From Tridacna crocea (Eukaryota > Mollusca > Bivalvia > Cardiida > Cardiidae): DNA of 64,000 nt. The first letter of the stretch is position 1. Each line of letters opens with the position of its first letter. The position numbers were made by a program, and so were the translations under genes. The stretch lies in the NCBI GenBank assembly GCA_943736015.1, contig OX031065.1, positions 51,872,992-51,936,991 of the forward strand. The letters are read 5' to 3'. A model generated the notes under the pieces. The model had not been told where the DNA came from. It was given only the letters and a program-made list of their open reading frames with translations, and did not search any database. Shown here piece by piece: positions 1 to 64,000 of the stretch.

Positions 1-424
1 GAGCAAGGTACATAGTGAGAATTACGCGGGAATTAAGACAATCACGATCTGATAGATATTCCGGTAGAAGAACGCGAAACCATTTCCGTCGAGTCCTCAT
101 CTTGCTTCACTTGAGTGCGAGCTCGATTTTAACCCTTATCTTGATAAATAAAAAAAATGAAACTTACCAGCTGATACTAAAAACCCGAATAATGCTGGTA
201 TAATTGGCTATCAAATAGGGATTGTTTGGTAAAGGGTTTCATAAAATTTGCCCATACAAAGAAAAATATATTTATATAAATCAAAATGATTGACAACTCA
301 AACTGTTAGCATTTGTAATGTTGTATTTTGCATGTTAGGCCGGTGGCCTCTATGTAAATTGAGCTTAAAATTGAAATTGAAATTGAAACTTATTTTTCCG
401 GGTAAGAAGAAAAAAAAATCTTCA

Positions 425-530
425 TATCGGAAAGCAGATCCAAGAACATCCAGTTTGATTTTGATCTACACAGTCCGCAAAAAGTTAGTGAGTCGCTTTA
501 GCAGCCTAAGAATCGACTCTCTACCTCTTA
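425..530 (-). mobile_element. Family B right-half fragment
   Basis: TGATCTACACAGTCCGC and GTCGCTTTAGCAGCC; left half lost. Confidence 0.6.
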
Positions 531-549
531 TCGAACTGACGCAAAATGC

Positions 550-622
550 TGTTGTAAACATTATTGGAAAAGAGGAAAATGCCAGTGACCAGCATTTTCT
601 CCGTTTTCCGCAATTTTTCTAG
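550..622. mobile_element. Family A core fragment
   Basis: AAACATTATTGGAAAAGAGG and the opposing TTTCTCCGTTTTCC flank a GCCAGTGACCAGC centre. Confidence 0.55.
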
Positions 623-769
623 CCTTTTCAAGACAAGTCTAATTATTTTGATCTATGATTATGTTAGACTTTTTGTCTGCATATGCTAAGATAAATTTGG
701 TCCCGACTAAAGTGCGGTGGCCTCAATAACAACTTAATCCACTTGATGACAAAATTAAAGTCTGCTTTG

Positions 770-880
770 TGAAAAAGGAGCTTATTGAATCTGCAAAAGT
801 ATCAACCAAGATCAGCCTGCGAAGTTAGCGCAGGCTGACCTGGTTTGGAAACGTTTTGCTGTTGGTCTATTTTTCTGCAT
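770..880. repeat. Repeat N, dyad around CAGCCTGCG
   Basis: GATCAGCCTGCGAAG and GCGCAGGCTGACC form a short dyad flanked by GCAAAAGTATCAACC and GTTTTGCTGTTGGTC. Confidence 0.6.
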
Positions 881-928
881 CTCAAAGGAACATTGTACCT
901 GATAATACATTCGGTTTGTTACATGAAA

Positions 929-1152
929 TTAACCCATTACCACACAATCCCTACTTTTGACGCCCCTAAGAAAGAAGCCCTTTGAAAACACTATGGGAAA
1001 AGGAGAAAATGCTGGTAACCAGCATTTTCTCCTTTTCCCAAAGTGTTTTCTACCCTTCCCAGAACAAATTTCTATTTTTTAGTCACCTTTATTTTGTCGT
1101 CTGTAAATGCTTTCAATTTGGACCAGTCTTTTCTCGTGTGGTAAAGATTTAA
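929..1152 (-). mobile_element. Family A TTAA palindromic MITE (reference copy)
   Basis: Bounded by TTAA at 929-932 and 1149-1152. Terminal inverted bases are TTAACCCATTACCA and TGGTAAAGATTTAA. The core is a near-perfect dyad whose arms read GGAGAAAATGCTGGT and its complement, meeting at the odd base of GGTAACC with no loop. The right arm contains GTCGTCTGTAAATGC and a GGACCAGTC motif. No coding capacity. TTAA target with CCC-starting ends is the hallmark of piggyBac-type elements, so it is probably a non-autonomous derivative. Confidence 0.9.
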
Positions 1153-1408
1153 TTTTCATAATATATAAATGTAAATTCATAATACAATCATGACTTGCTA
1201 GGTTTCATTCCATCGCAGAGACGCATGGTGCCCCCTTATATGCCAGCGAATAGCTCATTTAGAGAAGGCTTGCTGAATGTGTCTCAAATTATAGATTTTG
1301 TCCATAAAATGTAAGAGAACATGATATGAAAATGGGCCAAAAATGGTTACAAGCATTTTTTGTTCCATTTTCAGCAATGATTTGATCTGCTTTCTTCATC
1401 GGTTTCGT

Positions 1409-1644
1409 TTAACCTTTAACCACACAATGAGGACTTTTTACGACCCTGAGGTAGAGGCCTTTTGAAAACTTTGTGGGAAAAGGAGAAAATGCTGGTAACC
1501 AGCATTTTCTCCTCTTCCCACAGAGCTTTTTTTTAACTCTATGAAAAAAAAAAAAGTGCATCATTTCAGCATATGTGAAATTATGGCCTCCAAATGCTTT
1601 CGATTTGGATAGGTCTAAAATTCTGCTGTATGGTTAAGGGTTAA
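1409..1644 (-). mobile_element. Family A MITE
   Basis: TTAA-bounded. The core is intact to the centre but the right side of the dyad is disturbed by a T-run and a poly-A insertion (1523-1556). Confidence 0.85.
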
Positions 1645-1780
1645 AACACAATAATGTTTTGTAAAGTTTATTAAACCTACATGTAAATAGATTATCAATG
1701 TATCATAGAATAAAGACCAAGATGAGACTGTAGGAGTGAATTGCAAGATGATATTTTTTGTTGTCTCCTACACGAGATCC

Positions 1781-1980
1781 GGGTCCGTATTCACCAACAA
1801 TTCTTGAAAACATTCTCAGTCATATTCTCCAAGATTTTCTGAAATTGAAAGTAACACAGCTTCTGATTGGCTAAATCAAATAGTTTAACCAATCAGAAAT
1901 CATGTTACTTTCAAACATAGAAAATTCTGGAGAATGACACCGAGAACGTTCTTAAGAATGGTTGGTGATTATGGACCCTG
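1781..1980. mobile_element. Family C palindromic MITE
   Basis: The entire 200 bases form an imperfect inverted repeat from GGGTCCGTATTCACCAAC to ATGGACCC. The centre is two facing CCAAT-type boxes, GATTGGCTAAA and TTTAACCAATC. Confidence 0.85.
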
Positions 1981-2434
1981 ATGTCATGCGCCATTTTCAT
2001 TTTTGCTAGAGAAGCATGATGATGGTGGATAAACGAGCAATGTGTCCTTTTGGCATGTTATTTCCATATATGTTTATTTGACAAATAATGGATGTACATG
2101 TATATTTACGTAATATTGATTTTTTCCCATATATTTCAGCGCGTAATACCGACCCCCTCCCAAATTACTGATAAGCGTAATAACTATTTCAAGAGGGTAT
2201 GAAATACGAGGATTTATGCCTGATGCATTATTGGTCAAGTTAGAGTTAGCTCCCTTATAACAGAGGCCGTGTAAATTGTACCCTTCCTGCTGCCACATCC
2301 GTGATCACCAAATCTAACATTGCAAAACGCTAGTCCGTGAGTATTCAAGGGCTATGTAGATCAAAGTCGGATTGCTCATAAGGTCTAATCTGAAACTGTA
2401 TCTACACTGTCCAACACAACGAGATCTTGATCGG

Positions 2435-2482
2435 TAAAATCTTCTCCTTTTCCCAAGATGTTTTCTTCCCCATCAAAGACAG
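2435..2482. mobile_element. Family A half-core fragment
   Basis: CTTCTCCTTTTCCCAAGATG and the start of an arm. Confidence 0.4.
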
Positions 2483-2519
2483 ACGTGATCACCTACAAAG
2501 TCCGTTGTTTTTGACATAT

Positions 2520-2680
2520 ATATGTATTTTTGCTGTTGAGCTGATGGTTGAGCTGGGATGTCGAGCTGGCTCAAAAGACATTGATCAAAACATATGTATA
2601 AGTATTTTTACTATTGAGCCGGCGGTTGAGCTTGAATGTCGAGCTGGCTGTGAGGTCTTGGATTTACAGAGTCCGATGGT
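2520..2680 (+). repeat. Imperfect tandem duplication, about 78 bp unit
   Basis: TGTTGAGCTGATGGTTGAGC and TATTGAGCCGGCGGTTGAGC mark the two units, each ending GTCGAGCTGGCT. Confidence 0.6.
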
Positions 2681-3104
2681 TTTATAAACCTGTGAAAATG
2701 TCTCAAATTAACCAGAAAGAATGTAAGCAATGTTCGATGGTAGTCATTGCGACAGGATTAACGTCTTTCACTTCCAGATGAAAATTTGTTATTATTTCAT
2801 GCTTTCCGGTAGGATATCGAGAAATAGCAGTGAAAATATTTTTGCGATCTTTTACCACCGGTGAAAATACCGATTTTCACGTTCTTGTTGCCTAGGTAAA
2901 TTGCGCGTGCCTCACAACCAGATGGGAAATATGACGTCATATACCTTACATTTCTCGCGCTTGACGTAATATTGTAATGCGTTGCTATGCGGGAGGGGTA
3001 TGCCATGGGGAATAACGGAAAAGAACTGTACTGGATTTTGATAAAGCTTCTCCCAGAAAGGGTTAAAAGCGTGAAATAAATAGAATATTTGTTTTGTTTT
3101 TTCA

Positions 3105-3263
3105 GTGAAAGATCGAAATATATTTCATCGAGTGAACACCATCGGTAATATTTTCACTCGTGGCTGAATGAACACCATCGGTAATATTTTCACTCGTGGC
3201 TGCGCCACTCGTGAAAATATTACCGATGGTGTTCACTCGATGAAATATATTTCGATCTTTCAC
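3105..3263. repeat. Inverted repeat G with a duplicated arm segment
   Basis: GTGAAAGATCGAAATATATT to its exact complement, arms about 60 bases. The left arm has a second copy of AACACCATCGGTAATATTTT (3170-3189), so it is longer than the right. Confidence 0.85.
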
Positions 3264-3764
3264 CGAAAAAAAAAATATCCTGTATATATTTAGCAACAAG
3301 TACCTGGTAAAGTATTGTGCCTAGTATTGATTGAAGAGAAATCGGAAATGCATGGATAGATGCACAGATCGTCGTAACAAAACTGAATTATTGTTGTAAA
3401 AGTTGTTAGAATACGAGAAAAAAAAAATCCCCAAGAATTTACTTGACACTTTGAAAAATAATTCGCAACGGCAAAATGCCGAAATTTAACTCGTAATAAT
3501 GAATAGCGGGGAGAAAAAATGCTCGTATTTGATTGACATAAGTAACTATTTTCACGTTGTTAAGTCACATTCCTAAGGGTTAAAAATTGTGTAGATGTCT
3601 AACCTACAATTTCCCGGTAATTTTTTATTGCGCGAGAAAACATCGACAGCGGAAACGGCTAATCTTCATGTCGTGAAAGCCAATCTTTTACTGGGAAATA
3701 CTTAGGTATAGTGTTTTATAAGCTATTGAAAATTAGCGGTCCACGAACAGGCTATTTAAGTTTG

Positions 3765-3994
3765 TTAACCCTTTTGCCGAACGACAAAATTTTAGACTGG
3801 TCCAAATTAAAGCATTTGCAGACGATAAAATGAATGTGACTAAAGAATCAAAATTTGTTTTAGGAAGGGAAGAAAATATTGTGGGAAAAGGAGAAAATGC
3901 TGGTTACCAGCATTTTCTCCTTTTCCCACAATGTTTTCAAAAGGTTTCTTTCATATGTGGGGTTAAAAGTCGAGCTTATGTGGTTAAGGTTTAT
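3765..3994 (+). mobile_element. Family A MITE
   Basis: Left TTAA at 3765, right end TTAT. Core palindrome complete. A family B copy follows almost immediately. Confidence 0.85.
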
Positions 3995-4002
3995 ATTGTT
4001 AT

Positions 4003-4215
4003 TTTGATACTTATCCATCTAAATTAGTAGAGTGAAATGTTTTAGCCAATAGTAAAACCCCACTTTTTGCTATTTCAACGTTATCTGGGAATGAACCATA
4101 TTGCCTTATTTTAATAGTGTAGATCGAAGATCAGACAGCACGTTCTGTGTAGTCTGATCTTGATCTTCGCTGTCAGATATAGGTCTCTGGGTTGCACTTA
4201 GCAGCTAAGGGTTAA
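4003..4215 (-). mobile_element. Family B MITE
   Basis: Starts next to the preceding A copy and ends at TTAA 4212-4215 with GCACTTAGCAGCTAAGGG. Confidence 0.8.
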
Positions 4216-4320
4216 TTGTAGTACAACGTTATGCATTTAGTAACTGTTATTGATAATCAAAGGACTGAAAGTCCTGAAAAGCGGATTTGTTGAACAGTTT
4301 CAAGCTACGATTTGATGTAA

Positions 4321-4532
4321 ATTCCCACAATGATTTTTTAATTTTTGGCGCGAAATCTAAAAATACCTTAAGAGGCTACATAGCCTTTTAAGGGAATACC
4401 ATAAAAAAAATGTTATTTTATGGTTCTTAATTATTGATGATTTGTATTGTTTTTTCATATAAATTTCAGTGATATATATACATGTATTTTTAATTTGGTG
4501 TGATGTGAAAAATCTAAATACCCACCTTTAAA
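4321..4532 (+). repeat. Repeat I, copy 1
   Basis: ATTCCCACAATG, TTTTTGGCGCGAAATC, AAGAGGCTACATAGCC and AAATACCCACCTTTAAA occur in the same order at 51633-51847. Confidence 0.8.
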
Positions 4533-4626
4533 GTATTTTCTCCTGTTCCAATAGTGTTTTCAATTATATGAGTGAACTTCAGTTCATGTACAGGTATCAT
4601 TTTCTTTTGTCTGCAGATGCATTTAA
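4533..4626 (-). mobile_element. Family A right-half fragment
   Basis: ATTTTCTCCTGTTCCAATAG then a decayed TTTTGTCTGCAGATGC arm, meeting a TTAA that opens a family B copy. Confidence 0.5.
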
Positions 4627-4836
4627 CTCTTTCCATATTATAGGCAACACCAGAAGCTTTGATGGACAGTGTGGGTCTAGATCAGACTGCACAGAACATG
4701 CAGTATGATCTCTGATCTCCACTGTTCCCTGCTTCATTGTAGATTCATGACCGAATGGTTTCTTGATCTTGCAGAAGAAATGTATTTTTAGCCTTTGAGA
4801 CAATGCAATTAATTTGTTCAGTAGTGAAAGCGTTAA
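4623..4836 (+). mobile_element. Family B MITE
   Basis: TTAA at 4623 and 4833; core GATCAGACTGCACAGAACATG. Confidence 0.7.
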
Positions 4837-4994
4837 AGTGCCTAAAACTTGTCATATGCGACAATAATGAACAATGAAATGGCATTAATTTGATTACCAA
4901 AATTGATTAAAAAACAAGAAGTAACTTATGCACAGATGGTTGACTTAGACTAACCTGAACAATCTTACAAAAATTAACTCCCATCTAAATGTGG

Positions 4995-5228
4995 ATCTGG
5001 GGTCCTGCATGGCTCACCAGTAAAGTGTAAGACTTGTTACCTGATGGCCCAGCCTCATTGGATGCACAATGTTTTTTTCTGCAAGAGTGTCCTTAGGCAA
5101 GACAATGCAGTGCCCTAGCCCAGTATGTGTACTATTTAAAGCCAGACATACAGAAATAAGCTAGCTGTTGCAGTCATATGACTGAAATAATGTTGAAAGT
5201 GACAGTAAATATCATTCAATTAATCAAG
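4995..5228 (+). mobile_element. Probable SINE, old
   Basis: TGGCTCACCAGTAAAG is a weak box A. The 3' part AATGTTGAAAGTGACAG then TAAATATCATTCAATTAATC resembles the tails of molluscan and other metazoan SINEs. Confidence 0.4.
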
Positions 5229-5352
5229 TGTGGATCTAACATTGGCCTGCAAGGTTAATCTTCATCTAACATTTCTGTTAACCTCACAAAATGTAGCCGT
5301 TAAGTTTTTGAAAACATTGGTAGACCAACAGATTTTCAGTTTTCATTCTTAC

Positions 5353-5579
5353 TTAACTCTTTACCACACAATCCCGAGTTAAGAACTGTGTGAAAGATGC
5401 CCTTTGAAAACATTGTGGGAAATGGAGAATATGCTGGTAACCAGCATTTTCTCCTTTTCCCACAATGTTTTCTACCCTATTGAAGACATATTCCATCATT
5501 TGAGCGACATTAGATTTGTCGTCTGCAAATGCTTTCAGTTTGGACATGTCCAAAATTTCATTGTGTGGCAAAGAGTTAA
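5353..5579 (-). mobile_element. Family A MITE
   Basis: Both TTAA ends present; core GCTGGTAACCAGC intact. Confidence 0.9.
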
Positions 5580-7171
5580 GTCATTTTCCCCCACCCCATT
5601 TCACCATGAAGGATACAAGGTAAGTGTGGCAATTATATTATCCCATTTTGAAGGATGTTCAGAAAAAAAACCTTTGAAACAACTTATCCAATTGGCTGAG
5701 GTGTTTTTTGTCTGAGACATTGCTTTAAATCAGATTGAAAATATTAAGAGCTCAGCCTAGGGTTTGTAAACATGTGAGCTTATACACTAGACATAATGAT
5801 TCTATCATTCTTTTCTATAGCATTTTAAGCATTTCTAAATTCACCATTGTTCATCATTATGCAAGACTCTTTTAAAAGATTGAAACTTCTGTACTCAAAC
5901 ATTAAGGTTTTGATTTTTACAGTAGCACTTTACAATTCTAGCCTTAGCACAATAATTTCTAAACTTTTATATGGTTGGTATAATCATATAGACTGCAAAC
6001 AATTCAAATCTAAAATAGTGTGGGAATAAGAATGGAATTTTACTATATTAGGCAGTCTGATCTTACTCTACCAGTACACCTTATACAAACTATTACAGAC
6101 TGTCTTCATTCTGAGGTATAAAGCATGCATTGTTTTGAAACTAGTATGGTTTAGTTAAAAAAAAAAAAACAATACAGGAGTCCTCTCCGGGTAAAAGAAA
6201 TAGTGGTATTTTGTACGCAAGTTCTTACTGAAAGCACAATGTCCTTTCCATAACTCTTAACACACAGAATCCTTTCAAGGTTCCTCTTAATTACTACACA
6301 ACTTCAAACTATTAATTTGAAAATGAAATACAAAATCAAACTAGTAACAATAATTTGATTGTTCAGGTACAATGATTTCTTCTTTTCTTTCATAAGAATG
6401 TTCTTGATTTCATTCCTGAACTAAAAAATGTACCTTTCTTTTTAAATAACTGAAAATTTACCTTGTATAGGTTTCATAAAGAAACAAGTCAAGAAAAGTA
6501 ATGATTGTACAAAAGAAAGTAAGGTCAACTTATGCAGTGCCACAAATATGAACTTGAAACCTTCATGAATAATTTGATGGTGACTATTTTCTGGTTATCA
6601 GTGACTATTAGAGTCAACACTGTTTCAGTCTTACAGTGTCAACAATTCATCCATTTCTGTAGCTTTTGGGTTTTACTACGGCTAGGCTGGTTCTCTGCGG
6701 TGTCTTGTCTATGGGCATTCTACAAAATCCTAGCATCTAGAAGAGGATAGAACCTGTGATAATCCATAGGTGGTCAAAACTGGTCAATAGTGGTCGACTT
6801 GTAGAGGTCAATTGGAAATTTAAATGGTCAGGTGAGTTTTAAAACGGCATTAGGCTAATTTGTGGATGACTTGTTGTGTGGATTTTTTTCCCTCAGATAA
6901 GTTGATTTCATCAATGTGAAAAAGGGGAGTGGAAAAACTGTTTTGTCCCTGCCAAGGATACTCACTAGCTGGCTTTTGCTACTTTTCCAAACTGTGTAGA
7001 AGCTCCTAATAAGGTCTTTAGGTTTCATGTTTGACACCTAAGTAATTGCTTGATGATAAGATATTATCGTGACTGCATACAAGTCGTTATTTCATGCTTT
7101 AGGAATAAAGCATGGTGTCAAGGATAATACTCCAAAATAGGGACACATAATTTGTCCCTTTGGTAATTTGA
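5580..7171. other. AT-rich intergenic or intronic DNA
   Basis: No gene or known repeat family seen. GTGGTCAAAACTGGTCAATAG lies at 6771-6790; its near-inverse CCAGTTTTGAC is at 8001. Confidence 0.4.
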
Positions 7172-7397
7172 TTCAACTCTTTACTAAATGACAAAATTGT
7201 AGGCTGTTCCAAATTGAAAGTATTTGCAGACGACAGAATAAATGTGACTGAAAAATTAAAATTTGGTTTGGGATGGATACAAAAAAAAAAACATTGTGGG
7301 AAAAGCAGAAAACACATTTTCTCCTTTTCCCACAATGTTTTCAAAAGGCTTGTTACTCAGGGTCATTGAAAGTCGGGATTGTGTGGTAAAGAGTTAA
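7172..7397 (+). mobile_element. Family A MITE with core centre deleted
   Basis: Left end TTCA, right end TTAA. The central GCTGGTTACCAGC is missing, so the two outer arms join at AAAACACATTTTC. This is the sort of deletion expected when a hairpin is excised. Confidence 0.85.
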
Positions 7398-8237
7398 ACC
7401 ACACCCAGCTGAGGTAGACAGGGCCAACTTTCAAACTTTTAACTGTTTTGATAGCACTTTTTAGATGTAGAAAGACACTTAAATGATTTATGTATCCCTA
7501 ACTACCGGTATCGTTTATTTAATCAGTTAATGCCTTCTTCATGTGTACCTCAAAATTCCTACACATTTTATATTTATAAGAAACCTGCATATTTCACATG
7601 TTTGCATATGAATGACTGTTTTTCTGCAATTTAACATGAGAGGTGGAGGGAGGGAGAGAGAGTGTGTGTTTGTAGAAACATTATCTAACCTGTAAGAAAT
7701 GATAATGAACAAAAATTGTTTGCTTGAAAAATAAATGACCTCTATGCAGGTTTAATAAATAGAGTCATTCTGACAACCTCTTCAGTTGACCAGCAGTACT
7801 ATCTTGTGAATTATGATCAAATAAAAAAGTGCCTTATTAATAAAAACTATGATACTGATGATAATATATAATAAACCTTCATGTATAGGATGTAAGAGGA
7901 CAGCTTTTAATATTAATTTAGAAACCAGACAGGTATGTAAGCCAGTGATTTAATCAAACAAATCAACCACCCCAATCAACCGCCAATCAATCACTTGTGA
8001 CCAGTTTTGACTTTTTATAACCAGTTAAAGCTGCCAGGCTGGTCAATACTCATATTGACCTGCTCTTTGTCAACCTTGCACACTATATAACTAAATCATT
8101 GCAAGGATATGTGCAAAAAATACCTGATGTAGCATTATGAGCTACTTGAAATTAATATTTATACACTGGTATAACTGTTATTCATTACATCTAATGCATT
8201 TTTTAGTGAATCCATTGTCATGGTCTAAAGAAAAGAC
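7398..8237. other. AT-rich DNA, nothing recognised
   Basis: Only the short GA/GT run at 7641 stands out. Confidence 0.4.
7641..7670 (+). repeat. GA/GT microsatellite
   Basis: AGGTGGAGGGAGGGAGAG then AGTGTGTG. Confidence 0.7.
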
Positions 8238-8465
8238 TTAACACTTTCCAAATCGACAAATTTTGGACCCTTCCAAACCAAAAGAGTTTGCAGATGACAA
8301 TTTTAGATTTGGAGAAAATGGCAGAAAGTTCTCAAAAAGGGTTGAAAACACTGTGGGAAAAGGAGAAATTGCTCGTTACGAGCAATTTCTCCTTTTCCCA
8401 CAATGTTTTCAAAAGACTTTAACTGCAGACACGTTAAAACCGGGGCTTGTTTGGGAAAGGGTTAA
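8238..8465 (+). mobile_element. Family A MITE, GCTCGTTACGAGC core subtype
   Basis: TTAA-bounded. Core centre is GCTCGTTACGAGC instead of GCTGGTTACCAGC. The left arm has GTTTGCAGATGACAA and the right arm CAGACACGTTAAAACCG, both typical of this subtype. Confidence 0.9.
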
Positions 8466-8600
8466 AATCATCACACATCACCGGGCAGAAAATAGTCCTT
8501 TTTTTTTTAAATATGTGAATCCAAGCCCTTGGTACAACTAAAGGTACTTTTGCAGCCAGAATGGATCAATATCACACTCAGTGTGACATGTTGCTATGCA

Positions 8601-8807
8601 GAGTAAAAAATGACTTTTACATAACTAAAAACTTTCAAGTTGAATGTACAAATCCAATTATTGCTATTTTGAAGTAATTCTTTTGGGAAAATACTTTCTT
8701 ACAAGGCAGTATGGATCAAAGATCAGACTGCACTTTTGTGCAATCTGATCATAATCAACACTGTCTGCAAAAGGTCCTTGAGTAGCACTTGGCACTCTAA
8801 GGGTTAA
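8601..8807 (-). mobile_element. Family B MITE
   Basis: Right end CACTCTAAGGGTTAA; core mildly decayed. Confidence 0.75.
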
Positions 8808-9981
8808 TGGCATTGGGTCACTCTATAAGTTTAAAAACTATATAGGCATACTTTCATGCTAAGGTTTGAATTACATAAAACACAGTCACCGTCTTAAATA
8901 TGGGCTGAGCTGCAGTTCATAATAAGAATCTAAATAAGTAAAAATAGTTATATATCTTGCTCAGTAAATGCACTTCTAATTCACATGATCAGAAATATAT
9001 CAAAGATGCCAAATCTATATGTCTAAAAGAAAGACGTATAGATGCATTTCCGTACATCCTTTGTCATAAATTATCTACAAACTCGGCATTTCTTTTTTTT
9101 TTGCTAAAATGTCACAAAATAAAATTCAAGGTATCAGAGGAACTATAAATGGAGTTTTACATCTTGAAGACAAATTGTAAGCCTGTCCGAGTCCCTAAGG
9201 CTTCACGTTAGTGGATGTCTAGTTCACTGAGAAGGACACGATTTTCCATCCAAAAACCGTCAGTGTCCCGGGTTCGTACTTGATCGGGGCCGTTTGAAAA
9301 TAAAATATTTCTTACCGTCATTGACAAAAGAGAAATATTGGTTCCAAGCTTTTCCACTACAGGATGCATAAAAATCAAACATTTTTATAAACTTCACGAT
9401 CTCCATACTATCAAAAGTTCTGCAAAAATGTTTCAAACAATTTGGAAATTCGTCCAGAGCGTCATACAAGTGATGGCAACTAGGTTAGGTCGACTTTATA
9501 GGTTCTGTATATTCGTTATCGACAGGGCTTTTAATTATTTAATATGGCCAAATTCTAGCTGGCTCTCTGAACAGTGAACAATTTTTTAAATCAGACATAG
9601 TTGAAAATGTGATTTTATCGGGGGAAAATTGCTTAATCTCCTTGTTTATATAGCAGCGGATGTTACAAGTTGTGAATGAAAGTTCTTGAATGAAAACGAG
9701 GTCATTGTAAACAATGTTCATACGCTACATTTTGAAAAAATACAAGAACAAACTTTGTGTTAGTAACGTTATTTAAAGTAATTTAGATTGACAATTGTTT
9801 AGTTTTGATGAAATTTCGATAAAGAAATCAACCTTAATTTGTATGATTTGTTCAGGGTCAGAATTGATCTGATTTGAAGATCTGCATTATTAGCCTATAA
9901 ATCAGCCATGCAAAACTGAAAGTAAGCGCGCATGCGTCGTTACGGATGATGTATTTGGTTCCGGTCAAAACGATCACAGTA
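8808..9981. other. AT-rich DNA with a possible tRNA-like remnant
   Basis: Around 9220-9285, TAGTTCACTGAGAAGG and CGGGTTCGTACTTGATC are spaced like box A and box B, but no cloverleaf closes. The overlapping frames at 9260-9577 look like chance. Confidence 0.3.
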
Positions 9982-10008
9982 AGCGGATTTTGCTATAGCA
10001 AATCCGCT
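9982..10008. repeat. Perfect short dyad
   Basis: AGCGGATTTTGCTATAGCAA and on to AAATCCGCT, just upstream of inverted repeat O. Confidence 0.6.
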
Positions 10009-10075
10009 AAAAACTATTTGGTATTGACTGAGATATGAATCCAAGGTCTGTGGCGTAAGCGTTGGGCCTTCGACC

Positions 10076-10302
10076 TCGGGCAAGTGCTGCATAAGTCGGA
10101 CGCTAATGGGATTCGTGTAAGTTCGCCTATCAACGGATTCGGCTTAGACACGGGTGTTCCGTAATCGATGCGGGAAACCAGCGTGTATAAGCCGATCAAT
10201 TACGTATTACCCGAGTCTGGGCCGAATCCGCACGTTTTTTGGCGATGAAAGGCGATATTACACGAATCCCAATAGTGTCCGACATATGCAGCATTTGCCC
10301 GA
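10076..10302. repeat. Inverted repeat O
   Basis: Arms of roughly 100 bases: TCGGGCAAGTGCTGCATAAG at the left matches CATATGCAGCATTTGCCCGA at the right, with GGGATTCGTGTAA inside both. One arm has gained bases near 10230. Confidence 0.8.
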
Positions 10303-10526
10303 CCCTTTTGTTAATGAGTGTGTTTTGTCGTCCATATTTTACAATTGCCATTGACTATGTTATGTTCATAGAGTTTTCCATATTATATTGAGCGAGATTT
10401 TGTCGAATTGGTCAATTTTGCTGATGTTGTTTGTCGTTTGTCTTTGAAAGGACTGTTCTCGTCATATAAATACAAAAACATAGTTTATCAATTAATATTC
10501 CAGTCTCATAAGATGCCACTAGATAT

Positions 10527-10592
10527 ATGTGACCTGTCACACGAAAGTGGACTATCTGGGAATTCTGTACATCAATTAGATGTAAACAGAAC
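10527..10592 (+). repeat. Repeat P
   Basis: ATATGTGACCTGTCACACG to GATGTAAACAGA, alike to 13129-13195. Confidence 0.65.
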
Positions 10593-10726
10593 GTGCAATC
10601 TGATCTTAGGTCTACACTGTCCGATGAGGAAATATCTATACCCCGAGAACACATTTGAAATAGCAAAGTTTTAGGCAAAGGACTTGAAATTTTCATTTTT
10701 AGTAATTTTTTTATGATAAGGGTTAA
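10590..10726 (+). mobile_element. Family B distal part joined to repeat P
   Basis: From GTGCAATCTGATCTTAGG to GATAAGGGTTAA. The proximal arm is replaced by repeat P (10527-10592). Confidence 0.7.
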
Positions 10727-10956
10727 TTAACCCATTACCACACAATCCCGACTTTTAACGACCCTGAGAAAGAAGTCTTTTGAAAACACTGTGGGAAAAG
10801 GAGAAAATGCTGGTAACCAGCATTTTCTCCTTTTCCCACAGTGTTTTCTACCCTTCCCAAACCAAATTTTAATTTTTCGGTCATCTTTATGTTGTTGTCT
10901 GCAAATACTTTCAATTTGGACCAATAAAAAATTTTCTTGTGTGGTAAAGAGTTTAA
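10727..10956 (-). mobile_element. Family A MITE abutting a family B copy
   Basis: Its left TTAA directly follows the right TTAA of the family B copy (TTAATTAA at 10723-10730). Core perfect. Confidence 0.9.
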
Positions 10957-11149
10957 TTTGTCGACATTTTAATAAGATTTTTCAAAAGAAAAAGCAATGG
11001 GACAAGTGGCCACGTAGCCATTGCGAGTAGAGTTTAAGTTTCATTAATTCTACAAAAGTCAATGAGCTCTAAAACTTAGACTGCGATTCCAAAGTTAAAA
11101 AGAAAGAATAAAACGGTAGAAAGTTGTTCAGATGTGTGTGTAAAATCTT

Positions 11150-11235
11150 ATATCGTCGGTTCATTTAAAAAAACCTCGTAACTACAGCCTGAAACAAGCT
11201 TTAGTTACTAGGTTTTCGAAGTAAACCGACGATAT
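11150..11235. repeat. Inverted repeat E, copy 1
   Basis: ATATCGTCGGTT to AAACCGACGATAT with AACCTCGTAACT and AGTTACTAGGTT inner arms. Confidence 0.75.
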
Positions 11236-11319
11236 GTAGAATTTTGAAGTTGCATGCTCTACTGAAATCGAACAGCATATTTTTTCTTCTTCCACAATAA
11301 ATTCAATCATTTTGCCACA

Positions 11320-11547
11320 TTAACCCTTTCCCAAACAATCCCTGGTTTTTACGGGTCAAGAATAGAAACCTTTTGAAAACATTGTGGGAAAAGGAGAAAA
11401 TGTTGGTAACCAGCATTTTCGCCTTTTCCCACAATGTTTTCTTCCCTGCTGGAAACAAAATTTGCTTTTTGAGTAACACTAATTTTGTCGATGGCAAGTG
11501 CTTTCAATTTGGACCAGTCTAAAATTTGTCGTTTGGGAAAGGGTTAA
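11320..11547 (-). mobile_element. Family A MITE
   Basis: TTAA at both ends; terminal motif is the TTTCCCAAAC variant with CCCTGGTTTTTACG. One arm has two substitutions in the core. Confidence 0.9.
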
Positions 11548-12309
11548 GTGTTTCGTCTACAAATTCATCAAACATGAACAAACTTTAATTTTTGTCGACA
11601 AGAAAAGTTGAAAAAAAAAACCAAACCGGTGGAATCGAATTATTTCATGACTGATAAAGAATCTATCCAATCTTATCTGTTTATGAGGAGCCATCGCGTT
11701 TTTGGCAAATTGAATAATTTTACACCGCCGAAATTGCTTATCAGCACGACTCTAACGGTTACGAAGAGCAGGTAAAGTTGTGAGTCTCTGTGAGCTTTAC
11801 TGCTGAAACAACTCCGACTGTGGAATTTTTGAGACGGTGAAAAGATTGGCATTGCAGAGATACCTCGCTTATAACCGTCAGCGTTCTTCACGAGGTTCGC
11901 AAACACGTTTTGAAATAGCTGTAACATTATTGGTTGGATTTAACGAGCGCATTCTAATCCGGGTACCTTTAGTTTTTTCGTCGTTCAAAGATTGGAGTGA
12001 ATTCATTGAGAAGAACCTCTCATTCATTCAAAATCAAGCTGCTCTGACTTCCAGTTGGATATATCGTTACCTGCGAATAACCACAAACGGAGTTTAAAAT
12101 TTTAGAGTTTGCAAATTTCTTTACGTTCGGCAGATATTTTCTATCGGTGAGATGAAGCTCTCCCACGGTAATACCCTGACGGTATTTGAATGATTTTGAA
12201 AAATAGAGAATTTATCACGAGATTTGTGACTGAGTGATGTCACAAAGATTGTCATTTTAACTAAAAAAAAATTATTGAGAAAGATAACAGAAAATTAATC
12301 GAGAATAAA
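11548..12309. other. 5' flank of the putative exon, repeat-poor
   Basis: About 760 bases without a member of the palindromic families. Promoter and 5' UTR of the 12310 exon should lie here, but I see no convincing TATA box. Short frames at 11673-12097 on both strands overlap each other and look like chance. Confidence 0.35.
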
Positions 12310-12604
12310 ATGGCTTCAAATTCCAACTCAGACGAAGAACGCGAACTTATAGAGGAAGAGCAGGCGGAGGAAAGAGACAAATTTCCCGATATAATAAACG
12401 GACATGACGAGGAGGAACGGGACACCCTGCCCGATCTTTACGAAAATTCTGACGCCGGGGATTTGTCGGAAGCACGGTCCGAGGGTCGGTCCGTCACCTC
12501 GGAAGAACGCTCTATCCGTTCCATGACGCCAGATACCGAACTCGAAGAAATAGAAGAAGTGTTGCGGGAACAGCCGAAACCGAAAGTCATTGTTTTCGAC
12601 CTCG
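12310..12604 (+). CDS. Probable first coding exon of an unidentified protein (acidic N-terminus)
   Basis: An open frame starts at an ATG in a fair context (ATAAAATGG) with an in-frame stop shortly upstream, and runs 98 codons plus one base to CTCG, followed at once by GTAAGT, a near-perfect splice donor. The segment is clearly richer in G+C than the DNA around it and is free of the window's repeats. Residues 1-90 are strongly acidic, full of Glu, Asp and Ser, with no predicted membrane segment, so probably disordered. The exon ends with KPKVIVFDL, hydrophobic residues then Asp. If the split codon is completed as Asp or Gly this would read VFDLD or VFDLG, as in motif I of HAD-superfamily phosphatases, for example the magnesium-dependent phosphatase 1 type. 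That assignment is a guess from nine residues. I found no second exon; the intron may leave the window. Exon call moderate, function weak. Confidence 0.6.
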
Positions 12605-12610
12605 GTAAGT
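12605..12610 (+). other. Splice donor of the 12310 exon
   Basis: GTAAGT directly follows the acidic open frame. It matches the eukaryotic 5' splice-site consensus and leaves a phase-1 codon (first base G). Confidence 0.6.
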
Positions 12611-12863
12611 AAAATAGAGTGGCTTTCTTTTCCCGAAATGAAAAAATTAAGTCCTGTGTGCTTGTTTCTTTAGTATTTAAAATTTATTATTTGTCCAAGA
12701 TAATCCATCTGTTTGGCAGACTCGAAAAAAAAATAATACGGCAACAGCTCCTTTTCCTCCTATATTTACGTATCTTATCAAATGAACTGATATTTTAAGT
12801 CAATATAATTAATAACTGATCAAATGCTATCGTTTATCTATTTGAAGGTCAAATACATAATTT

Positions 12864-13129
12864 GGCCTGCAACACGCGGAAAGGGACATTCGGACATTTG
12901 CATAAAGTGTAGTTCCGGATAAGCATGCGCAGTACGCGCAGGCTAATCCGAAACTACACTTTCCGTTTTTTCTTATGCAATTTTCTGTTTTGCGCAAGTC
13001 TACTGTTGCACAAAATGTAATGTAGTCGTAAAGTGCCGTCTCGGATTAGCCTGCGCGGACTGCGCAGGCTGATCCGAGACGACACTTTACGCAAAGTATC
13101 CAAATGAACCTTTTCGCGTGTTGCAAGCC
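12864..13129. mobile_element. Family D double-hairpin MITE
   Basis: Ends GGCCTGCAACACGCG and CGCGTGTTGCAAGCC. Two strong G+C-rich hairpins around GCGCAGTACGCGC and CGCGGACTGCG lie left and right of a TCTGTTTTGCGCAAG centre. The whole element is also inversely symmetrical. Confidence 0.85.
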
Positions 13130-13195
13130 ATATGTGACCTGTCACGCGAAACGGGACTATCTGGGAGTTCCGCACATCAATTAGATGAAAACAGA
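13129..13195 (+). repeat. Repeat P
   Basis: Second copy, directly after a family D element; GGGACTATCTGGGAGTTCC is diagnostic. Confidence 0.65.
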
Positions 13196-13310
13196 TCAAC
13201 AATGGTTAAGGTCAATGTTTAAAAGTTGATAGTTCAAAAATGATTGTATAACAAAGTAAAATGACCACTTTTTCATACAGAAAATATCATAACAGCGAAA
13301 AGTGTCAACC

Positions 13311-13513
13311 CAGGGCCCATATTCACCAACCATTCTTAAGAACGTTCTTTGACTTATTCTCCAGAATCTTCTACATTTGTAAGTAACACACTTTCTGACT
13401 GGCTAAACCATTCGGTTTAGCCAATCAGAAATTGTGTTACTTACAAATTTAGAAAACATTGGAAAATACAGACTAAGAATATTCTCAAGAATTGTTGGTG
13501 AATACGGGCCCTG
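13311..13513. mobile_element. Family C MITE inside a repeat N copy
   Basis: CAGGGCCCATATTCACC to GGGCCCTG. The N sequence before it (AAAAGTGTCAACC) continues after it (CTGGTCAGACTGCGC). Confidence 0.85.
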
Positions 13514-13605
13514 GTCAGACTGCGCAGTTCGCGCAGTTTGACCAGGGTTGATACTTTTGCAGTTCCCAGAAGGTCCCTTTTTGCGTGATGGGTCACATGT
13601 GTCCT
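13500..13605. repeat. Repeat N joined to repeat P
   Basis: CTGGTCAGACTGCGCAG dyad, then an inverted P segment (CCCAGAAGGTCCC, GTGATGGGTCACATG). Interrupted on the left by family C. Confidence 0.6.
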
Positions 13606-14143
13606 TATAATACACTGGAACGAACTTCTAAACGGCCACTTTTGTTTCTCCGATAAACTGGGGCAAGTATAAGAAATGTTGATAAAAACGAATTGTGACA
13701 TAAATCTTGACGTTAACCATGGTATTGTGATGAAAATATTCTCGATTTTGTCAACAGAATGACTCTATTTTTCAAAAAAAGGAAAACTAGTTGTTTGCGC
13801 ATGCGTGTTGTCTACCAGCCAAAATAGTTTGAAAAAGAGAAGCATAAAATACTGAACTTTTGTAAGCAATAAGAAAAAAAAACTGAAAACTATTTACTGT
13901 GAAAAAAAAAAATTATCCGAAAAAAACAAGCATGAAATTTTCAAAAACTTCATATTTCAGTTAACAGTGTTATGTGTATGAACGACAAATAAATTTCTTC
14001 CGCGATAAAATTAAATGATTTCTCTTCACAATTGGCTCAGGTATGTTTTCAGACCGGCCAATTATTCTACAAAAAATGGAACCAAATGAGCTGTCTCTTT
14101 TATAGGCAGCGGACGCGAGAAAACGTTAATGGGTAAATACAGC

Positions 14144-14371
14144 TTAACTCATTACCAAACGACAATATTTTAGACTTCTCCAAATTGAAAGCATTTGCAG
14201 ACGACAAAATAAAAGTGACAGAAAATTTGAATTCGTTTTGTGAAGGGTAGAAAACATTGTGGGAAAGGGAGAAAATGCTGGTTACCAGCATTTTCTCCTT
14301 TTCCCACAATGTTTTCTAAAGGCTTCTTTCTCAGGGGCGTCAAAAGAAGAGTTTGTGTGGTAATGGGTTAA
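14144..14371 (+). mobile_element. Family A MITE
   Basis: Full length, TTAA at both ends, perfect core. Confidence 0.9.
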
Positions 14372-14728
14372 AAGTGGTTGTTTAGAAGTTCGTTTCATTG
14401 TAAACAGAGACAATCAGTTGTTGGGCTATTTTGCTTGGAATATAAACATAATATTGGACACTTTTGGTTTAGATCAGAGACCACAAGGCGTCATTCGTTA
14501 AATCAGATCACGAATCTATACTGTTGGTAAAAACGTTTCAATCATGCTGTGGTAAGATAGCAAATCGTCTGTATGACTGATCAACTGATCAAGGAAATTA
14601 CGAATTTTAGAATTATCCGAAGATTGTGAATCGATTTAGAAAAAGATCTTTTTTTACGTTACGAGTACTTTACTAGTATAGTTGTGCCGTTAGAAGTCTA
14701 GTTTTCTAACCCTGCTATTGTTTTATTT

Positions 14729-14906
14729 GTTTTCTACCCTTCGGAAAACAAATTTCAAATTTTCAGTCATATTTATTTTGTCGTCTGCAAATGCTTTCGT
14801 TTTGGACAAGCCTTAAATATTGTTATTTGGTAATGATATAACACCCCTGAGAAAGAAGCTTTTTGAAAACATTGTGGGAAAAGGAGAGAATGCTTGTGAC
14901 CAGTAC
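14729..14906 (-). mobile_element. Family A halves in swapped order
   Basis: A right half (14729-14842, starting at the core edge and ending at GGTAATGATATAA) is followed directly by a left half (from CCCCTGAGAAAGAAG to about 14906, ending at the core centre). The order is that of a circular permutation, or of two truncated neighbours. Confidence 0.7.
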
Positions 14907-14988
14907 TGACCAAAGTTACATAACTGGAATCCTGTAACCTGTTGGAAACAAAGCAGACAAATGATAATATTTTACAAATACTGCGTGG

Positions 14989-15216
14989 ATAAACCTTTCC
15001 TAAACAAGCCCTTGTTTTTACGTGTCTGCAGTACAAGTCTTTTGAAAACACTGTGCGAAAAGGAGAAATTGCTCGTAACGAGCAATTTCTCCTTTTCCCA
15101 CAGTGTTTTCTACACATTTGGAAGACTTTCTGCCATTTCTATCAAATTTGAAATTGTCGTCTGCAAACTCTTTGAGTTTGGAAGAGTCTAAAATTTGTCG
15201 TTTGGGAAAGGGTTAA
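14989..15216 (-). mobile_element. Family A MITE, GCTCGTAACGAGC core subtype
   Basis: Left end ATAA, right end TTAA. Carries the CAAGCCCTTGTTTTTACG left arm of the subtype. Confidence 0.88.
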
Positions 15217-15744
15217 ATGTGGAGATGTGATGGATTCCGGTTATTACACGAAGACGTATTCAAACAATGCCAATAAGGGAAAGTTTACACATTACGAGAT
15301 ATTTCACCTTTTGTAGCATTGTTTTCAAAGTCGCTTGCTGCCACACCCAAAGTTTCTTTGCAAAAGGTAACGAGTAAAAGCGATGTAAATATGGGTGGGC
15401 TAATGCATAAAGAAGACAACTCAAGCAAAAGAACAGGATAGATGTGTCCTTTCTGCACTAGCCCGTTGAGTACTTGGAAGAATAGTAAGAGATTTCCTGT
15501 TTTTTGCATTTATCTTATCTTTTTACATGGTCAGACAGACATGGCACACTGTTCTGATTTCTAGGCTATTCTGTTTATACTTTGATAAATTGAGGTTGAA
15601 ATTGTGGTCTTAGATAGCTCTGTTGATAAGTCGACCTTACACTGAATAACATGTACCGAGGTGTGAGCCATAAAATGTTCTAAAACCGCAATCTCGTGGC
15701 ACCTTTATGCTTTGGGAAGGATTTGGTGTTAAGGGCTGATAAGT

Positions 15745-16006
15745 TGATCTGCAACATGCTGAAAGCAGCTTTTGGATATTTGCGTAAAGTGTCGTGTCGG
15801 ATCAGTCTGCACAGCCCGCCTAGGCTGATCCGAGACAGCAATTTACGTCAACATTGGATTTTGTGCTACAGTAGACGTGCGTGAAACAGTAAATCACACA
15901 CGATCGGAAATTGTCGTCTCGGATCAGCCTGCGCGAACAGCGCAGGCTGATCCGAGACGACACTTTAGGTAAATGTCTGAATGCCTCTTTCGGCGTGTTG
16001 CAGGCC
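15745..16006. mobile_element. Family D MITE
   Basis: Right hairpin nearly perfect (CTCGGATCAGCCTGCGC); left one eroded. Confidence 0.82.
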
Positions 16007-17247
16007 ATTTGAAATCTATAATGCTTGGTGAATCGTTACAGATCTGCTTAAATGGGGCTGATAATGGATAGTTAAAGTTTAATACTTGCATACATATCAA
16101 ATATCGTGGCGAAAGAAATTTTTATCACAATTTTTATATTTTTAACTTTCTTATGAGTTTAAACTGCTCTTACTTGAATGAAGACGATTATCGCCAGCAC
16201 CTGACACTGCATCTTGCTTACGAATCATTCCTATAGCCTTCCAAGATTTGCTTTCTTGTTTTTTTTTTTGTTTTAAATAAGTATTCATGAGCTACAAATA
16301 TGAATTTTGAATTCTAGGTTTAAAGAAGATTCGAACACTGGTAAAACTTGCTGAGAGAATTTTAATCATAATTCTTCGAAGCACAAATTCTAGTGGTGTA
16401 CCTAACATACAGTATATACGAATATTGTGGCAAGAGAGAGAGAGAAAGCGATAATGAAGTTTTAGAATGAATAAATCATTTAATCTCCCAAGAAACCTTG
16501 ATTATCCCGTGAATGGAATTTTCTTTAACTGCATTTTCTTTTCTCGGATTGGCACAGTTTACCCCAGAAAGGTAAAAAAGGGTGTGTTGATTGGTAAACG
16601 AGATAATTGAAGTTTTCTTAGCTTATCGGTTAAAATCTTTTCGTGTAATTAAGACTGCCTGTTTCCTTAGATTGAAAGATAAGGAAACACTGTCAGAAAC
16701 CTATCGTTCACTGTTCCACCGCCGAAACTCTGTAGAAAAGTAGCATTTTTTACCCCCTCGTATTTCTTTAAGGTTTGTTTCACATCAAGCTAACGGACGA
16801 CTACCGGTGAATCCGCTACTTGTCCAATAACGTCCGATCCGTCTGGTGGGAAGTTTCATAGTATAAAAACGTCCAACGAACAAAACGGACAAAGACGTGC
16901 AAATGACAGACTTTGGATGTATCTATTTATATCCACGGCATGTCACGAGACCAGTACGTTCCAGTATGTTGGTGTAAAGTACATTTCCGTTCATCGTACG
17001 ATGGAAGAACGTTTTGGCCGATTCTCATGCGTTGCACTTCGTTTTATCTGATACAAGTCTATCCGGTAAACTTGCATTTTTACGTTACATGTGCGGTACG
17101 CCTGCGGTCAGTGTGTGGCTTCTCTCGTCCACACACAGATCGCGCAAGCCATGAGCGGCAGAGACGATTAATTTTGTAACCGGATAACCAAATTCTGCAT
17201 ATTTTTGTTCTTTTTTTCCTCCGTTGCATATCAGTTAGCCGATCTGA
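16007..17247. other. Non-repeat DNA, no gene recognised
   Basis: The part from 16790 to 17180 is richer in CG dinucleotides. A hairpin GTGTGTGG and CCACACAC lies near 17119-17143. The 88-codon frame at 16913-17179 has no recognisable motif. Confidence 0.35.
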
Positions 17248-17479
17248 CAAAGGCTTTACCAAACGACAAAATTTTAGACTTGTCCAAATCCAAAAGCATT
17301 TGCAGACGACAACTTGATGATTAATTACGACTCAAACGGTGAAGTAATGAAAGGCCAGAAAACACTTCGGGAAAAGGAGAAAATGCTGGTTACCAGCATT
17401 TTCTCCTTTTCCCAAAGTGTTTTCAAAAAGCCTTCTTTCTCAAGTTCGTTAAAACTCGGACTGCTTGGTAAAAGGTTAA
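17248..17479 (+). mobile_element. Family A MITE sharing its right TTAA with a family B copy
   Basis: Left end degenerate, right TTAA at 17476-17479. The core uses ACACTTCGGGAAAAGG arms. The next base starts family B. Confidence 0.85.
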
Positions 17480-17625
17480 CCTGCTAAATAAATGGAACTT
17501 TCCAGCAGATGGTAAAAACCCATTTAATGTTATTTCATTTCATTTTTTTTTTTTGGGGGGGGGGGAGGAGGAAAATAGATCTCTTTATCGAACAGTGTAG
17601 TTCCAAGATCAGGCGCCACGTTTTG
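17476..17625 (-). mobile_element. Family B MITE, truncated
   Basis: Begins at the TTAA of the A copy. Contains poly-T/poly-G at 17537-17563; core only half present. Confidence 0.7.
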
Positions 17626-17639
17626 TTATTTCAATTTTC

Positions 17640-17820
17640 GCCTCTCACCTCTGCTGAAGCATGTGAGAAAAGTAGTCGGTGGCTTTGGAAAGAAAGTTGT
17701 GTTAGTACTGGTGCGAGAAAGCCAAGAAACATATGTGCGTCACCGACCACCATGATATGACCTTAGCTGTTAAAGTAGCGTTAAACCCCAATACAACCAA
17801 TTCAATTTATTCATTTTTCT
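17640..17820 (+). mobile_element. Probable SINE 3' part
   Basis: TTAGCTGTTAAAGTAGCGTT then AAACCCCAATACAACCAATT, a SINE-style tail ending in short A-rich repeats. Confidence 0.4.
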
Positions 17821-18353
17821 ATAAACGTTGATTAAAAAATCAAGATGGGGTGTAAGGGGTAAAGAAATTGTAGCGATTGTTTTCGATTTAAACCGGAAAC
17901 TGTAGTTGTTATGGTTTTGGCTAGCCGCAATTCGATGAAATGCATTTTCTATCTGCCGTAATCTCTGCAACTTTGCAACCAACAGGGACAATATTTGGCA
18001 TGAAGATACGAGAGTGATTATAGTTTTATAAGATGAAGAAAAAAAAACGTTAAAAAAGACTGGACGAAAACGAGTAGAGGTATCTGTTTAGATGTAACGT
18101 CATTTGACGGTACTTTTGTTTACAAGAATCAAATGTGGACAAATTTATTTCAGGAGGGATGTGGTGTGACTGACAAGTAAAAAATTAATATCAACCATAT
18201 AAATCATTTCGGGCGTATACCGTTGCCACATGTTCAACTTCCTCCAATTAATGGTTTTGATTTTTTAGTGTTGTTGCTATCTGATAAATTAATTTCTGCA
18301 AAAAAAAAACCATCCACTTTAAACTGCAAAAATAATCGTGCCATGTTATGTTA

Positions 18354-19049
18354 GGCCTGCCCTCCACTACAACCCCGATTGCTTGTCGAAGGGTTGCGGA
18401 TGAAAAATGGTTAATTTCGGGGAGATTTCGGGATGAAAACGGGCAGAGCTTGGCAAACGGGGCTCGTTCGGCAGTGATACACGGGACAGTATGCGAAAGG
18501 TTGCCGAAATCTTACCGAAGTATGCGGATCCAGTACAGAAAAATGCCGATCGGTCCAGGATTGTTGACCGAATGTTTCCCAATCACGCAGAATGGCTGCA
18601 GTTCACTTGCTGAACATACAGAAGTGTTTAAAAATCAATGCCAACATGTTGGCGATGTGAGTGCCAAGGTATATATAGGCGAGTTATCTTTCCTGAACTG
18701 CTCGGGGTGACACAGTGAATAAGAAACCTCGCCGAATGCTGCCGAATTATGCGCGATGTGTTTCAGAACGTCCGGAATGATCGCTGAAGGTTCCTCGAAG
18801 GGATGCCGACAGTCCCGACGCTTCCACGAACTCAACGATCGGCGTCCAAATTTTAAAACTTTTAAAATTTGGATCCCGAAGCTTTTTTTTTTTTTATCCC
18901 AAATCGGCCCCGACACTCTAAGAATGTTTCCAGATGGGTTTAAGAAACACCAAGAACGGTTCCCGATCATTGCGAAGATGTGACGAAGCATCCAATTCCT
19001 GTCATTTTTACGATCGGGAACCTTTCGGGGTCCTAGTGGAGGGCCGGTC
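18354..19049. mobile_element. Element Q: about 700 bp with terminal inverted repeats
   Basis: GGCCTGCCCTCCACTACAAC at the left and the inverted GTGGAGGGCCGG at the right give ends of about 25 bases. G+C is higher than the surroundings. A 120-codon frame at 18348-18710 and an overlapping 118-codon antisense frame show no motif I recognise. Confidence 0.7.
18846..18872. repeat. Perfect AT palindrome inside element Q
   Basis: CCAAATTTTAAAA, one C, then the exact complement. Confidence 0.7.
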
Positions 19050-19071
19050 GTAGAGGCGGGTTTAATATACC

Positions 19072-19170
19072 TGCAAAAAGTGTCGACTCATGTCAGCCTG
19101 CGCAGTCCGCGCAGGCTGACATTAGTCGAAGCATTTTGCTATCGGTCAATTTTCTGTATGCCCATGGATC
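19072..19170. repeat. Repeat N
   Basis: Perfect dyad GTCAGCCTGCGCAGTCCGC and complement at about 19093-19121. Confidence 0.65.
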
Positions 19171-19224
19171 ACTATAGTGCCTTAGCCGATTGTTAGACGA
19201 AATCGTTTTCTTTTAGATCTATAT

Positions 19225-19453
19225 TTAACCCGTTACCACACAATCCCTACTTTTGACGCCCCTGAGAAAGAAGCCTTTTGAAAACACTGTAGGAAAAGGA
19301 GAAAATGATGGTAACCAGCATTTTCTCCTTTTCCCACAGTGTTTTCTACCCTTCCCAGATCATATTTCAATTTTTCAGTCACCTTTATTTTGTCGTCTGT
19401 AAATGCTTTCAATTTGAACCAGTCAAAAATTTTGTCGTTTGGTAATGAGTTAA
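19225..19453 (-). mobile_element. Family A MITE
   Basis: Full length with both TTAA ends; one mismatch in the core (GATGGTAACCAGC). Confidence 0.9.
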
Positions 19454-19969
19454 GTGATGACTTGCTTGAAACCATGCATCATGGCGATGCATTAAACCTC
19501 CTTTCGCCATTAATCAATTAATTTGATTCGTGAAGAAAATCAAATGGAATTAGCAGACAAAGAAAACAAAAAAAGCAGCTGGAAATATCTAAAAAAAATA
19601 GTCGGCGTAAAGTTGCCAGTAGACTGGCCAATTACAATTTTGACCAATAATAAAATTTTCTCGATTCATTCGTTATCTCTATCAGAAAGTGGGCCAAAAC
19701 CAAGTACATTCAGCTATACCGGGAAAACCCCGATTTCATAGCTCTATTTTCGACGAAAAAAAAAAGCCAGACTGAATTGGACAAAGTAGATCTCAGATCA
19801 TGCTACGCCACAGCCTGGTTTAGATGCAAACTGCAAGTAGAGCGTACACAACGCTTAGCAAACTGAGGGTTGAGGACTGGCTTGGTAATTCGAGAGGTCA
19901 AACTGTTCTTAGTGTCGAAGTCTTTTCATTCGTGATAGAAGCTCCTTGTTCGATTCCTGCTTGCAGCGC

Positions 19970-20007
19970 ACAAGCTGTTACGGTTTTCGAAGTAAACCGA
20001 CGATATC
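19970..20007. repeat. Inverted repeat E, right arm only
   Basis: GGTTTTCGAAGTAAACCGAC followed by GATATCGC. Confidence 0.55.
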
Positions 20008-20239
20008 GCTCTGTTAGAACCATTTTTGCTGTCAAGATAATCATCAATCACAAGATAAGATTTCGGTACTTTTATTCACGTTTCATTCGGGTTACATGTG
20101 TATGATTGAATACATTGATCGAATAGCATTAAATTCAGATATAGACCAGAATTTTAAATTAGCGCAGACTGATCTTAGTTCACACATTCTCTCTAAGTTT
20201 CGCCTGTACAGGAAAAGGCTTTTTACAGTATTGTTTAAA

Positions 20240-20390
20240 AGAAGTCAAGTCGAAAATATTGAGCACAAGCATTTTCTCATTTTCCAACAGCGTTTTCCAG
20301 TCTTTCAACTGTAAAGTCTACAATTTGAGCAAAGCTTGATTTGTCCTTTGGAAAATGCTTTCAATACGAATAGGTCTAAAGCTGTAACCG
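20240..20390 (-). mobile_element. Family A remnant, decayed
   Basis: CAAGCATTTTCTCATTTTCC and a later AAATGCTTTCAAT block are recognisable; ends lost. Confidence 0.5.
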
Positions 20391-20599
20391 ACTGCATAAG
20401 TCAAAGAGACTTTGAGTCCAATAGTAAAACATAATTTGTCGTTATTTCAAAGTGTTGTCGTTTCTGTTGTTTTCAAAAGGTTGGGGGTATAGAGTCGCAT
20501 TGAACTGTGTAGATCCAAGATCAGACTGCACAAAATGTGCAGTCTGATCTTGATCTACACTGTTCACAAAAAAGTCTTCGAATGGAGCCTATGGTTTAA
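20390..20599 (-). mobile_element. Family B MITE
   Basis: Core dyad 20515-20563 is perfect around CACAAAATGTG; right end GCCTATGGTTTAA. Confidence 0.8.
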
Positions 20600-20923
20600 A
20601 GTTGGGCGTACAGTAAGGAGTTGCGCTAAGTACCGATTGATTAAGATATGCTAGAACCAACTGTGAAAGCTTAGGCTCTCCAGCTTGATGTCTTTATTAC
20701 CCAATGAAGTTGCGCCGAACACATAATACAGGTATTCTTTCTCAGAGATTTGAATCTTAATGAGACATTCCATGCTAATGAAAACCTGGCTATCTCCTTT
20801 TTTATAGAGCTTATATAGATAAAATGTTTATCTTTTTATCGAATAGAGTTCTGAAAATGTTTGCTTGCGAAATTTCATCATTGGTTTTTTGCATGTAAAT
20901 GTAATAATTAAATGTAGGTTTTG

Positions 20924-21064
20924 TTGAACCCATAGCCTGCGGAGCTCGACTCAACGACTTTTTTTGGACAATGTAGATCAAGATCAGGAGCTCTGTGCAG
21001 TCTGATCTTGGATCTACACTCTGCGCAAAAGTCTTTGAGCTTCGCTTATCAGCCCAAAGGATAA
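20924..21064. mobile_element. Family B short form with the same arm on both sides
   Basis: Both flanks of the core are the GCTTAGCAGCC-type arm, so the whole 140-base unit is one large imperfect dyad. The AT-rich long arm is missing. Confidence 0.8.
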
Positions 21065-21124
21065 AGCGTATTTCAGTTTTATGACAATGTTCTATAGTTG
21101 TTGAGGTTCCTGGGTAATTGTGCT

Positions 21125-21322
21125 GTAATCCCTAGGCTGCTAAGCGCGACTCACTGACCTTTTGCGGACAGTGTAGATCAAGATCAGACTGCACAGAATG
21201 TGCAGTCTGATCTTGGATCTACACTGTCCGATAAGAAGATACTGTTCTCCAAATAAAACAAAGGTTGAATTGGCATTATTTGGAGTTTTACTTTTAGTTT
21301 GAAAGTGTCATTTGATTTTTAA
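21125..21322 (+). mobile_element. Family B MITE
   Basis: GTAATCCCTAGGCTGCTAAG start, well-preserved core; the end meets TTAA 21319 of the A copy. Confidence 0.8.
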
Positions 21323-21549
21323 CTCTTTGCCACGCGACAAAATTTTAGACTTGGTTCAAATTGAAAGCATTTGCAGACGATAAAATAAAGGTGACTGAAA
21401 AATTGAAATTTGTTTCTGGCAAGGGTAGAAAACACTGTGGGAAAAGGAGAAAATGCTGGTTACCAGCATTTTCTCCTTTTCCTACAGTGTTTTCAAAAGG
21501 CTTCTTTCTCAGGGGCATCAAAAGTAGGGATTGTGCGGTTATGGGTTAA
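21319..21549 (+). mobile_element. Family A MITE
   Basis: TTAA at 21319 and 21546; core almost perfect. Stands between two family B copies. Confidence 0.9.
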
Positions 21550-21621
21550 GGGTTAAACTTGGAGAGTTGAGGACTCTTAAGCAGTGCCGACGAAGCGAGG
21601 CTTTGAGTCGGTTTGGATAAT

Positions 21622-21835
21622 TTAACTGTTACACTGCTAAGCGCGACCCATTGATCTTTTGCAGACAGTGTAGATCAACATCAGACTGCACAGAACATGC
21701 AGTCTGATCTTGGATCTGTACTGTCTGATAAGAAGGTACAATTCCGCAAAACATAACTTTAAAATAGTAACATTAATTATTTTTACTATCGAATTGAAAA
21801 TATCATTTTCAGTTATTTAGTTTCCGTAGGGTTAT
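21622..21835 (+). mobile_element. Family B MITE abutting the 44-bp satellite
   Basis: TTAA at 21622, core intact, right end CGTAGGGTTAT where the tandem array starts. Confidence 0.8.
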
Positions 21836-21836
21836 C

Positions 21837-22130
21837 ATTCGTAAATTCGACAAAGCCTGATGCTTGTACGAGGATATTGCATTTGTAAATTCGACAAAGC
21901 CTGATGCTTGTACGAGTATATTGCATTTGTAAATTCGACAAAGCCTGATGCTTGTACGAGGATATTGCATTTGTAAATTCGACAAAGCCTGATGCTTGTA
22001 CGAGTATATTGCATTTGTAAATTCGACGGAGCCTGATGCTTGTACGAGTATATTGCATTTGTAAATTCGACAATGCTTGATGCTTGTACGAGTATATTGC
22101 ATTTGTAAATTCGACAATGCTTGAAAGCTT
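21837..22130 (+). repeat. 44-bp tandem satellite, about 6.6 copies
   Basis: GTAAATTCGAC starts at 21841, 21885, 21929, 21973, 22017, 22061 and 22105, an exact 44-base period. Variation is small (AAAGCC or AATGCT; GAGGA or GAGTA). Because 44 is not a multiple of three, the minus-strand frames across it show a 44-residue peptide period; this is not evidence of a protein. Confidence 0.92.
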
Positions 22131-22469
22131 GTGTATTACACTGCCGTCATCCATCGCCTTTGAAATACACGGGATGTAAAGTGGTCTCATGTTTTGCCCT
22201 ACTTTTAAACATATTGCCATAACAAGTTTGCTTTGGATTTGACAAAGAACATTAAAATGCTATGGTAACGTTGAGACTGTGAAATAGGGTAGAAAAGGAA
22301 GCTTCATAATTTCAGACCGATTTGGTAGATATCACTACACACACACTCGAAAAAAAAGCCTGACTTTGAGCGCAAAAAAGTCTGCTTATTTGGCATGGAC
22401 CCCCAAAGCAACTGACCTGAGGTTTCCCTGAAGACCATAGAAAGGGAGAATGGGTACCCTAATATACTA

Positions 22470-22730
22470 TGCACCATGCAAAAAAGGGGCATTCGGATAT
22501 TTGCGTAAAATGCTGTCTCGGATCAGCCTGTGCAGTCCGCACACGCTAATCCGAGACAGCACTTTACGTGTGCATTAAATTTTATGCTACAGTGGACTTG
22601 CCCGCAAACGGAAAATCACATAAAAATCGGAAAGTGTCGTTTCGGATCAGCCTGCGCAAATTGCGCAGGCTGATCCGATACGACACTTTACGCAAATGTC
22701 CAAATGCCCCTTTTTCGCGTGTTACAGGCC
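22470..22730. mobile_element. Family D MITE
   Basis: Both hairpins present; left terminus lost, right CGCGTGTTACAGGCC. Confidence 0.82.
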
Positions 22731-23328
22731 ATATGCTTTGAAGCTGTGTAATTGGGTGTGTCATTATATTTGATACGACAGGTATGGGAATTCATTTATA
22801 GGACTGTACAGTAATAACGTCTGCGTTGCAAAATCTTCTAAGTATCAAGAATCCTTGTTGCATGCATAGAATTTACACAGCCTGTAACATGCTCAACATT
22901 CACGCAGTGTGGGGCTATTGCAGTCCTAGCTTTAAGGCTTTTCAGCCCCTCTGACCTATATAGGGCCTAAGCCCTGTTATAAAGCTGGCCAGTTTTTTCG
23001 ACGTTCCATGTTTCTCTTTCTTCTGTTTAGTGATTGCGAAAGAAACCATACAATGAAAATAAATTGTTTTAAGGTACTGGACCCGTAATAGAAAACAGCT
23101 ATTGTCACTATAATTAATTTTATTCCACAAAATTTGCTATGATTAAAACTGAGTATTATTTAGTATCTTTAACCGAGCCACCTTTTCCTCTTTATATTTA
23201 TGGACTATCAGGAAAATTTATGCCATACTGCACTATAGAAGTATAACTGGTGTACTACCATGATTTTAATCATACTGATTACTTGATATGCTTTGTAGAA
23301 TTGGTTGAGATCTCATGTAGACACGATG
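22731..23328. other. Non-repeat DNA
   Basis: Nothing recognised between a family D and a family C copy. Confidence 0.35.
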
Positions 23329-23514
23329 TGGGTCCGTATTCACAAACCATTCTTAAGAAGAGTCTTTGTCTTACTCTTCAAGATTTTCCAACTGTGAAAG
23401 TAACAGAACTTCTGATTGGCTAAACCGAATGGTTTAGCCAATCAGAAGTTCTCTTACTTTCACAATGACAAAATTCTGAAGAGTAAGACTAAGAATGTTG
23501 GTATATACGGACCA
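23329..23514. mobile_element. Family C MITE
   Basis: Central arms CTTCTGATTGGCTAAACCG and complement are perfect; the right outer arm has a short deletion. Confidence 0.85.
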
Positions 23515-23776
23515 AGATTGCCTCTTCGTTGGTGAGACATGTAGAGAATTGATATACTTCATGAACACCCCACGGATGTAAGGTATTCGTGGCATGGATT
23601 TGGAAGAATTCTTGAATGTAATCGTCATAACACACGTGTGATAGGTAAAAGGAATGAAGTAGAACGAAGTGAACAGTAATATAGAAGTGCTTTAGCACTT
23701 GCAGAACGGTCTCATACGTTCTTATACATCTATTTTTTTCTTTCATAGGGTCTGCAAAGTCTGGTTACGTTGCTGT

Positions 23777-24003
23777 TTAACCCTTTCCCTAACAATCCCT
23801 GGTTTTTACGGGTCTGGAATAGTAGCCTTTTGAAAACATTGTGGGAAAAGGAGAAAATGCTGGTAACCAGCATTTTCTGCTTTTTCCCATGTTTTCTACC
23901 CTATCATAGACAGGAATCATCTTTTCAGCAAGAGTTGAATGGTCGTCTGCAAATGCTTTCAATTTGGTCTAGTCCAAACTTTTGTCGTTTGTGAAAGGGT
24001 TAA
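23777..24003 (-). mobile_element. Family A MITE
   Basis: TTAA ends; core right arm has lost a few bases (CTTTTTCCCATG). Shares its right TTAA with the next fragment. Confidence 0.9.
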
Positions 24004-24069
24004 CTGTCTGCCAAACGACAAAGTTTTAGACTTGTTCAGATTGAAAGCATTTGCAGACGAGAATTTTAA
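24000..24069 (+). mobile_element. Family A left-end fragment between TTAA sites
   Basis: The first 65 bases of the left arm, through GCATTTGCAGACGA, then an abrupt TTAA that begins a family B copy. The fragment at 43248-43330 has the same structure. Confidence 0.75.
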
Positions 24070-24165
24070 CCCATATCCTGCTAAAGAACTGAAATAAAAT
24101 TTACAATTCAATCGTAAAACACCAAAATAGTTATTGCTATTTCAAAGCATGGCCAACTTTATCAT
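24066..24165 (-). mobile_element. Family B long-arm fragment
   Basis: TTAACCCATATCCTGC, then the AT-rich arm; core missing. Confidence 0.65.
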
Positions 24166-24474
24166 GCAAATCAAACCCGGTAACTGTTATTTGACCGCTA
24201 TGTAAGCCAATTAAATTATGAGAGTTTGATCCCTTTTGGCCGTGAAATCGATCACATACGGAATTATATATTGACTGGCGATCTCTGCAAACCCTTTGCA
24301 CTTATAACCCGAATTTCGCGCTTCGAGCGTAGAGGGTTTCAATTTATTGGAAAACAACTCTGCGGGATATCTGGGGTTATAAATTACTGGGGTACCAAAA
24401 TTTGTAGGATTTGTTTTCCTTTCAGGTCTTGCAATTTGATCTACCTCAAATTTTACCGAAAGCACGCGTTTGAA

Positions 24475-24644
24475 AAATTATGGTCAGCTATAGAAATGCT
24501 TTTGACCAGCATTTGCTCTTTTTCAAGCAATGTTGTCATGCCTTAATTGATACAAATTGAATAATTTGAGCCATATTTATTGTGTTGTCTACAACTGCTT
24601 TAAATATTGGGACAGTCATACATTGCCAGTTCCTGAAGAGTTAA
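24475..24644 (-). mobile_element. Family A remnant, decayed
   Basis: GACCAGCATTTGCTC core half and a GTTGTCTACAACTGC arm are visible, ending in TTAA at 24641. Confidence 0.55.
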
Positions 24645-25913
24645 AAAAAAAAGAAAAATATATCCGCAGTACAAGTTTTTTATGATGAGACTATAGCCGG
24701 GGGAAGGACACGAACGCTCGAAATGTAACAGCACATATGTTTACTGCATCTTTGGAATTTTATCTCTGATTTTTTTATCATAATTTTGAATTCAATCTCT
24801 GATACTTTTATTGATTTATCAACAAAAATGGTACAATAGTAAAAATACTTCGGTTGGATATATTTCTGAATAGCTAATATAGCTAACAAAGTTAAGGATA
24901 TTATGAAGAGGCTTCTCTTGTTACAATGTTTTTGAAAACATTAATCTCCAACCTGTTGCATAGAGCTACTACATAGTCAACAGACGCCATTTTATTGTAA
25001 TTGTTTTGCATAGCATCGTCACAAATACATGTACGTACATATATTAGGCTGGGGAAAATGTGGTGGTATATCAGACCACACAGGTATTGTCTGATCAATC
25101 ATAAACAAACCAACCGTATACACATTATATTTTTTTAACCTTTATGTTCAATAGGTCAGTTCTTTTTAAAATAATTTCGTCATTTTTTAGAAGTCAGTGG
25201 TTTTGTGAGCACACAGTAAACAAAAATCAGCCTGCACAATATTGTTGGAAAATCAAAATTATCTTCAGGGAAGTCAGAAAGCTTATATATATTTTTCTTT
25301 AATATGGCGTAGTTTTCAGTCATTTAGAAAATACATTTTAGCCCTTTTTACACTTTTTTAAAGCATCTATCGTATTTTCTTTCTTTTTTCCTGATCGTTT
25401 GTATTGTGCCGGAGTTCTCCGATGATGACCAAGTCTCACTGATAGATAAGACGACTATCGGGTATCTTGATTGGTGTTACGTAATGGTATACATTGATAC
25501 ATTTATACGGGGTAATCGGAAAGAAAGTACATGTATCAGGAAAAAAATCAGACTTCTTTAGGGAGAGGAACTATATAAGCTTTGATGCTTTCGTTTCAAT
25601 CCTTTTCGCAATACATGTTGTTGTAAATGAATGATGTTAGTATATTGAATAAATTAAAACTAAATGTTTAAACTAAGATTATAATTTTTTTACGAGATTA
25701 TTTATAAGGATTTAAAGTCAAGTTTAACAAGATCTTGTAAAAGGAAGTCCAATTTGCCGCCTTCTCTCTTTAGCTTTTTACTTGCAAATGTGTGATGATT
25801 AATGCATTTTCAAAAGTATTTTATGGCGACAGCTCACATATTCAAATCTCCTCGCTATTTTCAATCTGATCACATGTATTTCCTCCCTCTCATGTGTTTT
25901 CAAAAGTCAATAA
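24645..25913. other. AT-rich DNA, longest repeat-poor stretch with 26141-27237
   Basis: No conserved frame; the family A density drops sharply here. Confidence 0.4.
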
Positions 25914-26140
25914 TTAAAAACCTTTTCCCATATGGAGAACTTTTTGACTTCACCAACTTAGAGAAAAAGCAATTTCAGAAAATAAATCAAATGTAGCTAA
26001 ATTGATATTCTTGACTTTAAAAGAGTAGAAAACATTGTAGGAAAAGGAATCAATACTGGATATTGGTATTTCTCCTTTCCTCACAATGTTTTCAAAAGGT
26101 TTTATGCAGGACCGTTGAAATTCGGGAGTAAGCTGTACGG
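25914..26140 (+). mobile_element. Family A remnant, decayed
   Basis: Starts at TTAA; the core is reduced to GAAAACATTGTAGG and CTCACAATGTTTTC arms with a diverged centre. Confidence 0.6.
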
Positions 26141-27237
26141 GTCACATCAATACTCTCAAAACGCAAATTGTTTTCTGCTGATTTCAGTCACACATTGATA
26201 TTGATACGTCGATTTTTTTAAGCCAAAAGAATTTCGACACATAAAATAAAACCGATTCGGCCCAGGATCAGACTGCTTGTTTTGTACAGTTTGTTACTGG
26301 TCTATTGACAGCATAATTATTATAATGATCCAATAGTACAACAAATTCAATCTTCTTTAGAAATAAAGACAAAAAAAAAAGAAAAAAAGAAATAAAAATG
26401 CAATTTAAAGAAATTTATGCTAACTAAATTGAAATTATTTTCCAAAAAGAATTAAAAAAGACGATACTGGGAAAATAATGGTTTTTACAAATCTCTTAAA
26501 AGTTATCACTGATGCAAATAATATACACGTACATGTATAAAAATGATAAATACAGTCATTATATATTTGGACAATGTGTAAAAACAGGATCCAGGTTTAA
26601 CAAAAGAATATAGACAAGGTTATCATGTCATCAGTTCTTATCTTCCCTTTATCCGTTGCTAAATCTTTTCACCCAGCCTTAAAATCTCACTTTGCTCGAT
26701 ACTGCATTTTTATACAAAAATTAACGATAGTGTCGTTTTTAAACTAAAATGGACGCAAGATCTCAATTTAACAAATGTAAACGAATACTTTGATCATAAT
26801 CACAACAAAACATAGAATACTTCAAGACGTTATAGATTTTTTGCTTGCAATTCATTTTTATGTTATTTAGCGTCAAAAACGGCGCAAGAGCAAATTTCTT
26901 AAACCTTTATATAGAAATAAGAAGGAGAATGGGTCAGTAACTTTAAATCAAAATGGACGCAACTTCCCATTTTACTACAGGAATTAAAATTATATTGAAG
27001 TAAAGTAGAGATATTACAGAATACTTCACGACGTTATAGATTTTAATCATTTTAGAAGAAAAATGTGTTTTAGTCGATCGAAAAATTTTCCCTTCTGAAT
27101 CCTATATGACAGGCCGTTATCGGAAATCCTTTCCGACCAGAAGATAATCGATAAGTTCCAAGGAGAGTAACTCTTGCTCGACTTGCAGCTGAAAGTTGGG
27201 GATGTAATGTTTTAGGGGGGAATAATATCTCCTTCGC
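26141..27237. other. AT-rich DNA
   Basis: Two related segments contain AAATGGACGCAA and then ACTTC followed by GACGTTATAGATTTT (26748-26842 and 26950-27043), suggesting an old duplication. No gene seen. Confidence 0.45.
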
Positions 27238-27332
27238 GGGTAGTATAGATCCAAGATCAGACTGCACGTTCTGTGCAGTCTGATCTTGGATCTATACTAC
27301 CCGAAAAAGGTTAGTGGGTCGCGCTTATCAGT
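27238..27332 (-). mobile_element. Family B core with perfect 30-base arms
   Basis: From GGGTAGTATAGATCC at 27238 to its exact complement ending at 27302, arms match fully around GTTCT. The short arm follows, then a repeat N piece. Confidence 0.8.
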
Positions 27333-27400
27333 CTATGCGCAAGCTGACCTGTTCCGAAGCATTTTGCTTCCGTTTAGTTTTCAGCATGACTAAGGACTAA
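27333..27400. repeat. Repeat N, half
   Basis: GCGCAAGCTGACCTGTTCC and GCATTTTGCTTCCG tail. Confidence 0.5.
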
Positions 27401-27688
27401 CCTACCCTATGATTCAGCCGTTTGAAAGGCAAAATGGTCGTTAGAAGGTCCATGGCTATTATCTGACGACTTTGCTGGGTATAATGCATTATGGAGATGT
27501 ATGAACTCGCCTTTTGCCAGAGCAGAGCTCAATTATAATGTTGGTTGATCAATTTATAAACCAGTTCATCAATGTTTACATCTCATTTAATTATGTGCCA
27601 ACAGAAAGATTCTTCACGGGAACTGGTTATTCTCAACTCCTTTTCTGGTTCGCTAGAAACCGGAAGCAATTTGCCTTACGCCCTCTGG

Positions 27689-27918
27689 TTAACTCTTTTA
27701 CAAAACGACAAATTTATAGGTTATTCCAATTTGAAAGCATTTGCAGACGACAACATAGATATGACTGAAAGGTTAAATATCCTATGGGAAGGGTAGAAAG
27801 CGTTGTGTGAAAAGGAGTAAAATGCTGGTTACCAGCATTTTTTCCTTTTCCCACAATGTTTTCAAAAGGCTTCTACCTCAGGGTCGTCAAAAGTCGTCAT
27901 TGTGTGGTTAATGATTAA
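27689..27918 (+). mobile_element. Family A MITE
   Basis: TTAA at both ends. A G-rich part of the left core arm is changed (GTTGTGTGAAAAGG). Confidence 0.88.
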
Positions 27919-28009
27919 CTCTCAGAACAAAGAAGTTAAAGCTAGAATGTGCTTTAGTAGACAGTTTATATTCAGATATGAGCAGCCTCCCTATTCCAAA
28001 GCATTTTGA

Positions 28010-28120
28010 ATCCAGGGGCCGTATTTACGAACCATTTTAACTTATATTCTTAGCCTAAATCGAGGAAAGTAACACATACATAAGGTTACATTTGAATTCA
28101 GGGAATTCTGTAGAGTTAGA
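28010..28120. mobile_element. Family C remnant
   Basis: CGTATTTACGAACCATTTTA end and decayed arms; CCAAT centre deleted. Confidence 0.45.
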
Positions 28121-28205
28121 CCAAGGCTATGATGTAGAATGGCTAATGAGTAAGAAAGCTACTGTTTTTGATGTCAATTTCAAGGCAAGCCATTTGATAG
28201 GCTGA

Positions 28206-28530
28206 GAAGTTCTGTCTCGGACTTTCTGTTTCAGGCGTTCTGTCTCGTACCGGTCACAGGCGTTCTGTCTCGGGCTTCTTGGTCCGTATTCACCAACCAT
28301 TCTTAAGAACGCTCTTTGCCTCATCCTCCAGAATGTCCTCCATTTGTAAGCAGCACAACTTCTGATTGGCTAAACCGAATAGTTTAGCCAATCAGAAGTT
28401 GTGTTACTTACAAATTTAGAAAACATTGGAGAATAAGACTAAGAACATTCTCAAGAATGGTTAGTGAATACGGGCCCCTGTCTCAGGCGTTCTGTCTCGG
28501 ACTTCCTGTCTCAGGCGTTCTGTCTTGGAC
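28206..28530 (-). repeat. Short tandem repeats beside the Tc1 fragment, split by a family C element
   Basis: Variants of CAGGCGTTCTGTCTCGG recur at 28230-28275 and again at 28483-28530. The array is interrupted by the family C copy at 28279-28479, and the flanks join smoothly when that copy is removed. It may have grown from the decayed coding end of the Tc1 gene. Confidence 0.6.
28279..28479. mobile_element. Family C MITE inside the Tc1-adjacent repeats
   Basis: Complete copy; central GGCTAAACCG arms perfect; right end CGGGCCC. Confidence 0.88.
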
Positions 28531-28905
28531 GTTCTGCGCACTAGATTCTGCCGATGACGTCGTCGTTAAACCTGTCCCTTATACAGCCGTCTGCAGTGGA
28601 TTCTGCAATCTCTTAATTGCCTAGCCACTTTCCTTGCATTGGTATGCCTGCGATGGCGACCTCGTATCAAATTTGCCATGGAAATTGCTGTAACAAAACG
28701 ATCTTGGAGGTGACGCTGCTGGATGCAGATATCTTGACGTCGCGTAGTTATACGGGGTTGGCCTGGAAAACTACCCGTAGGCAAGAAACGCTATTAAAGT
28801 CGAGTTGATTGGTGCACGTTGAAACGCCTTGCACCAATCCTTTTGGCTCGTGCCAGCTTGCAATAACCCAACAATTTGATTACGTAAATCTTGGAGCCTT
28901 GGCAT
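28490..28905 (-). pseudogene. Tc1-like transposase, N-terminal fragment, frameshifted
   Basis: Read on the minus strand from the ATG at 28905, the translation begins MPRLQDLRNQIVGLLQAGTS, matching the start of the paired-like DNA-binding domain of Tc1-family transposases. After about 35 codons the frame shifts near 28795, and the next frame (down to 28566) reads GQPRITTRRQDICIQQRHL and later ARKVARQLRDCRIHCRR, the second helix-turn-helix segment and GRPR-like hinge of the family. A stop follows at 28566; HRQN-like residues continue to about 28530. The catalytic DDE domain is absent, replaced by a short tandem repeat (28206-28278 and 28478-28530). With a frameshift, a stop and no catalytic part it is a dead copy. 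Family is secure from the motif order; subfamily is not. Confidence 0.8.
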
Positions 28906-29083
28906 TTTTTTTTACGTATGAATGGAAACAATTCAATTCTCTTGGTACGAGTAAATGTAATCCTGTCGATATGGCTGTATAACGAGAATATCTAAATACA
29001 CATAGACATTGACTATTATTACTGAATAGGTTTTTTTTTCTCAATTTTGTGCACGTGCATGCCGTTATTATTTTGTGAACCGG

Positions 29084-29260
29084 AATTTCCTCCATTACCC
29101 ACAATGTTTTAAAAGCTCCTCTTCCTCAGGGTCCTCAAAACACAAGATCGTTTGGCAAAGATTTAGCGTTTTTTTTTTTTATTTTACCCACAATGTTTTT
29201 CAAAAGCGTTCTTCATCGGCGGTCCTTGAAACACGAGATTGTTTGGCAAGCAGTTGGTAT
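29084..29260 (+). mobile_element. Two family A right halves in tandem
   Basis: CCCACAATGTTTT plus the CCTCAGGG and GTTTGGCAA arm occurs at 29098-29165 and again at 29188-29258. No left half is present for either. Confidence 0.65.
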
Positions 29261-29472
29261 TTAACACTTATCCTGGAAACTGAGTTCAATAAAACTTTAA
29301 AGCCGATGTTTATTAAAGCCCAGAAAATCTTATTTCAACCTTTTTTTGAGAAAAGATTTTGTATCGGACAGTGTAGTTGCAAGATCAGACTGCACGTTCT
29401 GTGCAGTCTGATCTTGCATCTACATTGTCCGCAAAGGATCAGTGAGTCGTGTTTAGCAGCCAGTAGGTTTAT
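29261..29472 (-). mobile_element. Family B MITE
   Basis: TTAA at 29261, right end TTAT. The variant core GTAGTTGCAAGATC is matched by a compensating GATCTTGCATCTAC in the opposite arm. Confidence 0.85.
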
Positions 29473-29930
29473 TTTAACAGTGATTTTTAACAAAAACCCT
29501 TCGGAACTTCATATCTAATTTCGGCTTGACGATGTCCATACCATTTCTGTTGGCACTCTGCGGATTACAAATAGCAAGAATTCGTTGACCTTGAGTCGTT
29601 TACAATAAAATATGTCCTGCAGGGTAATGGATGACTTATCGGAGGCTTTACCTATCCCTATCTATAGCGTCTAACCTTCTGACCTGTGTCTAGAATACTG
29701 GATGATTTTGTACGAAAACATCGTGTTGGACTGTTTGTAGAACACGTGTCTGGTATTTCGAAATGTTGCAGATGCATTCCACGCTGAGATGTCAATCTTT
29801 TTGCTTTGCTCTTCGTCGTAGTTGTTGCGGGTTTTTGTAAACACGTTTACGACCTTTTTGCTCTACAGGGTGTCCAAAAAGTATGGGTACATCGAAAAAA
29901 ATGAGCCATATTTTTTAAAAGAAAAACAAA

Positions 29931-30242
29931 TTAAATTCTAATAGTGATAAATATTATTTCAACATGGTTTCCAGCATTTTCAATGCATAATTTGATGCAC
30001 TTTGCAAAATTCAGGTGAACTCGATGGAATAGTTGTGTGTTGCCGCCGATTTCAGCACACTGACTGGTTATGCGTTCTCTCATGTGGTTAAAATCTGTAA
30101 TCTTCATCGAGCACACTTTCTCTTTTAGCAACCCCCCCCCCCCCCCACCCCAATCTCTAACAGCAGTAGCAAAATGAGCAGGGTCCCCATCCTTCTGAAA
30201 GCAATCCGGAAGTCCCTTGCCCTGGCGCTCAATCTGAGGCAT
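29931..30242 (-). pseudogene. Mariner/IS630-like transposase, C-terminal end
   Basis: The minus-strand frame contains FQKDGDPAHFATAVRDW, which corresponds to the F-Q-x-D-G-x-P-A-H segment around the second catalytic Asp of the DDE domain. It is followed by LKEKV, then ITDFNHMRERIT and LCIENAGNHVE, the usual C-terminal tail of this transposase group. A run of glycine codons from the poly-C tract (30131-30149) replaces the W-PPRSPDL-type segment carrying the third catalytic acidic residue. The N-terminal DNA-binding domain and first Asp are missing. About 100 residues remain of a protein normally near 340. Confidence 0.75.
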
Positions 30243-30289
30243 TCATTTGTCTCTCACCATGTTAATATATATATATAAGTCACTTTTCC

Positions 30290-30415
30290 CTACTGGATTG
30301 GAAGAAGAGATCATTCAGAGTGGTCCCCTCGTTCACCAGACCTTTCTTCCCTTTTTTCTGGGTATGCTAAAAGAGAAAGTGAAGACAATGTAGACCTCTT
30401 CCATGAGTTCACCTG
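30290..30415 (+). pseudogene. Second, inverted piece of the same transposase C-terminus
   Basis: On the plus strand around 30318 the translation gives WSPRSPDL, the conserved segment before the last catalytic residue of IS630/mariner transposases, and later MLKEKV followed by a stop. It lies head-to-head with the minus-strand piece at 29931-30242 and keeps the segment that piece has lost. Confidence 0.65.
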
Positions 30416-30784
30416 AATTTTGAAAAGTGCATCAAATTATGCATTGAAAATGATAAAAATTAGAATAGAATTAAATTGTTTTGCTTAAAAAAGATGTTTT
30501 TTACTTTGTACCCAGACTTTATGGATGCCCTGTACATCTTTTTGTCCGCACAATCAACAGCGGCAGAAGCAGATAGATAGAACTAATGATGTTAATTTCA
30601 AATCCTTTTAAGCGTTTAGGTCGTGTTAAATTGATGCTTCTTTCTATCTTGTAGCAGACGTGTTAGTATTTTTAGCGTTAAATATTTTAAAGATTACCGC
30701 TGTTGTTTAATTTCTTGGCATTCACTGGAGACGTATATCACTTAATACGTGTATCAATAGAACAGCGAATGATGTGAACCGAGA

Positions 30785-30932
30785 CCAGGGTCAATAATTA
30801 CCGACCATTCTTACGATCACTTTTGGTCTTCTTCTGAGGCTAAATTTGAAATGGTTTAGCCAATCAGAAGTTGCGTTACATTCTACATCTAGAATCAGAG
30901 TGAAATTAAGAATGATAAATGAAGACGGACCT
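30785..30932. mobile_element. Family C remnant
   Basis: CAGGGTCAATAATTACCGACC start; only one CCAAT-box half (GTTTAGCCAATCAGAAG) remains. Confidence 0.6.
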
Positions 30933-31436
30933 AGCTGCTAGCTGCACTAATGTATGTGTGGCAACGCTATCTTACACGCATCGTATTTGCACTCTGGACT
31001 TCACCAACGCTGTTCAAAAAACGAAACGGAAGTCTGTGTTTATACCCAGGAGATTTGCAAGCACATAGCACTAAAACCAACAAAATAATTTGGCTCATGG
31101 CATTTCTAGAAGTTTTACAACCTTTGGATATCTTGTGACCAAATTTCTTTAATTGTGCTTTTAATTGCACCTGTTCGGATGTTTGAATGACCTCAAAGAT
31201 AGTCTGTATGAGCAGTCTGATTTTGACCAATATTATTCGCAAAAAAATGTTTGTAACCAGCATGTCAAGGGTAGATATAAGCCACTAAACCCTACAAGCT
31301 ATTTCGGCTTCTACAAGTTTTTACTAAGTTTAGACATACTGTGACCGAATTCCTTTCGTTTCATATTCCGACGTTACACCCCCCACCCCCGATTTTGATA
31401 TCGTGTCAAAATTCAGCGCATACAACTTCTCGACAA

Positions 31437-31622
31437 AAAGCCCATTACCAAGCAATCTCGTGTTTTAACGACCCCTGAAAGGAGCCTTTTGAAAACATTG
31501 TGAGAAAGGGAGAATTTTTTTTCTATCCTGTCAAACCTCATTATTTGAGCAAAATTTATTGAGTTGTCTGCAGTTGCTTTTAACTTGGACCAGTCTTTTG
31601 GCAAAGAGTAAATGGAAAAAGT
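31437..31622 (-). mobile_element. Family A MITE with core collapsed
   Basis: Both arms are present but the dyad has been reduced to its left arm, followed by a T-run at 31515-31522. Confidence 0.75.
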
Positions 31623-31811
31623 GGATTGTGAAAATCAAAGTAATTGTTCGAGACAAATAATTCTTCAAAGTCAATATGGGGAAAAGATCCATTGCAACTC
31701 CTGCAATATAAGATTGATTAAAAACAGTGACAGGTGGATGCATAAACGTTCAAGATCTACTTCTTGAAAACAAGTGCGCAGTAGAAAACTTCGAAAATAT
31801 CGTCGTAAAAT

Positions 31812-32073
31812 GGTTTGCAACATGCGAAAAGGGGACATTTGGACCTTTGCGTAAAGTGTCGTCTCGGATTAGCCTGCGCTGTCCGCGCAGGCTAATCCGT
31901 GACGGCACTTTACGTCGACAGTTTTTTTCCAGTAGACTTGTGCAAAACAGAAAATTAGAAAAAGAAAAGCCGGAAAAGTGTCGTCTCGGATTAACCTGTG
32001 CGGACTGCGCAGGCTAATCCGAGACCACAATTTACGCAAATGTCCGAATGTCGCATTTTGCATGTTACAGGCC
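31812..32073. mobile_element. Family D MITE
   Basis: Complete with both ends and both hairpins. Confidence 0.85.
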
Positions 32074-32099
32074 GTAATTATAATCGACACTTGTCAAGC

Positions 32100-32293
32100 G
32101 TAACCCTTTAACAGACAATCCTGCATTTTTACGACCCAACAGAACAAGCCCATCGAAAATAGTGTGGGAAAAGAGGAAAATGCTGGTAACCAGCCCTCCT
32201 AAAGTCGAGTTCATTCATTTGATTCACGGTTAATTTGTTATCCGCAAGTGCTTTCCATTTGAAGAACTATAAACTTTTGTCTTTTAGTATAGA
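32100..32293 (-). mobile_element. Family A MITE, core right arm deleted
   Basis: Left arm and core centre are clear; the sequence jumps from CTGGTAACCAGC straight to the GAGTTCATTCATTTGA arm. Confidence 0.75.
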
Positions 32294-32384
32294 ATTTGGA
32301 GCATTTGCTTCCTTATGCTATATTTTCGGAAGTAGCCAGAAATCAGTTGTTACTGACAAGAAATCGTCTGCAGAGGACATTTAG

Positions 32385-32612
32385 TTAACCCATTACCAGA
32401 TGACAATATTTTAGGCTGGTCCAAATTGAAAGCATTTGCAGACGACAATATAAAAGTGACTGAAAATTTGAAATTTGGTTTGTGAAGGTAGAAAACATTG
32501 TGGGAAAATGAGAAAATGCTGGTTACAAGCATTTCCTCCTTTTTCCACAATGTTTTCCAAAGGCTTATTTCTCAGGGTTGTCAAAAGTAGGGATTGTGTG
32601 GTAATGGGTTAA
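32385..32612 (+). mobile_element. Family A MITE, first of a TTAA-sharing pair
   Basis: Full length. The right TTAA at 32609-32612 is also the left TTAA of the next copy. Confidence 0.9.
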
Positions 32613-32836
32613 CTTTTTACTGAACAATTATTATATTTAACGATCTGGAAGACAGCTGAAAAAAAAAACATTGTGCGAAAGGAGAAAAAGGTGAAAATTC
32701 ACCATTTTTTCCTATTCCTACAATTTTTTCTAATTACCCATGAAAAGAAATTATGTTTTGTGTCACATTTATTTTATCGTGTGCGAATGCTTTGAGTTTG
32801 GACACGTTCTAAATTAGGTCTTTTGGTGAAGGATAA
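32609..32836 (-). mobile_element. Family A-like MITE with a third core type
   Basis: Keeps the outer arms (CATTGTGCGAAAGGAG, GTGCGAATGCTTTGAG), but the centre is GGTGAAAATTCACC. Right end ATAA. Confidence 0.75.
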
Positions 32837-33268
32837 TTGGGCGTGTAACGATACTGGAAGAATAAAGGAAAGGGACAGTCTGGACGTATAGAACTTGCTT
32901 ACAGATGTTGATCATGTTCTGACGAGCTGTTCGCCACATTTTATCCCAATTAATGTCTGCCGAAATCTTGTCATTGGCATACAACTGCATTCGTCTGCGT
33001 TGCACCATAACTGGGTCCATAAAGACATTTAGTTTTAGTGTTCAGATATACATCTCAACAACGTCTGTTCATGGTCCTTGGCCGTTAGTCGCAGCAGGCG
33101 CGTATTTTCCCCGACCATCCTGTATGAAAAGCTTGAGTATTTAATCTATAGTTAGTTTCAGGATTTGCCGAGACACCACACTCAACGTTTCAGCTAACAG
33201 GAATTTATGATTAGAATTTCTCTTTAACCGGAAACAAACAAAGGCATTGGGAAAATGTTTCCTCGATC

Positions 33269-33499
33269 TTCAACTCTTTACCAAACGGCAAAATTTTATA
33301 TTGTTCCAAATTGATTTAGCACTTGCAGGCGACAAATTAAATGTAACTCAAGACTTGAAATTTTCTTCCAGCAGGGAAGAAAACATTGTGGGAAAAGGAA
33401 AAAGTGCTGGTTACCAGCATTTTCTCCTTTTCCCACAATGTTTTCAAAGGCTGCTATCTCAGGGTTGGAAAAACCAGGAATTGTTTGCTATAAGTTTAA
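33269..33499 (+). mobile_element. Family A MITE
   Basis: Left end TTCA, right TTAA; core intact; a GCAGGCGACAAATTAAATG left arm variant. Confidence 0.88.
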
Positions 33500-33869
33500 T
33501 CAAAGAATGAAAATAAAACTATTGTGTTGGCTCAAAGACAAAGCCCAAAGTTATTAAAGTTGAGCGAAGAAAATTATTTGCAGTCATTTGACTACAATGT
33601 TTGTCTGCTTGTTGGCTTTGTCGTGCTATTCAAGAGCAAAGAAAAGGTTCAATGGGGTTGTTTTCATTTCTGTAATTTTCTAGAGTATAATATCCTATAC
33701 CTATACATATTTCGGCATGATATCTGTTCCGCGTGACCATAGTTATTTCATATACTGCTAATGTTCTTAAAAGTGTGCAATGATGGAAAAAGCAGTTTCT
33801 CTTGGTTTTATATCTAAATATCATTTTTCTGGGGTCTCGTGCATTGCATTTTTATGAAAAGGTTACTAT

Positions 33870-33970
33870 AAGTTTGTAAACTTTCGTGCTTTTTGAAGGA
33901 AGTTCATCAATGTTATCGCTGCTTTAAAGTTTTTGAACTTGCTTCAAAAAGCACGAAAGTTTACAAACTT
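33870..33970. repeat. Inverted repeat M
   Basis: AAGTTTGTAAACTTTCGTGC to the exact complement ending at 33970; arms about 29 bases perfect, extending imperfectly to 39. Confidence 0.8.
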
Positions 33971-34400
33971 CCCAGCAATATACAAGAGAGACTAATTTGT
34001 ACTGCCCTGGTTGATTTTGATTTGTACAGATTGGAATTTACTATGTGTGTAGTGACGACAGAATTCCTAAAATATTTTGGCATGGATAGGAACATGAACT
34101 ACACAGATGATAAGATTAGTTTAGACTTAATTGTTGATACGTACTAATTTCGCATAGGTGGCATACGGTATTGATGCCAGACAGTCACGTGATATGGGTC
34201 AACTGGTCATGTGACCCATTTTTCCTAACACTCTCTTTACTATGTTCTCAACATGATAGCTTTTCATTGGGTGAACAAAATATAAGGCATGCTTTCACAA
34301 CGGTTTTTTAAAGCATCTCAGTGATGAACGGTACCAAGCTGGTCAACACATATAAAACCAGTCTTGTTTAACATTCGGCTGAATCATGAAGATATCTGGA

Positions 34401-34489
34401 TCAACATCTTCGCAAGCCAAGGGTGACGATCCACTACGCTACTGTTAGATCCACGTAGTGACCGTAACCTTGGCTTGCGAAGATGCTGG
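34401..34489. repeat. Inverted repeat J, short copy
   Basis: CATCTTCGCAAGCCAAGG and inverted CCTTGGCTTGCGAAGATG with ACGTAG at the turn. Confidence 0.75.
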
Positions 34490-34518
34490 TTCACGGACAT
34501 GAAAGAGGTTGACCGATA

Positions 34519-34585
34519 ACAAAAAGTTTCGACCCAGGTCAGCCTGCGCGGAATGCACAGGCCGACCTGGTCGATGCTTTTTGCA
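34519..34585. repeat. Repeat N
   Basis: GACCCAGGTCAGCCTGCGCG with its inverted partner ending GATGCTTTTTGC. Confidence 0.65.
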
Positions 34586-34631
34586 AATGTATTAAATCTC
34601 CCTTCACAGAGAATATATATATATATATATC

Positions 34632-34765
34632 AAAATTGAGAGCATTTGTAGATGACAAAGTAAGTGTCACTCAAAAACTGAAAGCTGTTTTTGGATGGGT
34701 TGAAAACACTGTGGGAAAAGGAGAAAGTGCTGGTTACAAATTTCCTCGTTTGCCTTTCTTGTTAC
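34632..34765 (+). mobile_element. Family A fragment next to an AT microsatellite
   Basis: Begins inside the left arm, directly after an (AT)n run at 34613-34630, and loses the right core arm after GCTGGTTACAAA. Confidence 0.65.
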
Positions 34766-35370
34766 AAAAAATAGTACTAGACTGTTACAGTAGTAATTCC
34801 GATAGCAAGTTTAGAATGTAGAATACTTGTTTTGTTGATCATGGTGTTACCTAAGAATAAAGTTAAAAGAACTTTTCTCATCTAGGATAGGCGAGGGGGG
34901 TTAGATGGAATGTTCACCAGATCAGTTTGCATGAGCAATTTTTCCGTTTGCAAAAATGATTTTTAAATGTAGTCTGGTTAAGAGGAAAAAAATGTCTGCA
35001 TGCGAAAAGCATGAATATTTTTACCTTCATTGATCGTTTTATATAGGATGAGAAGGATAAGCAAAAGTCTTATCACATCTCTCTCATCTAGAATCATCTG
35101 TGGATATTTAAAAGGAATATTATCAACTACTTCAGCTTACATGAGCAATTCTCTCCTTTTTTCAAAATATTCCCGAAAACAGTGCACTGCAAGACAAACA
35201 AGAAACATTTTTGAAAAAAAAGACAGCTTGAGATTATCTGCAAACTAGGCTGCAGAGGTCCGTAGAGTAAACATGTGCACATTTTTTGACCAATCGTTAA
35301 TTCATATTTATTCATTCGAGTATTTCAATACCAAGAAGTAGGGAAAAAACTTAGCGTATTCAGCTAGATA

Positions 35371-35777
35371 CCATCTTCGCAAGCCAAGGCTGACGATTCA
35401 CTACTTTACTCTACCCTTGGCGGATCAAGCTTGATTTTTACATTACCCCGATATGCATTTTCATTGGATGCAGCCAGCTGTAACTGCAACGAATGAAATC
35501 TCTCGTAGCATTTCATCTTTGATAAAAATAGAACAAGGTCGCTACCTTTCGAATGGAGGTAAACATGGAAACCCACGAGGATGTCTGCTTATCGCTTCAT
35601 GTGTATTCGTAAGCGGTTTGTAAAACGGTATTTCATTGGCTTTTACTGAGAAATATTATGTAAAGGGGGGTAATAACCAGCATCCAATAGAGGGCGCATC
35701 GAAGGAATCCCGAAATCGGGCTCAATCAGCCAAGGTAAGATCCACGTAGTGATCGTAAACTTGGCTCGCGAAGATGG
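35371..35777. mobile_element. Element J: 407 bp with 7-base target duplication
   Basis: Ends CCATCTTCGCAAGCCAAGG and CTTGGCTCGCGAAGATGG, flanked on both sides by CTAGATA (35364-35370 and 35778-35784); an 8-base GCTAGATA reading is also possible. The short copy at 34401-34489 is a deletion derivative or solo fold-back. Non-coding. Confidence 0.8.
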
Positions 35778-36001
35778 CTAGATACGTAATTAAGAAATAT
35801 TTCTAGAAATAAACGATGTTGTGACTATGACTGCAAATAGGCAGGGGTGTGTGGGCTATGTGTACCATTTCTACCAATCATAAATCTCATTTTGTTCATT
35901 TTTAATAGTACCAAAAGTAGGTCGAAAGCCAACGGATTCAGCTACGAAAAAAAAAAAATCTGCCAGTTGATAGGTTTAAAATGCTTGTGACCATTGATCG
36001 T

Positions 36002-36231
36002 TTAACCCTTTACTCCATGGATACTCATTTTGACGTATCAACAACAGGCAGCTTTTGAAAACATTGTGGGAAAAGGAGAAATTGCTCGTAACGAGCAATT
36101 TCTCCTTTACCCACAATGCTTTCCACTCAGTCAGATATTTATATCCTCATTTGTCCATATTTTTGACATCATATCTTTATTTGCTGCTGAAATGGAAGAG
36201 CCTCAAATTGGCATATCAGGTAAAAGTTTAA
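36002..36231 (-). mobile_element. Family A MITE, divergent-arm subtype
   Basis: TTAA-bounded with the GCTCGTAACGAGC core, but the arms differ from other copies: CCATGGATACTCATTTTGACG on the left and GCTGCTGAAATGGAAGAG on the right. The copy at 60787-61016 is the same subtype inverted. Confidence 0.88.
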
Positions 36232-36456
36232 CTCTTTACCAAATGACAAAATTTCTGATTGGTCCAAATTCAAAGCACTACCAAACGACAAAATAAATAT
36301 GACTAAAGAATTGAGATTTGTTTTAGGAAGGCAACAAAACATTGTGGGAAAAGGAGAAAATGCTGGTTACCAGCATTTTCTCCTTTTCCAACAATGTTTT
36401 CAAAAGGCTTCTTATACACAAGTGTTAAAAGTCGTGTGTGTGTGGTAAGGAGTTAA
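36228..36456 (+). mobile_element. Family A MITE sharing TTAA with the previous copy
   Basis: TTAA 36228-36231 is common to both. The left arm contains a second TACCAAACGACAAA where GCAGACGACAAA is expected, a small internal copy of its own terminus. Confidence 0.9.
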
Positions 36457-36684
36457 AATGCTTGGTTCCGTTGATCGTTTAATATCAGAAGAATAAAGGT
36501 AAAAAGTTTATCTCACCCAGAATCGGCTTTGGGGGGAAAGAGAGATTTAAATGGAACATTAACCACGTCAGTTCTCAGACAGTTTTGTGGTCAATAATGT
36601 TGTAGTTTTGACATGCCGGATCAATTGTTACACCTTCATCATAAAACTCATCTTCTGTCTTGTCCAAGGTTAATCTTAACTCTT

Positions 36685-36899
36685 TTAACTCTTAGGATGC
36701 TTAGCGCCATTCACTGACCTTTTGCGGACAGTGTAGATCAAAGATCAGACTGCACAGAACGTGCAGTCTGATCTTTTATCTACACTGTCCGAGAGGGAAA
36801 TAGTTTTTCCTCCCAAAATATCTTTTGAAATAGCAAAAGTTGCGTTTTTTTTCTATCGCCTGAAAGGTTTCAATTTCCAGATTTAGAAGGATTAGTTAA
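36685..36899 (+). mobile_element. Family B MITE
   Basis: Full length with both TTAA ends. Confidence 0.87.
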
Positions 36900-37529
36900 C
36901 TATTTATACTTTATTGGATTTTTTTGCATATATATTGCCAAAATTTGTTATTTATAGGATATACAAAGGGGAAAATGAAGGAAAATAATATGGGAGAATG
37001 ATTGAGAAAGCATTTTGGGACAAAAGAGTTATTGCTTTGCTTGAGCCTTTGCTTGTTCTTATGTTCCAGTAATGCAGGCTGTGGATCGTCGAAACGTTAC
37101 TATTTATAGTGAAAGGGTTGCTCTTTACCCATGGAGATTAGTTTGTCGCAGTCAACGTTAAAAATAACTTAAAATTTGGAAGGTCAGCATGAATTGAATG
37201 AGTCTGAGGAATTAGTGAGAAGCAGTATATTGTTCATGTCGAAGATCTTTTCCCTTTTCTAACATTATTCTTTAAAAGCGCATGGGTTTATGTTATACGG
37301 CGAGTCATCTAATGTGAAGTATTGCTTTAATTTCCTCTCTGTATAAGATAATGGGTTTTCGCAATGTTTTATTTGCCTGATTCTTCTATGTCGAAGTCAC
37401 GTGCCCGGTGTCTAAGTTAGGTTATGGGAAAATTATTATTCGGATATGATTTATTATCATCGTCCGGCTAGGAATGTTTGTGGAGTTTTGTTTTAAGAAG
37501 TGTCTAACGCCACTTTTGACTATTGTTCA
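36900..37529. other. Non-repeat DNA
   Basis: No open frame or repeat recognised. Confidence 0.35.
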
Positions 37530-37674
37530 TCTCACCTCTTTACCAAACAAACCTGCAATTTACGAAAAAGTGGGAACATGCCTTTAAAAACATTTAAGGG
37601 GAAAAAGGAGAAAATACTGGAAAGAAGCAGTTTTTTCTAAACTCCCCCCCCCCTCCATGCTTTCCACCCTTTAA
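37530..37674 (-). mobile_element. Family A remnant
   Basis: CTCTTTACCAAAC end and a GGAGAAAATACTGGA core half; poly-C at 37642-37652; truncated at TTAA. Confidence 0.5.
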
Positions 37675-37814
37675 CCCTTCACTTGAATCCCATTAGGGCG
37701 CCCGATAAATTTGAGTGTTTCCCTGCCCTCCGACTAAAGAGTCGCCACACAGTGGTAGGCTAAATATACCAACTGTTGCTACAGTCTAAAGAGTACGAGG
37801 TTAGCAGCATTTGG

Positions 37815-37880
37815 TTGTCAGATACAATTGCTCTTTTTCCAACACTGTTTTCAAGGGGTGTCTTCTGGAGGGACGGAAAT
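37815..37880 (+). mobile_element. Family A core fragment
   Basis: CAATTGCTCTTTTTCCAACACTG and a GTTTTCAAGG continuation only. Confidence 0.4.
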
Positions 37881-37963
37881 ATGTGAAATGTTTGAAAATT
37901 GGCCAGTATTTACTAATAGTTTTGTAATATTACTGTATAGCGGACTTCTATGTAATCATTCTC

Positions 37964-38192
37964 TTAACCTTTTCCCAAACGACAAATTTTTGGACAAGAC
38001 CAAATTGAAAGCATTTCCGGACGACATTTCAACTCTTGCTGGAAAGATTATTTCTGTCTATGATGAGGTAGAAAACATTGTGGGAAAAGGAGAAAATGCT
38101 GGTTACCAGCATTTTCTCCTTTTCCCACAATGTTTTCAAAAGGCTACTGTTCCAGACCCGTAAAAACCAGGGAATGTTTAGGAAAGGGCTAA
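37964..38192 (+). mobile_element. Family A MITE
   Basis: CTTTTCCCAAACGACAAA terminal variant, perfect core, right end CTAA. Confidence 0.9.
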
Positions 38193-38591
38193 AATTTGGA
38201 TTTTAGAAAAATCGTGAAAAAAAGGTGAAACTGCACGTTACTGCCAATACCCCCCTCTTGTCAAAACGGGTTTTGGAAGTGTTGTCCAGGGAGACCAAAG
38301 GATAGTCTGTCGGAAGAACAAATTAAAAGAAAAAAAAAACAATTACGTGATTGATAGCGCAAAGTCAAAGTGGGGAGTGGAATTCCTGGGGTAATTTTGT
38401 TTCAAGTGGAATGTACTTCGGACTGTGACTTACTTGCCCTGACCCGAACTTCAGTGCTGTGTAGAGAGGTTAAGCCGTATAAGCTTAGATTGTATCGTCA
38501 CTAATCCTTATGACTGAAAACAAGAAAGCGTTTTGTTTCTCTTCCACATTTCTTGCAGTCCGTTTGTCTGAAAATGCTGTTCAGCACTGGG

Positions 38592-38819
38592 TTAACCCTT
38601 TCCCGAACGGCAAATTTTGGACGAGACCAAATTGAAAGCATTTTGCCGGTGACAAATTAACAGTTGCTAAAAAGATGATTTTTCTACATGACAGGGTAGA
38701 AAACATTGTGGGAAACGGAGATAATGCCGGTTACCAGCATTTTCTCCTTTTCCAAAATGTTTTCGAAAGGCTTCTATTCCTGACCCGTAAAAACCAGGGA
38801 TTGTTTGGGAAAGGGTTAA
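38592..38819 (+). mobile_element. Family A MITE, first of a shared pair
   Basis: Close relative of the copy at 37964 (GACCCGTAAAAACCAGGG right arm). Core has small changes (GAGATAATGCCGG). Confidence 0.9.
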
Positions 38820-39043
38820 CCCTTTCCCAAATGACAAATTTTAGACTGTCCCAAAGTCAAAGTGTTTGCAGATGACAATTTTCAATTTGATGAGAATGGC
38901 AGAAAGTTTTCTGATAGGCTAGAAAACACTGTGGGAAATGGAGAAATTGCTCGTTAAGAGCAATTTCTCCTTTTCCCACAGTGTTTTATAAAGACTTGTA
39001 CCGCAGACACGTAAAAACCAGGGCTTGTTTGGGAAAGATTTGA
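38816..39043 (+). mobile_element. Family A MITE, GCTCGTT core subtype, sharing TTAA
   Basis: Shares TTAA 38816-38819 with the previous copy, which has the other core type. Right end decayed near 39040. Confidence 0.9.
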
Positions 39044-39093
39044 TTAAACATAAAAAAGTGTGGTAATTTTGTATTTTTCTTTTTTTTTTAATT

Positions 39094-39222
39094 TTAACCC
39101 TTTAGGATGCTACGCGCGGATTACTGACCTTTAGCGGACAGTGTAGATCAAGATCAGACCGCACAGAACGTGCAGTCTGATCTTGGATCTACACTGCCAG
39201 AGAAGAAGATATTATTCTTTAA
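39094..39222 (+). mobile_element. Family B MITE, long arm missing
   Basis: Runs from TTAACCCTTTAGGATGC to just past the core, then hits the TTAA of an A copy. Confidence 0.8.
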
Positions 39223-39453
39223 CCCTTTACCAAACAATTCCTGGTGTTCACGACCCTGAGATAGAAGTTTTTTGAAAACATTATCATAATGGGAAAAGTA
39301 GAAAATGTTGATAACAGGCATTTTCTCTTCTTTCCAAGATGTCTTCTGCTCTGCTGGAAACAAATTTCAATTTTTGAATTACATATAATTTGTCGTCTGC
39401 GGGTGCTTTCAATTTGGACCAGTCTGAAATTTTGTCGTTTGGCAAAGGGTTAA
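39219..39453 (-). mobile_element. Family A MITE sharing TTAA with family B
   Basis: TTAA 39219-39222 is also the end of the short B copy to the left. Core diverged (GTTGATAACAGGC). Confidence 0.88.
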
Positions 39454-39599
39454 AAGAAAACTTTCAAATATCAATATTTGGGTTTTCAATATAGAAGTAA
39501 AAGAAATTATTCCTGCAGGAGAAAGGTTAAGGTAGAACTTTCAATTTTTGGAAGACTGTCTGCTGCAAAACATGTCAAAAGTCTTCTGCAGGAAGGAAT

Positions 39600-39665
39600 G
39601 CTTTAATTCTCTCAGCGCCAAAATATTACAAAAACTCTACTTCTTTCGACGCCTGAAAATTAAAA
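39600..39665 (+). repeat. Minor dispersed repeat R, copy 1
   Basis: TCTCAGCGCCAAAATATTAC to TTTCGACGCCTGAAAAT, similar to 52330-52395. Confidence 0.5.
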
Positions 39666-39677
39666 TTCACTGGAAAT

Positions 39678-39938
39678 GGAATGCAACACGCAAAAAGTTG
39701 CATTCGGACATTTGCGTAAAGTGTCGTCCCGGATTAGCCTGCGCAGTCATCGCAGGCTAATCCGAGACGACACTTTACGACTACATTTGATTTTGTGCTA
39801 CAGTAGACTTGCGTAAAACAGAAAATCACATAAAATCCAAAAGTGTCGTTTCGGATTAGCCTGTGCGGACTGCACACGCTGATCCGAGACGACACTTTAC
39901 GCAAATGTCCGAATGACCCTTTTCGCGTGTTGCAAGCC
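39678..39938. mobile_element. Family D MITE
   Basis: Complete; GATGACTGCG-type loop in the left hairpin. Confidence 0.85.
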
Positions 39939-39974
39939 AAATCAGACAGCCTTTATGGGTTTAACTTAGCAAGC

Positions 39975-40040
39975 GGACGTTAAAGATCCAAGATCAGACT
40001 GCACGTTTCGTGCAGTCTGATCTTGATCTTTACCGTCCAC
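39975..40040. mobile_element. Family B core
   Basis: GATCAGACTGCACGTTTCG dyad only; arms unrelated. Confidence 0.6.
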
Positions 40041-40384
40041 GAAATCCACTATTTTCTTTTTCATCCATAAACACGAACCGATTAAATCATCTTGGATATA
40101 TAATTATTATATATATCCGCAGAACGGCCAGCTTACAAAGTCATGATTAAAATACCTGCGGTACTTTGATACCGTTGAGTGACGGGTGATAAAGCAGTCT
40201 TCGAGGAAGCAAAACTGTGGAAAATCTACGTCTTTGTACGTATGTGTTGTTTTACAAAGTCAATCAAGATATCCTTCAGCTATGCCATTAAGAAAATATA
40301 AACACCTAGAACGACGGTTGTTTGGAAGAGCAAACACAGAGACCGTAATCTCAAGGTCGAATCTTAACGGAGATATTATGTAGG

Positions 40385-40500
40385 TTAACCCATTCCAGCG
40401 TTCCTGCTGCTTTGCTTTTTTTCCCCGGGGAGACAGTGTAAATCAAGGATCAGATTATGTTGTCTGATCTTTGATTTACACTGGTGCTATTTGGTGAAAT
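40385..40500 (+). mobile_element. Family B fragment
   Basis: TTAACCCATTCCAGC start and a shortened core (GATCAGATTATGTTGTCTG). Confidence 0.6.
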
Positions 40501-40674
40501 ATTTTAGAAAGAAAAAACAGCCGTGTGATTGATGAATTTCTTTCCCCCTCTCATTTATCGGTATAGATGTAAACAGCCTGGAAAAAACCTTTTTTATGAC
40601 CGAGATGCATTTTCCTGCAGACAGATAAAACTTGATGTTTTTCATCAAGATTCACAAGTAGCCACTTACCATGG

Positions 40675-40965
40675 ATGTTGAGCTCAGGTAGAACAGTCGG
40701 TAGGGTACTCGACTCGAGACCAGGGCCCGTATTCACCATCCGTTCTTGGGAAAATTCTCCGTCCTAATCTCTAAGATTTTCTGAATTTGTAAGTAACATA
40801 ACTTCTGATTGGCTAAACCGAATGGTTTAGCCAATCAGAAGTTGTGTTACTTTCAAATATAGACAATTCTGGACGATAATACAAAGAACGTTCTAAGGAA
40901 TGAGGTGAATACAAGCGCTGGAGGTCATTGATCGGAACCCCAGCTCGCCCAATTTCTTTCCGAGG
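40675..40965 (+). mobile_element. tRNA-derived SINE fragment split by family C
   Basis: AGTCGGTAGGGTACTCGACTC before the insert and GATCGGAACCCCAGCTCGCC after it resemble D-arm/anticodon and T-arm sequence of a tRNA-like SINE head. Confidence 0.6.
40721..40920. mobile_element. Family C MITE inside a tRNA-derived SINE
   Basis: CAGGGCCCGTATTCACC to CAAGCGCTG. The tRNA-like sequence on either side (40675-40720 and 40918-40965) reads through when it is removed. Confidence 0.85.
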
Positions 40966-40989
40966 ATTGAAGATAGTCAATGCAACTGG

Positions 40990-41072
40990 ATATCGTCGGT
41001 TTACTTCAAAAACCTCAACTAAAGCTTGAAACACGCTATATTTACGAGGTTTTTTGAGTAAACCGACGATAT
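40990..41072. repeat. Inverted repeat E, copy 2
   Basis: ATATCGTCGGTTTACTTC to GTAAACCGACGATAT around AAAGCTTGAAACACGC. Confidence 0.75.
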
Positions 41073-41433
41073 ATTGTATTTTCGGCACTTCTAATTGTTA
41101 TATATAGGAGATCAGCCATTTGCCTGGAAATAATAATGTGCGAAGCACACATGAAAGAAACTCAAGGAAAGTACGGAGAGGTGCACCGGCCGCCGTGGTA
41201 TAACTTAAATAACGTTGAAAACGTCATTAAACAGCTAACAAACAATACAAACTAATTCGATAAAAATGCATAAAGCAAGTGAAGAGCAAATCTTTATTTC
41301 ACTACGATGTTTTCAATTTTTTTCTGGATGCAATAAACAAAACGTGACTACCGGCGAGAACGATTGAAGCACTAATGAATTTTCGCCGACGATTATCGCA
41401 ATTATTATCTGGAGATATGCAGAAAAAGAAAAC

Positions 41434-41800
41434 TTTACCCTTTGACCATGGACAATTTTAGACTTGGACAGATTAAAAATAGCTACAGGCGAACAATGCA
41501 TTTTATCTCAAAAGGTGGGTCCTGGGTCTGTATTCACCAGCCGTTCTTGAGAATATTCTTAGTCTTATTCTCCAAGATTTTCTAAATTTGTAAGTAACAT
41601 AACTTCTGATTGGGTTAACCGAATGGTTTAGCCAATCAGAAGTTGTGTTACCTTCAAATATAGAAAATTCTGGAGAATAAGACAAAGAACGTTCTTAAGA
41701 ATGGTTGGTGAATACGGGGCCTGGTTTTGAAATAGTAGAAAACATTCTGGGAGAAGAAAATTATGCTGGTTACAAGCATTTTCTCCTTTTCCCTCTTCAT
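41434..41800 (+). mobile_element. Family A copy split by a family C insertion
   Basis: The left arm runs to about 41515, family C occupies 41522-41723, and the core resumes at GTAGAAAACATTCTGG. The right arm after the core is lost. Confidence 0.7.
41522..41723. mobile_element. Family C MITE inside a family A copy
   Basis: Complete, GTCTGTATTCACCAGCC to GGTGAATACGGGGCCTG. Confidence 0.85.
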
Positions 41801-41827
41801 TATGCAGCAGAGAAAGACTGGGTGTTC

Positions 41828-41890
41828 TTTTTTACAGTATAGACCCAAGATCTGACTGCTCGAAACTTCTGATCTTGGATTTTTCTTATA
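41828..41890. mobile_element. Family B core fragment
   Basis: CAGTATAGACCCAAGATC with a decayed partner arm. Confidence 0.45.
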
Positions 41891-42047
41891 GGCTGATGAA
41901 AAGAAGTTCAGAGCAGTAATATTTAGACGTTTAATATTGGCTGGATACTTTCAGCCAATCGATGCAGCAATTAAAGGGTTGAAACTTTACACAAGAAAAA
42001 AAGATTAAGTAAACCTACATTGAACAACAAATAAATTATAATAATGT

Positions 42048-42175
42048 GGCCTGCAACACGCAAAAATGGGCATTCGGACATTTGCGTAAAGTGCTGTCTC
42101 ACGCGCAGTCCACGACGCTTTCCGTTTCTATGTAATTTTCTGTTTGGAGCAAGTCTACAGTAACATAATCAAAGC
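42048..42175. mobile_element. Family D left part, interrupted copy
   Basis: Left end and centre; the first hairpin is reduced. The matching right end is about 600 bases away at 42770-42833. Confidence 0.7.
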
Positions 42176-42769
42176 GTTGAGAACGCTGAATTGGTATTTG
42201 TCAAGGAAACCCATTGTGTGGACTTAATAGTTTGAAAGAAAAAGAGACATATCGTTCAAATATTGGCTTAAAAGTCAACCCACTAAGCAAATGAATACAT
42301 TTTTGGTTGAAGGGAGAGTACTTATGTAACTTAAAACTATAATTTTGAAATATCTTTAGCCTTTTACATTAAATTTCCAATATTATAATGAATTACGTCG
42401 GTCTATAAATATTCATAAGCAATCAAATGGAATAGCGCGCAATCATAGGACGAACAAGCCATGGAACAAATTCATTTTGGAACGATAAAGCCCAGGGTCA
42501 GAAGGCAAATTTGTATCATTGCGCCAATAAAAGGCTATAAGCCAGACAAGCTATTTTCAGTCAAAAATGATTATCTTCGCCCAATGTATTTTAATATGCC
42601 ATTCAAATTACATATCTCAGTGCCACCGAAAACTAATTTGCCTGATATAAAATGAGTTTAACTGGGTTTATTTCCTTCGGCTTTGCACAGAATAAGATAC
42701 ATGGTTATCAAAATTCAATCTTGAACTCATAGTGGTATTGTCTTCGACAAATTCCACAAAAACTAATGC
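42176..42769. other. AT-rich segment splitting a family D copy
   Basis: About 590 bases with no clear inverted ends. A 64-codon plus-strand frame at 42461-42655 matches no family I know. Confidence 0.4.
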
Positions 42770-42833
42770 TCATGCTAATACGAGACGACGCTTTAAACAA
42801 ATGTCTAAAAACCCCTTTTGGCGTGTTGCAAGC
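42770..42833. mobile_element. Family D right end
   Basis: GCTAATACGAGACGACGC to GGCGTGTTGCAAGC; presumed partner of 42048-42175. Confidence 0.65.
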
Positions 42834-43022
42834 AATTTAGGAGACTTTTAGTGCAAATCAACCTGTTCTCGAAATTTCAAGTCTATAGCCTAAATTCCGG
42901 TGTATTTGCAAACTATCGTACGGTGAAAATCTAAGATTGGTGGGATATTTTACCGTATTCTGTATTACCCTTGTCTTCATTGTCTCAAAAGCACTAAAAC
43001 CTTGCGCTCAGTACTCTATGGT

Positions 43023-43251
43023 TTAAGTCTGTACCAAACAACAAAATTGTAGACTGGTCCAAATTGAAAGCATTGGCAGACGACCAAATAAATGTGACTA
43101 AAATTAGAATTTGGTTTGGGTAGGGTACTGAAAACATTGTTGGAAAAGGAGAAAATGCTGGTTACCAGCATTTTCTCCATTTCCCACAATGTTTTCAAAA
43201 GGCTTCTTTCTTAGGGTCGTTAAAAATCGTAATTGTGTGGTAAAGGGTTAA
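43023..43251 (+). mobile_element. Family A MITE, unit 1 of a six-unit array
   Basis: Full length; right TTAA at 43248 is shared. Confidence 0.9.
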
Positions 43252-43330
43252 CACTGTACCAAACAACAAAGTTTTGGACCCGTCCATTTTAGAAATAATT
43301 TTGCAGACGACAATATAAACTTTGTGTTAA
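43248..43330 (+). mobile_element. Family A left-end fragment, unit 2
   Basis: Ends abruptly after GCAGACGACAATATAAAC at a TTAA that begins family B. Confidence 0.8.
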
Positions 43331-43447
43331 CCCTTAGGCTGCTAAGCGCGGCTCGCATACCTTTTGTGGACAGTGTAGGTCAAAATCGGACTGCATAGAA
43401 CATGCATCTTGGACTTCACTCTTCGGTAGCTTGTAAAAGGATAAAAC
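43327..43447 (+). mobile_element. Family B MITE, unit 3 of the six-unit array
   Basis: Shares its TTAA with the A fragment to the left; core shortened (GCATAGAACATGCATC). Confidence 0.8.
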
Positions 43448-43461
43448 CGCAGAATATCCGT

Positions 43462-43582
43462 TTAAGACTTTCCCATACAATCCCACCCTGAAGAAGGAAG
43501 TCTATGGAACCAATGTTTGAAAAGGGGAAAATGCTGGTATTCAGCATTTACTCTTCTTCCAGGACATTTTCTAACCCTTTAA
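43462..43582 (-). mobile_element. Family A truncated copy, unit 4
   Basis: Left arm plus a core with GCTGGTATTCAGC; the far arm is absent and the next TTAA starts unit 5. Confidence 0.75.
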
Positions 43583-43788
43583 CCCTTTGCCAAAAGACAA
43601 AATTTTAGATTTGTCCAAATTGAAAGCATTTGCAGACGACAAAATAAAAGTGACTGAATTTTTTTTTTTTTTTTTTTTAGTGAAGGATAGAAAACGTTGT
43701 GGGAAAAGGAGAAGATGCTGGTTACCAGCATTTTCTCCTTTTCCCACAAAGTTTCAAAAGGCTTCTTTTTCAGGGGTTAATGGGTTAA
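43579..43788 (+). mobile_element. Family A MITE, unit 5, poly-T expansion
   Basis: A run of about 20 T replaces part of the left arm (43660-43679). The right arm is shortened before the shared TTAA. Confidence 0.88.
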
Positions 43789-44014
43789 CCCTTTACCAAA
43801 CGACAAAATTTTAGACTTGTCCAAACTTAAAACACCTGCAGACAAGAAAATAAACGTAACTCAAAAATTGAAATTTGTTTCCAACAGGATAGAAAACATT
43901 GTAGGAAAAGGAGAAGATGCTGGTTACCAGCATTTTCTCCTTTTCCCGCAATGATTTCATAAGGATTCTATCTCAGGGTTGTAACAACCAGGGATTGTTT
44001 GGTAAAGGGGTTAA
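43785..44014 (+). mobile_element. Family A MITE, unit 6
   Basis: Full length with both TTAA ends; CCAGGGATTGTTTGG right arm variant. Confidence 0.9.
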
Positions 44015-44039
44015 ATAAAAATCTCACCATGAACGCCCC

Positions 44040-44111
44040 ATCTAATTTGTCGTCTGCAAATGTTTTTGGAATTGGACGATTTGAAAATGATGTCCTTTGG
44101 TAAAAAGTTAA
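44040..44111 (-). mobile_element. Family A arm fragment
   Basis: Only the GTCGTCTGCAAATG arm to its TTAA end. Confidence 0.6.
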
Positions 44112-44277
44112 ATACCTGTAAAAATTTCTGGAATCTATTCTACTGATGGGTACAAAGATTCGGCAGGATATGCATTTAAAACCCATTTGCTGTTCTCTTT
44201 GTTCTGTATACGAATGTGGCTCCGTACTGTAATCAAGCACCACAATCTATTATGTTCAGTCTGAAGATTTTTTTTTA

Positions 44278-44558
44278 TTAAAACCCTTTACCAAACAAGC
44301 CCTTGTTTTTACGTGTCTGCAGTACAAGTCTTTTGAAAACACTGTGGGAAAAGGAGAAATTGTGTCTGCAGTACAAGTCTTTTGAAAACACTGTGGGAAA
44401 AGGAGAAATTGCTCGTAACGAGCAATTTCTCCCTTTTCCCACAGTGTTTTCTACCCATTTGGAGAACTTTCTGTCATTTTTTATCAAATTTGAAATTGTC
44501 GTCTGCAAACTCTTTGAGTTTGGAAGAGTCGAAAATTTGTCGTTTGGGAAAGGATTAA
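44278..44558 (-). mobile_element. Family A MITE, GCTCGTA subtype, with 50-base internal duplication
   Basis: The segment starting GTGTCTGCAGTACAAG and running into GGAGAAATT is present twice in direct order (44314-44362 and 44363-44411), which lengthens this copy. Confidence 0.88.
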
Positions 44559-44589
44559 ACCCTTTATATCAAATGATTCCATGTTTTAA
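44555..44589. mobile_element. TTAA-to-TTAA sliver of a family A end
   Basis: TTAAACCCTTTATATC followed by 20 bases and another TTAA; too short to orient. Confidence 0.4.
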
Positions 44590-44799
44590 CCCTTATTTTG
44601 CAAAATAACTAAAATTTTAAATTATCAGTTCGATATTAATAACTTAAATATTTGGTATTTCAAAGTTATGGTTTGGGTATAATGTCTCCTTATCGGACAG
44701 TGTAGATCCAAGATCAGACTGCACGTTCTGTGCAGTCTGATCTTGATCTACACTGTCCGCAAAAGGTCAGCGAGTCGCGCTTAGCAGCCAAACGGTTAA
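44586..44799 (-). mobile_element. Family B TTAA palindromic MITE (reference copy)
   Basis: TTAA at both ends, about 214 bases, outer bases TTAACCCTTATTTTGC and GCAGCCAAACGGTTAA. The off-centre core is a near-perfect dyad: TGTAGATCCAAGATCAGACTG, a few bases, then its complement. The long arm is AT-rich; the short arm reads GCAAAAGGTCAGCGAGTCGC. Non-coding. Ends and target match family A while the internal sequence does not. Minus means the GCTTAGCAGCC arm is on the right. Confidence 0.88.
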
Positions 44800-44895
44800 C
44801 ATCTCTTTGGAAATGGGCTTATGAAAGCATCGTGGATAAAGGAGAAAATGCTTGGCAAACGGACTTTACTCGTTTTAGTCTCAAATCCATTATTC
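44796..44895 (-). mobile_element. Family A remnant, decayed
   Basis: Starts at the TTAA of the B copy to the left; only GAAAGCATCGTGGATAAAGG and part of the core are recognisable. Confidence 0.45.
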
Positions 44896-45175
44896 TGCTG
44901 AGCTGAGTCTGAAACATTAAATAAACCCAGATTAAAAAAAAAAAACTAAAGTCGGTTAATGTTAGGGAAAAGTTTCTCAAATAACTAATTTAAAACTTCA
45001 GTTTAATGAGTCTTTTTGCGGATTTAAACAAAATAAGAAACTTATTTTTTACCGTGAAACAAGGCCCTGAACCTAAAACTCACTCGTTTCTGTGGAGAAA
45101 TGTTTTGTGACTTATGTTTTTTTATCAGATCGTGACATGAGGACAAAAATGCTCCTGTTGAGTAACTTTCTCTTT

Positions 45176-45222
45176 CTTTTCTCTGTCGCCCTGTCCCTGT
45201 TGTTGTATGGTTTCTTTCGGTT

Positions 45223-45256
<34 letters not shown>

Positions 45257-45460
45257 GGTCTCTCTCTCTCTCTTTTTCTCCCTCTCTCTCTCTTACTTTG
45301 CAATATACTGCTCAAGGTCTTTTGGCCCGTAACTCAGGTTTCTGTCTATTTCTCTGTCGCTCTGTCTCTGTTGTTGTCTCTTTCGGTTTCTGTCTGTCTG
45401 TCTTTCTGTGTCTCGTACTGTGAATTATTCTGCTCAAGGTCGTTTGGCCCGGAACTCAGG
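45176..45460 (+). repeat. CT-rich microsatellite within a duplicated block
   Basis: A (TCTG)n and (TC)n tract at 45223-45292, inside two tandem units that each end CTGCTCAAGGTC then TTTGGCCCG and AACTCAGGTT (45176-45340 and 45346-45460). The 135-codon frame here is low-complexity Ser/Leu and not a gene. Confidence 0.8.
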
Positions 45461-45772
45461 TTGAAGAACCCGACAGCTCGTTGGCAATGTACAATCTGAC
45501 CCCGTCACGCTTTCACCAAACGGCTGGCGTTTCTTCAAAGCGGAATTCAAACAATGCGAAACTTTGTCAGAATGCTGGGAACGCGAAGAGCATGATTGAC
45601 GGGTACTTATGAAGAGAGAGGTTGATAATCTGACCATTATACCCTGAAGATGATGGCTATTTAATATCCCATGTTGTCAGTTGTAATGTGTCTTCAGTTA
45701 GTGGTGCCCCTTTCATAGAGGTTAACGATTTGCTTCCACGGTAAATTGCTTTATCTTTATCCGGCTAAATAA

Positions 45773-46066
45773 TTTACCCTTTACCAGACGACAAATTTTT
45801 AGACTGGACCAAATTGAAAGCACTTGCAGACGACAAATTCAGTGTGTCTCAATCAGTGTAATTTTGCCTTTGATAGAGTAGAAAAGATTGTGGGAAAAGG
45901 AGAAAATGCTGGTTACCAGCATTTTCTCCTTTTACCACAATGTTTTCTACCCTATCAAGATCAATTTCCATTATTTGAGTCACATTTAAATTTATGTTTG
46001 CAAACGCTTTCAAAAGGCTTCTTTTCCTTGGGCGTCTAAGGTCGGCATTGCGTGGTTAAAGGTTAA
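45773..46066 (+). mobile_element. Family A chimera with the GCAGACGAC arm on both sides
   Basis: Left arm and core are normal. After the core comes an inverted left-type arm (CTACCCTATCAAGATC to GTTTGCAAACGC), and only then the usual right arm (AAAAGGCTTC onward). The copy is about 65 bases longer than normal. Confidence 0.85.
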
Positions 46067-46252
46067 TAGTAAATTTTCAGTTCGAAGGTGAAAACCCAAA
46101 TATTGCTACATTAATGGTACGTTTTGGAGAATAATTTCTCCGTTATCGGACAATGTTGATCAAAGATCAGGCTGTACTTTCTGTGCAGCCTGATCGTGAT
46201 CCACACAGTCCGCAAAACGTCAATGAGTCGGGCTTAGCAGCCTAAGAATTAA
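46063..46252 (-). mobile_element. Family B MITE between two A copies
   Basis: Both terminal TTAA sites are shared with the flanking A copies. Confidence 0.85.
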
Positions 46253-46727
46253 TACTTTCCACTGACGACAAAGTTTGGACACAAAGCTGAAAGAATCTGC
46301 AGGTGACAACTCATATGTGCTGGTGTAATGCAGAGAAATGACCCTTCCCTACAAAATGACCCATAGGTCATTTCACTACGTGGAGAAAATGACCCGCTAC
46401 AGAGAAAAATGACCTATGGGTAATTTTACTACGTAAAGAAATGACCCGGGTCATTATTCTACGTACACAAATAGCCATCTGGGGTCATTTCTCTACGTAG
46501 AATAATGACCCAGGTCATTCTTCCACGTAGGGAAATGACCCATGGGTCATTTTGAAAGGGTTCATTTCTCTGCATTACACCGGAAATAAATGGATCATTT
46601 TTTTTTTCAAAGGAAAGAAAACGTTGTGGGAAAAGAAGAAAATGCTGGTTACCAGCATTTTCTCCTCTCTCCTCAATGCTTTAAAAAGGCTGCATCTTCA
46701 GGTTCATACTTGTTTGTAAAGGGTTAA
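46249..46727 (+). mobile_element. Family A MITE carrying a nested element H
   Basis: Left arm 46249-46319, element H 46320-46583, then the core and right arm to TTAA 46724-46727. Shares TTAA with neighbours on both sides. Confidence 0.85.
46320..46583. mobile_element. Element H: inverted-repeat insert built of AATGACCC palindromes
   Basis: Terminal inverted repeats CTGGTGTAATGCAGAG and its complement ending ACACCGG. The interior repeats AATGACCC and GGGTCATT many times, often joined as CCCATGGGTCATT with TACGTAGA spacers, so it is palindromic at two scales. It lies inside a family A arm, which dates it as the younger insertion. Confidence 0.8.
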
Positions 46728-47156
46728 TCCTTTCACAAAAGGATCTAGTGTTTTTAACTCTCTTGAAAAAGGCTTTCAGATCATGTCGGAAAAGTAGATA
46801 GTTCAGCGTCCGTATTCACCAACCATTCTTAAGAATATTCTTAGTCTTATTTTTAAAGATTCTCCGGATGTGAAAGTAATACAACTTCTAACTGGCTAAA
46901 CCAAGTGGTTTAGCCACTTAGAAGTTGTGTTACTTTCACACCTTGAAAAATCTGTAGAATAAGACTTAGAACATTTTTAAGAATGGTTGTTGAATACGGA
47001 CCCACTGGTTGTTAGCATTTCTCAATCGATTTTCCACAATGATTTCGATCCTTTCAAATTATAACCTGTTAGATCTTTTATAGACCATGTATAACTTACC
47101 TGCAGATGTTTTTAATATGGACAAGTATCAAATTATGTCATAGACTAAAGGGTTAA
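46724..47156 (-). mobile_element. Family A copy split by a family C insertion
   Basis: Left arm 46724-46806, family C 46807-47004, then the core half GTTAGCATTTCTC and right arm to TTAA 47153. Shares its left TTAA. Confidence 0.75.
46807..47004. mobile_element. Family C MITE inside a family A copy
   Basis: Complete. The centre carries paired changes in both arms (CTAACTGGCTAAACCA and TGGTTTAGCCACTTAG), so the CCAAT boxes are lost. Confidence 0.85.
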
Positions 47157-47545
47157 CTAGTTTTATTCTCATACAAGCAGATGATTCTGGAAGTATCATA
47201 GTAGAATATGAATGATCGTTAGGAATTTAGCTGTAGTTTATGGATTCATGTGATAAAATTGATTTTGACTTCACTGTGGAAAATGTGAGAAAATGAAATG
47301 ATTTTCCGTATGATCTACTATGATGATGTTATCAGTATACCATGGATTAAGGCTTGTTGCCTAACATAGGCACATGATGATACAAACAGAGCTGGTGGTC
47401 GAAGATAAACTATCACTAAATAGAAATTGAAAAACTTGCTCTGTTTTCGACTACGTTTTTGTTCTGATGACAAGTTAAGATTCTATCATTACATCTATTG
47501 CTGTTATGTTATGCGTATTGATTCTAATGAGTCGGGAATTGCATA

Positions 47546-47762
47546 TTAACTTCCTACCACACAATGAGAGTTTGAACACCCTTTAGGAAAGAAGCCTTTC
47601 GAAAACATTATGGGAACAGGAGAAAATACTGGAAACCAGCATTTTCTTTTTTTCGTACTACCCTATCAAGATTAAATTTCATTTATTTGAGTCACATTTT
47701 GATGTCTGCAAATGCTTTCAATTTGGACTAGGCTAGAAATTTTTCGTCTGGTAAAGAGTTAA
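47546..47762 (-). mobile_element. Family A MITE
   Basis: TTAA-bounded, core moderately decayed on its right side. Confidence 0.85.
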
Positions 47763-48794
47763 GCTGACTGGTATAGGTAACTTGGCAGCAGTGTCAAATG
47801 AGGTCTCAGAGCATCGTAGAATCATGTAAACATAAATATTACCGAGGTTTCAAATCGGCAATGATCAAAGGTCGTGACCATTGACATGCTACAGGAACCA
47901 ACGCCTGCTTCCATAGTTAACCTACGAGCAGGCGCAATTTCCTGACCATGTTATGACCGGTGTATTTCCGGTACCACCATTGTGGCCGCAGGAACATCGT
48001 TAGAGGGCGTTCAACATGGTTTCTAGACACATCGTGCCTTGCGTTTTCCCATTACCATACGATATGTTGACAGCCCACACTGAAGGTACCCTTAAACCAT
48101 TGGAAAATTAGCAACTGTTTGCTTGGATTGTGGTGACTGGTGCTATTCTAATGCCAACATGCACAGGCTGCATAGAAAATTATTTGAGAGCTTTTCCAGT
48201 TATAGTACTATGTAAGCTGACTTATTCATGTGTTCCTTGCCTTGCCGAAGAACATTTTCTTCCAAACGAGCACCTCAGCCTGGACAGCAGCGGGATAAAA
48301 TTAATAACGTTACAAAACAGAATCACGAGTATCTGTAAAGAATGGATTTTATTGCCCCCACATTTCGTCTGCTCTTCGTTTTGGCATATTCCAATAAAAT
48401 CGGAGTTATGGAATTTGTATTACGATAAATGCCGAACTTGCATCTTGTTTTAATGGCTACTTAGCCACTCAAAAAGAAGCCATTTGGCAATCGTAAAAGT
48501 AATTTTCAAATACTGAAAATTCTTTTATGATATAAAGACTGCAAAGAAATAAGTCTGAGTTACGCAAAGACATTAAAAGGAGCATATATTGTCTGGAATC
48601 TTTTCATCATTCATCAAACTTATTGTTCTGTAGGAAGAGTTTTATCATTTAGGTATAGACTAGATACCACTGTCTTTACAGTGCTTCGGTTATGGTTTTT
48701 TGTCTTTTTGTCTTTTTGTCTTTTTACAAAGAAATTAAATTTTGTTGATATATGATTAACCATCGCCACTTGGTCTAACCTTTATTTCAACCCT
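47763..48794. other. Non-repeat DNA with an unexplained 107-codon frame
   Basis: Plus-strand frame 48130-48453 is Cys-rich (11 Cys by hand count) with no signal peptide or domain I know. It is not supported by codon bias or splice sites that I can see. Confidence 0.3.
48700..48726 (+). repeat. 8-mer tandem repeat
   Basis: TTTTTGTC repeated about three and a half times. Confidence 0.75.
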
Positions 48795-48819
48795 TTACCT
48801 TGGTATATAGAATTATATA

Positions 48820-48910
48820 TAGAATTTTCTACATCTTTACATAACACATGTTCTGATTGGCAAAACAAAATGGTTAAGCCAATCAGAAGTTACGTTACTT
48901 TTAGATTAAA
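48820..48910. mobile_element. Family C core remnant
   Basis: TGTTCTGATTGGC and GCCAATCAGAAGTTACG arms around the centre only. Confidence 0.6.
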
Positions 48911-48954
48911 AAAAAAAATCTTTTAGATTAAGGCAAAGAAAGTTAAGCGTGGCA

Positions 48955-49100
48955 AAAATGATGAGATCTGGGAAAGGGTTGGAAATCTTGTGGGAAAAAG
49001 GATTAACTGCTCGTTACCAGTAATTTCTGCTGTTTCGTAAAAGTATGAAAACACCTTTTCTGCGGTCGTTAAAACTTGGAAATATTTAGTAAAGAGTTAG
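48955..49100 (+). mobile_element. Family A remnant, GCTCGTTAC core
   Basis: Begins close to the core; ends AGTAAAGAGTTAG. Left arm missing. Confidence 0.55.
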
Positions 49101-49154
49101 GAAAGTAAATGGGTTTGAAGTAGTACTGAAGTGTAAGATCTAAATATTTATGCT

Positions 49155-49280
49155 TTAGTTCTTTACCAAACGACAAAATGTTAGATTTGTCCATATTGAA
49201 AGCATTTGCAGACAACAAACTAAGATCAGCTAAAATTTTGGGACTTGTGTCATTGAGAGAGTAGAGGAAATAGTGTTTTA
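49155..49280 (+). mobile_element. Family A left-arm fragment
   Basis: CTTTACCAAACGACAAAATG to a truncated end, immediately before a complete copy in the same direction. Confidence 0.7.
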
Positions 49281-49506
49281 CTCTTTACCACACGAGAAAA
49301 TTTTACACTGGTCCAAATTGTAAGCATTTGCAGACGACAAAATAAAGGTGACTCGAACATAGAAATTTGTTTTGGTAAGGGTAGAAAACACTGTGGGAAA
49401 AGGAGAAAATGCTGGTTACCAGCATTTTCTCCTTTTCCCACAAGTGTTTTCAAAAGGCTTCTTTCTCAGGGGCGTCAAAAGTAGGGATTGTGTGGTAATG
49501 GGTTAA
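49277..49506 (+). mobile_element. Family A MITE
   Basis: Full length, perfect core with one extra base in the right arm (CACAAGTGTTTTC). Confidence 0.9.
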
Positions 49507-49560
49507 AGGGATGAAATTCTTGTAACTAGCATTTCACCATTTCCCACGACGTTGTGTAAA
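49503..49560. mobile_element. Family A remnant
   Basis: From the shared TTAA, a weak core (GTAACTAGCATTTCACC) then TTTCCCACGAC. Confidence 0.4.
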
Positions 49561-49620
49561 AACGTTTACTACACAATGCTCGCAAAAATAGGGGAACCGT
49601 TGGTGTTAGGCGGACATGTT

Positions 49621-50549
49621 ATATAAAATAGAAGGAATGTAAATTTACCAACTTCTCGCTTGATGCCTCGTAGCAATACCAAGGGGAGGAGGCTAATGGT
49701 AATCGATTCTTATTCTGTTTCTGGCCGATTCACTCGTACAGGTGAATCTCTAGACATAAGACTAGTTTCACCTCGAAAATGAATGTTTCGTGCTGTAATC
49801 TGCAACTAGCATATCAGTCTGTCCCTCATAAGCCAGTCTTATAAAGATATCGTCGCGTGTGTTTATTCCGTGAGTGTCTGTGAACCAGTGACTTTTGTTT
49901 ACATCTCGTAAAGCACGTAGTTTGATGACGTCACACGGTATTTCGGCTCGTAACCCTTACCAATATTCGAAAGCTATATTTGCACCTGAATTTCAGCCAA
50001 ATGTCAGACAAAAATATGTAAAAAATAACTATTTTTCTCTGTGAATAGAATGTGGCACCATTTTTCTAATTTCTGAATTATGTTTACTCTGACAGACCGC
50101 AAAGACATTTTACTTCCTGGTGTAATTACATCCAAACTACAGGAATTAGGTCACGCCATGTTTGTTCTACAAGGCCGACGGTAAACTTAGTTCTCTATGA
50201 ACCATGTCATTGAAATTAATGTTTTAAACATAACCCTCACATAGAAATGATCAGAAATGAATACTGAATGAGGGCAAGTAGCTTCTAGTTCATCTTTTAG
50301 TCTTAACTATTAATCTTGTCACGTTGTTGCCTCATCATCATGGAATAAGGACACTCGACAATACATCTGCATCACAAACTCCTACGACACTTTTTCTGTC
50401 TCCGTGTTAAAACTTTGCACATCTACGAATTAATTAACCAAAAATTGTAAATGTGGTACATATCATTTTGGACTTATAGCTACAAGCGTTGAAATAAGCA
50501 TTGTTTCCCATTGAGCTCAGAAACGTTTTGCGCGCATGCATGAGAAGTT
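49621..50549. other. Non-repeat DNA
   Basis: No gene recognised. A CACGTAGTTTGATGACGTCA stretch at 49914-49933 contains a CRE-like TGACGTCA that may be chance. Confidence 0.35.
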
Positions 50550-50777
50550 TTAACTCTTTACCAAACGACGTAATTTCAGACTGGTCCAAATTGAACACAC
50601 TTGCAGACGACAAAATAAACAGAGCTCAAAAATTGAAATTTGTTTCCAGCAGGGTAGAAAACATTGTGGGAAAAGGAGAAAATGCTGGTTACCAGCATTT
50701 TCTCCTTTTCCCACAATGTGTTCAAACTGCTTCTATCTCAGGGTCGTAAAAACCAGGGATTGTTTGGTAAAGGGTTA
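50550..50777 (+). mobile_element. Family A MITE
   Basis: Left TTAA, right TTAG; core perfect apart from ATGTGTTC at its edge. Confidence 0.9.
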
Positions 50778-51027
50778 GGGGGTTAGGGGGCGAATTACTT
50801 CTAGGACTCTACAGTAAAGATGAAGGCATGGCCGAGCTTCCACGCTTTTGGCCTTTTGACCTGTTTTTAGCTTGTACTGTTTTTACGAATTAGCCAGTGG
50901 AGCGATATAGGGCCATCATGGCCCTCTTGTTTTCTCATCGAAAAGTCGTTTTGAGGAAAACTGATCTTGAGGCAGACTTCAAGGTCTCTGCATAGCTAAG
51001 AGTCTGACTTTGAACAACTTTCTTCTC

Positions 51028-51230
51028 TTAACTCATTACCAAAATCGAAAGCATTTGCAGATCACAAAATAAAAAGACTGAAAATTTGAAAGTTGTTTTG
51101 TGAAGAGTAGAAAACATTGTGGGAAAGGGAGAAAATGCTGGTTACCAGCATTTTCTCCTTTTCCCACAATGTTTTCTAAAGGCTTCTTTCTCAGGTCGCC
51201 AAAAGTACGGATTGTGTGGTAATGGTTTAG
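51028..51230 (+). mobile_element. Family A MITE, short left arm
   Basis: About 24 bases between ATTACCAAA and TCGAAAGCATTTGC are missing; right end TTAG. Confidence 0.88.
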
Positions 51231-51632
51231 GGCTGCAGACGCAGGTGATAATCTACCTAGAACCTTACGCATGTGGCATAAAGGAGACATGTTGAGCATT
51301 GGAAGACTGAAACACGACCGGTGGGGCTTTAAAGGTGGCCTTTCAGATTTTGGGACGAATCTTTTAACAAAAGTACGAAAAAATCATCCTTATATACTCC
51401 CAAGACCTTTTAATTTTCATTCATAAAACTCCAGTCGTCGAAAACCATCCGACAGCAAGAGAAATTAGAGATTTATTACGGCCCAGGTCGACACCGACGG
51501 GAACTATGGTATACCGGAAATACACAAATGGCGCTTCAAACATAGCGCCCGAAAAAGAAATTATGGAAATTAATTACATGTTTGTTATATTATGGAATAT
51601 AAGCGTCATTAGCCACGTACCAGTCACTTTAC

Positions 51633-51847
51633 ATTCCCACAATGCTTCTTTTGATTTTTGGCGCGAAATCTAAAAATATCTTAAGAGGCCACGTAGCCTT
51701 TTAAGGGAATACCATCAAAAATCTTTATTTTGGTAATTTTATTATTCTTAACTATTGATGATTTGTATTGTTTTTTCATATAAATTTCAGTGATATGTAT
51801 ATTTTTTAATTTGGTGAGAGGTGAAAATTCTAAATACCCACCTTTAA
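51633..51847 (+). repeat. Repeat I, copy 2
   Basis: Same order and spacing as 4321-4532 with scattered substitutions. No inverted ends, so possibly a retroposed or older element. Confidence 0.8.
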
Positions 51848-51882
51848 ATAATAGAACAAATGCTTTCTAAATTTGACGATAC

Positions 51883-52084
51883 CTGTGTCTGTATTCACCA
51901 ACCATTCTTAGGAACATTCTTGGTCTTATTCTAGAAGATTTCCTGACAGTGAAAGTTACAGGACTTCTGATTGGCCAAACCATTTGGTTTAGCCAATCAG
52001 AAGTCCTTTTACTTTCACAGTGACAAAATTCTGAAGAATAAGACTAAGAATGTTCTAATGAATGGTTGGTGAATACAGACCCTG
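51883..52084. mobile_element. Family C MITE
   Basis: Complete; arms very similar to the 23329 copy. Confidence 0.87.
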
Positions 52085-52154
52085 GTGTCGAGAGGCTCTG
52101 TATATATTATAGTCCATTCTTGGTGGCGAATCTTGTGGCTCAAACGTTAAAATT

Positions 52155-52283
52155 TGACTTCAATATTGTAGTACACATTGTGGGAAATGGACAAATGCTG
52201 GTTACCCGAATTTTCTCAGGATGACTTATAAAGATCTTTCCTTCAAATCCATTTACACTCGGGATTGTAGTGTAAAGGGTTAA
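52155..52283 (+). mobile_element. Family A remnant
   Basis: Core GCTGGTTACCCGAATTTTC and a decayed right arm ending at TTAA 52280. Confidence 0.6.
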
Positions 52284-52329
52284 ATATCGATTGTAATGGA
52301 AACTGATGGGCGGATCTGTTACTATTACT

Positions 52330-52395
52330 TTAATAACTCTTTCAGTGCCAAATAATAAAGAAACTCGAACTTTTTCGACGGCTCAAAATACAACC
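52330..52395 (+). repeat. Minor dispersed repeat R, copy 2
   Basis: CTTTCAGTGCCAAATAATAA to TTTCGACGGCTCAAAAT. Confidence 0.5.
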
Positions 52396-52524
52396 TTTTG
52401 AATCATAAAGATATTTTGCAGAATCGATCTAGAGATTAGCATAAGTTGTATGAACTTGTTTCTCAATCGATGTAAAATAAATATGTTTAAACTAAAGATA
52501 TTTTGATTCTATATCTTGACTACA

Positions 52525-52605
52525 CAATCGGACGGTATAGATCAAAGATCTGTGCAGTCTGATCTTCATCAATGCCGTCCACAAAAGTCATAGCGTTTGC
52601 CCTGG
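52525..52605. mobile_element. Family B core fragment
   Basis: GACGGTATAGATCAAAGATC with a partially lost left dyad arm. Confidence 0.55.
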
Positions 52606-52618
52606 GCGCCGATTTACT

Positions 52619-52780
52619 AGATCAAATGGTTAAACCAATCAGAAAGTGTGTTACTTTGAAATTCAGAAAATTACAGAGAATAAGACTGAGAATGTTCTTA
52701 ACTGTCTCTTTCAAAATAAGAAAATATTTTATAATAAGACTGAGAACATTCTCAAGACTATGTAGTTGATAATACAGACA
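52619..52780. mobile_element. Family C half, partly duplicated
   Basis: One arm from GGTTAAACCAATCAG; its AATAAGACTGAGAA...TTCTYAA segment appears twice (52679-52700 and 52733-52757). Confidence 0.6.
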
Positions 52781-52888
52781 TTGTTTTCAAAATATCATAT
52801 GATCCACCCTGGCTCAGCAGTTAAGGGATCGGATGGGTAATCAGCCTAATTCCTGTGTGATCCAGCATTCTCTAGAATACGAATGACC

Positions 52889-53116
52889 TTAACCCTTAAC
52901 CACAAGGCAAAATTTTAGACCTCTCCATATTGAAACACTTGCAATCGACAAAATAGATATGAATCGAAAACTAAAATTTGTTTTGGGACGGGTAGAAAAC
53001 ATTGTGGGAAAAGGAGAAAATGCTGGTTACCAGCATTTTCTTCTTTTCCCACAGTGTTTTCAAAAGGCTTCTTTCTCAGGGTCGTTAAAAGTCGGGATTG
53101 TGTGATAAAGGGTTAA
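52889..53116 (+). mobile_element. Family A MITE
   Basis: Both TTAA ends, near-perfect core. Confidence 0.9.
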
Positions 53117-53630
53117 GCTGGCAAAAAGGGAGAGGGGAAACCAAAAGGTCAGACCTCCGAGAAATAAATGGTACCGTATACTACTGAAATTGGAAAAATG
53201 TCTCATTAAGACTTTAAGTATATCGCCTCTAAGGATTCCAAGGAAGGCCATAAAATTATTGTATTGAGATTGCGGCCTCCCTTTTTCCGGTGGAGAAAAT
53301 TCAGTAGTGGGAGTTTGGTAATAACATATGGTAACCATCATATTTGAGTAGCTGAAAATGTATTCATTTATGCGGGCTAGTCTAAATATTTGATATGAGG
53401 CCACTTGTCAGGTGATCTACAAATTCTGCCATTGATTACACCGTTCATGTATAAGAATCTCTGGAAATTTAGGATGGGTTTCTTGTGCAGTCTTTTTATT
53501 TCAGTTATTTTTTTTCTGGTTGGAAATTTCTTATGTTTGATTAAAAAAAAAATAAATATTTTAAGATTGATTAATATCTATCTTTTATAAACAATATAAA
53601 ATTATGAGCCATGCCCTAGAAAATAGAAGT

Positions 53631-53854
53631 TTAACCCTTTCCCAAACAAGCCCTTGTTTTTACGTGTCTGCAGTATAAGTCTTTTGAAAATACTGTGGGA
53701 AAAGGAGAAATTGCTCGTAACGAGCAATTTCTCCTTTTCCCATAGTGTTTTCTACCCATTTGGAGAACTTTCTGCCATTTTTGTTAAATTTGAAATTGTC
53801 GTCTGCAAACTCTTTCAGTTTCGAAGAGTCTAAAATTTGTCGTTTGGAAAAGGG
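53631..53854 (-). mobile_element. Family A MITE, GCTCGTA subtype
   Basis: Left TTAA at 53631. The right TTAA is missing and the copy runs directly into the next at GGAAAAGGGACAAA. Confidence 0.88.
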
Positions 53855-54065
53855 ACAAATTTATAGGGTGGTCCAGATTGAAAGCGTTTGCAGATGACAA
53901 AATAAATGTGACTGAAAAATTGAACTTTGATTTGGGAAAGGTAGAAAACATTGTGGGAAAAGAAGAAAATGCTGGTAACCAGCATTTTCTCCTTTTCCCA
54001 CAATGTTTTCAAAAGGCTTCTACCTCAGGGTCGTCAGAAGTAGTCATTGTGTGGTAAAGGGTTCG
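53855..54065 (+). mobile_element. Family A MITE fused to the previous copy
   Basis: Its first 18 or so bases are absent at the fusion point; right end TTCG. Confidence 0.85.
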
Positions 54066-55164
54066 ACCATCTCTGTAATGACAATCTGTTCTTGTGTAGT
54101 CAGGCTCTATCTTTGTCGCTGGCAGAAATATGAATATAAGGATCAGATGAAAAGTTAACTAAAGATAGAGTGTCTTTGCAGGTTTTTAACCTAATTTTGA
54201 AATCAATATCTCTGCCTGCGACAAACACTGGGACCGATCGTACAATAACAGACTGTCGTTTTCACAATAATTTTCATACTTTAAATGGTAGGGGTTTCGA
54301 TTGTGATGCATTTCAACACCGCTTTGTTTACTTTTCGAGGCTAATTTTACTTTAACGAACAAGATCGAATGCTAAACGAATATCATCGACTGTCAAGTAT
54401 CTCCTTACGATCGTCTGATATGTTTTGCTTGCACTCTGCAGAAAGTCGAAACAAAATGGTTGATAATACGTTAGAAAATGTCAAAGAATTTGGCTCGACA
54501 AATGCTTTGGTAAAAGTGAAGAATAGGGGTCGTAGTGCAGACGAATTGCCTTCGTGGCACGAAACCTCGTATTGGTTGTTCGTTGCCAGACGTCGAGTTA
54601 ATTGTGCAAATACGAACCCCGTCGGCACACCGGAAGAACAGAAATGCAAGCGAACGTACTGTAACGAACTTCCAATAATTGAAATTAGATCGATGCGGTA
54701 GCGACCTTCGGGGTATGCCAATAAATGCCAAAATTTCTTCGTACGCTGGCATACAGTGGGCCAATTATAGTGTAACGGAGTCTGATGTGATCTGTCGTGG
54801 AATTTAGCCAAAGTATTTCAAATCATAACTTTATGGCATAATCATTGTTACGTGCATAATTACCTTTCCATGAAAAACATTTTGTTAAAATTTCGTAAGG
54901 CAAATTAAATAGCAAACGGTATCTTCATGCTTATAGTAGCCTACGTCGGAAATTTTCTGCAAAAATGTCACAAAAGCTGCTCGAGCTGGCAACATGCTGT
55001 GGAAAGCTGCTGCAATTTCGCAAACTTCTTTTGGTACTTTAAACGTCAAGTGTGCAGGCAGTACTTGTAGAACTCTGCAGATGCTTCTGAAATCTTGTGT
55101 TTGGTAACGTAATTATCAGACTTTCCTTAGAGATTATTGGGTCTTGAAGACAGTTGTTGAAGAC
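54066..55164. other. Non-repeat DNA with the longest overlapping frames
   Basis: A minus-strand frame of 142 codons (54383-54811) overlaps a plus-strand frame of 110 codons (54369-54701). G+C is locally raised. Neither translation is recognisable, and both cannot be coding on ordinary grounds. Confidence 0.35.
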
Positions 55165-55363
55165 CAGGGTCCATAATCACCATCTATTCTTAAGACCATT
55201 ATTTGTCTTACTCTTCAAGATTGTCTGGCTGTGAAAGTAACAGAGCTTCTAAGTGGCTAAACCATTCGGTTTAGCCAATTAGAAGTTCTGTTACTTTCAC
55301 ATTAACTAAATTCTGAGGAATAAGACTGAGAATGTTCTTAAGAATTGTTGGTGATTACGGACC
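55165..55363. mobile_element. Family C MITE, first of a tandem pair
   Basis: Complete copy ending GATTACGGACC. Confidence 0.85.
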
Positions 55364-55364
55364 A

Positions 55365-55551
55365 AGGGTCCAATACACCACATATTCTTTAGAACATTCT
55401 TAGTCTTATGCTAAATTTGAATGTAAAACAACCGTTGATTGACTTAAAAAATAATTTAGCACCAAATAGTTTAGCCAATAAGAAGTTTCCTTACTTTCAA
55501 ATTTAGAAAACCCTGGAGCTTTCTCAAGAATGGTTAGTGAATACAGTCCCT
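55365..55551. mobile_element. Family C MITE, second of a tandem pair, decayed
   Basis: Starts AGGGTCCAATACACC immediately after the first; the centre is opened by AAAATAATTTAGCACC. Confidence 0.7.
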
Positions 55552-55612
55552 AGGTGCACAGGTTTATCTTGGCCCATTTTCTGTGCAACAAAGGCTACAA
55601 GCACAAAACTGT

Positions 55613-55840
55613 TTAACTCATACCACATGACAAAATTTTAGACTTGTCCAAATCGAAAGCATTTGCAGGCGACAAAATAAAAGTGACTGAAAATTTGAAA
55701 TTTGTTATGTGAAGAGTAGAAAACATTGTGGGAAAAGGAGAAAATGCTGGTTACCAGCATTTTCTCCTTTCCCCACAATGTTTTCTAAAGGCGTCTTTCA
55801 CAGGGGCGTCAAAAGTAGGGATTGTGTGGTAATGAGTTAA
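55613..55840 (+). mobile_element. Family A MITE
   Basis: TTAA ends; right TTAA shared with a decayed copy. Confidence 0.9.
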
Positions 55841-56104
55841 TCATTCACAAATCAAATCCCATGTACGTATAAACGACTCTGTAGAATCATCAGAAAACAT
55901 TGTGGATGAAGAAATAAACCCCATTTTCTCCATTTCTCATAGTGTTTTCTATCCTTTCGTAAACAATTTTCAACTCCCAAATTAAGATTAATGTTTTTTC
56001 CCTATCAAAGAAAAATCATTTCAAATGAGCCACATTGAAACTGTCATCAGTAAATGCTTTGAATTCGGACAGGTCTAAAATCTTATCATGTGGTAAAAGG
56101 TTAA
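55837..56104 (-). mobile_element. Family A remnant with a poly-T interruption
   Basis: Core replaced by GAAATAAACCCCATTTTC; about 45 extra bases around 55985; ends GTGGTAAAAGGTTAA. Confidence 0.7.
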
Positions 56105-57171
56105 AAAACCATTAAATGAATGCATTTACATCGATGCTTTAGAGTAATAAGGTAGTAAGCATTACGAACAACCCTCTTGATTTTGATGCGCATATTTCTC
56201 AATAGCAATAGGGAAAAACGTGGTCTACAAGACATTAGGAATTCAAAATTTTGATGCATCAGAGATGGTACCACTTGAATCCAGACATTTGTTGGATACG
56301 TTTAAGATTTATTACCGTTCGTTGTACAAAGTTCAGACTGAACAATGCAGAAAAATAAGTAAACAACTCCCACGCCAAAGTCTGTCTTTCAAAAAGCACT
56401 GAACATTGATTGTATTTGACGCTGATATTTATTTAGTCTACTATGATGTACTGGATGCCAGTTCAGCCAAGAAACGTAAAAATTTGGCGTAGTTTTCAAG
56501 GTTGTGATTTCACTGATTTGTAGATTTTGGTTTTCATGATTTCCATCCAGACATACCTAACCTATTTTTTTGTGACAACTGATAAAGTTTTATGGCTTTC
56601 TCTTTCTGTCTGTCTTCCCCTTTCTCTCTGTCTCTCTCCGCCCACTCCCTCTCTCCTTGTCTCTCTTTCTCCTCTCTCTCTTTGCCAATGTCTGTCTTTC
56701 TAAAATCTATGTCTCGCTTTCTATCTCAGGTCTATCTGTCTGTCTGTGTATGTCTTTCTGTCTCTCCATCTCTCTGTCTCTCTCTGCGCATTCATAAGAA
56801 AAAAATATGATTTGAGTGATCTATCGTCATTTGTCAGTCATAAGCATTTAAGTTTAGGCAGCGGCACAGATGAACAATCTGGGGATGAAATGAACTACTA
56901 GTATACACCTAGAATTCACGTTATCAGCTTTAATTAAGATTTTAAGATTCACTTTCCTACAGGGTTAAAATATGAGCTTGTAGACTGCTTATCAGACTTG
57001 CTGTCTTTAGTTAAGTAGACTTAATCCTTGTAGTGATATAATCTTTTTAAATAATTTTGTACGATAAATTAATGGTCAATTTCACAGCATCTTTACACTT
57101 ATTTTGGGTTTTGATCGAACGTTTACAAAGCAGGTACTTAAAGAAAAGTACATGGATGATATTTAGGTACA
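56105..57171. other. Non-repeat DNA around the CT microsatellite
   Basis: Nothing else recognised. Confidence 0.35.
56592..56795 (+). repeat. TCTC/TCTG microsatellite
   Basis: About 200 bases of pyrimidine-rich TCTC, TCTG and CCTC. Confidence 0.85.
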
Positions 57172-57462
57172 TTTCAACCTTTTACCAAACAATCCCTGGT
57201 TTTTGCGACCCTGAAATAGAAACCTTTTGAAAACATTATGGGAAAAGGAGAAAATGCTGGTAACCAGCATTTTCTCCTTTTCTCATAATGTTTTCAACCC
57301 TGCTGGAGGTACGCATAAATTTTTGTTGTTTTGATTGTCAATGAAATTTTGTATTATGGGCCACAGGCCTACATTTACAAATAAAATCTTGTATTGTATT
57401 GTCATCTGGAAGTGCTTTGAATTTGGACCAGTCTTAACTTTTACCGTTTAATAAAGTGTTAA
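57172..57462 (-). mobile_element. Family A MITE with an internal insert
   Basis: Normal left arm and core. About 60-80 bases near 57315-57400, containing GGGCCACAGGCCTAC, interrupt the right arm before TCATCTGGAAGTGC. Confidence 0.85.
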
Positions 57463-57488
57463 GTGCTACCGAACTTAGTATCAAACAA

Positions 57489-57720
57489 TTAACCGTTAGG
57501 CTTATGAGCACTACTCACAGCGCCTTTGTTGACATAGTTGGTAAATTTCAGACCTAACTAACCTCAGACCTTAGAAAATGTGCAGTCTTATTTTGGACCT
57601 TCACTTTACAGGACAAGTTTTTATTTCGGAGAAAAAGGTTGCTATAGAAATATTCGGGACTTTACTGTAAGCTTGAATTTTATTTTTCATTCGTTTACCA
57701 TTCGTAGTGTTAGGGTTTAA
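57489..57720 (+). mobile_element. Family B MITE, decayed
   Basis: TTAACCGTTAGGC start and GTTAGGGTTTAA end; the core has diverged and gained bases. Confidence 0.65.
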
Positions 57721-57733
57721 AGGCTTTATTCTT

Positions 57734-57909
57734 TTAATCGTTTACCAAACATCTTTGATTTTTATGACCCTGAGATAGATGCCTTTCGAAAACATTGTGG
57801 GAAAAGGAGAAAATGCTGGTTACCAGCATTTTCTCCTTTTCCCACAATGTTTTCACAATCATCCTCTCTCAATGCCGTACAAGCCCGTGGTTGTGTGGCA
57901 AACAGTTAA
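57734..57909. mobile_element. Family A short form with two right-type arms
   Basis: Only 176 bases. The core is perfect but the GCAGACGAC arm is absent; both sides carry CCCTGAGA-type arms. Confidence 0.85.
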
Positions 57910-58193
57910 CTATTCTGGAAAAAAGGAAAAAAAAAGTTATCTTCTATATTATTTATGAAGCTTCAAACAGTGAAAGGTAATTATTCTTGCCAATCATTTC
58001 TAGATTACCAGCATTTTCTCATTTTCCCACAATGTTTTCACAATCATCCTCTCTCAATGTCGTACAAGCCTGGGGTTGTGTGGTAAACGGTTAACGTTAT
58101 GAACTATTATGAAAAATAGGAAAAACAAGTTCTCATATTATTTATGAAGCTTCAAACAGTGAAAGGTAATTAATCTTGCCAATCATTTCTAGA
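57820..58193 (+). repeat. Tandem duplication of half a family A copy plus flank
   Basis: The segment from TTACCAGCATTTTCTC through the element end and about 95 bases of flank, to CAATCATTTCTAGA, occurs twice (57820-58004 and 58005-58193). The copies are diverged by several substitutions. Confidence 0.85.
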
Positions 58194-58286
58194 TACCGTC
58201 CGCTTAATGTATCGAGAAAATGGTCATATTAACCTATATTTCCATCGTAACTACCGTATAAATCTTAAACATGATTAACTCTTTCC

Positions 58287-58522
58287 TTAACCTATTACTA
58301 CACAATCCCTACTTTTGACGCCCCCACTCCAAGAAAGAAGCCTTTTGAAAATACTGTGGGAAAAAGGAGAAAATGCTGGTAACCAGCATTTTCTCCTTTT
58401 GCCCACAATGTTTTCTACCCAACTGAAAACAAATTTCAATTTTTGAGTTTCCTTTATTTTGTCGTCTGCAAGTGCTTTGAATTTGGACCAGTCTAAAATT
58501 TTGTCGTGTGGTAAAGAGTTAA
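58287..58522 (-). mobile_element. Family A MITE, unit 1 of a five-unit array
   Basis: Full length; CCCCCACTCC expansion in the left arm. Shares TTAA 58519. Confidence 0.9.
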
Positions 58523-58749
58523 CTCGTTACCAAACGACAAAATCTAAGGTTTGTCTAAATTGAAAGCATTTGCAGACGACAAAATAAGAAATAACTGAAA
58601 ATTTAAAATTTGTTTTGTGAAGGGTAGAAAACCTTGTGGTAAAGGAGAAAATGCTGGTTACTAGCATTTTCTCCTCTTCCCGAAATACTTTTCTAAAGGC
58701 TTCTTTCTCGGGGTTCGTCAAAAGTAGGGGTTGTGTGGTGATTGGTTAT
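58519..58749 (+). mobile_element. Family A MITE, unit 2
   Basis: Complete; right end TTAT, used by the next unit. Confidence 0.9.
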
Positions 58750-58958
58750 CAACAAATGTTTGGACTTGTCCAATTCAAAGCATCTGCAGATTGTTCATCG
58801 AAAGTATAATAAAGATGAATCAAATTTTTTGAAAGATATAAAACACTGGTGTGAAAAAATAGGATGCATGTTACAAGAATTTTCTATTTCCCTCAATATT
58901 TTTTGAAACAGTCTCTTTCAGCCTCGTTAAAACTCGGAGTTGTGTGGTAAAGGGTTAA
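58746..58958 (+). mobile_element. Family A MITE, unit 3, most decayed
   Basis: Left arm shortened; core reads GATGCATGTTACAAG. Confidence 0.75.
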
Positions 58959-59151
58959 CTCTTCACCCAGCGACAATATTTTGGAAATTGAAAACATTTG
59001 TGGGCGAGAGTATAAATGTGACTCAAACATTGACATTTGTTTGGAAAGATAGAAAAAGTAATGTAAAAGAAGATAATGCTGATTACCAGCAATTTCTCCT
59101 TTTCCCACAGTGTTTTAAAAGGTCTTTTCCTTTGGGTCAAGACTGAGTTAA
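58955..59151 (+). mobile_element. Family A MITE, unit 4
   Basis: GCTGATTACCAGC core; right arm shortened after TTTCCTTTGGG. Confidence 0.82.
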
Positions 59152-59377
59152 ACCATTACTACACAATCCCTTCTTTTGACGACCTCGAGAAAGAAGCCTT
59201 TAGAAAACATTGTGGAAAAAGGAGAAAATGCTGGTAACCAGCATTTTCTCCTTTTCCCACAATGTTTTCTACCCTTCACAAAACAAATTTCAAATTTTCA
59301 GTCACTTTTGTTTTGTCGTCTGCAAATGCTTTCGATTTGGACAAGCTTAAGATATAGTCGTTTTGTAATGATTTTAA
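59148..59377 (-). mobile_element. Family A MITE, unit 5
   Basis: Full length and well preserved, opposite in direction to units 2-4. Confidence 0.9.
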
Positions 59378-60572
59378 ACGTGACATCCTACTGATTCTTC
59401 TTTTGTATTGCCAAAAAAACTCCTTTGCAAATGTTCAAAGTGGAGTTGACACAAAATAATTATTTGTAAAAATTCCGGCTTTTTATGCACTGACTTGCCA
59501 TCTTATTATTATTATCATTATTAAAAAAAATGTATTGAAGCAGGTAACAGCCCATTATTCCGTAAAAAAATATTTAAACATGAAGAGGCCAATCATAGAA
59601 AACAATGTACCGCGCATTCTAGTGGATGGTTTTGATTATAGTGATATTTTTTTATGGAAGGCAAACACAACTATTCGTTTAAACGTATTTTAGTACCAAA
59701 GCTAATATGATTAAAAAACATGAATGTAGGGGAGGTCAAAGTCGAGAAAAGAGAGAAAAGAAGAAAAATACGAATTAAAAGAGAAAGGTAATTGCCTCTA
59801 TCGGGATAGCAGGACAACAAAAGCCCAGTACTTTGCTGGTTGAGAATTCGACGCCACAACTCGTTGTCTGCGCATGTCGTATTCTTCGAAGATTCGACCT
59901 GTCACGCATCGCCTATTCCCCCATAATCTGGGAAAAGTAGGGCTTTTACCGAGCTATTAGCCTATTACCCAAGCATGTAGGGTCTGTTTCAATAAATGGC
60001 CGATGCATAGATTACATGCTAGCTGATCATAGCTGAATGAATCGCACCAAGTAGCGTTTTATCGAGTAACGTTTATTTCATTTATAAATTCAAAGTAAGA
60101 GATGTTGTTTTTTAAAAAAATTACTCCGCTTCTGTACCCAGAATGCCCAAATTAGATATGTATTTGTAGAATGCCTCCTAGCGGGAGATAATGCTCCAAA
60201 ACTATTTCTCAGGAGTAATGAAAGCCATTGCGTCAGGACTCTTTTCTTTACAATTACTAGATTATTTATTCAAATTGCATGAATGTGAAAAAAGCAGCAA
60301 TAAAGATGAAACAAACCTAAAAAACTTTCCGATCCAAAATTTGACAAAAAACTGTGACAACGGCACAAAGTCTACAACAATCTTTTGAGCGTCCTTCGGC
60401 TAGGTACTGTAGAGCCTATGCTGAGTACTTGAACAGCCGTGAAACCCAATCGGGAAAAAAGTCTGTGATATGACCATAATAGTACGGAAAGCGACGTCAA
60501 ACATTCAATCTAACAGACGCACAAAACCAAACGTTGGGATTAGATTTGAAACAGTTTAGTTACGATCCTTAT
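59378..60572. other. AT-rich DNA
   Basis: No gene or repeat recognised. Confidence 0.35.
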
Positions 60573-60790
60573 TTAACCCTTAGGCTGTTATGAACGACTT
60601 AAGGGCCATTTTCGGATGGTGTCGATCGAGATCAGACTGCACAGAATGTGCAGTCTGATCTCTGATTTACACCGTCCAACCCTCCCCCCTCCCCCAACCC
60701 ACCTTCCAATCCCACTCCCAAATTACTTAAGAATAGCAATAGGCTAGTTTTTATCATTAACTTTATAGTCCCATTTATTTCGCAGGTTAA
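60573..60790 (+). mobile_element. Family B MITE
   Basis: Core perfect around CACAGAATGTG; C-rich expansion at 60678-60712; shares TTAA with the next A copy. Confidence 0.85.
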
Positions 60791-61016
60791 CCCTTTACCT
60801 GTTATGCCAATTTTAGACTCTTCCATTTTAGCAGCAAATGAAGATACGATATCAAAAATATGGACAAATGAGGATACAAATATCTGATTGTGTGAAAAAC
60901 ATTGTGGGAAAAGGAGAAATTGCTCGTTACGAGCAATTTCTCCTTTTCCCACAATGTTTTCAAAAGCTGTCTGTTGTTGGTGTGTCAAAATGAGTATCTA
61001 TGGAGTAAAGAGTTAA
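60787..61016 (+). mobile_element. Family A MITE, divergent-arm subtype
   Basis: Inverted relative to 36002-36231 and alike across both arms (GCAGCAAATGAAGATACG, GAGTATCTATGGAG). Shares its left TTAA with a family B copy. Confidence 0.9.
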
Positions 61017-61548
61017 GGGCATACCTCACGTGCGTGCGGCGGTTACTGACATGTCACGTCATACGTTACATCAGATTTTTGCTAACGATCCAAATTTCGT
61101 CTGATTATCGGTCACTTCTTCGATAATGGTTCGGCATGACTTCGCCTACTTGTGATATTTCACTGGAAATGTCATTTAAATCAATCAATTCTCCGTACCC
61201 TTTCACCATAACATAAAATTATACAACACAAACTTTTTGAAATAATTAGTCCTTGAATATTTTGTATTTTAAACTGTAAACTGTAAATTGGCGGTAAATA
61301 AACTCTATACATGTATTTTTACAAAAAGAAATAGCAGAAAAGAATGAAAAATCGATTCGAAAGGTTTTGTATCTCTGGATACGTATAATATGATAAAATT
61401 TTTCGTCGAAAAAAAGAATGCATAACAGTATTATCATCAGAGTGACGGAGCGAGTGTCGGGTCAGTAACCTCACTTTCACTTCTAACATGTCTTAGAAAT
61501 ATTTTGAGGAAATAATTTATTGGTGCCAAAGCTTGAAGTAGAAATGTT
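61017..61548. other. AT-rich DNA
   Basis: Nothing recognised. Confidence 0.35.
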
Positions 61549-61752
61549 TTAACCCATTATCACACAAACCTAACTTTTGACGACCATGAGAAAGAACCAT
61601 GTGGGAAAAGAGAAAATGCCGGTAACCAGCATTTTCTCCGTTTCCCACATTGTTTTCTATCCTCCACAAAACAAATTTTACATTTTCAGTCACTTATATT
61701 GTGCCGTCTGCAAATGCTCTCGATGTGGACAAACCAAAAATTTTGTCGTTTG
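61549..61752 (-). mobile_element. Family A MITE, right end clipped
   Basis: Small deletion in the left core arm (AACCATGTGGG); runs into the next copy after TTGTCGTTTG. Confidence 0.85.
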
Positions 61753-61887
61753 TCTGTGAAAAGGCCGAAAATAAGGTGGGAAAAAGGCGAAAATGCTGTT
61801 ACCAGCAGTTTCTATTTTACCCACAATATTTTCGAAAACAATTTCTGCAAGGGTTGTCAAAAGTCGAGATTATTTTGAAAGGGTTAA
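61753..61887 (+). mobile_element. Family A core and right half
   Basis: Core GAAAATGCTGTTACCAGCAG; left arm absent; right TTAA shared. Confidence 0.75.
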
Positions 61888-62092
61888 CTCATTAGGTTTG
61901 TCCAAATTGGAAGCATTTGCAGACGACAAAATAAAAATGACTAAAAATTTGTTATTTGTTTTGTGCAGGTAGAAAACATTGTGGGAAAAGGAAAAATGCT
62001 GGTTAACAGCATTTTCTCCTTTTCCCACAATGTTTTCTAAAGGCTTCTCTCTCAGGGTCGTCAAAAGTGGGGATTGTGTGGTAATGGGTTAA
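61884..62092 (+). mobile_element. Family A MITE
   Basis: About 20 bases missing after CTCATTA; core GCTGGTTAACAGC; right TTAA shared with family B. Confidence 0.88.
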
Positions 62093-62294
62093 ACTGTTAA
62101 ATAAGTAGATGAAACTCTTGAGCTGATGGTGAAAATCCAAATGCTACCATTTCAAAGTTATTTCGTCGAGTAAAGTACCTCCTTATCAGACAGAGTACAT
62201 CAAAGATCAGACTGCACATTCTGTACAGTCTGATCTTGATCTACACTGTCTGCAAAAGGTCCTTAAATCTTTTCCCAGCAGCCTCAGGATCAAG
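62089..62294 (-). mobile_element. Family B MITE
   Basis: Shares its left TTAA with an A copy; right end decayed (GCAGCCTCAGGATCAA). Confidence 0.8.
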
Positions 62295-62402
62295 TCGAAC
62301 ACTTACGCTAACAGAACAGAATAGAACAACATTTTATTTGACCTGTTTACCTGACAGTACATTGTCATATTCACATCAAAAGTCACATAAATTCCAAGGT
62401 CA

Positions 62403-62475
62403 CCCTCTCTCGTTCTCTTTATTCTCTCTCTCTCTGTCTCTCTCTGTCTCTCTCTCTCTCTCTCTCTTTCTGTTC
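62403..62475 (+). repeat. TCTC microsatellite
   Basis: Runs of TCTC with TCTG interruptions. Confidence 0.85.
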
Positions 62476-63166
62476 TGTTCTCTTCTGCTTACACCTAACC
62501 TCGCTCGAAACCAAAACCCTTACCTGTCAAAGCTCTATACTACAATATTCGTTTGACTCTAACTGGACAGAAAGTCTACCCCCAGTAACAGGTCTTTCCG
62601 ACTTACCTCTTTCATAGCAAGAGAGGCCAAGATTACGAAAGATATATCTAAGTGGCTGACATGCTTATTGTTCCGACATTGGAGTTTTTATTCGACCTTT
62701 GATATTTTTATCGAATAAACAAAGCAGAGGAATTAGGCCCTCCTGCAAAAAAAACCTGACTTGATAATTTCTTGCCAGACACAGTAATTGTTCCAACTTA
62801 TATAATTTCGTCAAGCAAATCTTTGTCAAGAAATAAAATTAATCTGTTGTTTGCATCACACGTTTATTTTACTCCACTTAGCCAGTATTCCTGCGTATCA
62901 TTGTGAACGATTTGCGGAAAGCCTATTGACTAAGAGTAGCCGTCATGTCGGTGCAGTCCGATCTTTGTTACATTCCTAAATACCCTACAAATAGCTTTAG
63001 TTTTACGATGCCCATTCAATGTAGTATAAGGTTTCCTTGTAAACTGTAAAATGCTTGCTCTAGAACTTAAAATGTTTATTCAGCAAGTTTCAATATATCC
63101 CTGTAAAATATCGACAATTAAAGTGTATTTCCAGGGCTGGAGACTGCAGCTAAACTTGAATCATCT
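62476..63166. other. Non-repeat DNA before the tRNA-like repeat pair
   Basis: Nothing recognised; GGTGCAGTCCGATC at 62950 may be a family B or N relic. Confidence 0.35.
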
Positions 63167-63360
63167 TGTTACGGGAGACCACTCCTTCCTGCATGGCTTC
63201 GTCCCGATTTAAATACAATACCTGACAACTGTGTCAGGGAGATATCCCTTTGGCTCAATGGTTAAGGTATTGGCACTTTGCACGGGAGTTCTGGGGTTTG
63301 AATCTCGCCCGGTCCCTTATTTCTGCCATTCATTTGTTTCTTTGTTACGGACTTTGTTGG
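63167..63360 (+). mobile_element. Direct repeat 1 with tRNA-like promoter
   Basis: TGTTACGGGAGACCACT start. Contains pol III-like box A (TGGCTCAATGG, about 63252) and box B (GGTTTGAATCT, about 63296) at tRNA spacing, followed by CGGTCCC. A tRNA-derived SINE or an LTR-like unit. Confidence 0.65.
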
Positions 63361-63481
63361 TAAGATGGGAGCTCGTCTGTGATTGGCCAGTGAGCCATTA
63401 ATCCCATTTATTGTCTTAAAACGGACTTTCTGCCTAATACGGCTTTGAGTCATCAATAAATGATGACTTTAAGAGGGGGTG
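63361..63481 (+). other. Short spacer between the tRNA-like direct repeats
   Basis: About 120 non-coding bases ending in a purine run AAGAGGGGGTG directly before the second repeat, like a polypurine tract before a 3' LTR. Confidence 0.5.
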
Positions 63482-63672
63482 TGTTACGGGAGACCACTAT
63501 ATCCTGCATAGCTTCGTCCCAATTTAAATACAATACCTGACTGCTGCGTCAGGGAGATATCTCTTTGGCTCACTGGTTAAGGTATTGGCCTTTCGTCAGG
63601 GAGTTCTTGGATTCGAATCTGCACGGTCCCTTACTTTTGCTCTTCATTGGTTTCTTTGTTACGGATTTTGTT
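63482..63672 (+). mobile_element. Direct repeat 2 with tRNA-like promoter
   Basis: Matches the first through GTTACGGA. Box A TGGCTCACTGG, box B GATTCGAATCT, the latter nearer consensus than in the first copy. Confidence 0.65.
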
Positions 63673-63719
63673 CGGAAGAATCTTTTATTCAGGTATTGAT
63701 GTCGTAACGTTACAGGAAT

Positions 63720-63800
63720 ACATTTGAAACCATTGTGACAAAAGGACAAATGGGTCGTTACGAGGCTTGCTTTCCTTTGTTTTTTTCTAAAGTGATCTGC
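63720..63800. mobile_element. Family A core remnant
   Basis: CATTGTGACAAAAGGAC and GGTCGTTACGAGGC suggest a decayed GCTCGTTAC-type core. Confidence 0.4.
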
Positions 63801-63844
63801 CGCAAAACAAAAGAGTCGGCTGCCAGGGATATTGTGTTCATTCA

Positions 63845-64000
63845 TTAACCTTTCAGCAAACAATCCCTGGTTTTTACGATCCAAAGAAGAAGTCCTATGA
63901 AAACATGGAAAAAGGAGAAAATGCAGGTTACCAGCATTTTCTCCTTTTCCCACAATTTTTTTCTTCTCTTCCATAAGGCCAAGCTTCAATTTTTGAGCCA
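63845..64000 (-). mobile_element. Family A MITE cut by the window end
   Basis: Left TTAA and core visible; the far arm continues beyond the window. Confidence 0.85.

Follow-up and report, generated by a model that had tools for sequence, protein, structure and literature searches.

Composition of the window

In the window (the whole 64,000-nt stretch of Tridacna crocea DNA that was analysed), more than a fifth of the length (14,607 bp, 22.8%) belongs to a single short transposon without coding sequence, family A, present as many old copies and fragments. An iterated profile recovered 83 non-overlapping pieces, on both strands; the family extends over 929..63999, and an extra piece is located upstream, at 521-714. 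The profile model is 227 bp long, without the first T and the last A of the flanking TTAAs, and 39 of the 83 pieces span nearly the whole of it (starting at model position 1-4 and ending at 222-227), 18 of these 39 on the plus strand. The original prediction, with about 75 copies counted by hand and most of them near 228 bp, is in good agreement with these figures. Its suggestion of a recent spread was rejected, because the nearest relative of a copy differs by a median of about 12% (12.3%, range 6.4-32.5%, among 42 long copies, for which the median over all pairs is 25.8%).

No Pfam match was obtained for the 30 scanned ORFs of the window's 56, and no transposase was found among these 30; many of the other 26 overlap the repeats. 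Exact core patterns of family A had no match in the genome-contig and viral-contig collections searched, and neither Rfam, at gathering thresholds, nor ARAGORN reported anything in the window.

Termini, target sites and neighbouring copies

Family A begins with TTAACCCTTTACCACACAAT... and ends with ...GGTAAAGAGTTAA, as read from the consensus and the outer bases of the copies. These ends are of the CC type (TTAACCCTTTACCA). The left end of the consensus, CCCTTTACC, fits the piggyBac motif CC[C/T]T with short inverted repeats (PMC2872659); the right end, read inward as CTCTTTACC, departs from this motif by one base in the consensus, at a column with 47% agreement, and several copies carry CCC there. 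TTAA is present on both sides in 21 of the 33 copies with both ends, on one side in 11 and on neither in one, as expected from the TTAA ends first proposed. Being short, non-coding, present in many copies of one length and bounded by terminal inverted repeats, family A has the properties of a MITE, and the CC-type ends, the TTAA and two interrupted repeats support its assignment as a TTAA MITE whose ends are of the piggyBac type. Kolobok elements also use TTAA; their termini are 5'-RR (PMC9587614), and membership in this group was rejected for the 5'-CC ends of family A.

The two interrupted repeats are as follows. The copy at 39219..39453 (plus strand), with its TTAAs, lies inside another dispersed repeat: when its flanks are joined, they can be aligned across the junction to eight other copies of that repeat. 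The copy at 49277..49506 (minus strand) interrupts an older family A copy, split into pieces at 49160-49265 and 49505-49595, and its joined flanks match 15 family A places through the junction. Copies also occur side by side, as in a chain of four at 58288..59137, where at two junctions one TTAA is common to two true ends, and in a pair of opposite orientation with one common TTAA at 32386..32832. Altogether, 19 neighbouring copies lie within 14 bp of each other, seven of them with a TTAA shared between two true ends, in opposite orientation in four of the seven. Random insertion of 70 copies, a guessed number of true insertions, over the 415 TTAAs outside copies gave 10.0 such cases (sd 2.8, 5-95% range 6-15), so that homing of copies onto their own ends is not needed.

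The palindromic core

The consensus pairs with itself about column 88 at 68 of 73 columns (10-32 for 11 other centres tried), and the palindrome occupies columns 52-124 of 227, off-centre with respect to the element (centre at column 114). Its 33 consecutive pairs (columns 55-87) meet at one odd base, and GGTTACC, the sequence at the centre, occurs 36 times in the window and 4.05 times on average in 100 shuffles (sd 2.07, largest 11). Perfect arms are found, for example, in the full copy at 37965..38190 (minus strand), whose core at 38068..38140 (model 52-124) has 100% complementary arms at 38071-38103 and 38105-38137 with 1 nt between them. In the lineage G copy at 14145..14370 (minus strand), the change T54A lengthens the arms to 35 pairs, the number found in copies of this lineage. 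The fold predicted for RNA of 38051-38157 is very stable (-55.7 kcal/mol, z -10.9).

Thus, of the dense family with TTAA, CC ends and a zero-loop dyad of about 32 bases per arm that was originally described, the abundance, the termini, the dyad and its odd centre base hold, but the dyad is restricted to an off-centre block of 73 bp and most copies are now imperfect. The comparison of arm with arm that had been proposed gave mismatches in 299 of 1987 cells (15%) over 60 of the 83 rows, each with at least 25 scorable pairs; only four of the 60 rows are free of mismatches.

Several other interpretations of the palindrome were discarded. Since pairing is confined to columns 52-124, family A is not a wholly palindromic (fold-back) MITE. 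Palindrome instability would be signalled by deletions at the centre, where no hotspot was found: deletions affect 2-4 of about 71 copies there and 3-4 of about 69 at several other sites, with the maximum, 10 of 57 copies, at column 208. The idea that the core arose from two TTAA elements lying end to end (GGTTAACC minus one base) found no support, as GGTTAACC is missing from the 25 centre forms listed, which represent all or nearly all of the rows examined, and the window holds no free-standing element with arm-like ends. The arms resemble the element ends too weakly to be regarded as extra transposase sites: for two ends, 34 and 62 of 2000 shuffles were equally good, and for the other two, 455 and 1362.

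Lineages and the pattern of change

Seven lineages (F, G, E, D, C, B and O) were picked by hand from a clustering of 58 rows; lineage O is mixed, lineage B has two members, and the trees were built on short sequences. Differences between lineages at strict arm pairs fall on the pairs 62/114, 80/96 and 85/91, and all of them are symmetric. The full lineage F copy at 10728..10953 (plus strand) carries C-G at 62/114 within perfect 33-nt arms (10782-10814 and 10816-10848). Lineage C copies, located at 14990..15215 (plus strand), 8239-8464, 38817-39041, 44365-44557 and 53632-53854, have symmetric changes at both 80/96 and 85/91. The lineage B copy at 36003..36229 (plus strand) has the lineage C core except at pair 62/114, with very different flanks; the flanks of the second lineage B copy (60788..61015, minus strand) are 88-89% identical to it. 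Symmetry is clearly kept between lineages, and on the internal branches of the tree six symmetric pairs were counted against none in six slid controls.

Private changes follow another pattern. The 35 placed rows of 83 (48 were left out as fragments or unplaced) carry 34 private changes in the left arm and 45 in the right, 79 in all, with no symmetric pair; three private doubles were observed where 1.3 were expected, none of them symmetric. The tree likewise gave no symmetric pair among 86 tip changes of placed copies. Hence repair that restores symmetry, one of the two processes originally offered for the preserved palindromes, is not seen in the placed copies, but it may have acted in 20 unplaced older copies, whose 193 tip changes include eight symmetric pairs (six slid controls gave 0-3); all eight symmetric tip pairs of the tree analysis sit in dropped rows. 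In a separate alignment of the 31 of 83 rows with cores of exactly 73 bp, 24 double-changed cells were found, against 6.4 (sd 1.9) in shuffled and 2-6 in slid controls, with the caveat that the number of pairs with a double change, six, was reached by 32 of 500 shuffles of the same alignment.

The core changes slowly between lineages. Core and flank have 3.9 and 4.4 changes per site at the tips, and 0.67 and 2.55 on internal branches; when the flank blocks were excluded from the tree one at a time, p = 3.7e-10, 5.1e-8 and 1.0e-4. Singletons per non-CpG letter are alike in the core (0.0146), the left flank (0.0127) and the right block (0.0149), and shared variants are rarer in the core (0.081 vs 0.205, 0.302 and 0.139). 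Because the profile recruits copies partly via the core, conservation of the core is overestimated for fragments. Lineage B differs from the other six lineages at 5-9 of 73 core positions and at 23-24 of 51 in the left flank; it keeps the core with flanks that sit at the edge of chance similarity. The close lineages F and G differ at 3 of 73 and 1 of 51, respectively.

Possible role of the core

Family A is probably a non-autonomous piggyBac-type TTAA MITE with several old lineages, moved into TTAA sites, to judge from its ends and target, by a transposase from elsewhere. The 73-bp core may act in cis as a mobility module: copies that keep both its sequence and its two-fold symmetry would be the main sources of further copies, and settled copies would decay. 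Most likely a dimeric protein, either the transposase or a host factor, would bind the core as a two-fold site. Symmetric pairs might arise in source lineages through compensatory mutation or through template switching, in which one arm is copied onto the other, with selection acting afterwards. Selection on sources is supported by the symmetric differences between lineages, the asymmetric private changes of placed copies and the slow core; on the other side, 73 bp is long for the site of one dimer, the arms show little likeness to the element ends, lineages F and G differ more in the core than in the left flank, and the scanned ORFs yielded no transposase. We consider the chances about even that selection on source copies maintains the palindrome, with a two-fold protein site as its probable role.

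The palindrome could also persist without function, through polymerase template switching that copies arm onto arm, a process known at quasi-palindromes (PMC8794818, PMC8604942). Two other palindromic repeats of the window, a hairpin and a fold-back repeat, differ by symmetric pairs too, and a general mutational process would explain all of them at once. The eight symmetric tip pairs of the unplaced copies fit arm-to-arm copying without selection as well, unless these tips represent unsampled lineages. The centre base is changed from A to T in four of 61 copies, as inversion of the spacer would give, but with P = 0.077 such inversion was not accepted. The absence of symmetric pairs from the 79 private and 86 tip changes of placed copies speaks against this purely mutational origin, which also leaves unexplained why the core is slower than the flanks between lineages when singletons are alike; it seems rather unlikely. 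A transposition or gap-repair step that makes the arms identical at each move is an improbable cause. It would account for symmetry that is held between lineages and absent from placed settled copies, but two asymmetric variants look inherited: the one at column 66 is common to copies 19226 and 21320 and the one at column 104 to copies 14145 and 51040, and by their flanks both pairs of copies rank within the closest 1-3%, although only 2 of 23 asymmetric doubletons fall in the closest 5% of pairs, about the chance level. None of the models of piggyBac transposition known to us includes a step in which one arm serves as template for the other.

Overwriting of cores by one another through conversion between copies, which would make them alike without selection, appears quite improbable, as it should erase singletons, and yet core singletons are as frequent as in the left flank and right block. 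All four combinations of pair 62/114 with the inner pairs 80/96 and 85/91 do occur (in F, C, B and the remaining lineages), an outcome expected from exchange or from recurrent change. Conservation of the core for a host function of its hairpin RNA, such as a small-RNA precursor, is very improbable: the fold is very stable and hsa-mir-548 originated from human Made1 MITEs (PMC1784062), but settled copies show no deficit of private changes and no Rfam family reached threshold in the window.

The different patterns of lineage-level and private changes suggest that the palindrome is of importance when a copy becomes a source, rather than for its persistence in the genome. It is conceivable, although we hold it only tentatively, that TTAA MITEs carry the inner palindrome as a portable mobility module, which elements whose ends are nearly unrelated have kept or handed on to one another, which has to be symmetric for spread and which is replaced by symmetric pair changes only. 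In that case, a single unrecognised requirement of piggyBac-type MITEs may have instances in the inner regions conserved in MITEs of corals and clams.

Comparison with known elements

Palindromic MITEs and MITEs with a conserved core are already in print, and the contrast between lineage-level and private changes is the new part. A similar layout, compared by description, is that of the MITE-like 'consensus sequence 1' in the haemoglobin genes of the clam Lucina pectinata (PMC4732748), which combines inverted ends with an inner palindrome of about 75 bp. It is 210 bp long, with imperfect 30-bp terminal inverted repeats and a 77-bp self-complementary segment (96%), against the 73-bp core of family A, and several copies lie in introns and promoters; similar fragments exist in other molluscs according to its authors, who were unable to recognise target duplications, compare no lineages and, in the portions consulted, name no superfamily.

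The CMITE families of Acropora corals have TTAA duplications, CCCTTT-type ends, arrays and a link to piggyBac-like transposons (PMC2872659). Their 75-base internal region is more conserved between families than the ends, a feature that family A shares when lineage B is compared with the other six, and the coral paper poses the role of this region as an open question. CMITEs are about 100 bp long against 227 bp for family A, the word 'palindrome' is absent from the coral text, and their arrays are ascribed to replication slippage, whereas neighbouring family A copies share a TTAA in either orientation.

A possible counterpart of the proposed protein site is found in piggyBac and piggyBat, TTAA transposons whose palindromic sites are placed asymmetrically from the tips and are bound by two paired cysteine-rich domains of the transposases (PMC11707139). 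These palindromes are short (19 bp in piggyBac), that of piggyBat is imperfect, and these autonomous elements encode their transposase. Made1, the source of hsa-mir-548, resembles family A as a MITE that has a nearly perfect palindrome and folds into a strong hairpin as RNA; it is 80 bp long, derives from the mariner Hsmar1 and is wholly palindromic, with two 37-bp terminal repeats around 6 bp (PMC1784062).

Other features of the window

The ORF at 12265-12612, which is reminiscent of a known phosphatase, matched nothing in Pfam or in the PDB. Compensatory-looking changes occur in three repeat families of the window and should not be read as a sign of RNA function without more evidence. In the hairpin repeat, 10 symmetric pairs and one asymmetric pair distinguish the subfamilies, and in the fold-back repeat 24 of 32 doubles are symmetric, with 11.9 doubles expected.

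Structure and insertion of family A

A profile seeded with the copy at 5353-5579 and iterated up to the fifth search gave 153 matches in the window, which reduce to 83 non-overlapping pieces of family A, the MITE family on TTAA; many of the discarded matches were the core of the element aligning to itself on the opposite strand. The pieces cover 14,607 of the 64,000 bases and 39 of them (18 on the plus and 21 on the minus strand) are near full length, so the dense family of the original prediction is real. The consensus of 227 columns has imperfect inverted ends (TTAACCCTTTACCACACAAT... and ...GGTAAAGAGTTAA) and comprises a left flank (columns 1-51), a palindromic core (columns 52-124), a variable stretch (columns 125-165) and a right block (columns 166-227) that is better conserved. 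The core pairs about column 88, a single odd base, while the centre of the element is at column 114; the core is therefore off-centre, and the name "palindromic MITE" suits the core but not the rest of the element. The class itself is ordinary, a piggyBac-type MITE. Two neighbours in the same orientation, 43580-43775 and 43786-44009, have an arm variant at column 97 in common, perhaps by local duplication.

Among the 33 copies with both ends, TTAA is found on both sides in 21, on one side in 11 and on neither side in 1, which, together with two repeats interrupted by copies, supports a mobile element on TTAA. The interruptions were found by joining the flanks of 39 copies and searching them against the window. 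The joined flanks of 39219-39453 align across the junction, in some cases with small gaps nearby, with 8 further members of an unrelated dispersed repeat. All 8 have something other than TTAA at this site (CCAA, GCAA and others), so the repeat copy hosting the insertion had probably mutated to TTAA beforehand. The joined flanks of 49277-49506 find 15 matching places within family A itself, and this copy therefore interrupts an older member of the family. Three more matches are copies abutting each other (58519-58749). One TTAA is common to two true ends in 7 of 19 close neighbours, against 10.0 (sd 2.8) expected for 70 insertions choosing TTAA at random; thus, the chains of copies need no special targeting.

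The spread of the family, suggested to be recent, was not a recent burst: in 42 long copies, the median divergence is 12.3% (range 6.4-32.5%) from the nearest copy and 25.8% over all pairs.

Joint changes of the two arms

Lineages (F, G, E, D, C, B and O) were chosen by hand from a clustering of 58 rows, with 35 copies placed. The strict pairs of facing columns that differ among the lineage consensuses are 62/114 (T-A or C-G), 80/96 (A-T or T-A) and 85/91 (G-C or C-G), with both sides changed every time; two one-sided differences of lineage B (59/117 and 69/107) trace to a single copy of the two in that lineage. All four combinations of 62/114 with 80/96 and 85/91 are present (lineages F, C, B and the rest), by exchange between cores or by repeated symmetric change.

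On a tree of 55 rows built from the flanks only, 12 of the 48 arm changes on internal branches form 6 symmetric pairs, in which both arms changed so that pairing stays, against 16 of 279 on the tips, forming 8 (Fisher p = 1.4e-4 for the symmetric share); slid pairings give 0 internal and 0-3 tip pairs. Of the internal branches with 3 or more descendant tips, the two that have support > 0.9 and at least 5 tips carry symmetric changes only, apart from T54A of lineage G, by which a T-T mismatch becomes a pair. One-sided changes are also present on less-supported internal branches, and one basal branch (support 0.775) has both columns of 85/91 changed in a way that parsimony does not count as symmetric. 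Aligned on their own, the 31 cores that measure exactly 73 bp (30 of them distinct) have both sides changed in 24 cells, where shuffles give 6.4 (sd 1.9) and slid versions 2-6. The pairs with a double change number 6, which 32 of 500 shuffles reach; the signal thus lies in a few pairs carried by many copies.

Within single copies, the 60 rows in which 25 or more pairs can be scored depart from the consensus 191 times in the left arm and 195 times in the right. Their arms mismatch each other in 299 of 1987 cells, compared with 350.6 (sd 6.5) expected when right-arm letters are redealt among copies, so the symmetry stressed in the original prediction is above chance. Private changes, those of one copy against its own lineage, number 34 on the left and 45 on the right in the 35 placed copies; among the 1182 cells there are 3 doubles (1.3 expected), none of them symmetric. 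On the flank tree, these copies show 86 tip changes, none of them in a symmetric pair; the other 20 show 193, including the 8 symmetric pairs (0-3 in six slid controls). The tips of these 20 copies are long, with almost 10 arm changes each on average, and may thus hide lineage history, but true arm-to-arm copying may also occur in settled copies.

Conservation and possible role of the core

Tip changes per site on the flank tree are similar in the core (3.9) and the flanks (4.4), but internal changes differ (0.67 and 2.55). Because the tree was itself derived from flanks, each flank block was left out in turn (57 rows), and the core-flank contrast persisted (p = 3.7e-10, 5.1e-8 and 1.0e-4). 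In 57 copies, the frequency of singletons per non-CpG letter is similar in the core (0.0146), left flank (0.0127) and right block (0.0149), and lower (0.0070) in the variable stretch; for shared variants, the core has the lowest value (0.081), below the right block (0.139), the left flank (0.205) and the variable stretch (0.302). The private rate within lineages is also lower in the core (90/2539 vs 134/1707, 158/1428 and 175/2063 in the flanks), which we read as unresolved sub-lineages, although a lower mutation rate in the core, or repair there, would have the same effect. Close lineages need not display the contrast: F and G differ at 3/73 sites in the core and 1/51 on the left. Lineage B keeps the core, with flanks at the edge of chance similarity to the main consensus, their scores being reached by 13 of 1000 shuffles for the left flank and by 1 of 1000 for the right. 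Between its two copies, however, these flanks are 88-89% identical.

Copies giving rise to others retain the sequence and symmetry of the core together. A possible mechanism is that the core is a putative two-fold site whose binding by a protein would account for both the kept sequence and the joint arm changes. Such a site is preferred because a mere hairpin would leave the sequence free to drift and a plain recognition sequence needs no joint change. piggyBac and piggyBat transposases are described as binding palindromes by two cysteine-rich domains (PMC11707139). The symmetric changes may originate by template switching (PMC8794818, PMC8604942), which copies one arm onto the other and could keep a palindrome without function; similar changes in the hairpin and fold-back repeats of the window keep this rival alive. 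Alone, however, it explains neither the missing symmetric pairs in the placed copies nor the lower change of the core. Restoration of symmetry at every move is another alternative, against which two asymmetric variants common to near sisters give a hint, but the 2 of 23 asymmetric doubletons that fall in the closest 5% of pairs are close to the chance level (8 of 74 for doubletons in the flanks).

The conserved inner palindrome has precedents. The layout of family A is already in print for a MITE of Lucina pectinata (PMC4732748), and a conserved core likewise for coral CMITEs, though with no mention of a palindrome (PMC2872659). Many MITEs and piggyBac elements are reported from bivalves (PMC10294476), and palindromic repeats from a ciliate (PMC9942856). 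What is new, to our knowledge, is that arm changes between lineages contrast with private ones, a finding that rests on 35 placed copies of one window and is testable; no account of it in a MITE was found in a literature search with most subscription journals outside its scope.

Other repeats in the window

A dispersed hairpin repeat with a loop of about 5 nt (4114-4185, 21164-21238, 36715-36791, 44684-44760, 62179-62252 and others; 80-column model, 41 pieces) has subfamilies that, over 31 of the 41 pieces, are set apart by 10 stem pairs with symmetric and 1 with asymmetric change; inside its clusters, 22 of 27 doubles are symmetric (5.9 doubles expected). One subfamily forms inverted pairs about 60 bp apart, giving larger units of about 205 bp (12891-13097, 15774-15978, 22494-22702, 31840-32046 and 39705-39911). 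A fold-back repeat with a length of about 198 bp and 15 pieces (1781-1978, 13313-13511, 23330-23513, 28281-28477, 40723-40916, 41524-41720, 46806-47003, 51887-52082, 55167-55363 and others) is palindromic almost throughout, with a short spacer and ends GGGTCCGTATTCACCA. Some of its pairs vary symmetrically, 24 of 32 doubles being symmetric in 13 of the 15 pieces (11.9 doubles expected). The symmetric doubles of both repeats may reflect unresolved subfamilies or true arm-to-arm copying.

An open frame at 12265-12612, rich in acidic residues and a possible exon, had no match in Pfam or PDB, and the repetitive open frames at 21809-22259 on the minus strand are minisatellite-like. A single long hairpin (3094-3271), present in one copy in the window, has 72-nt arms that are 94% complementary and adjoins a 36-bp direct duplication.
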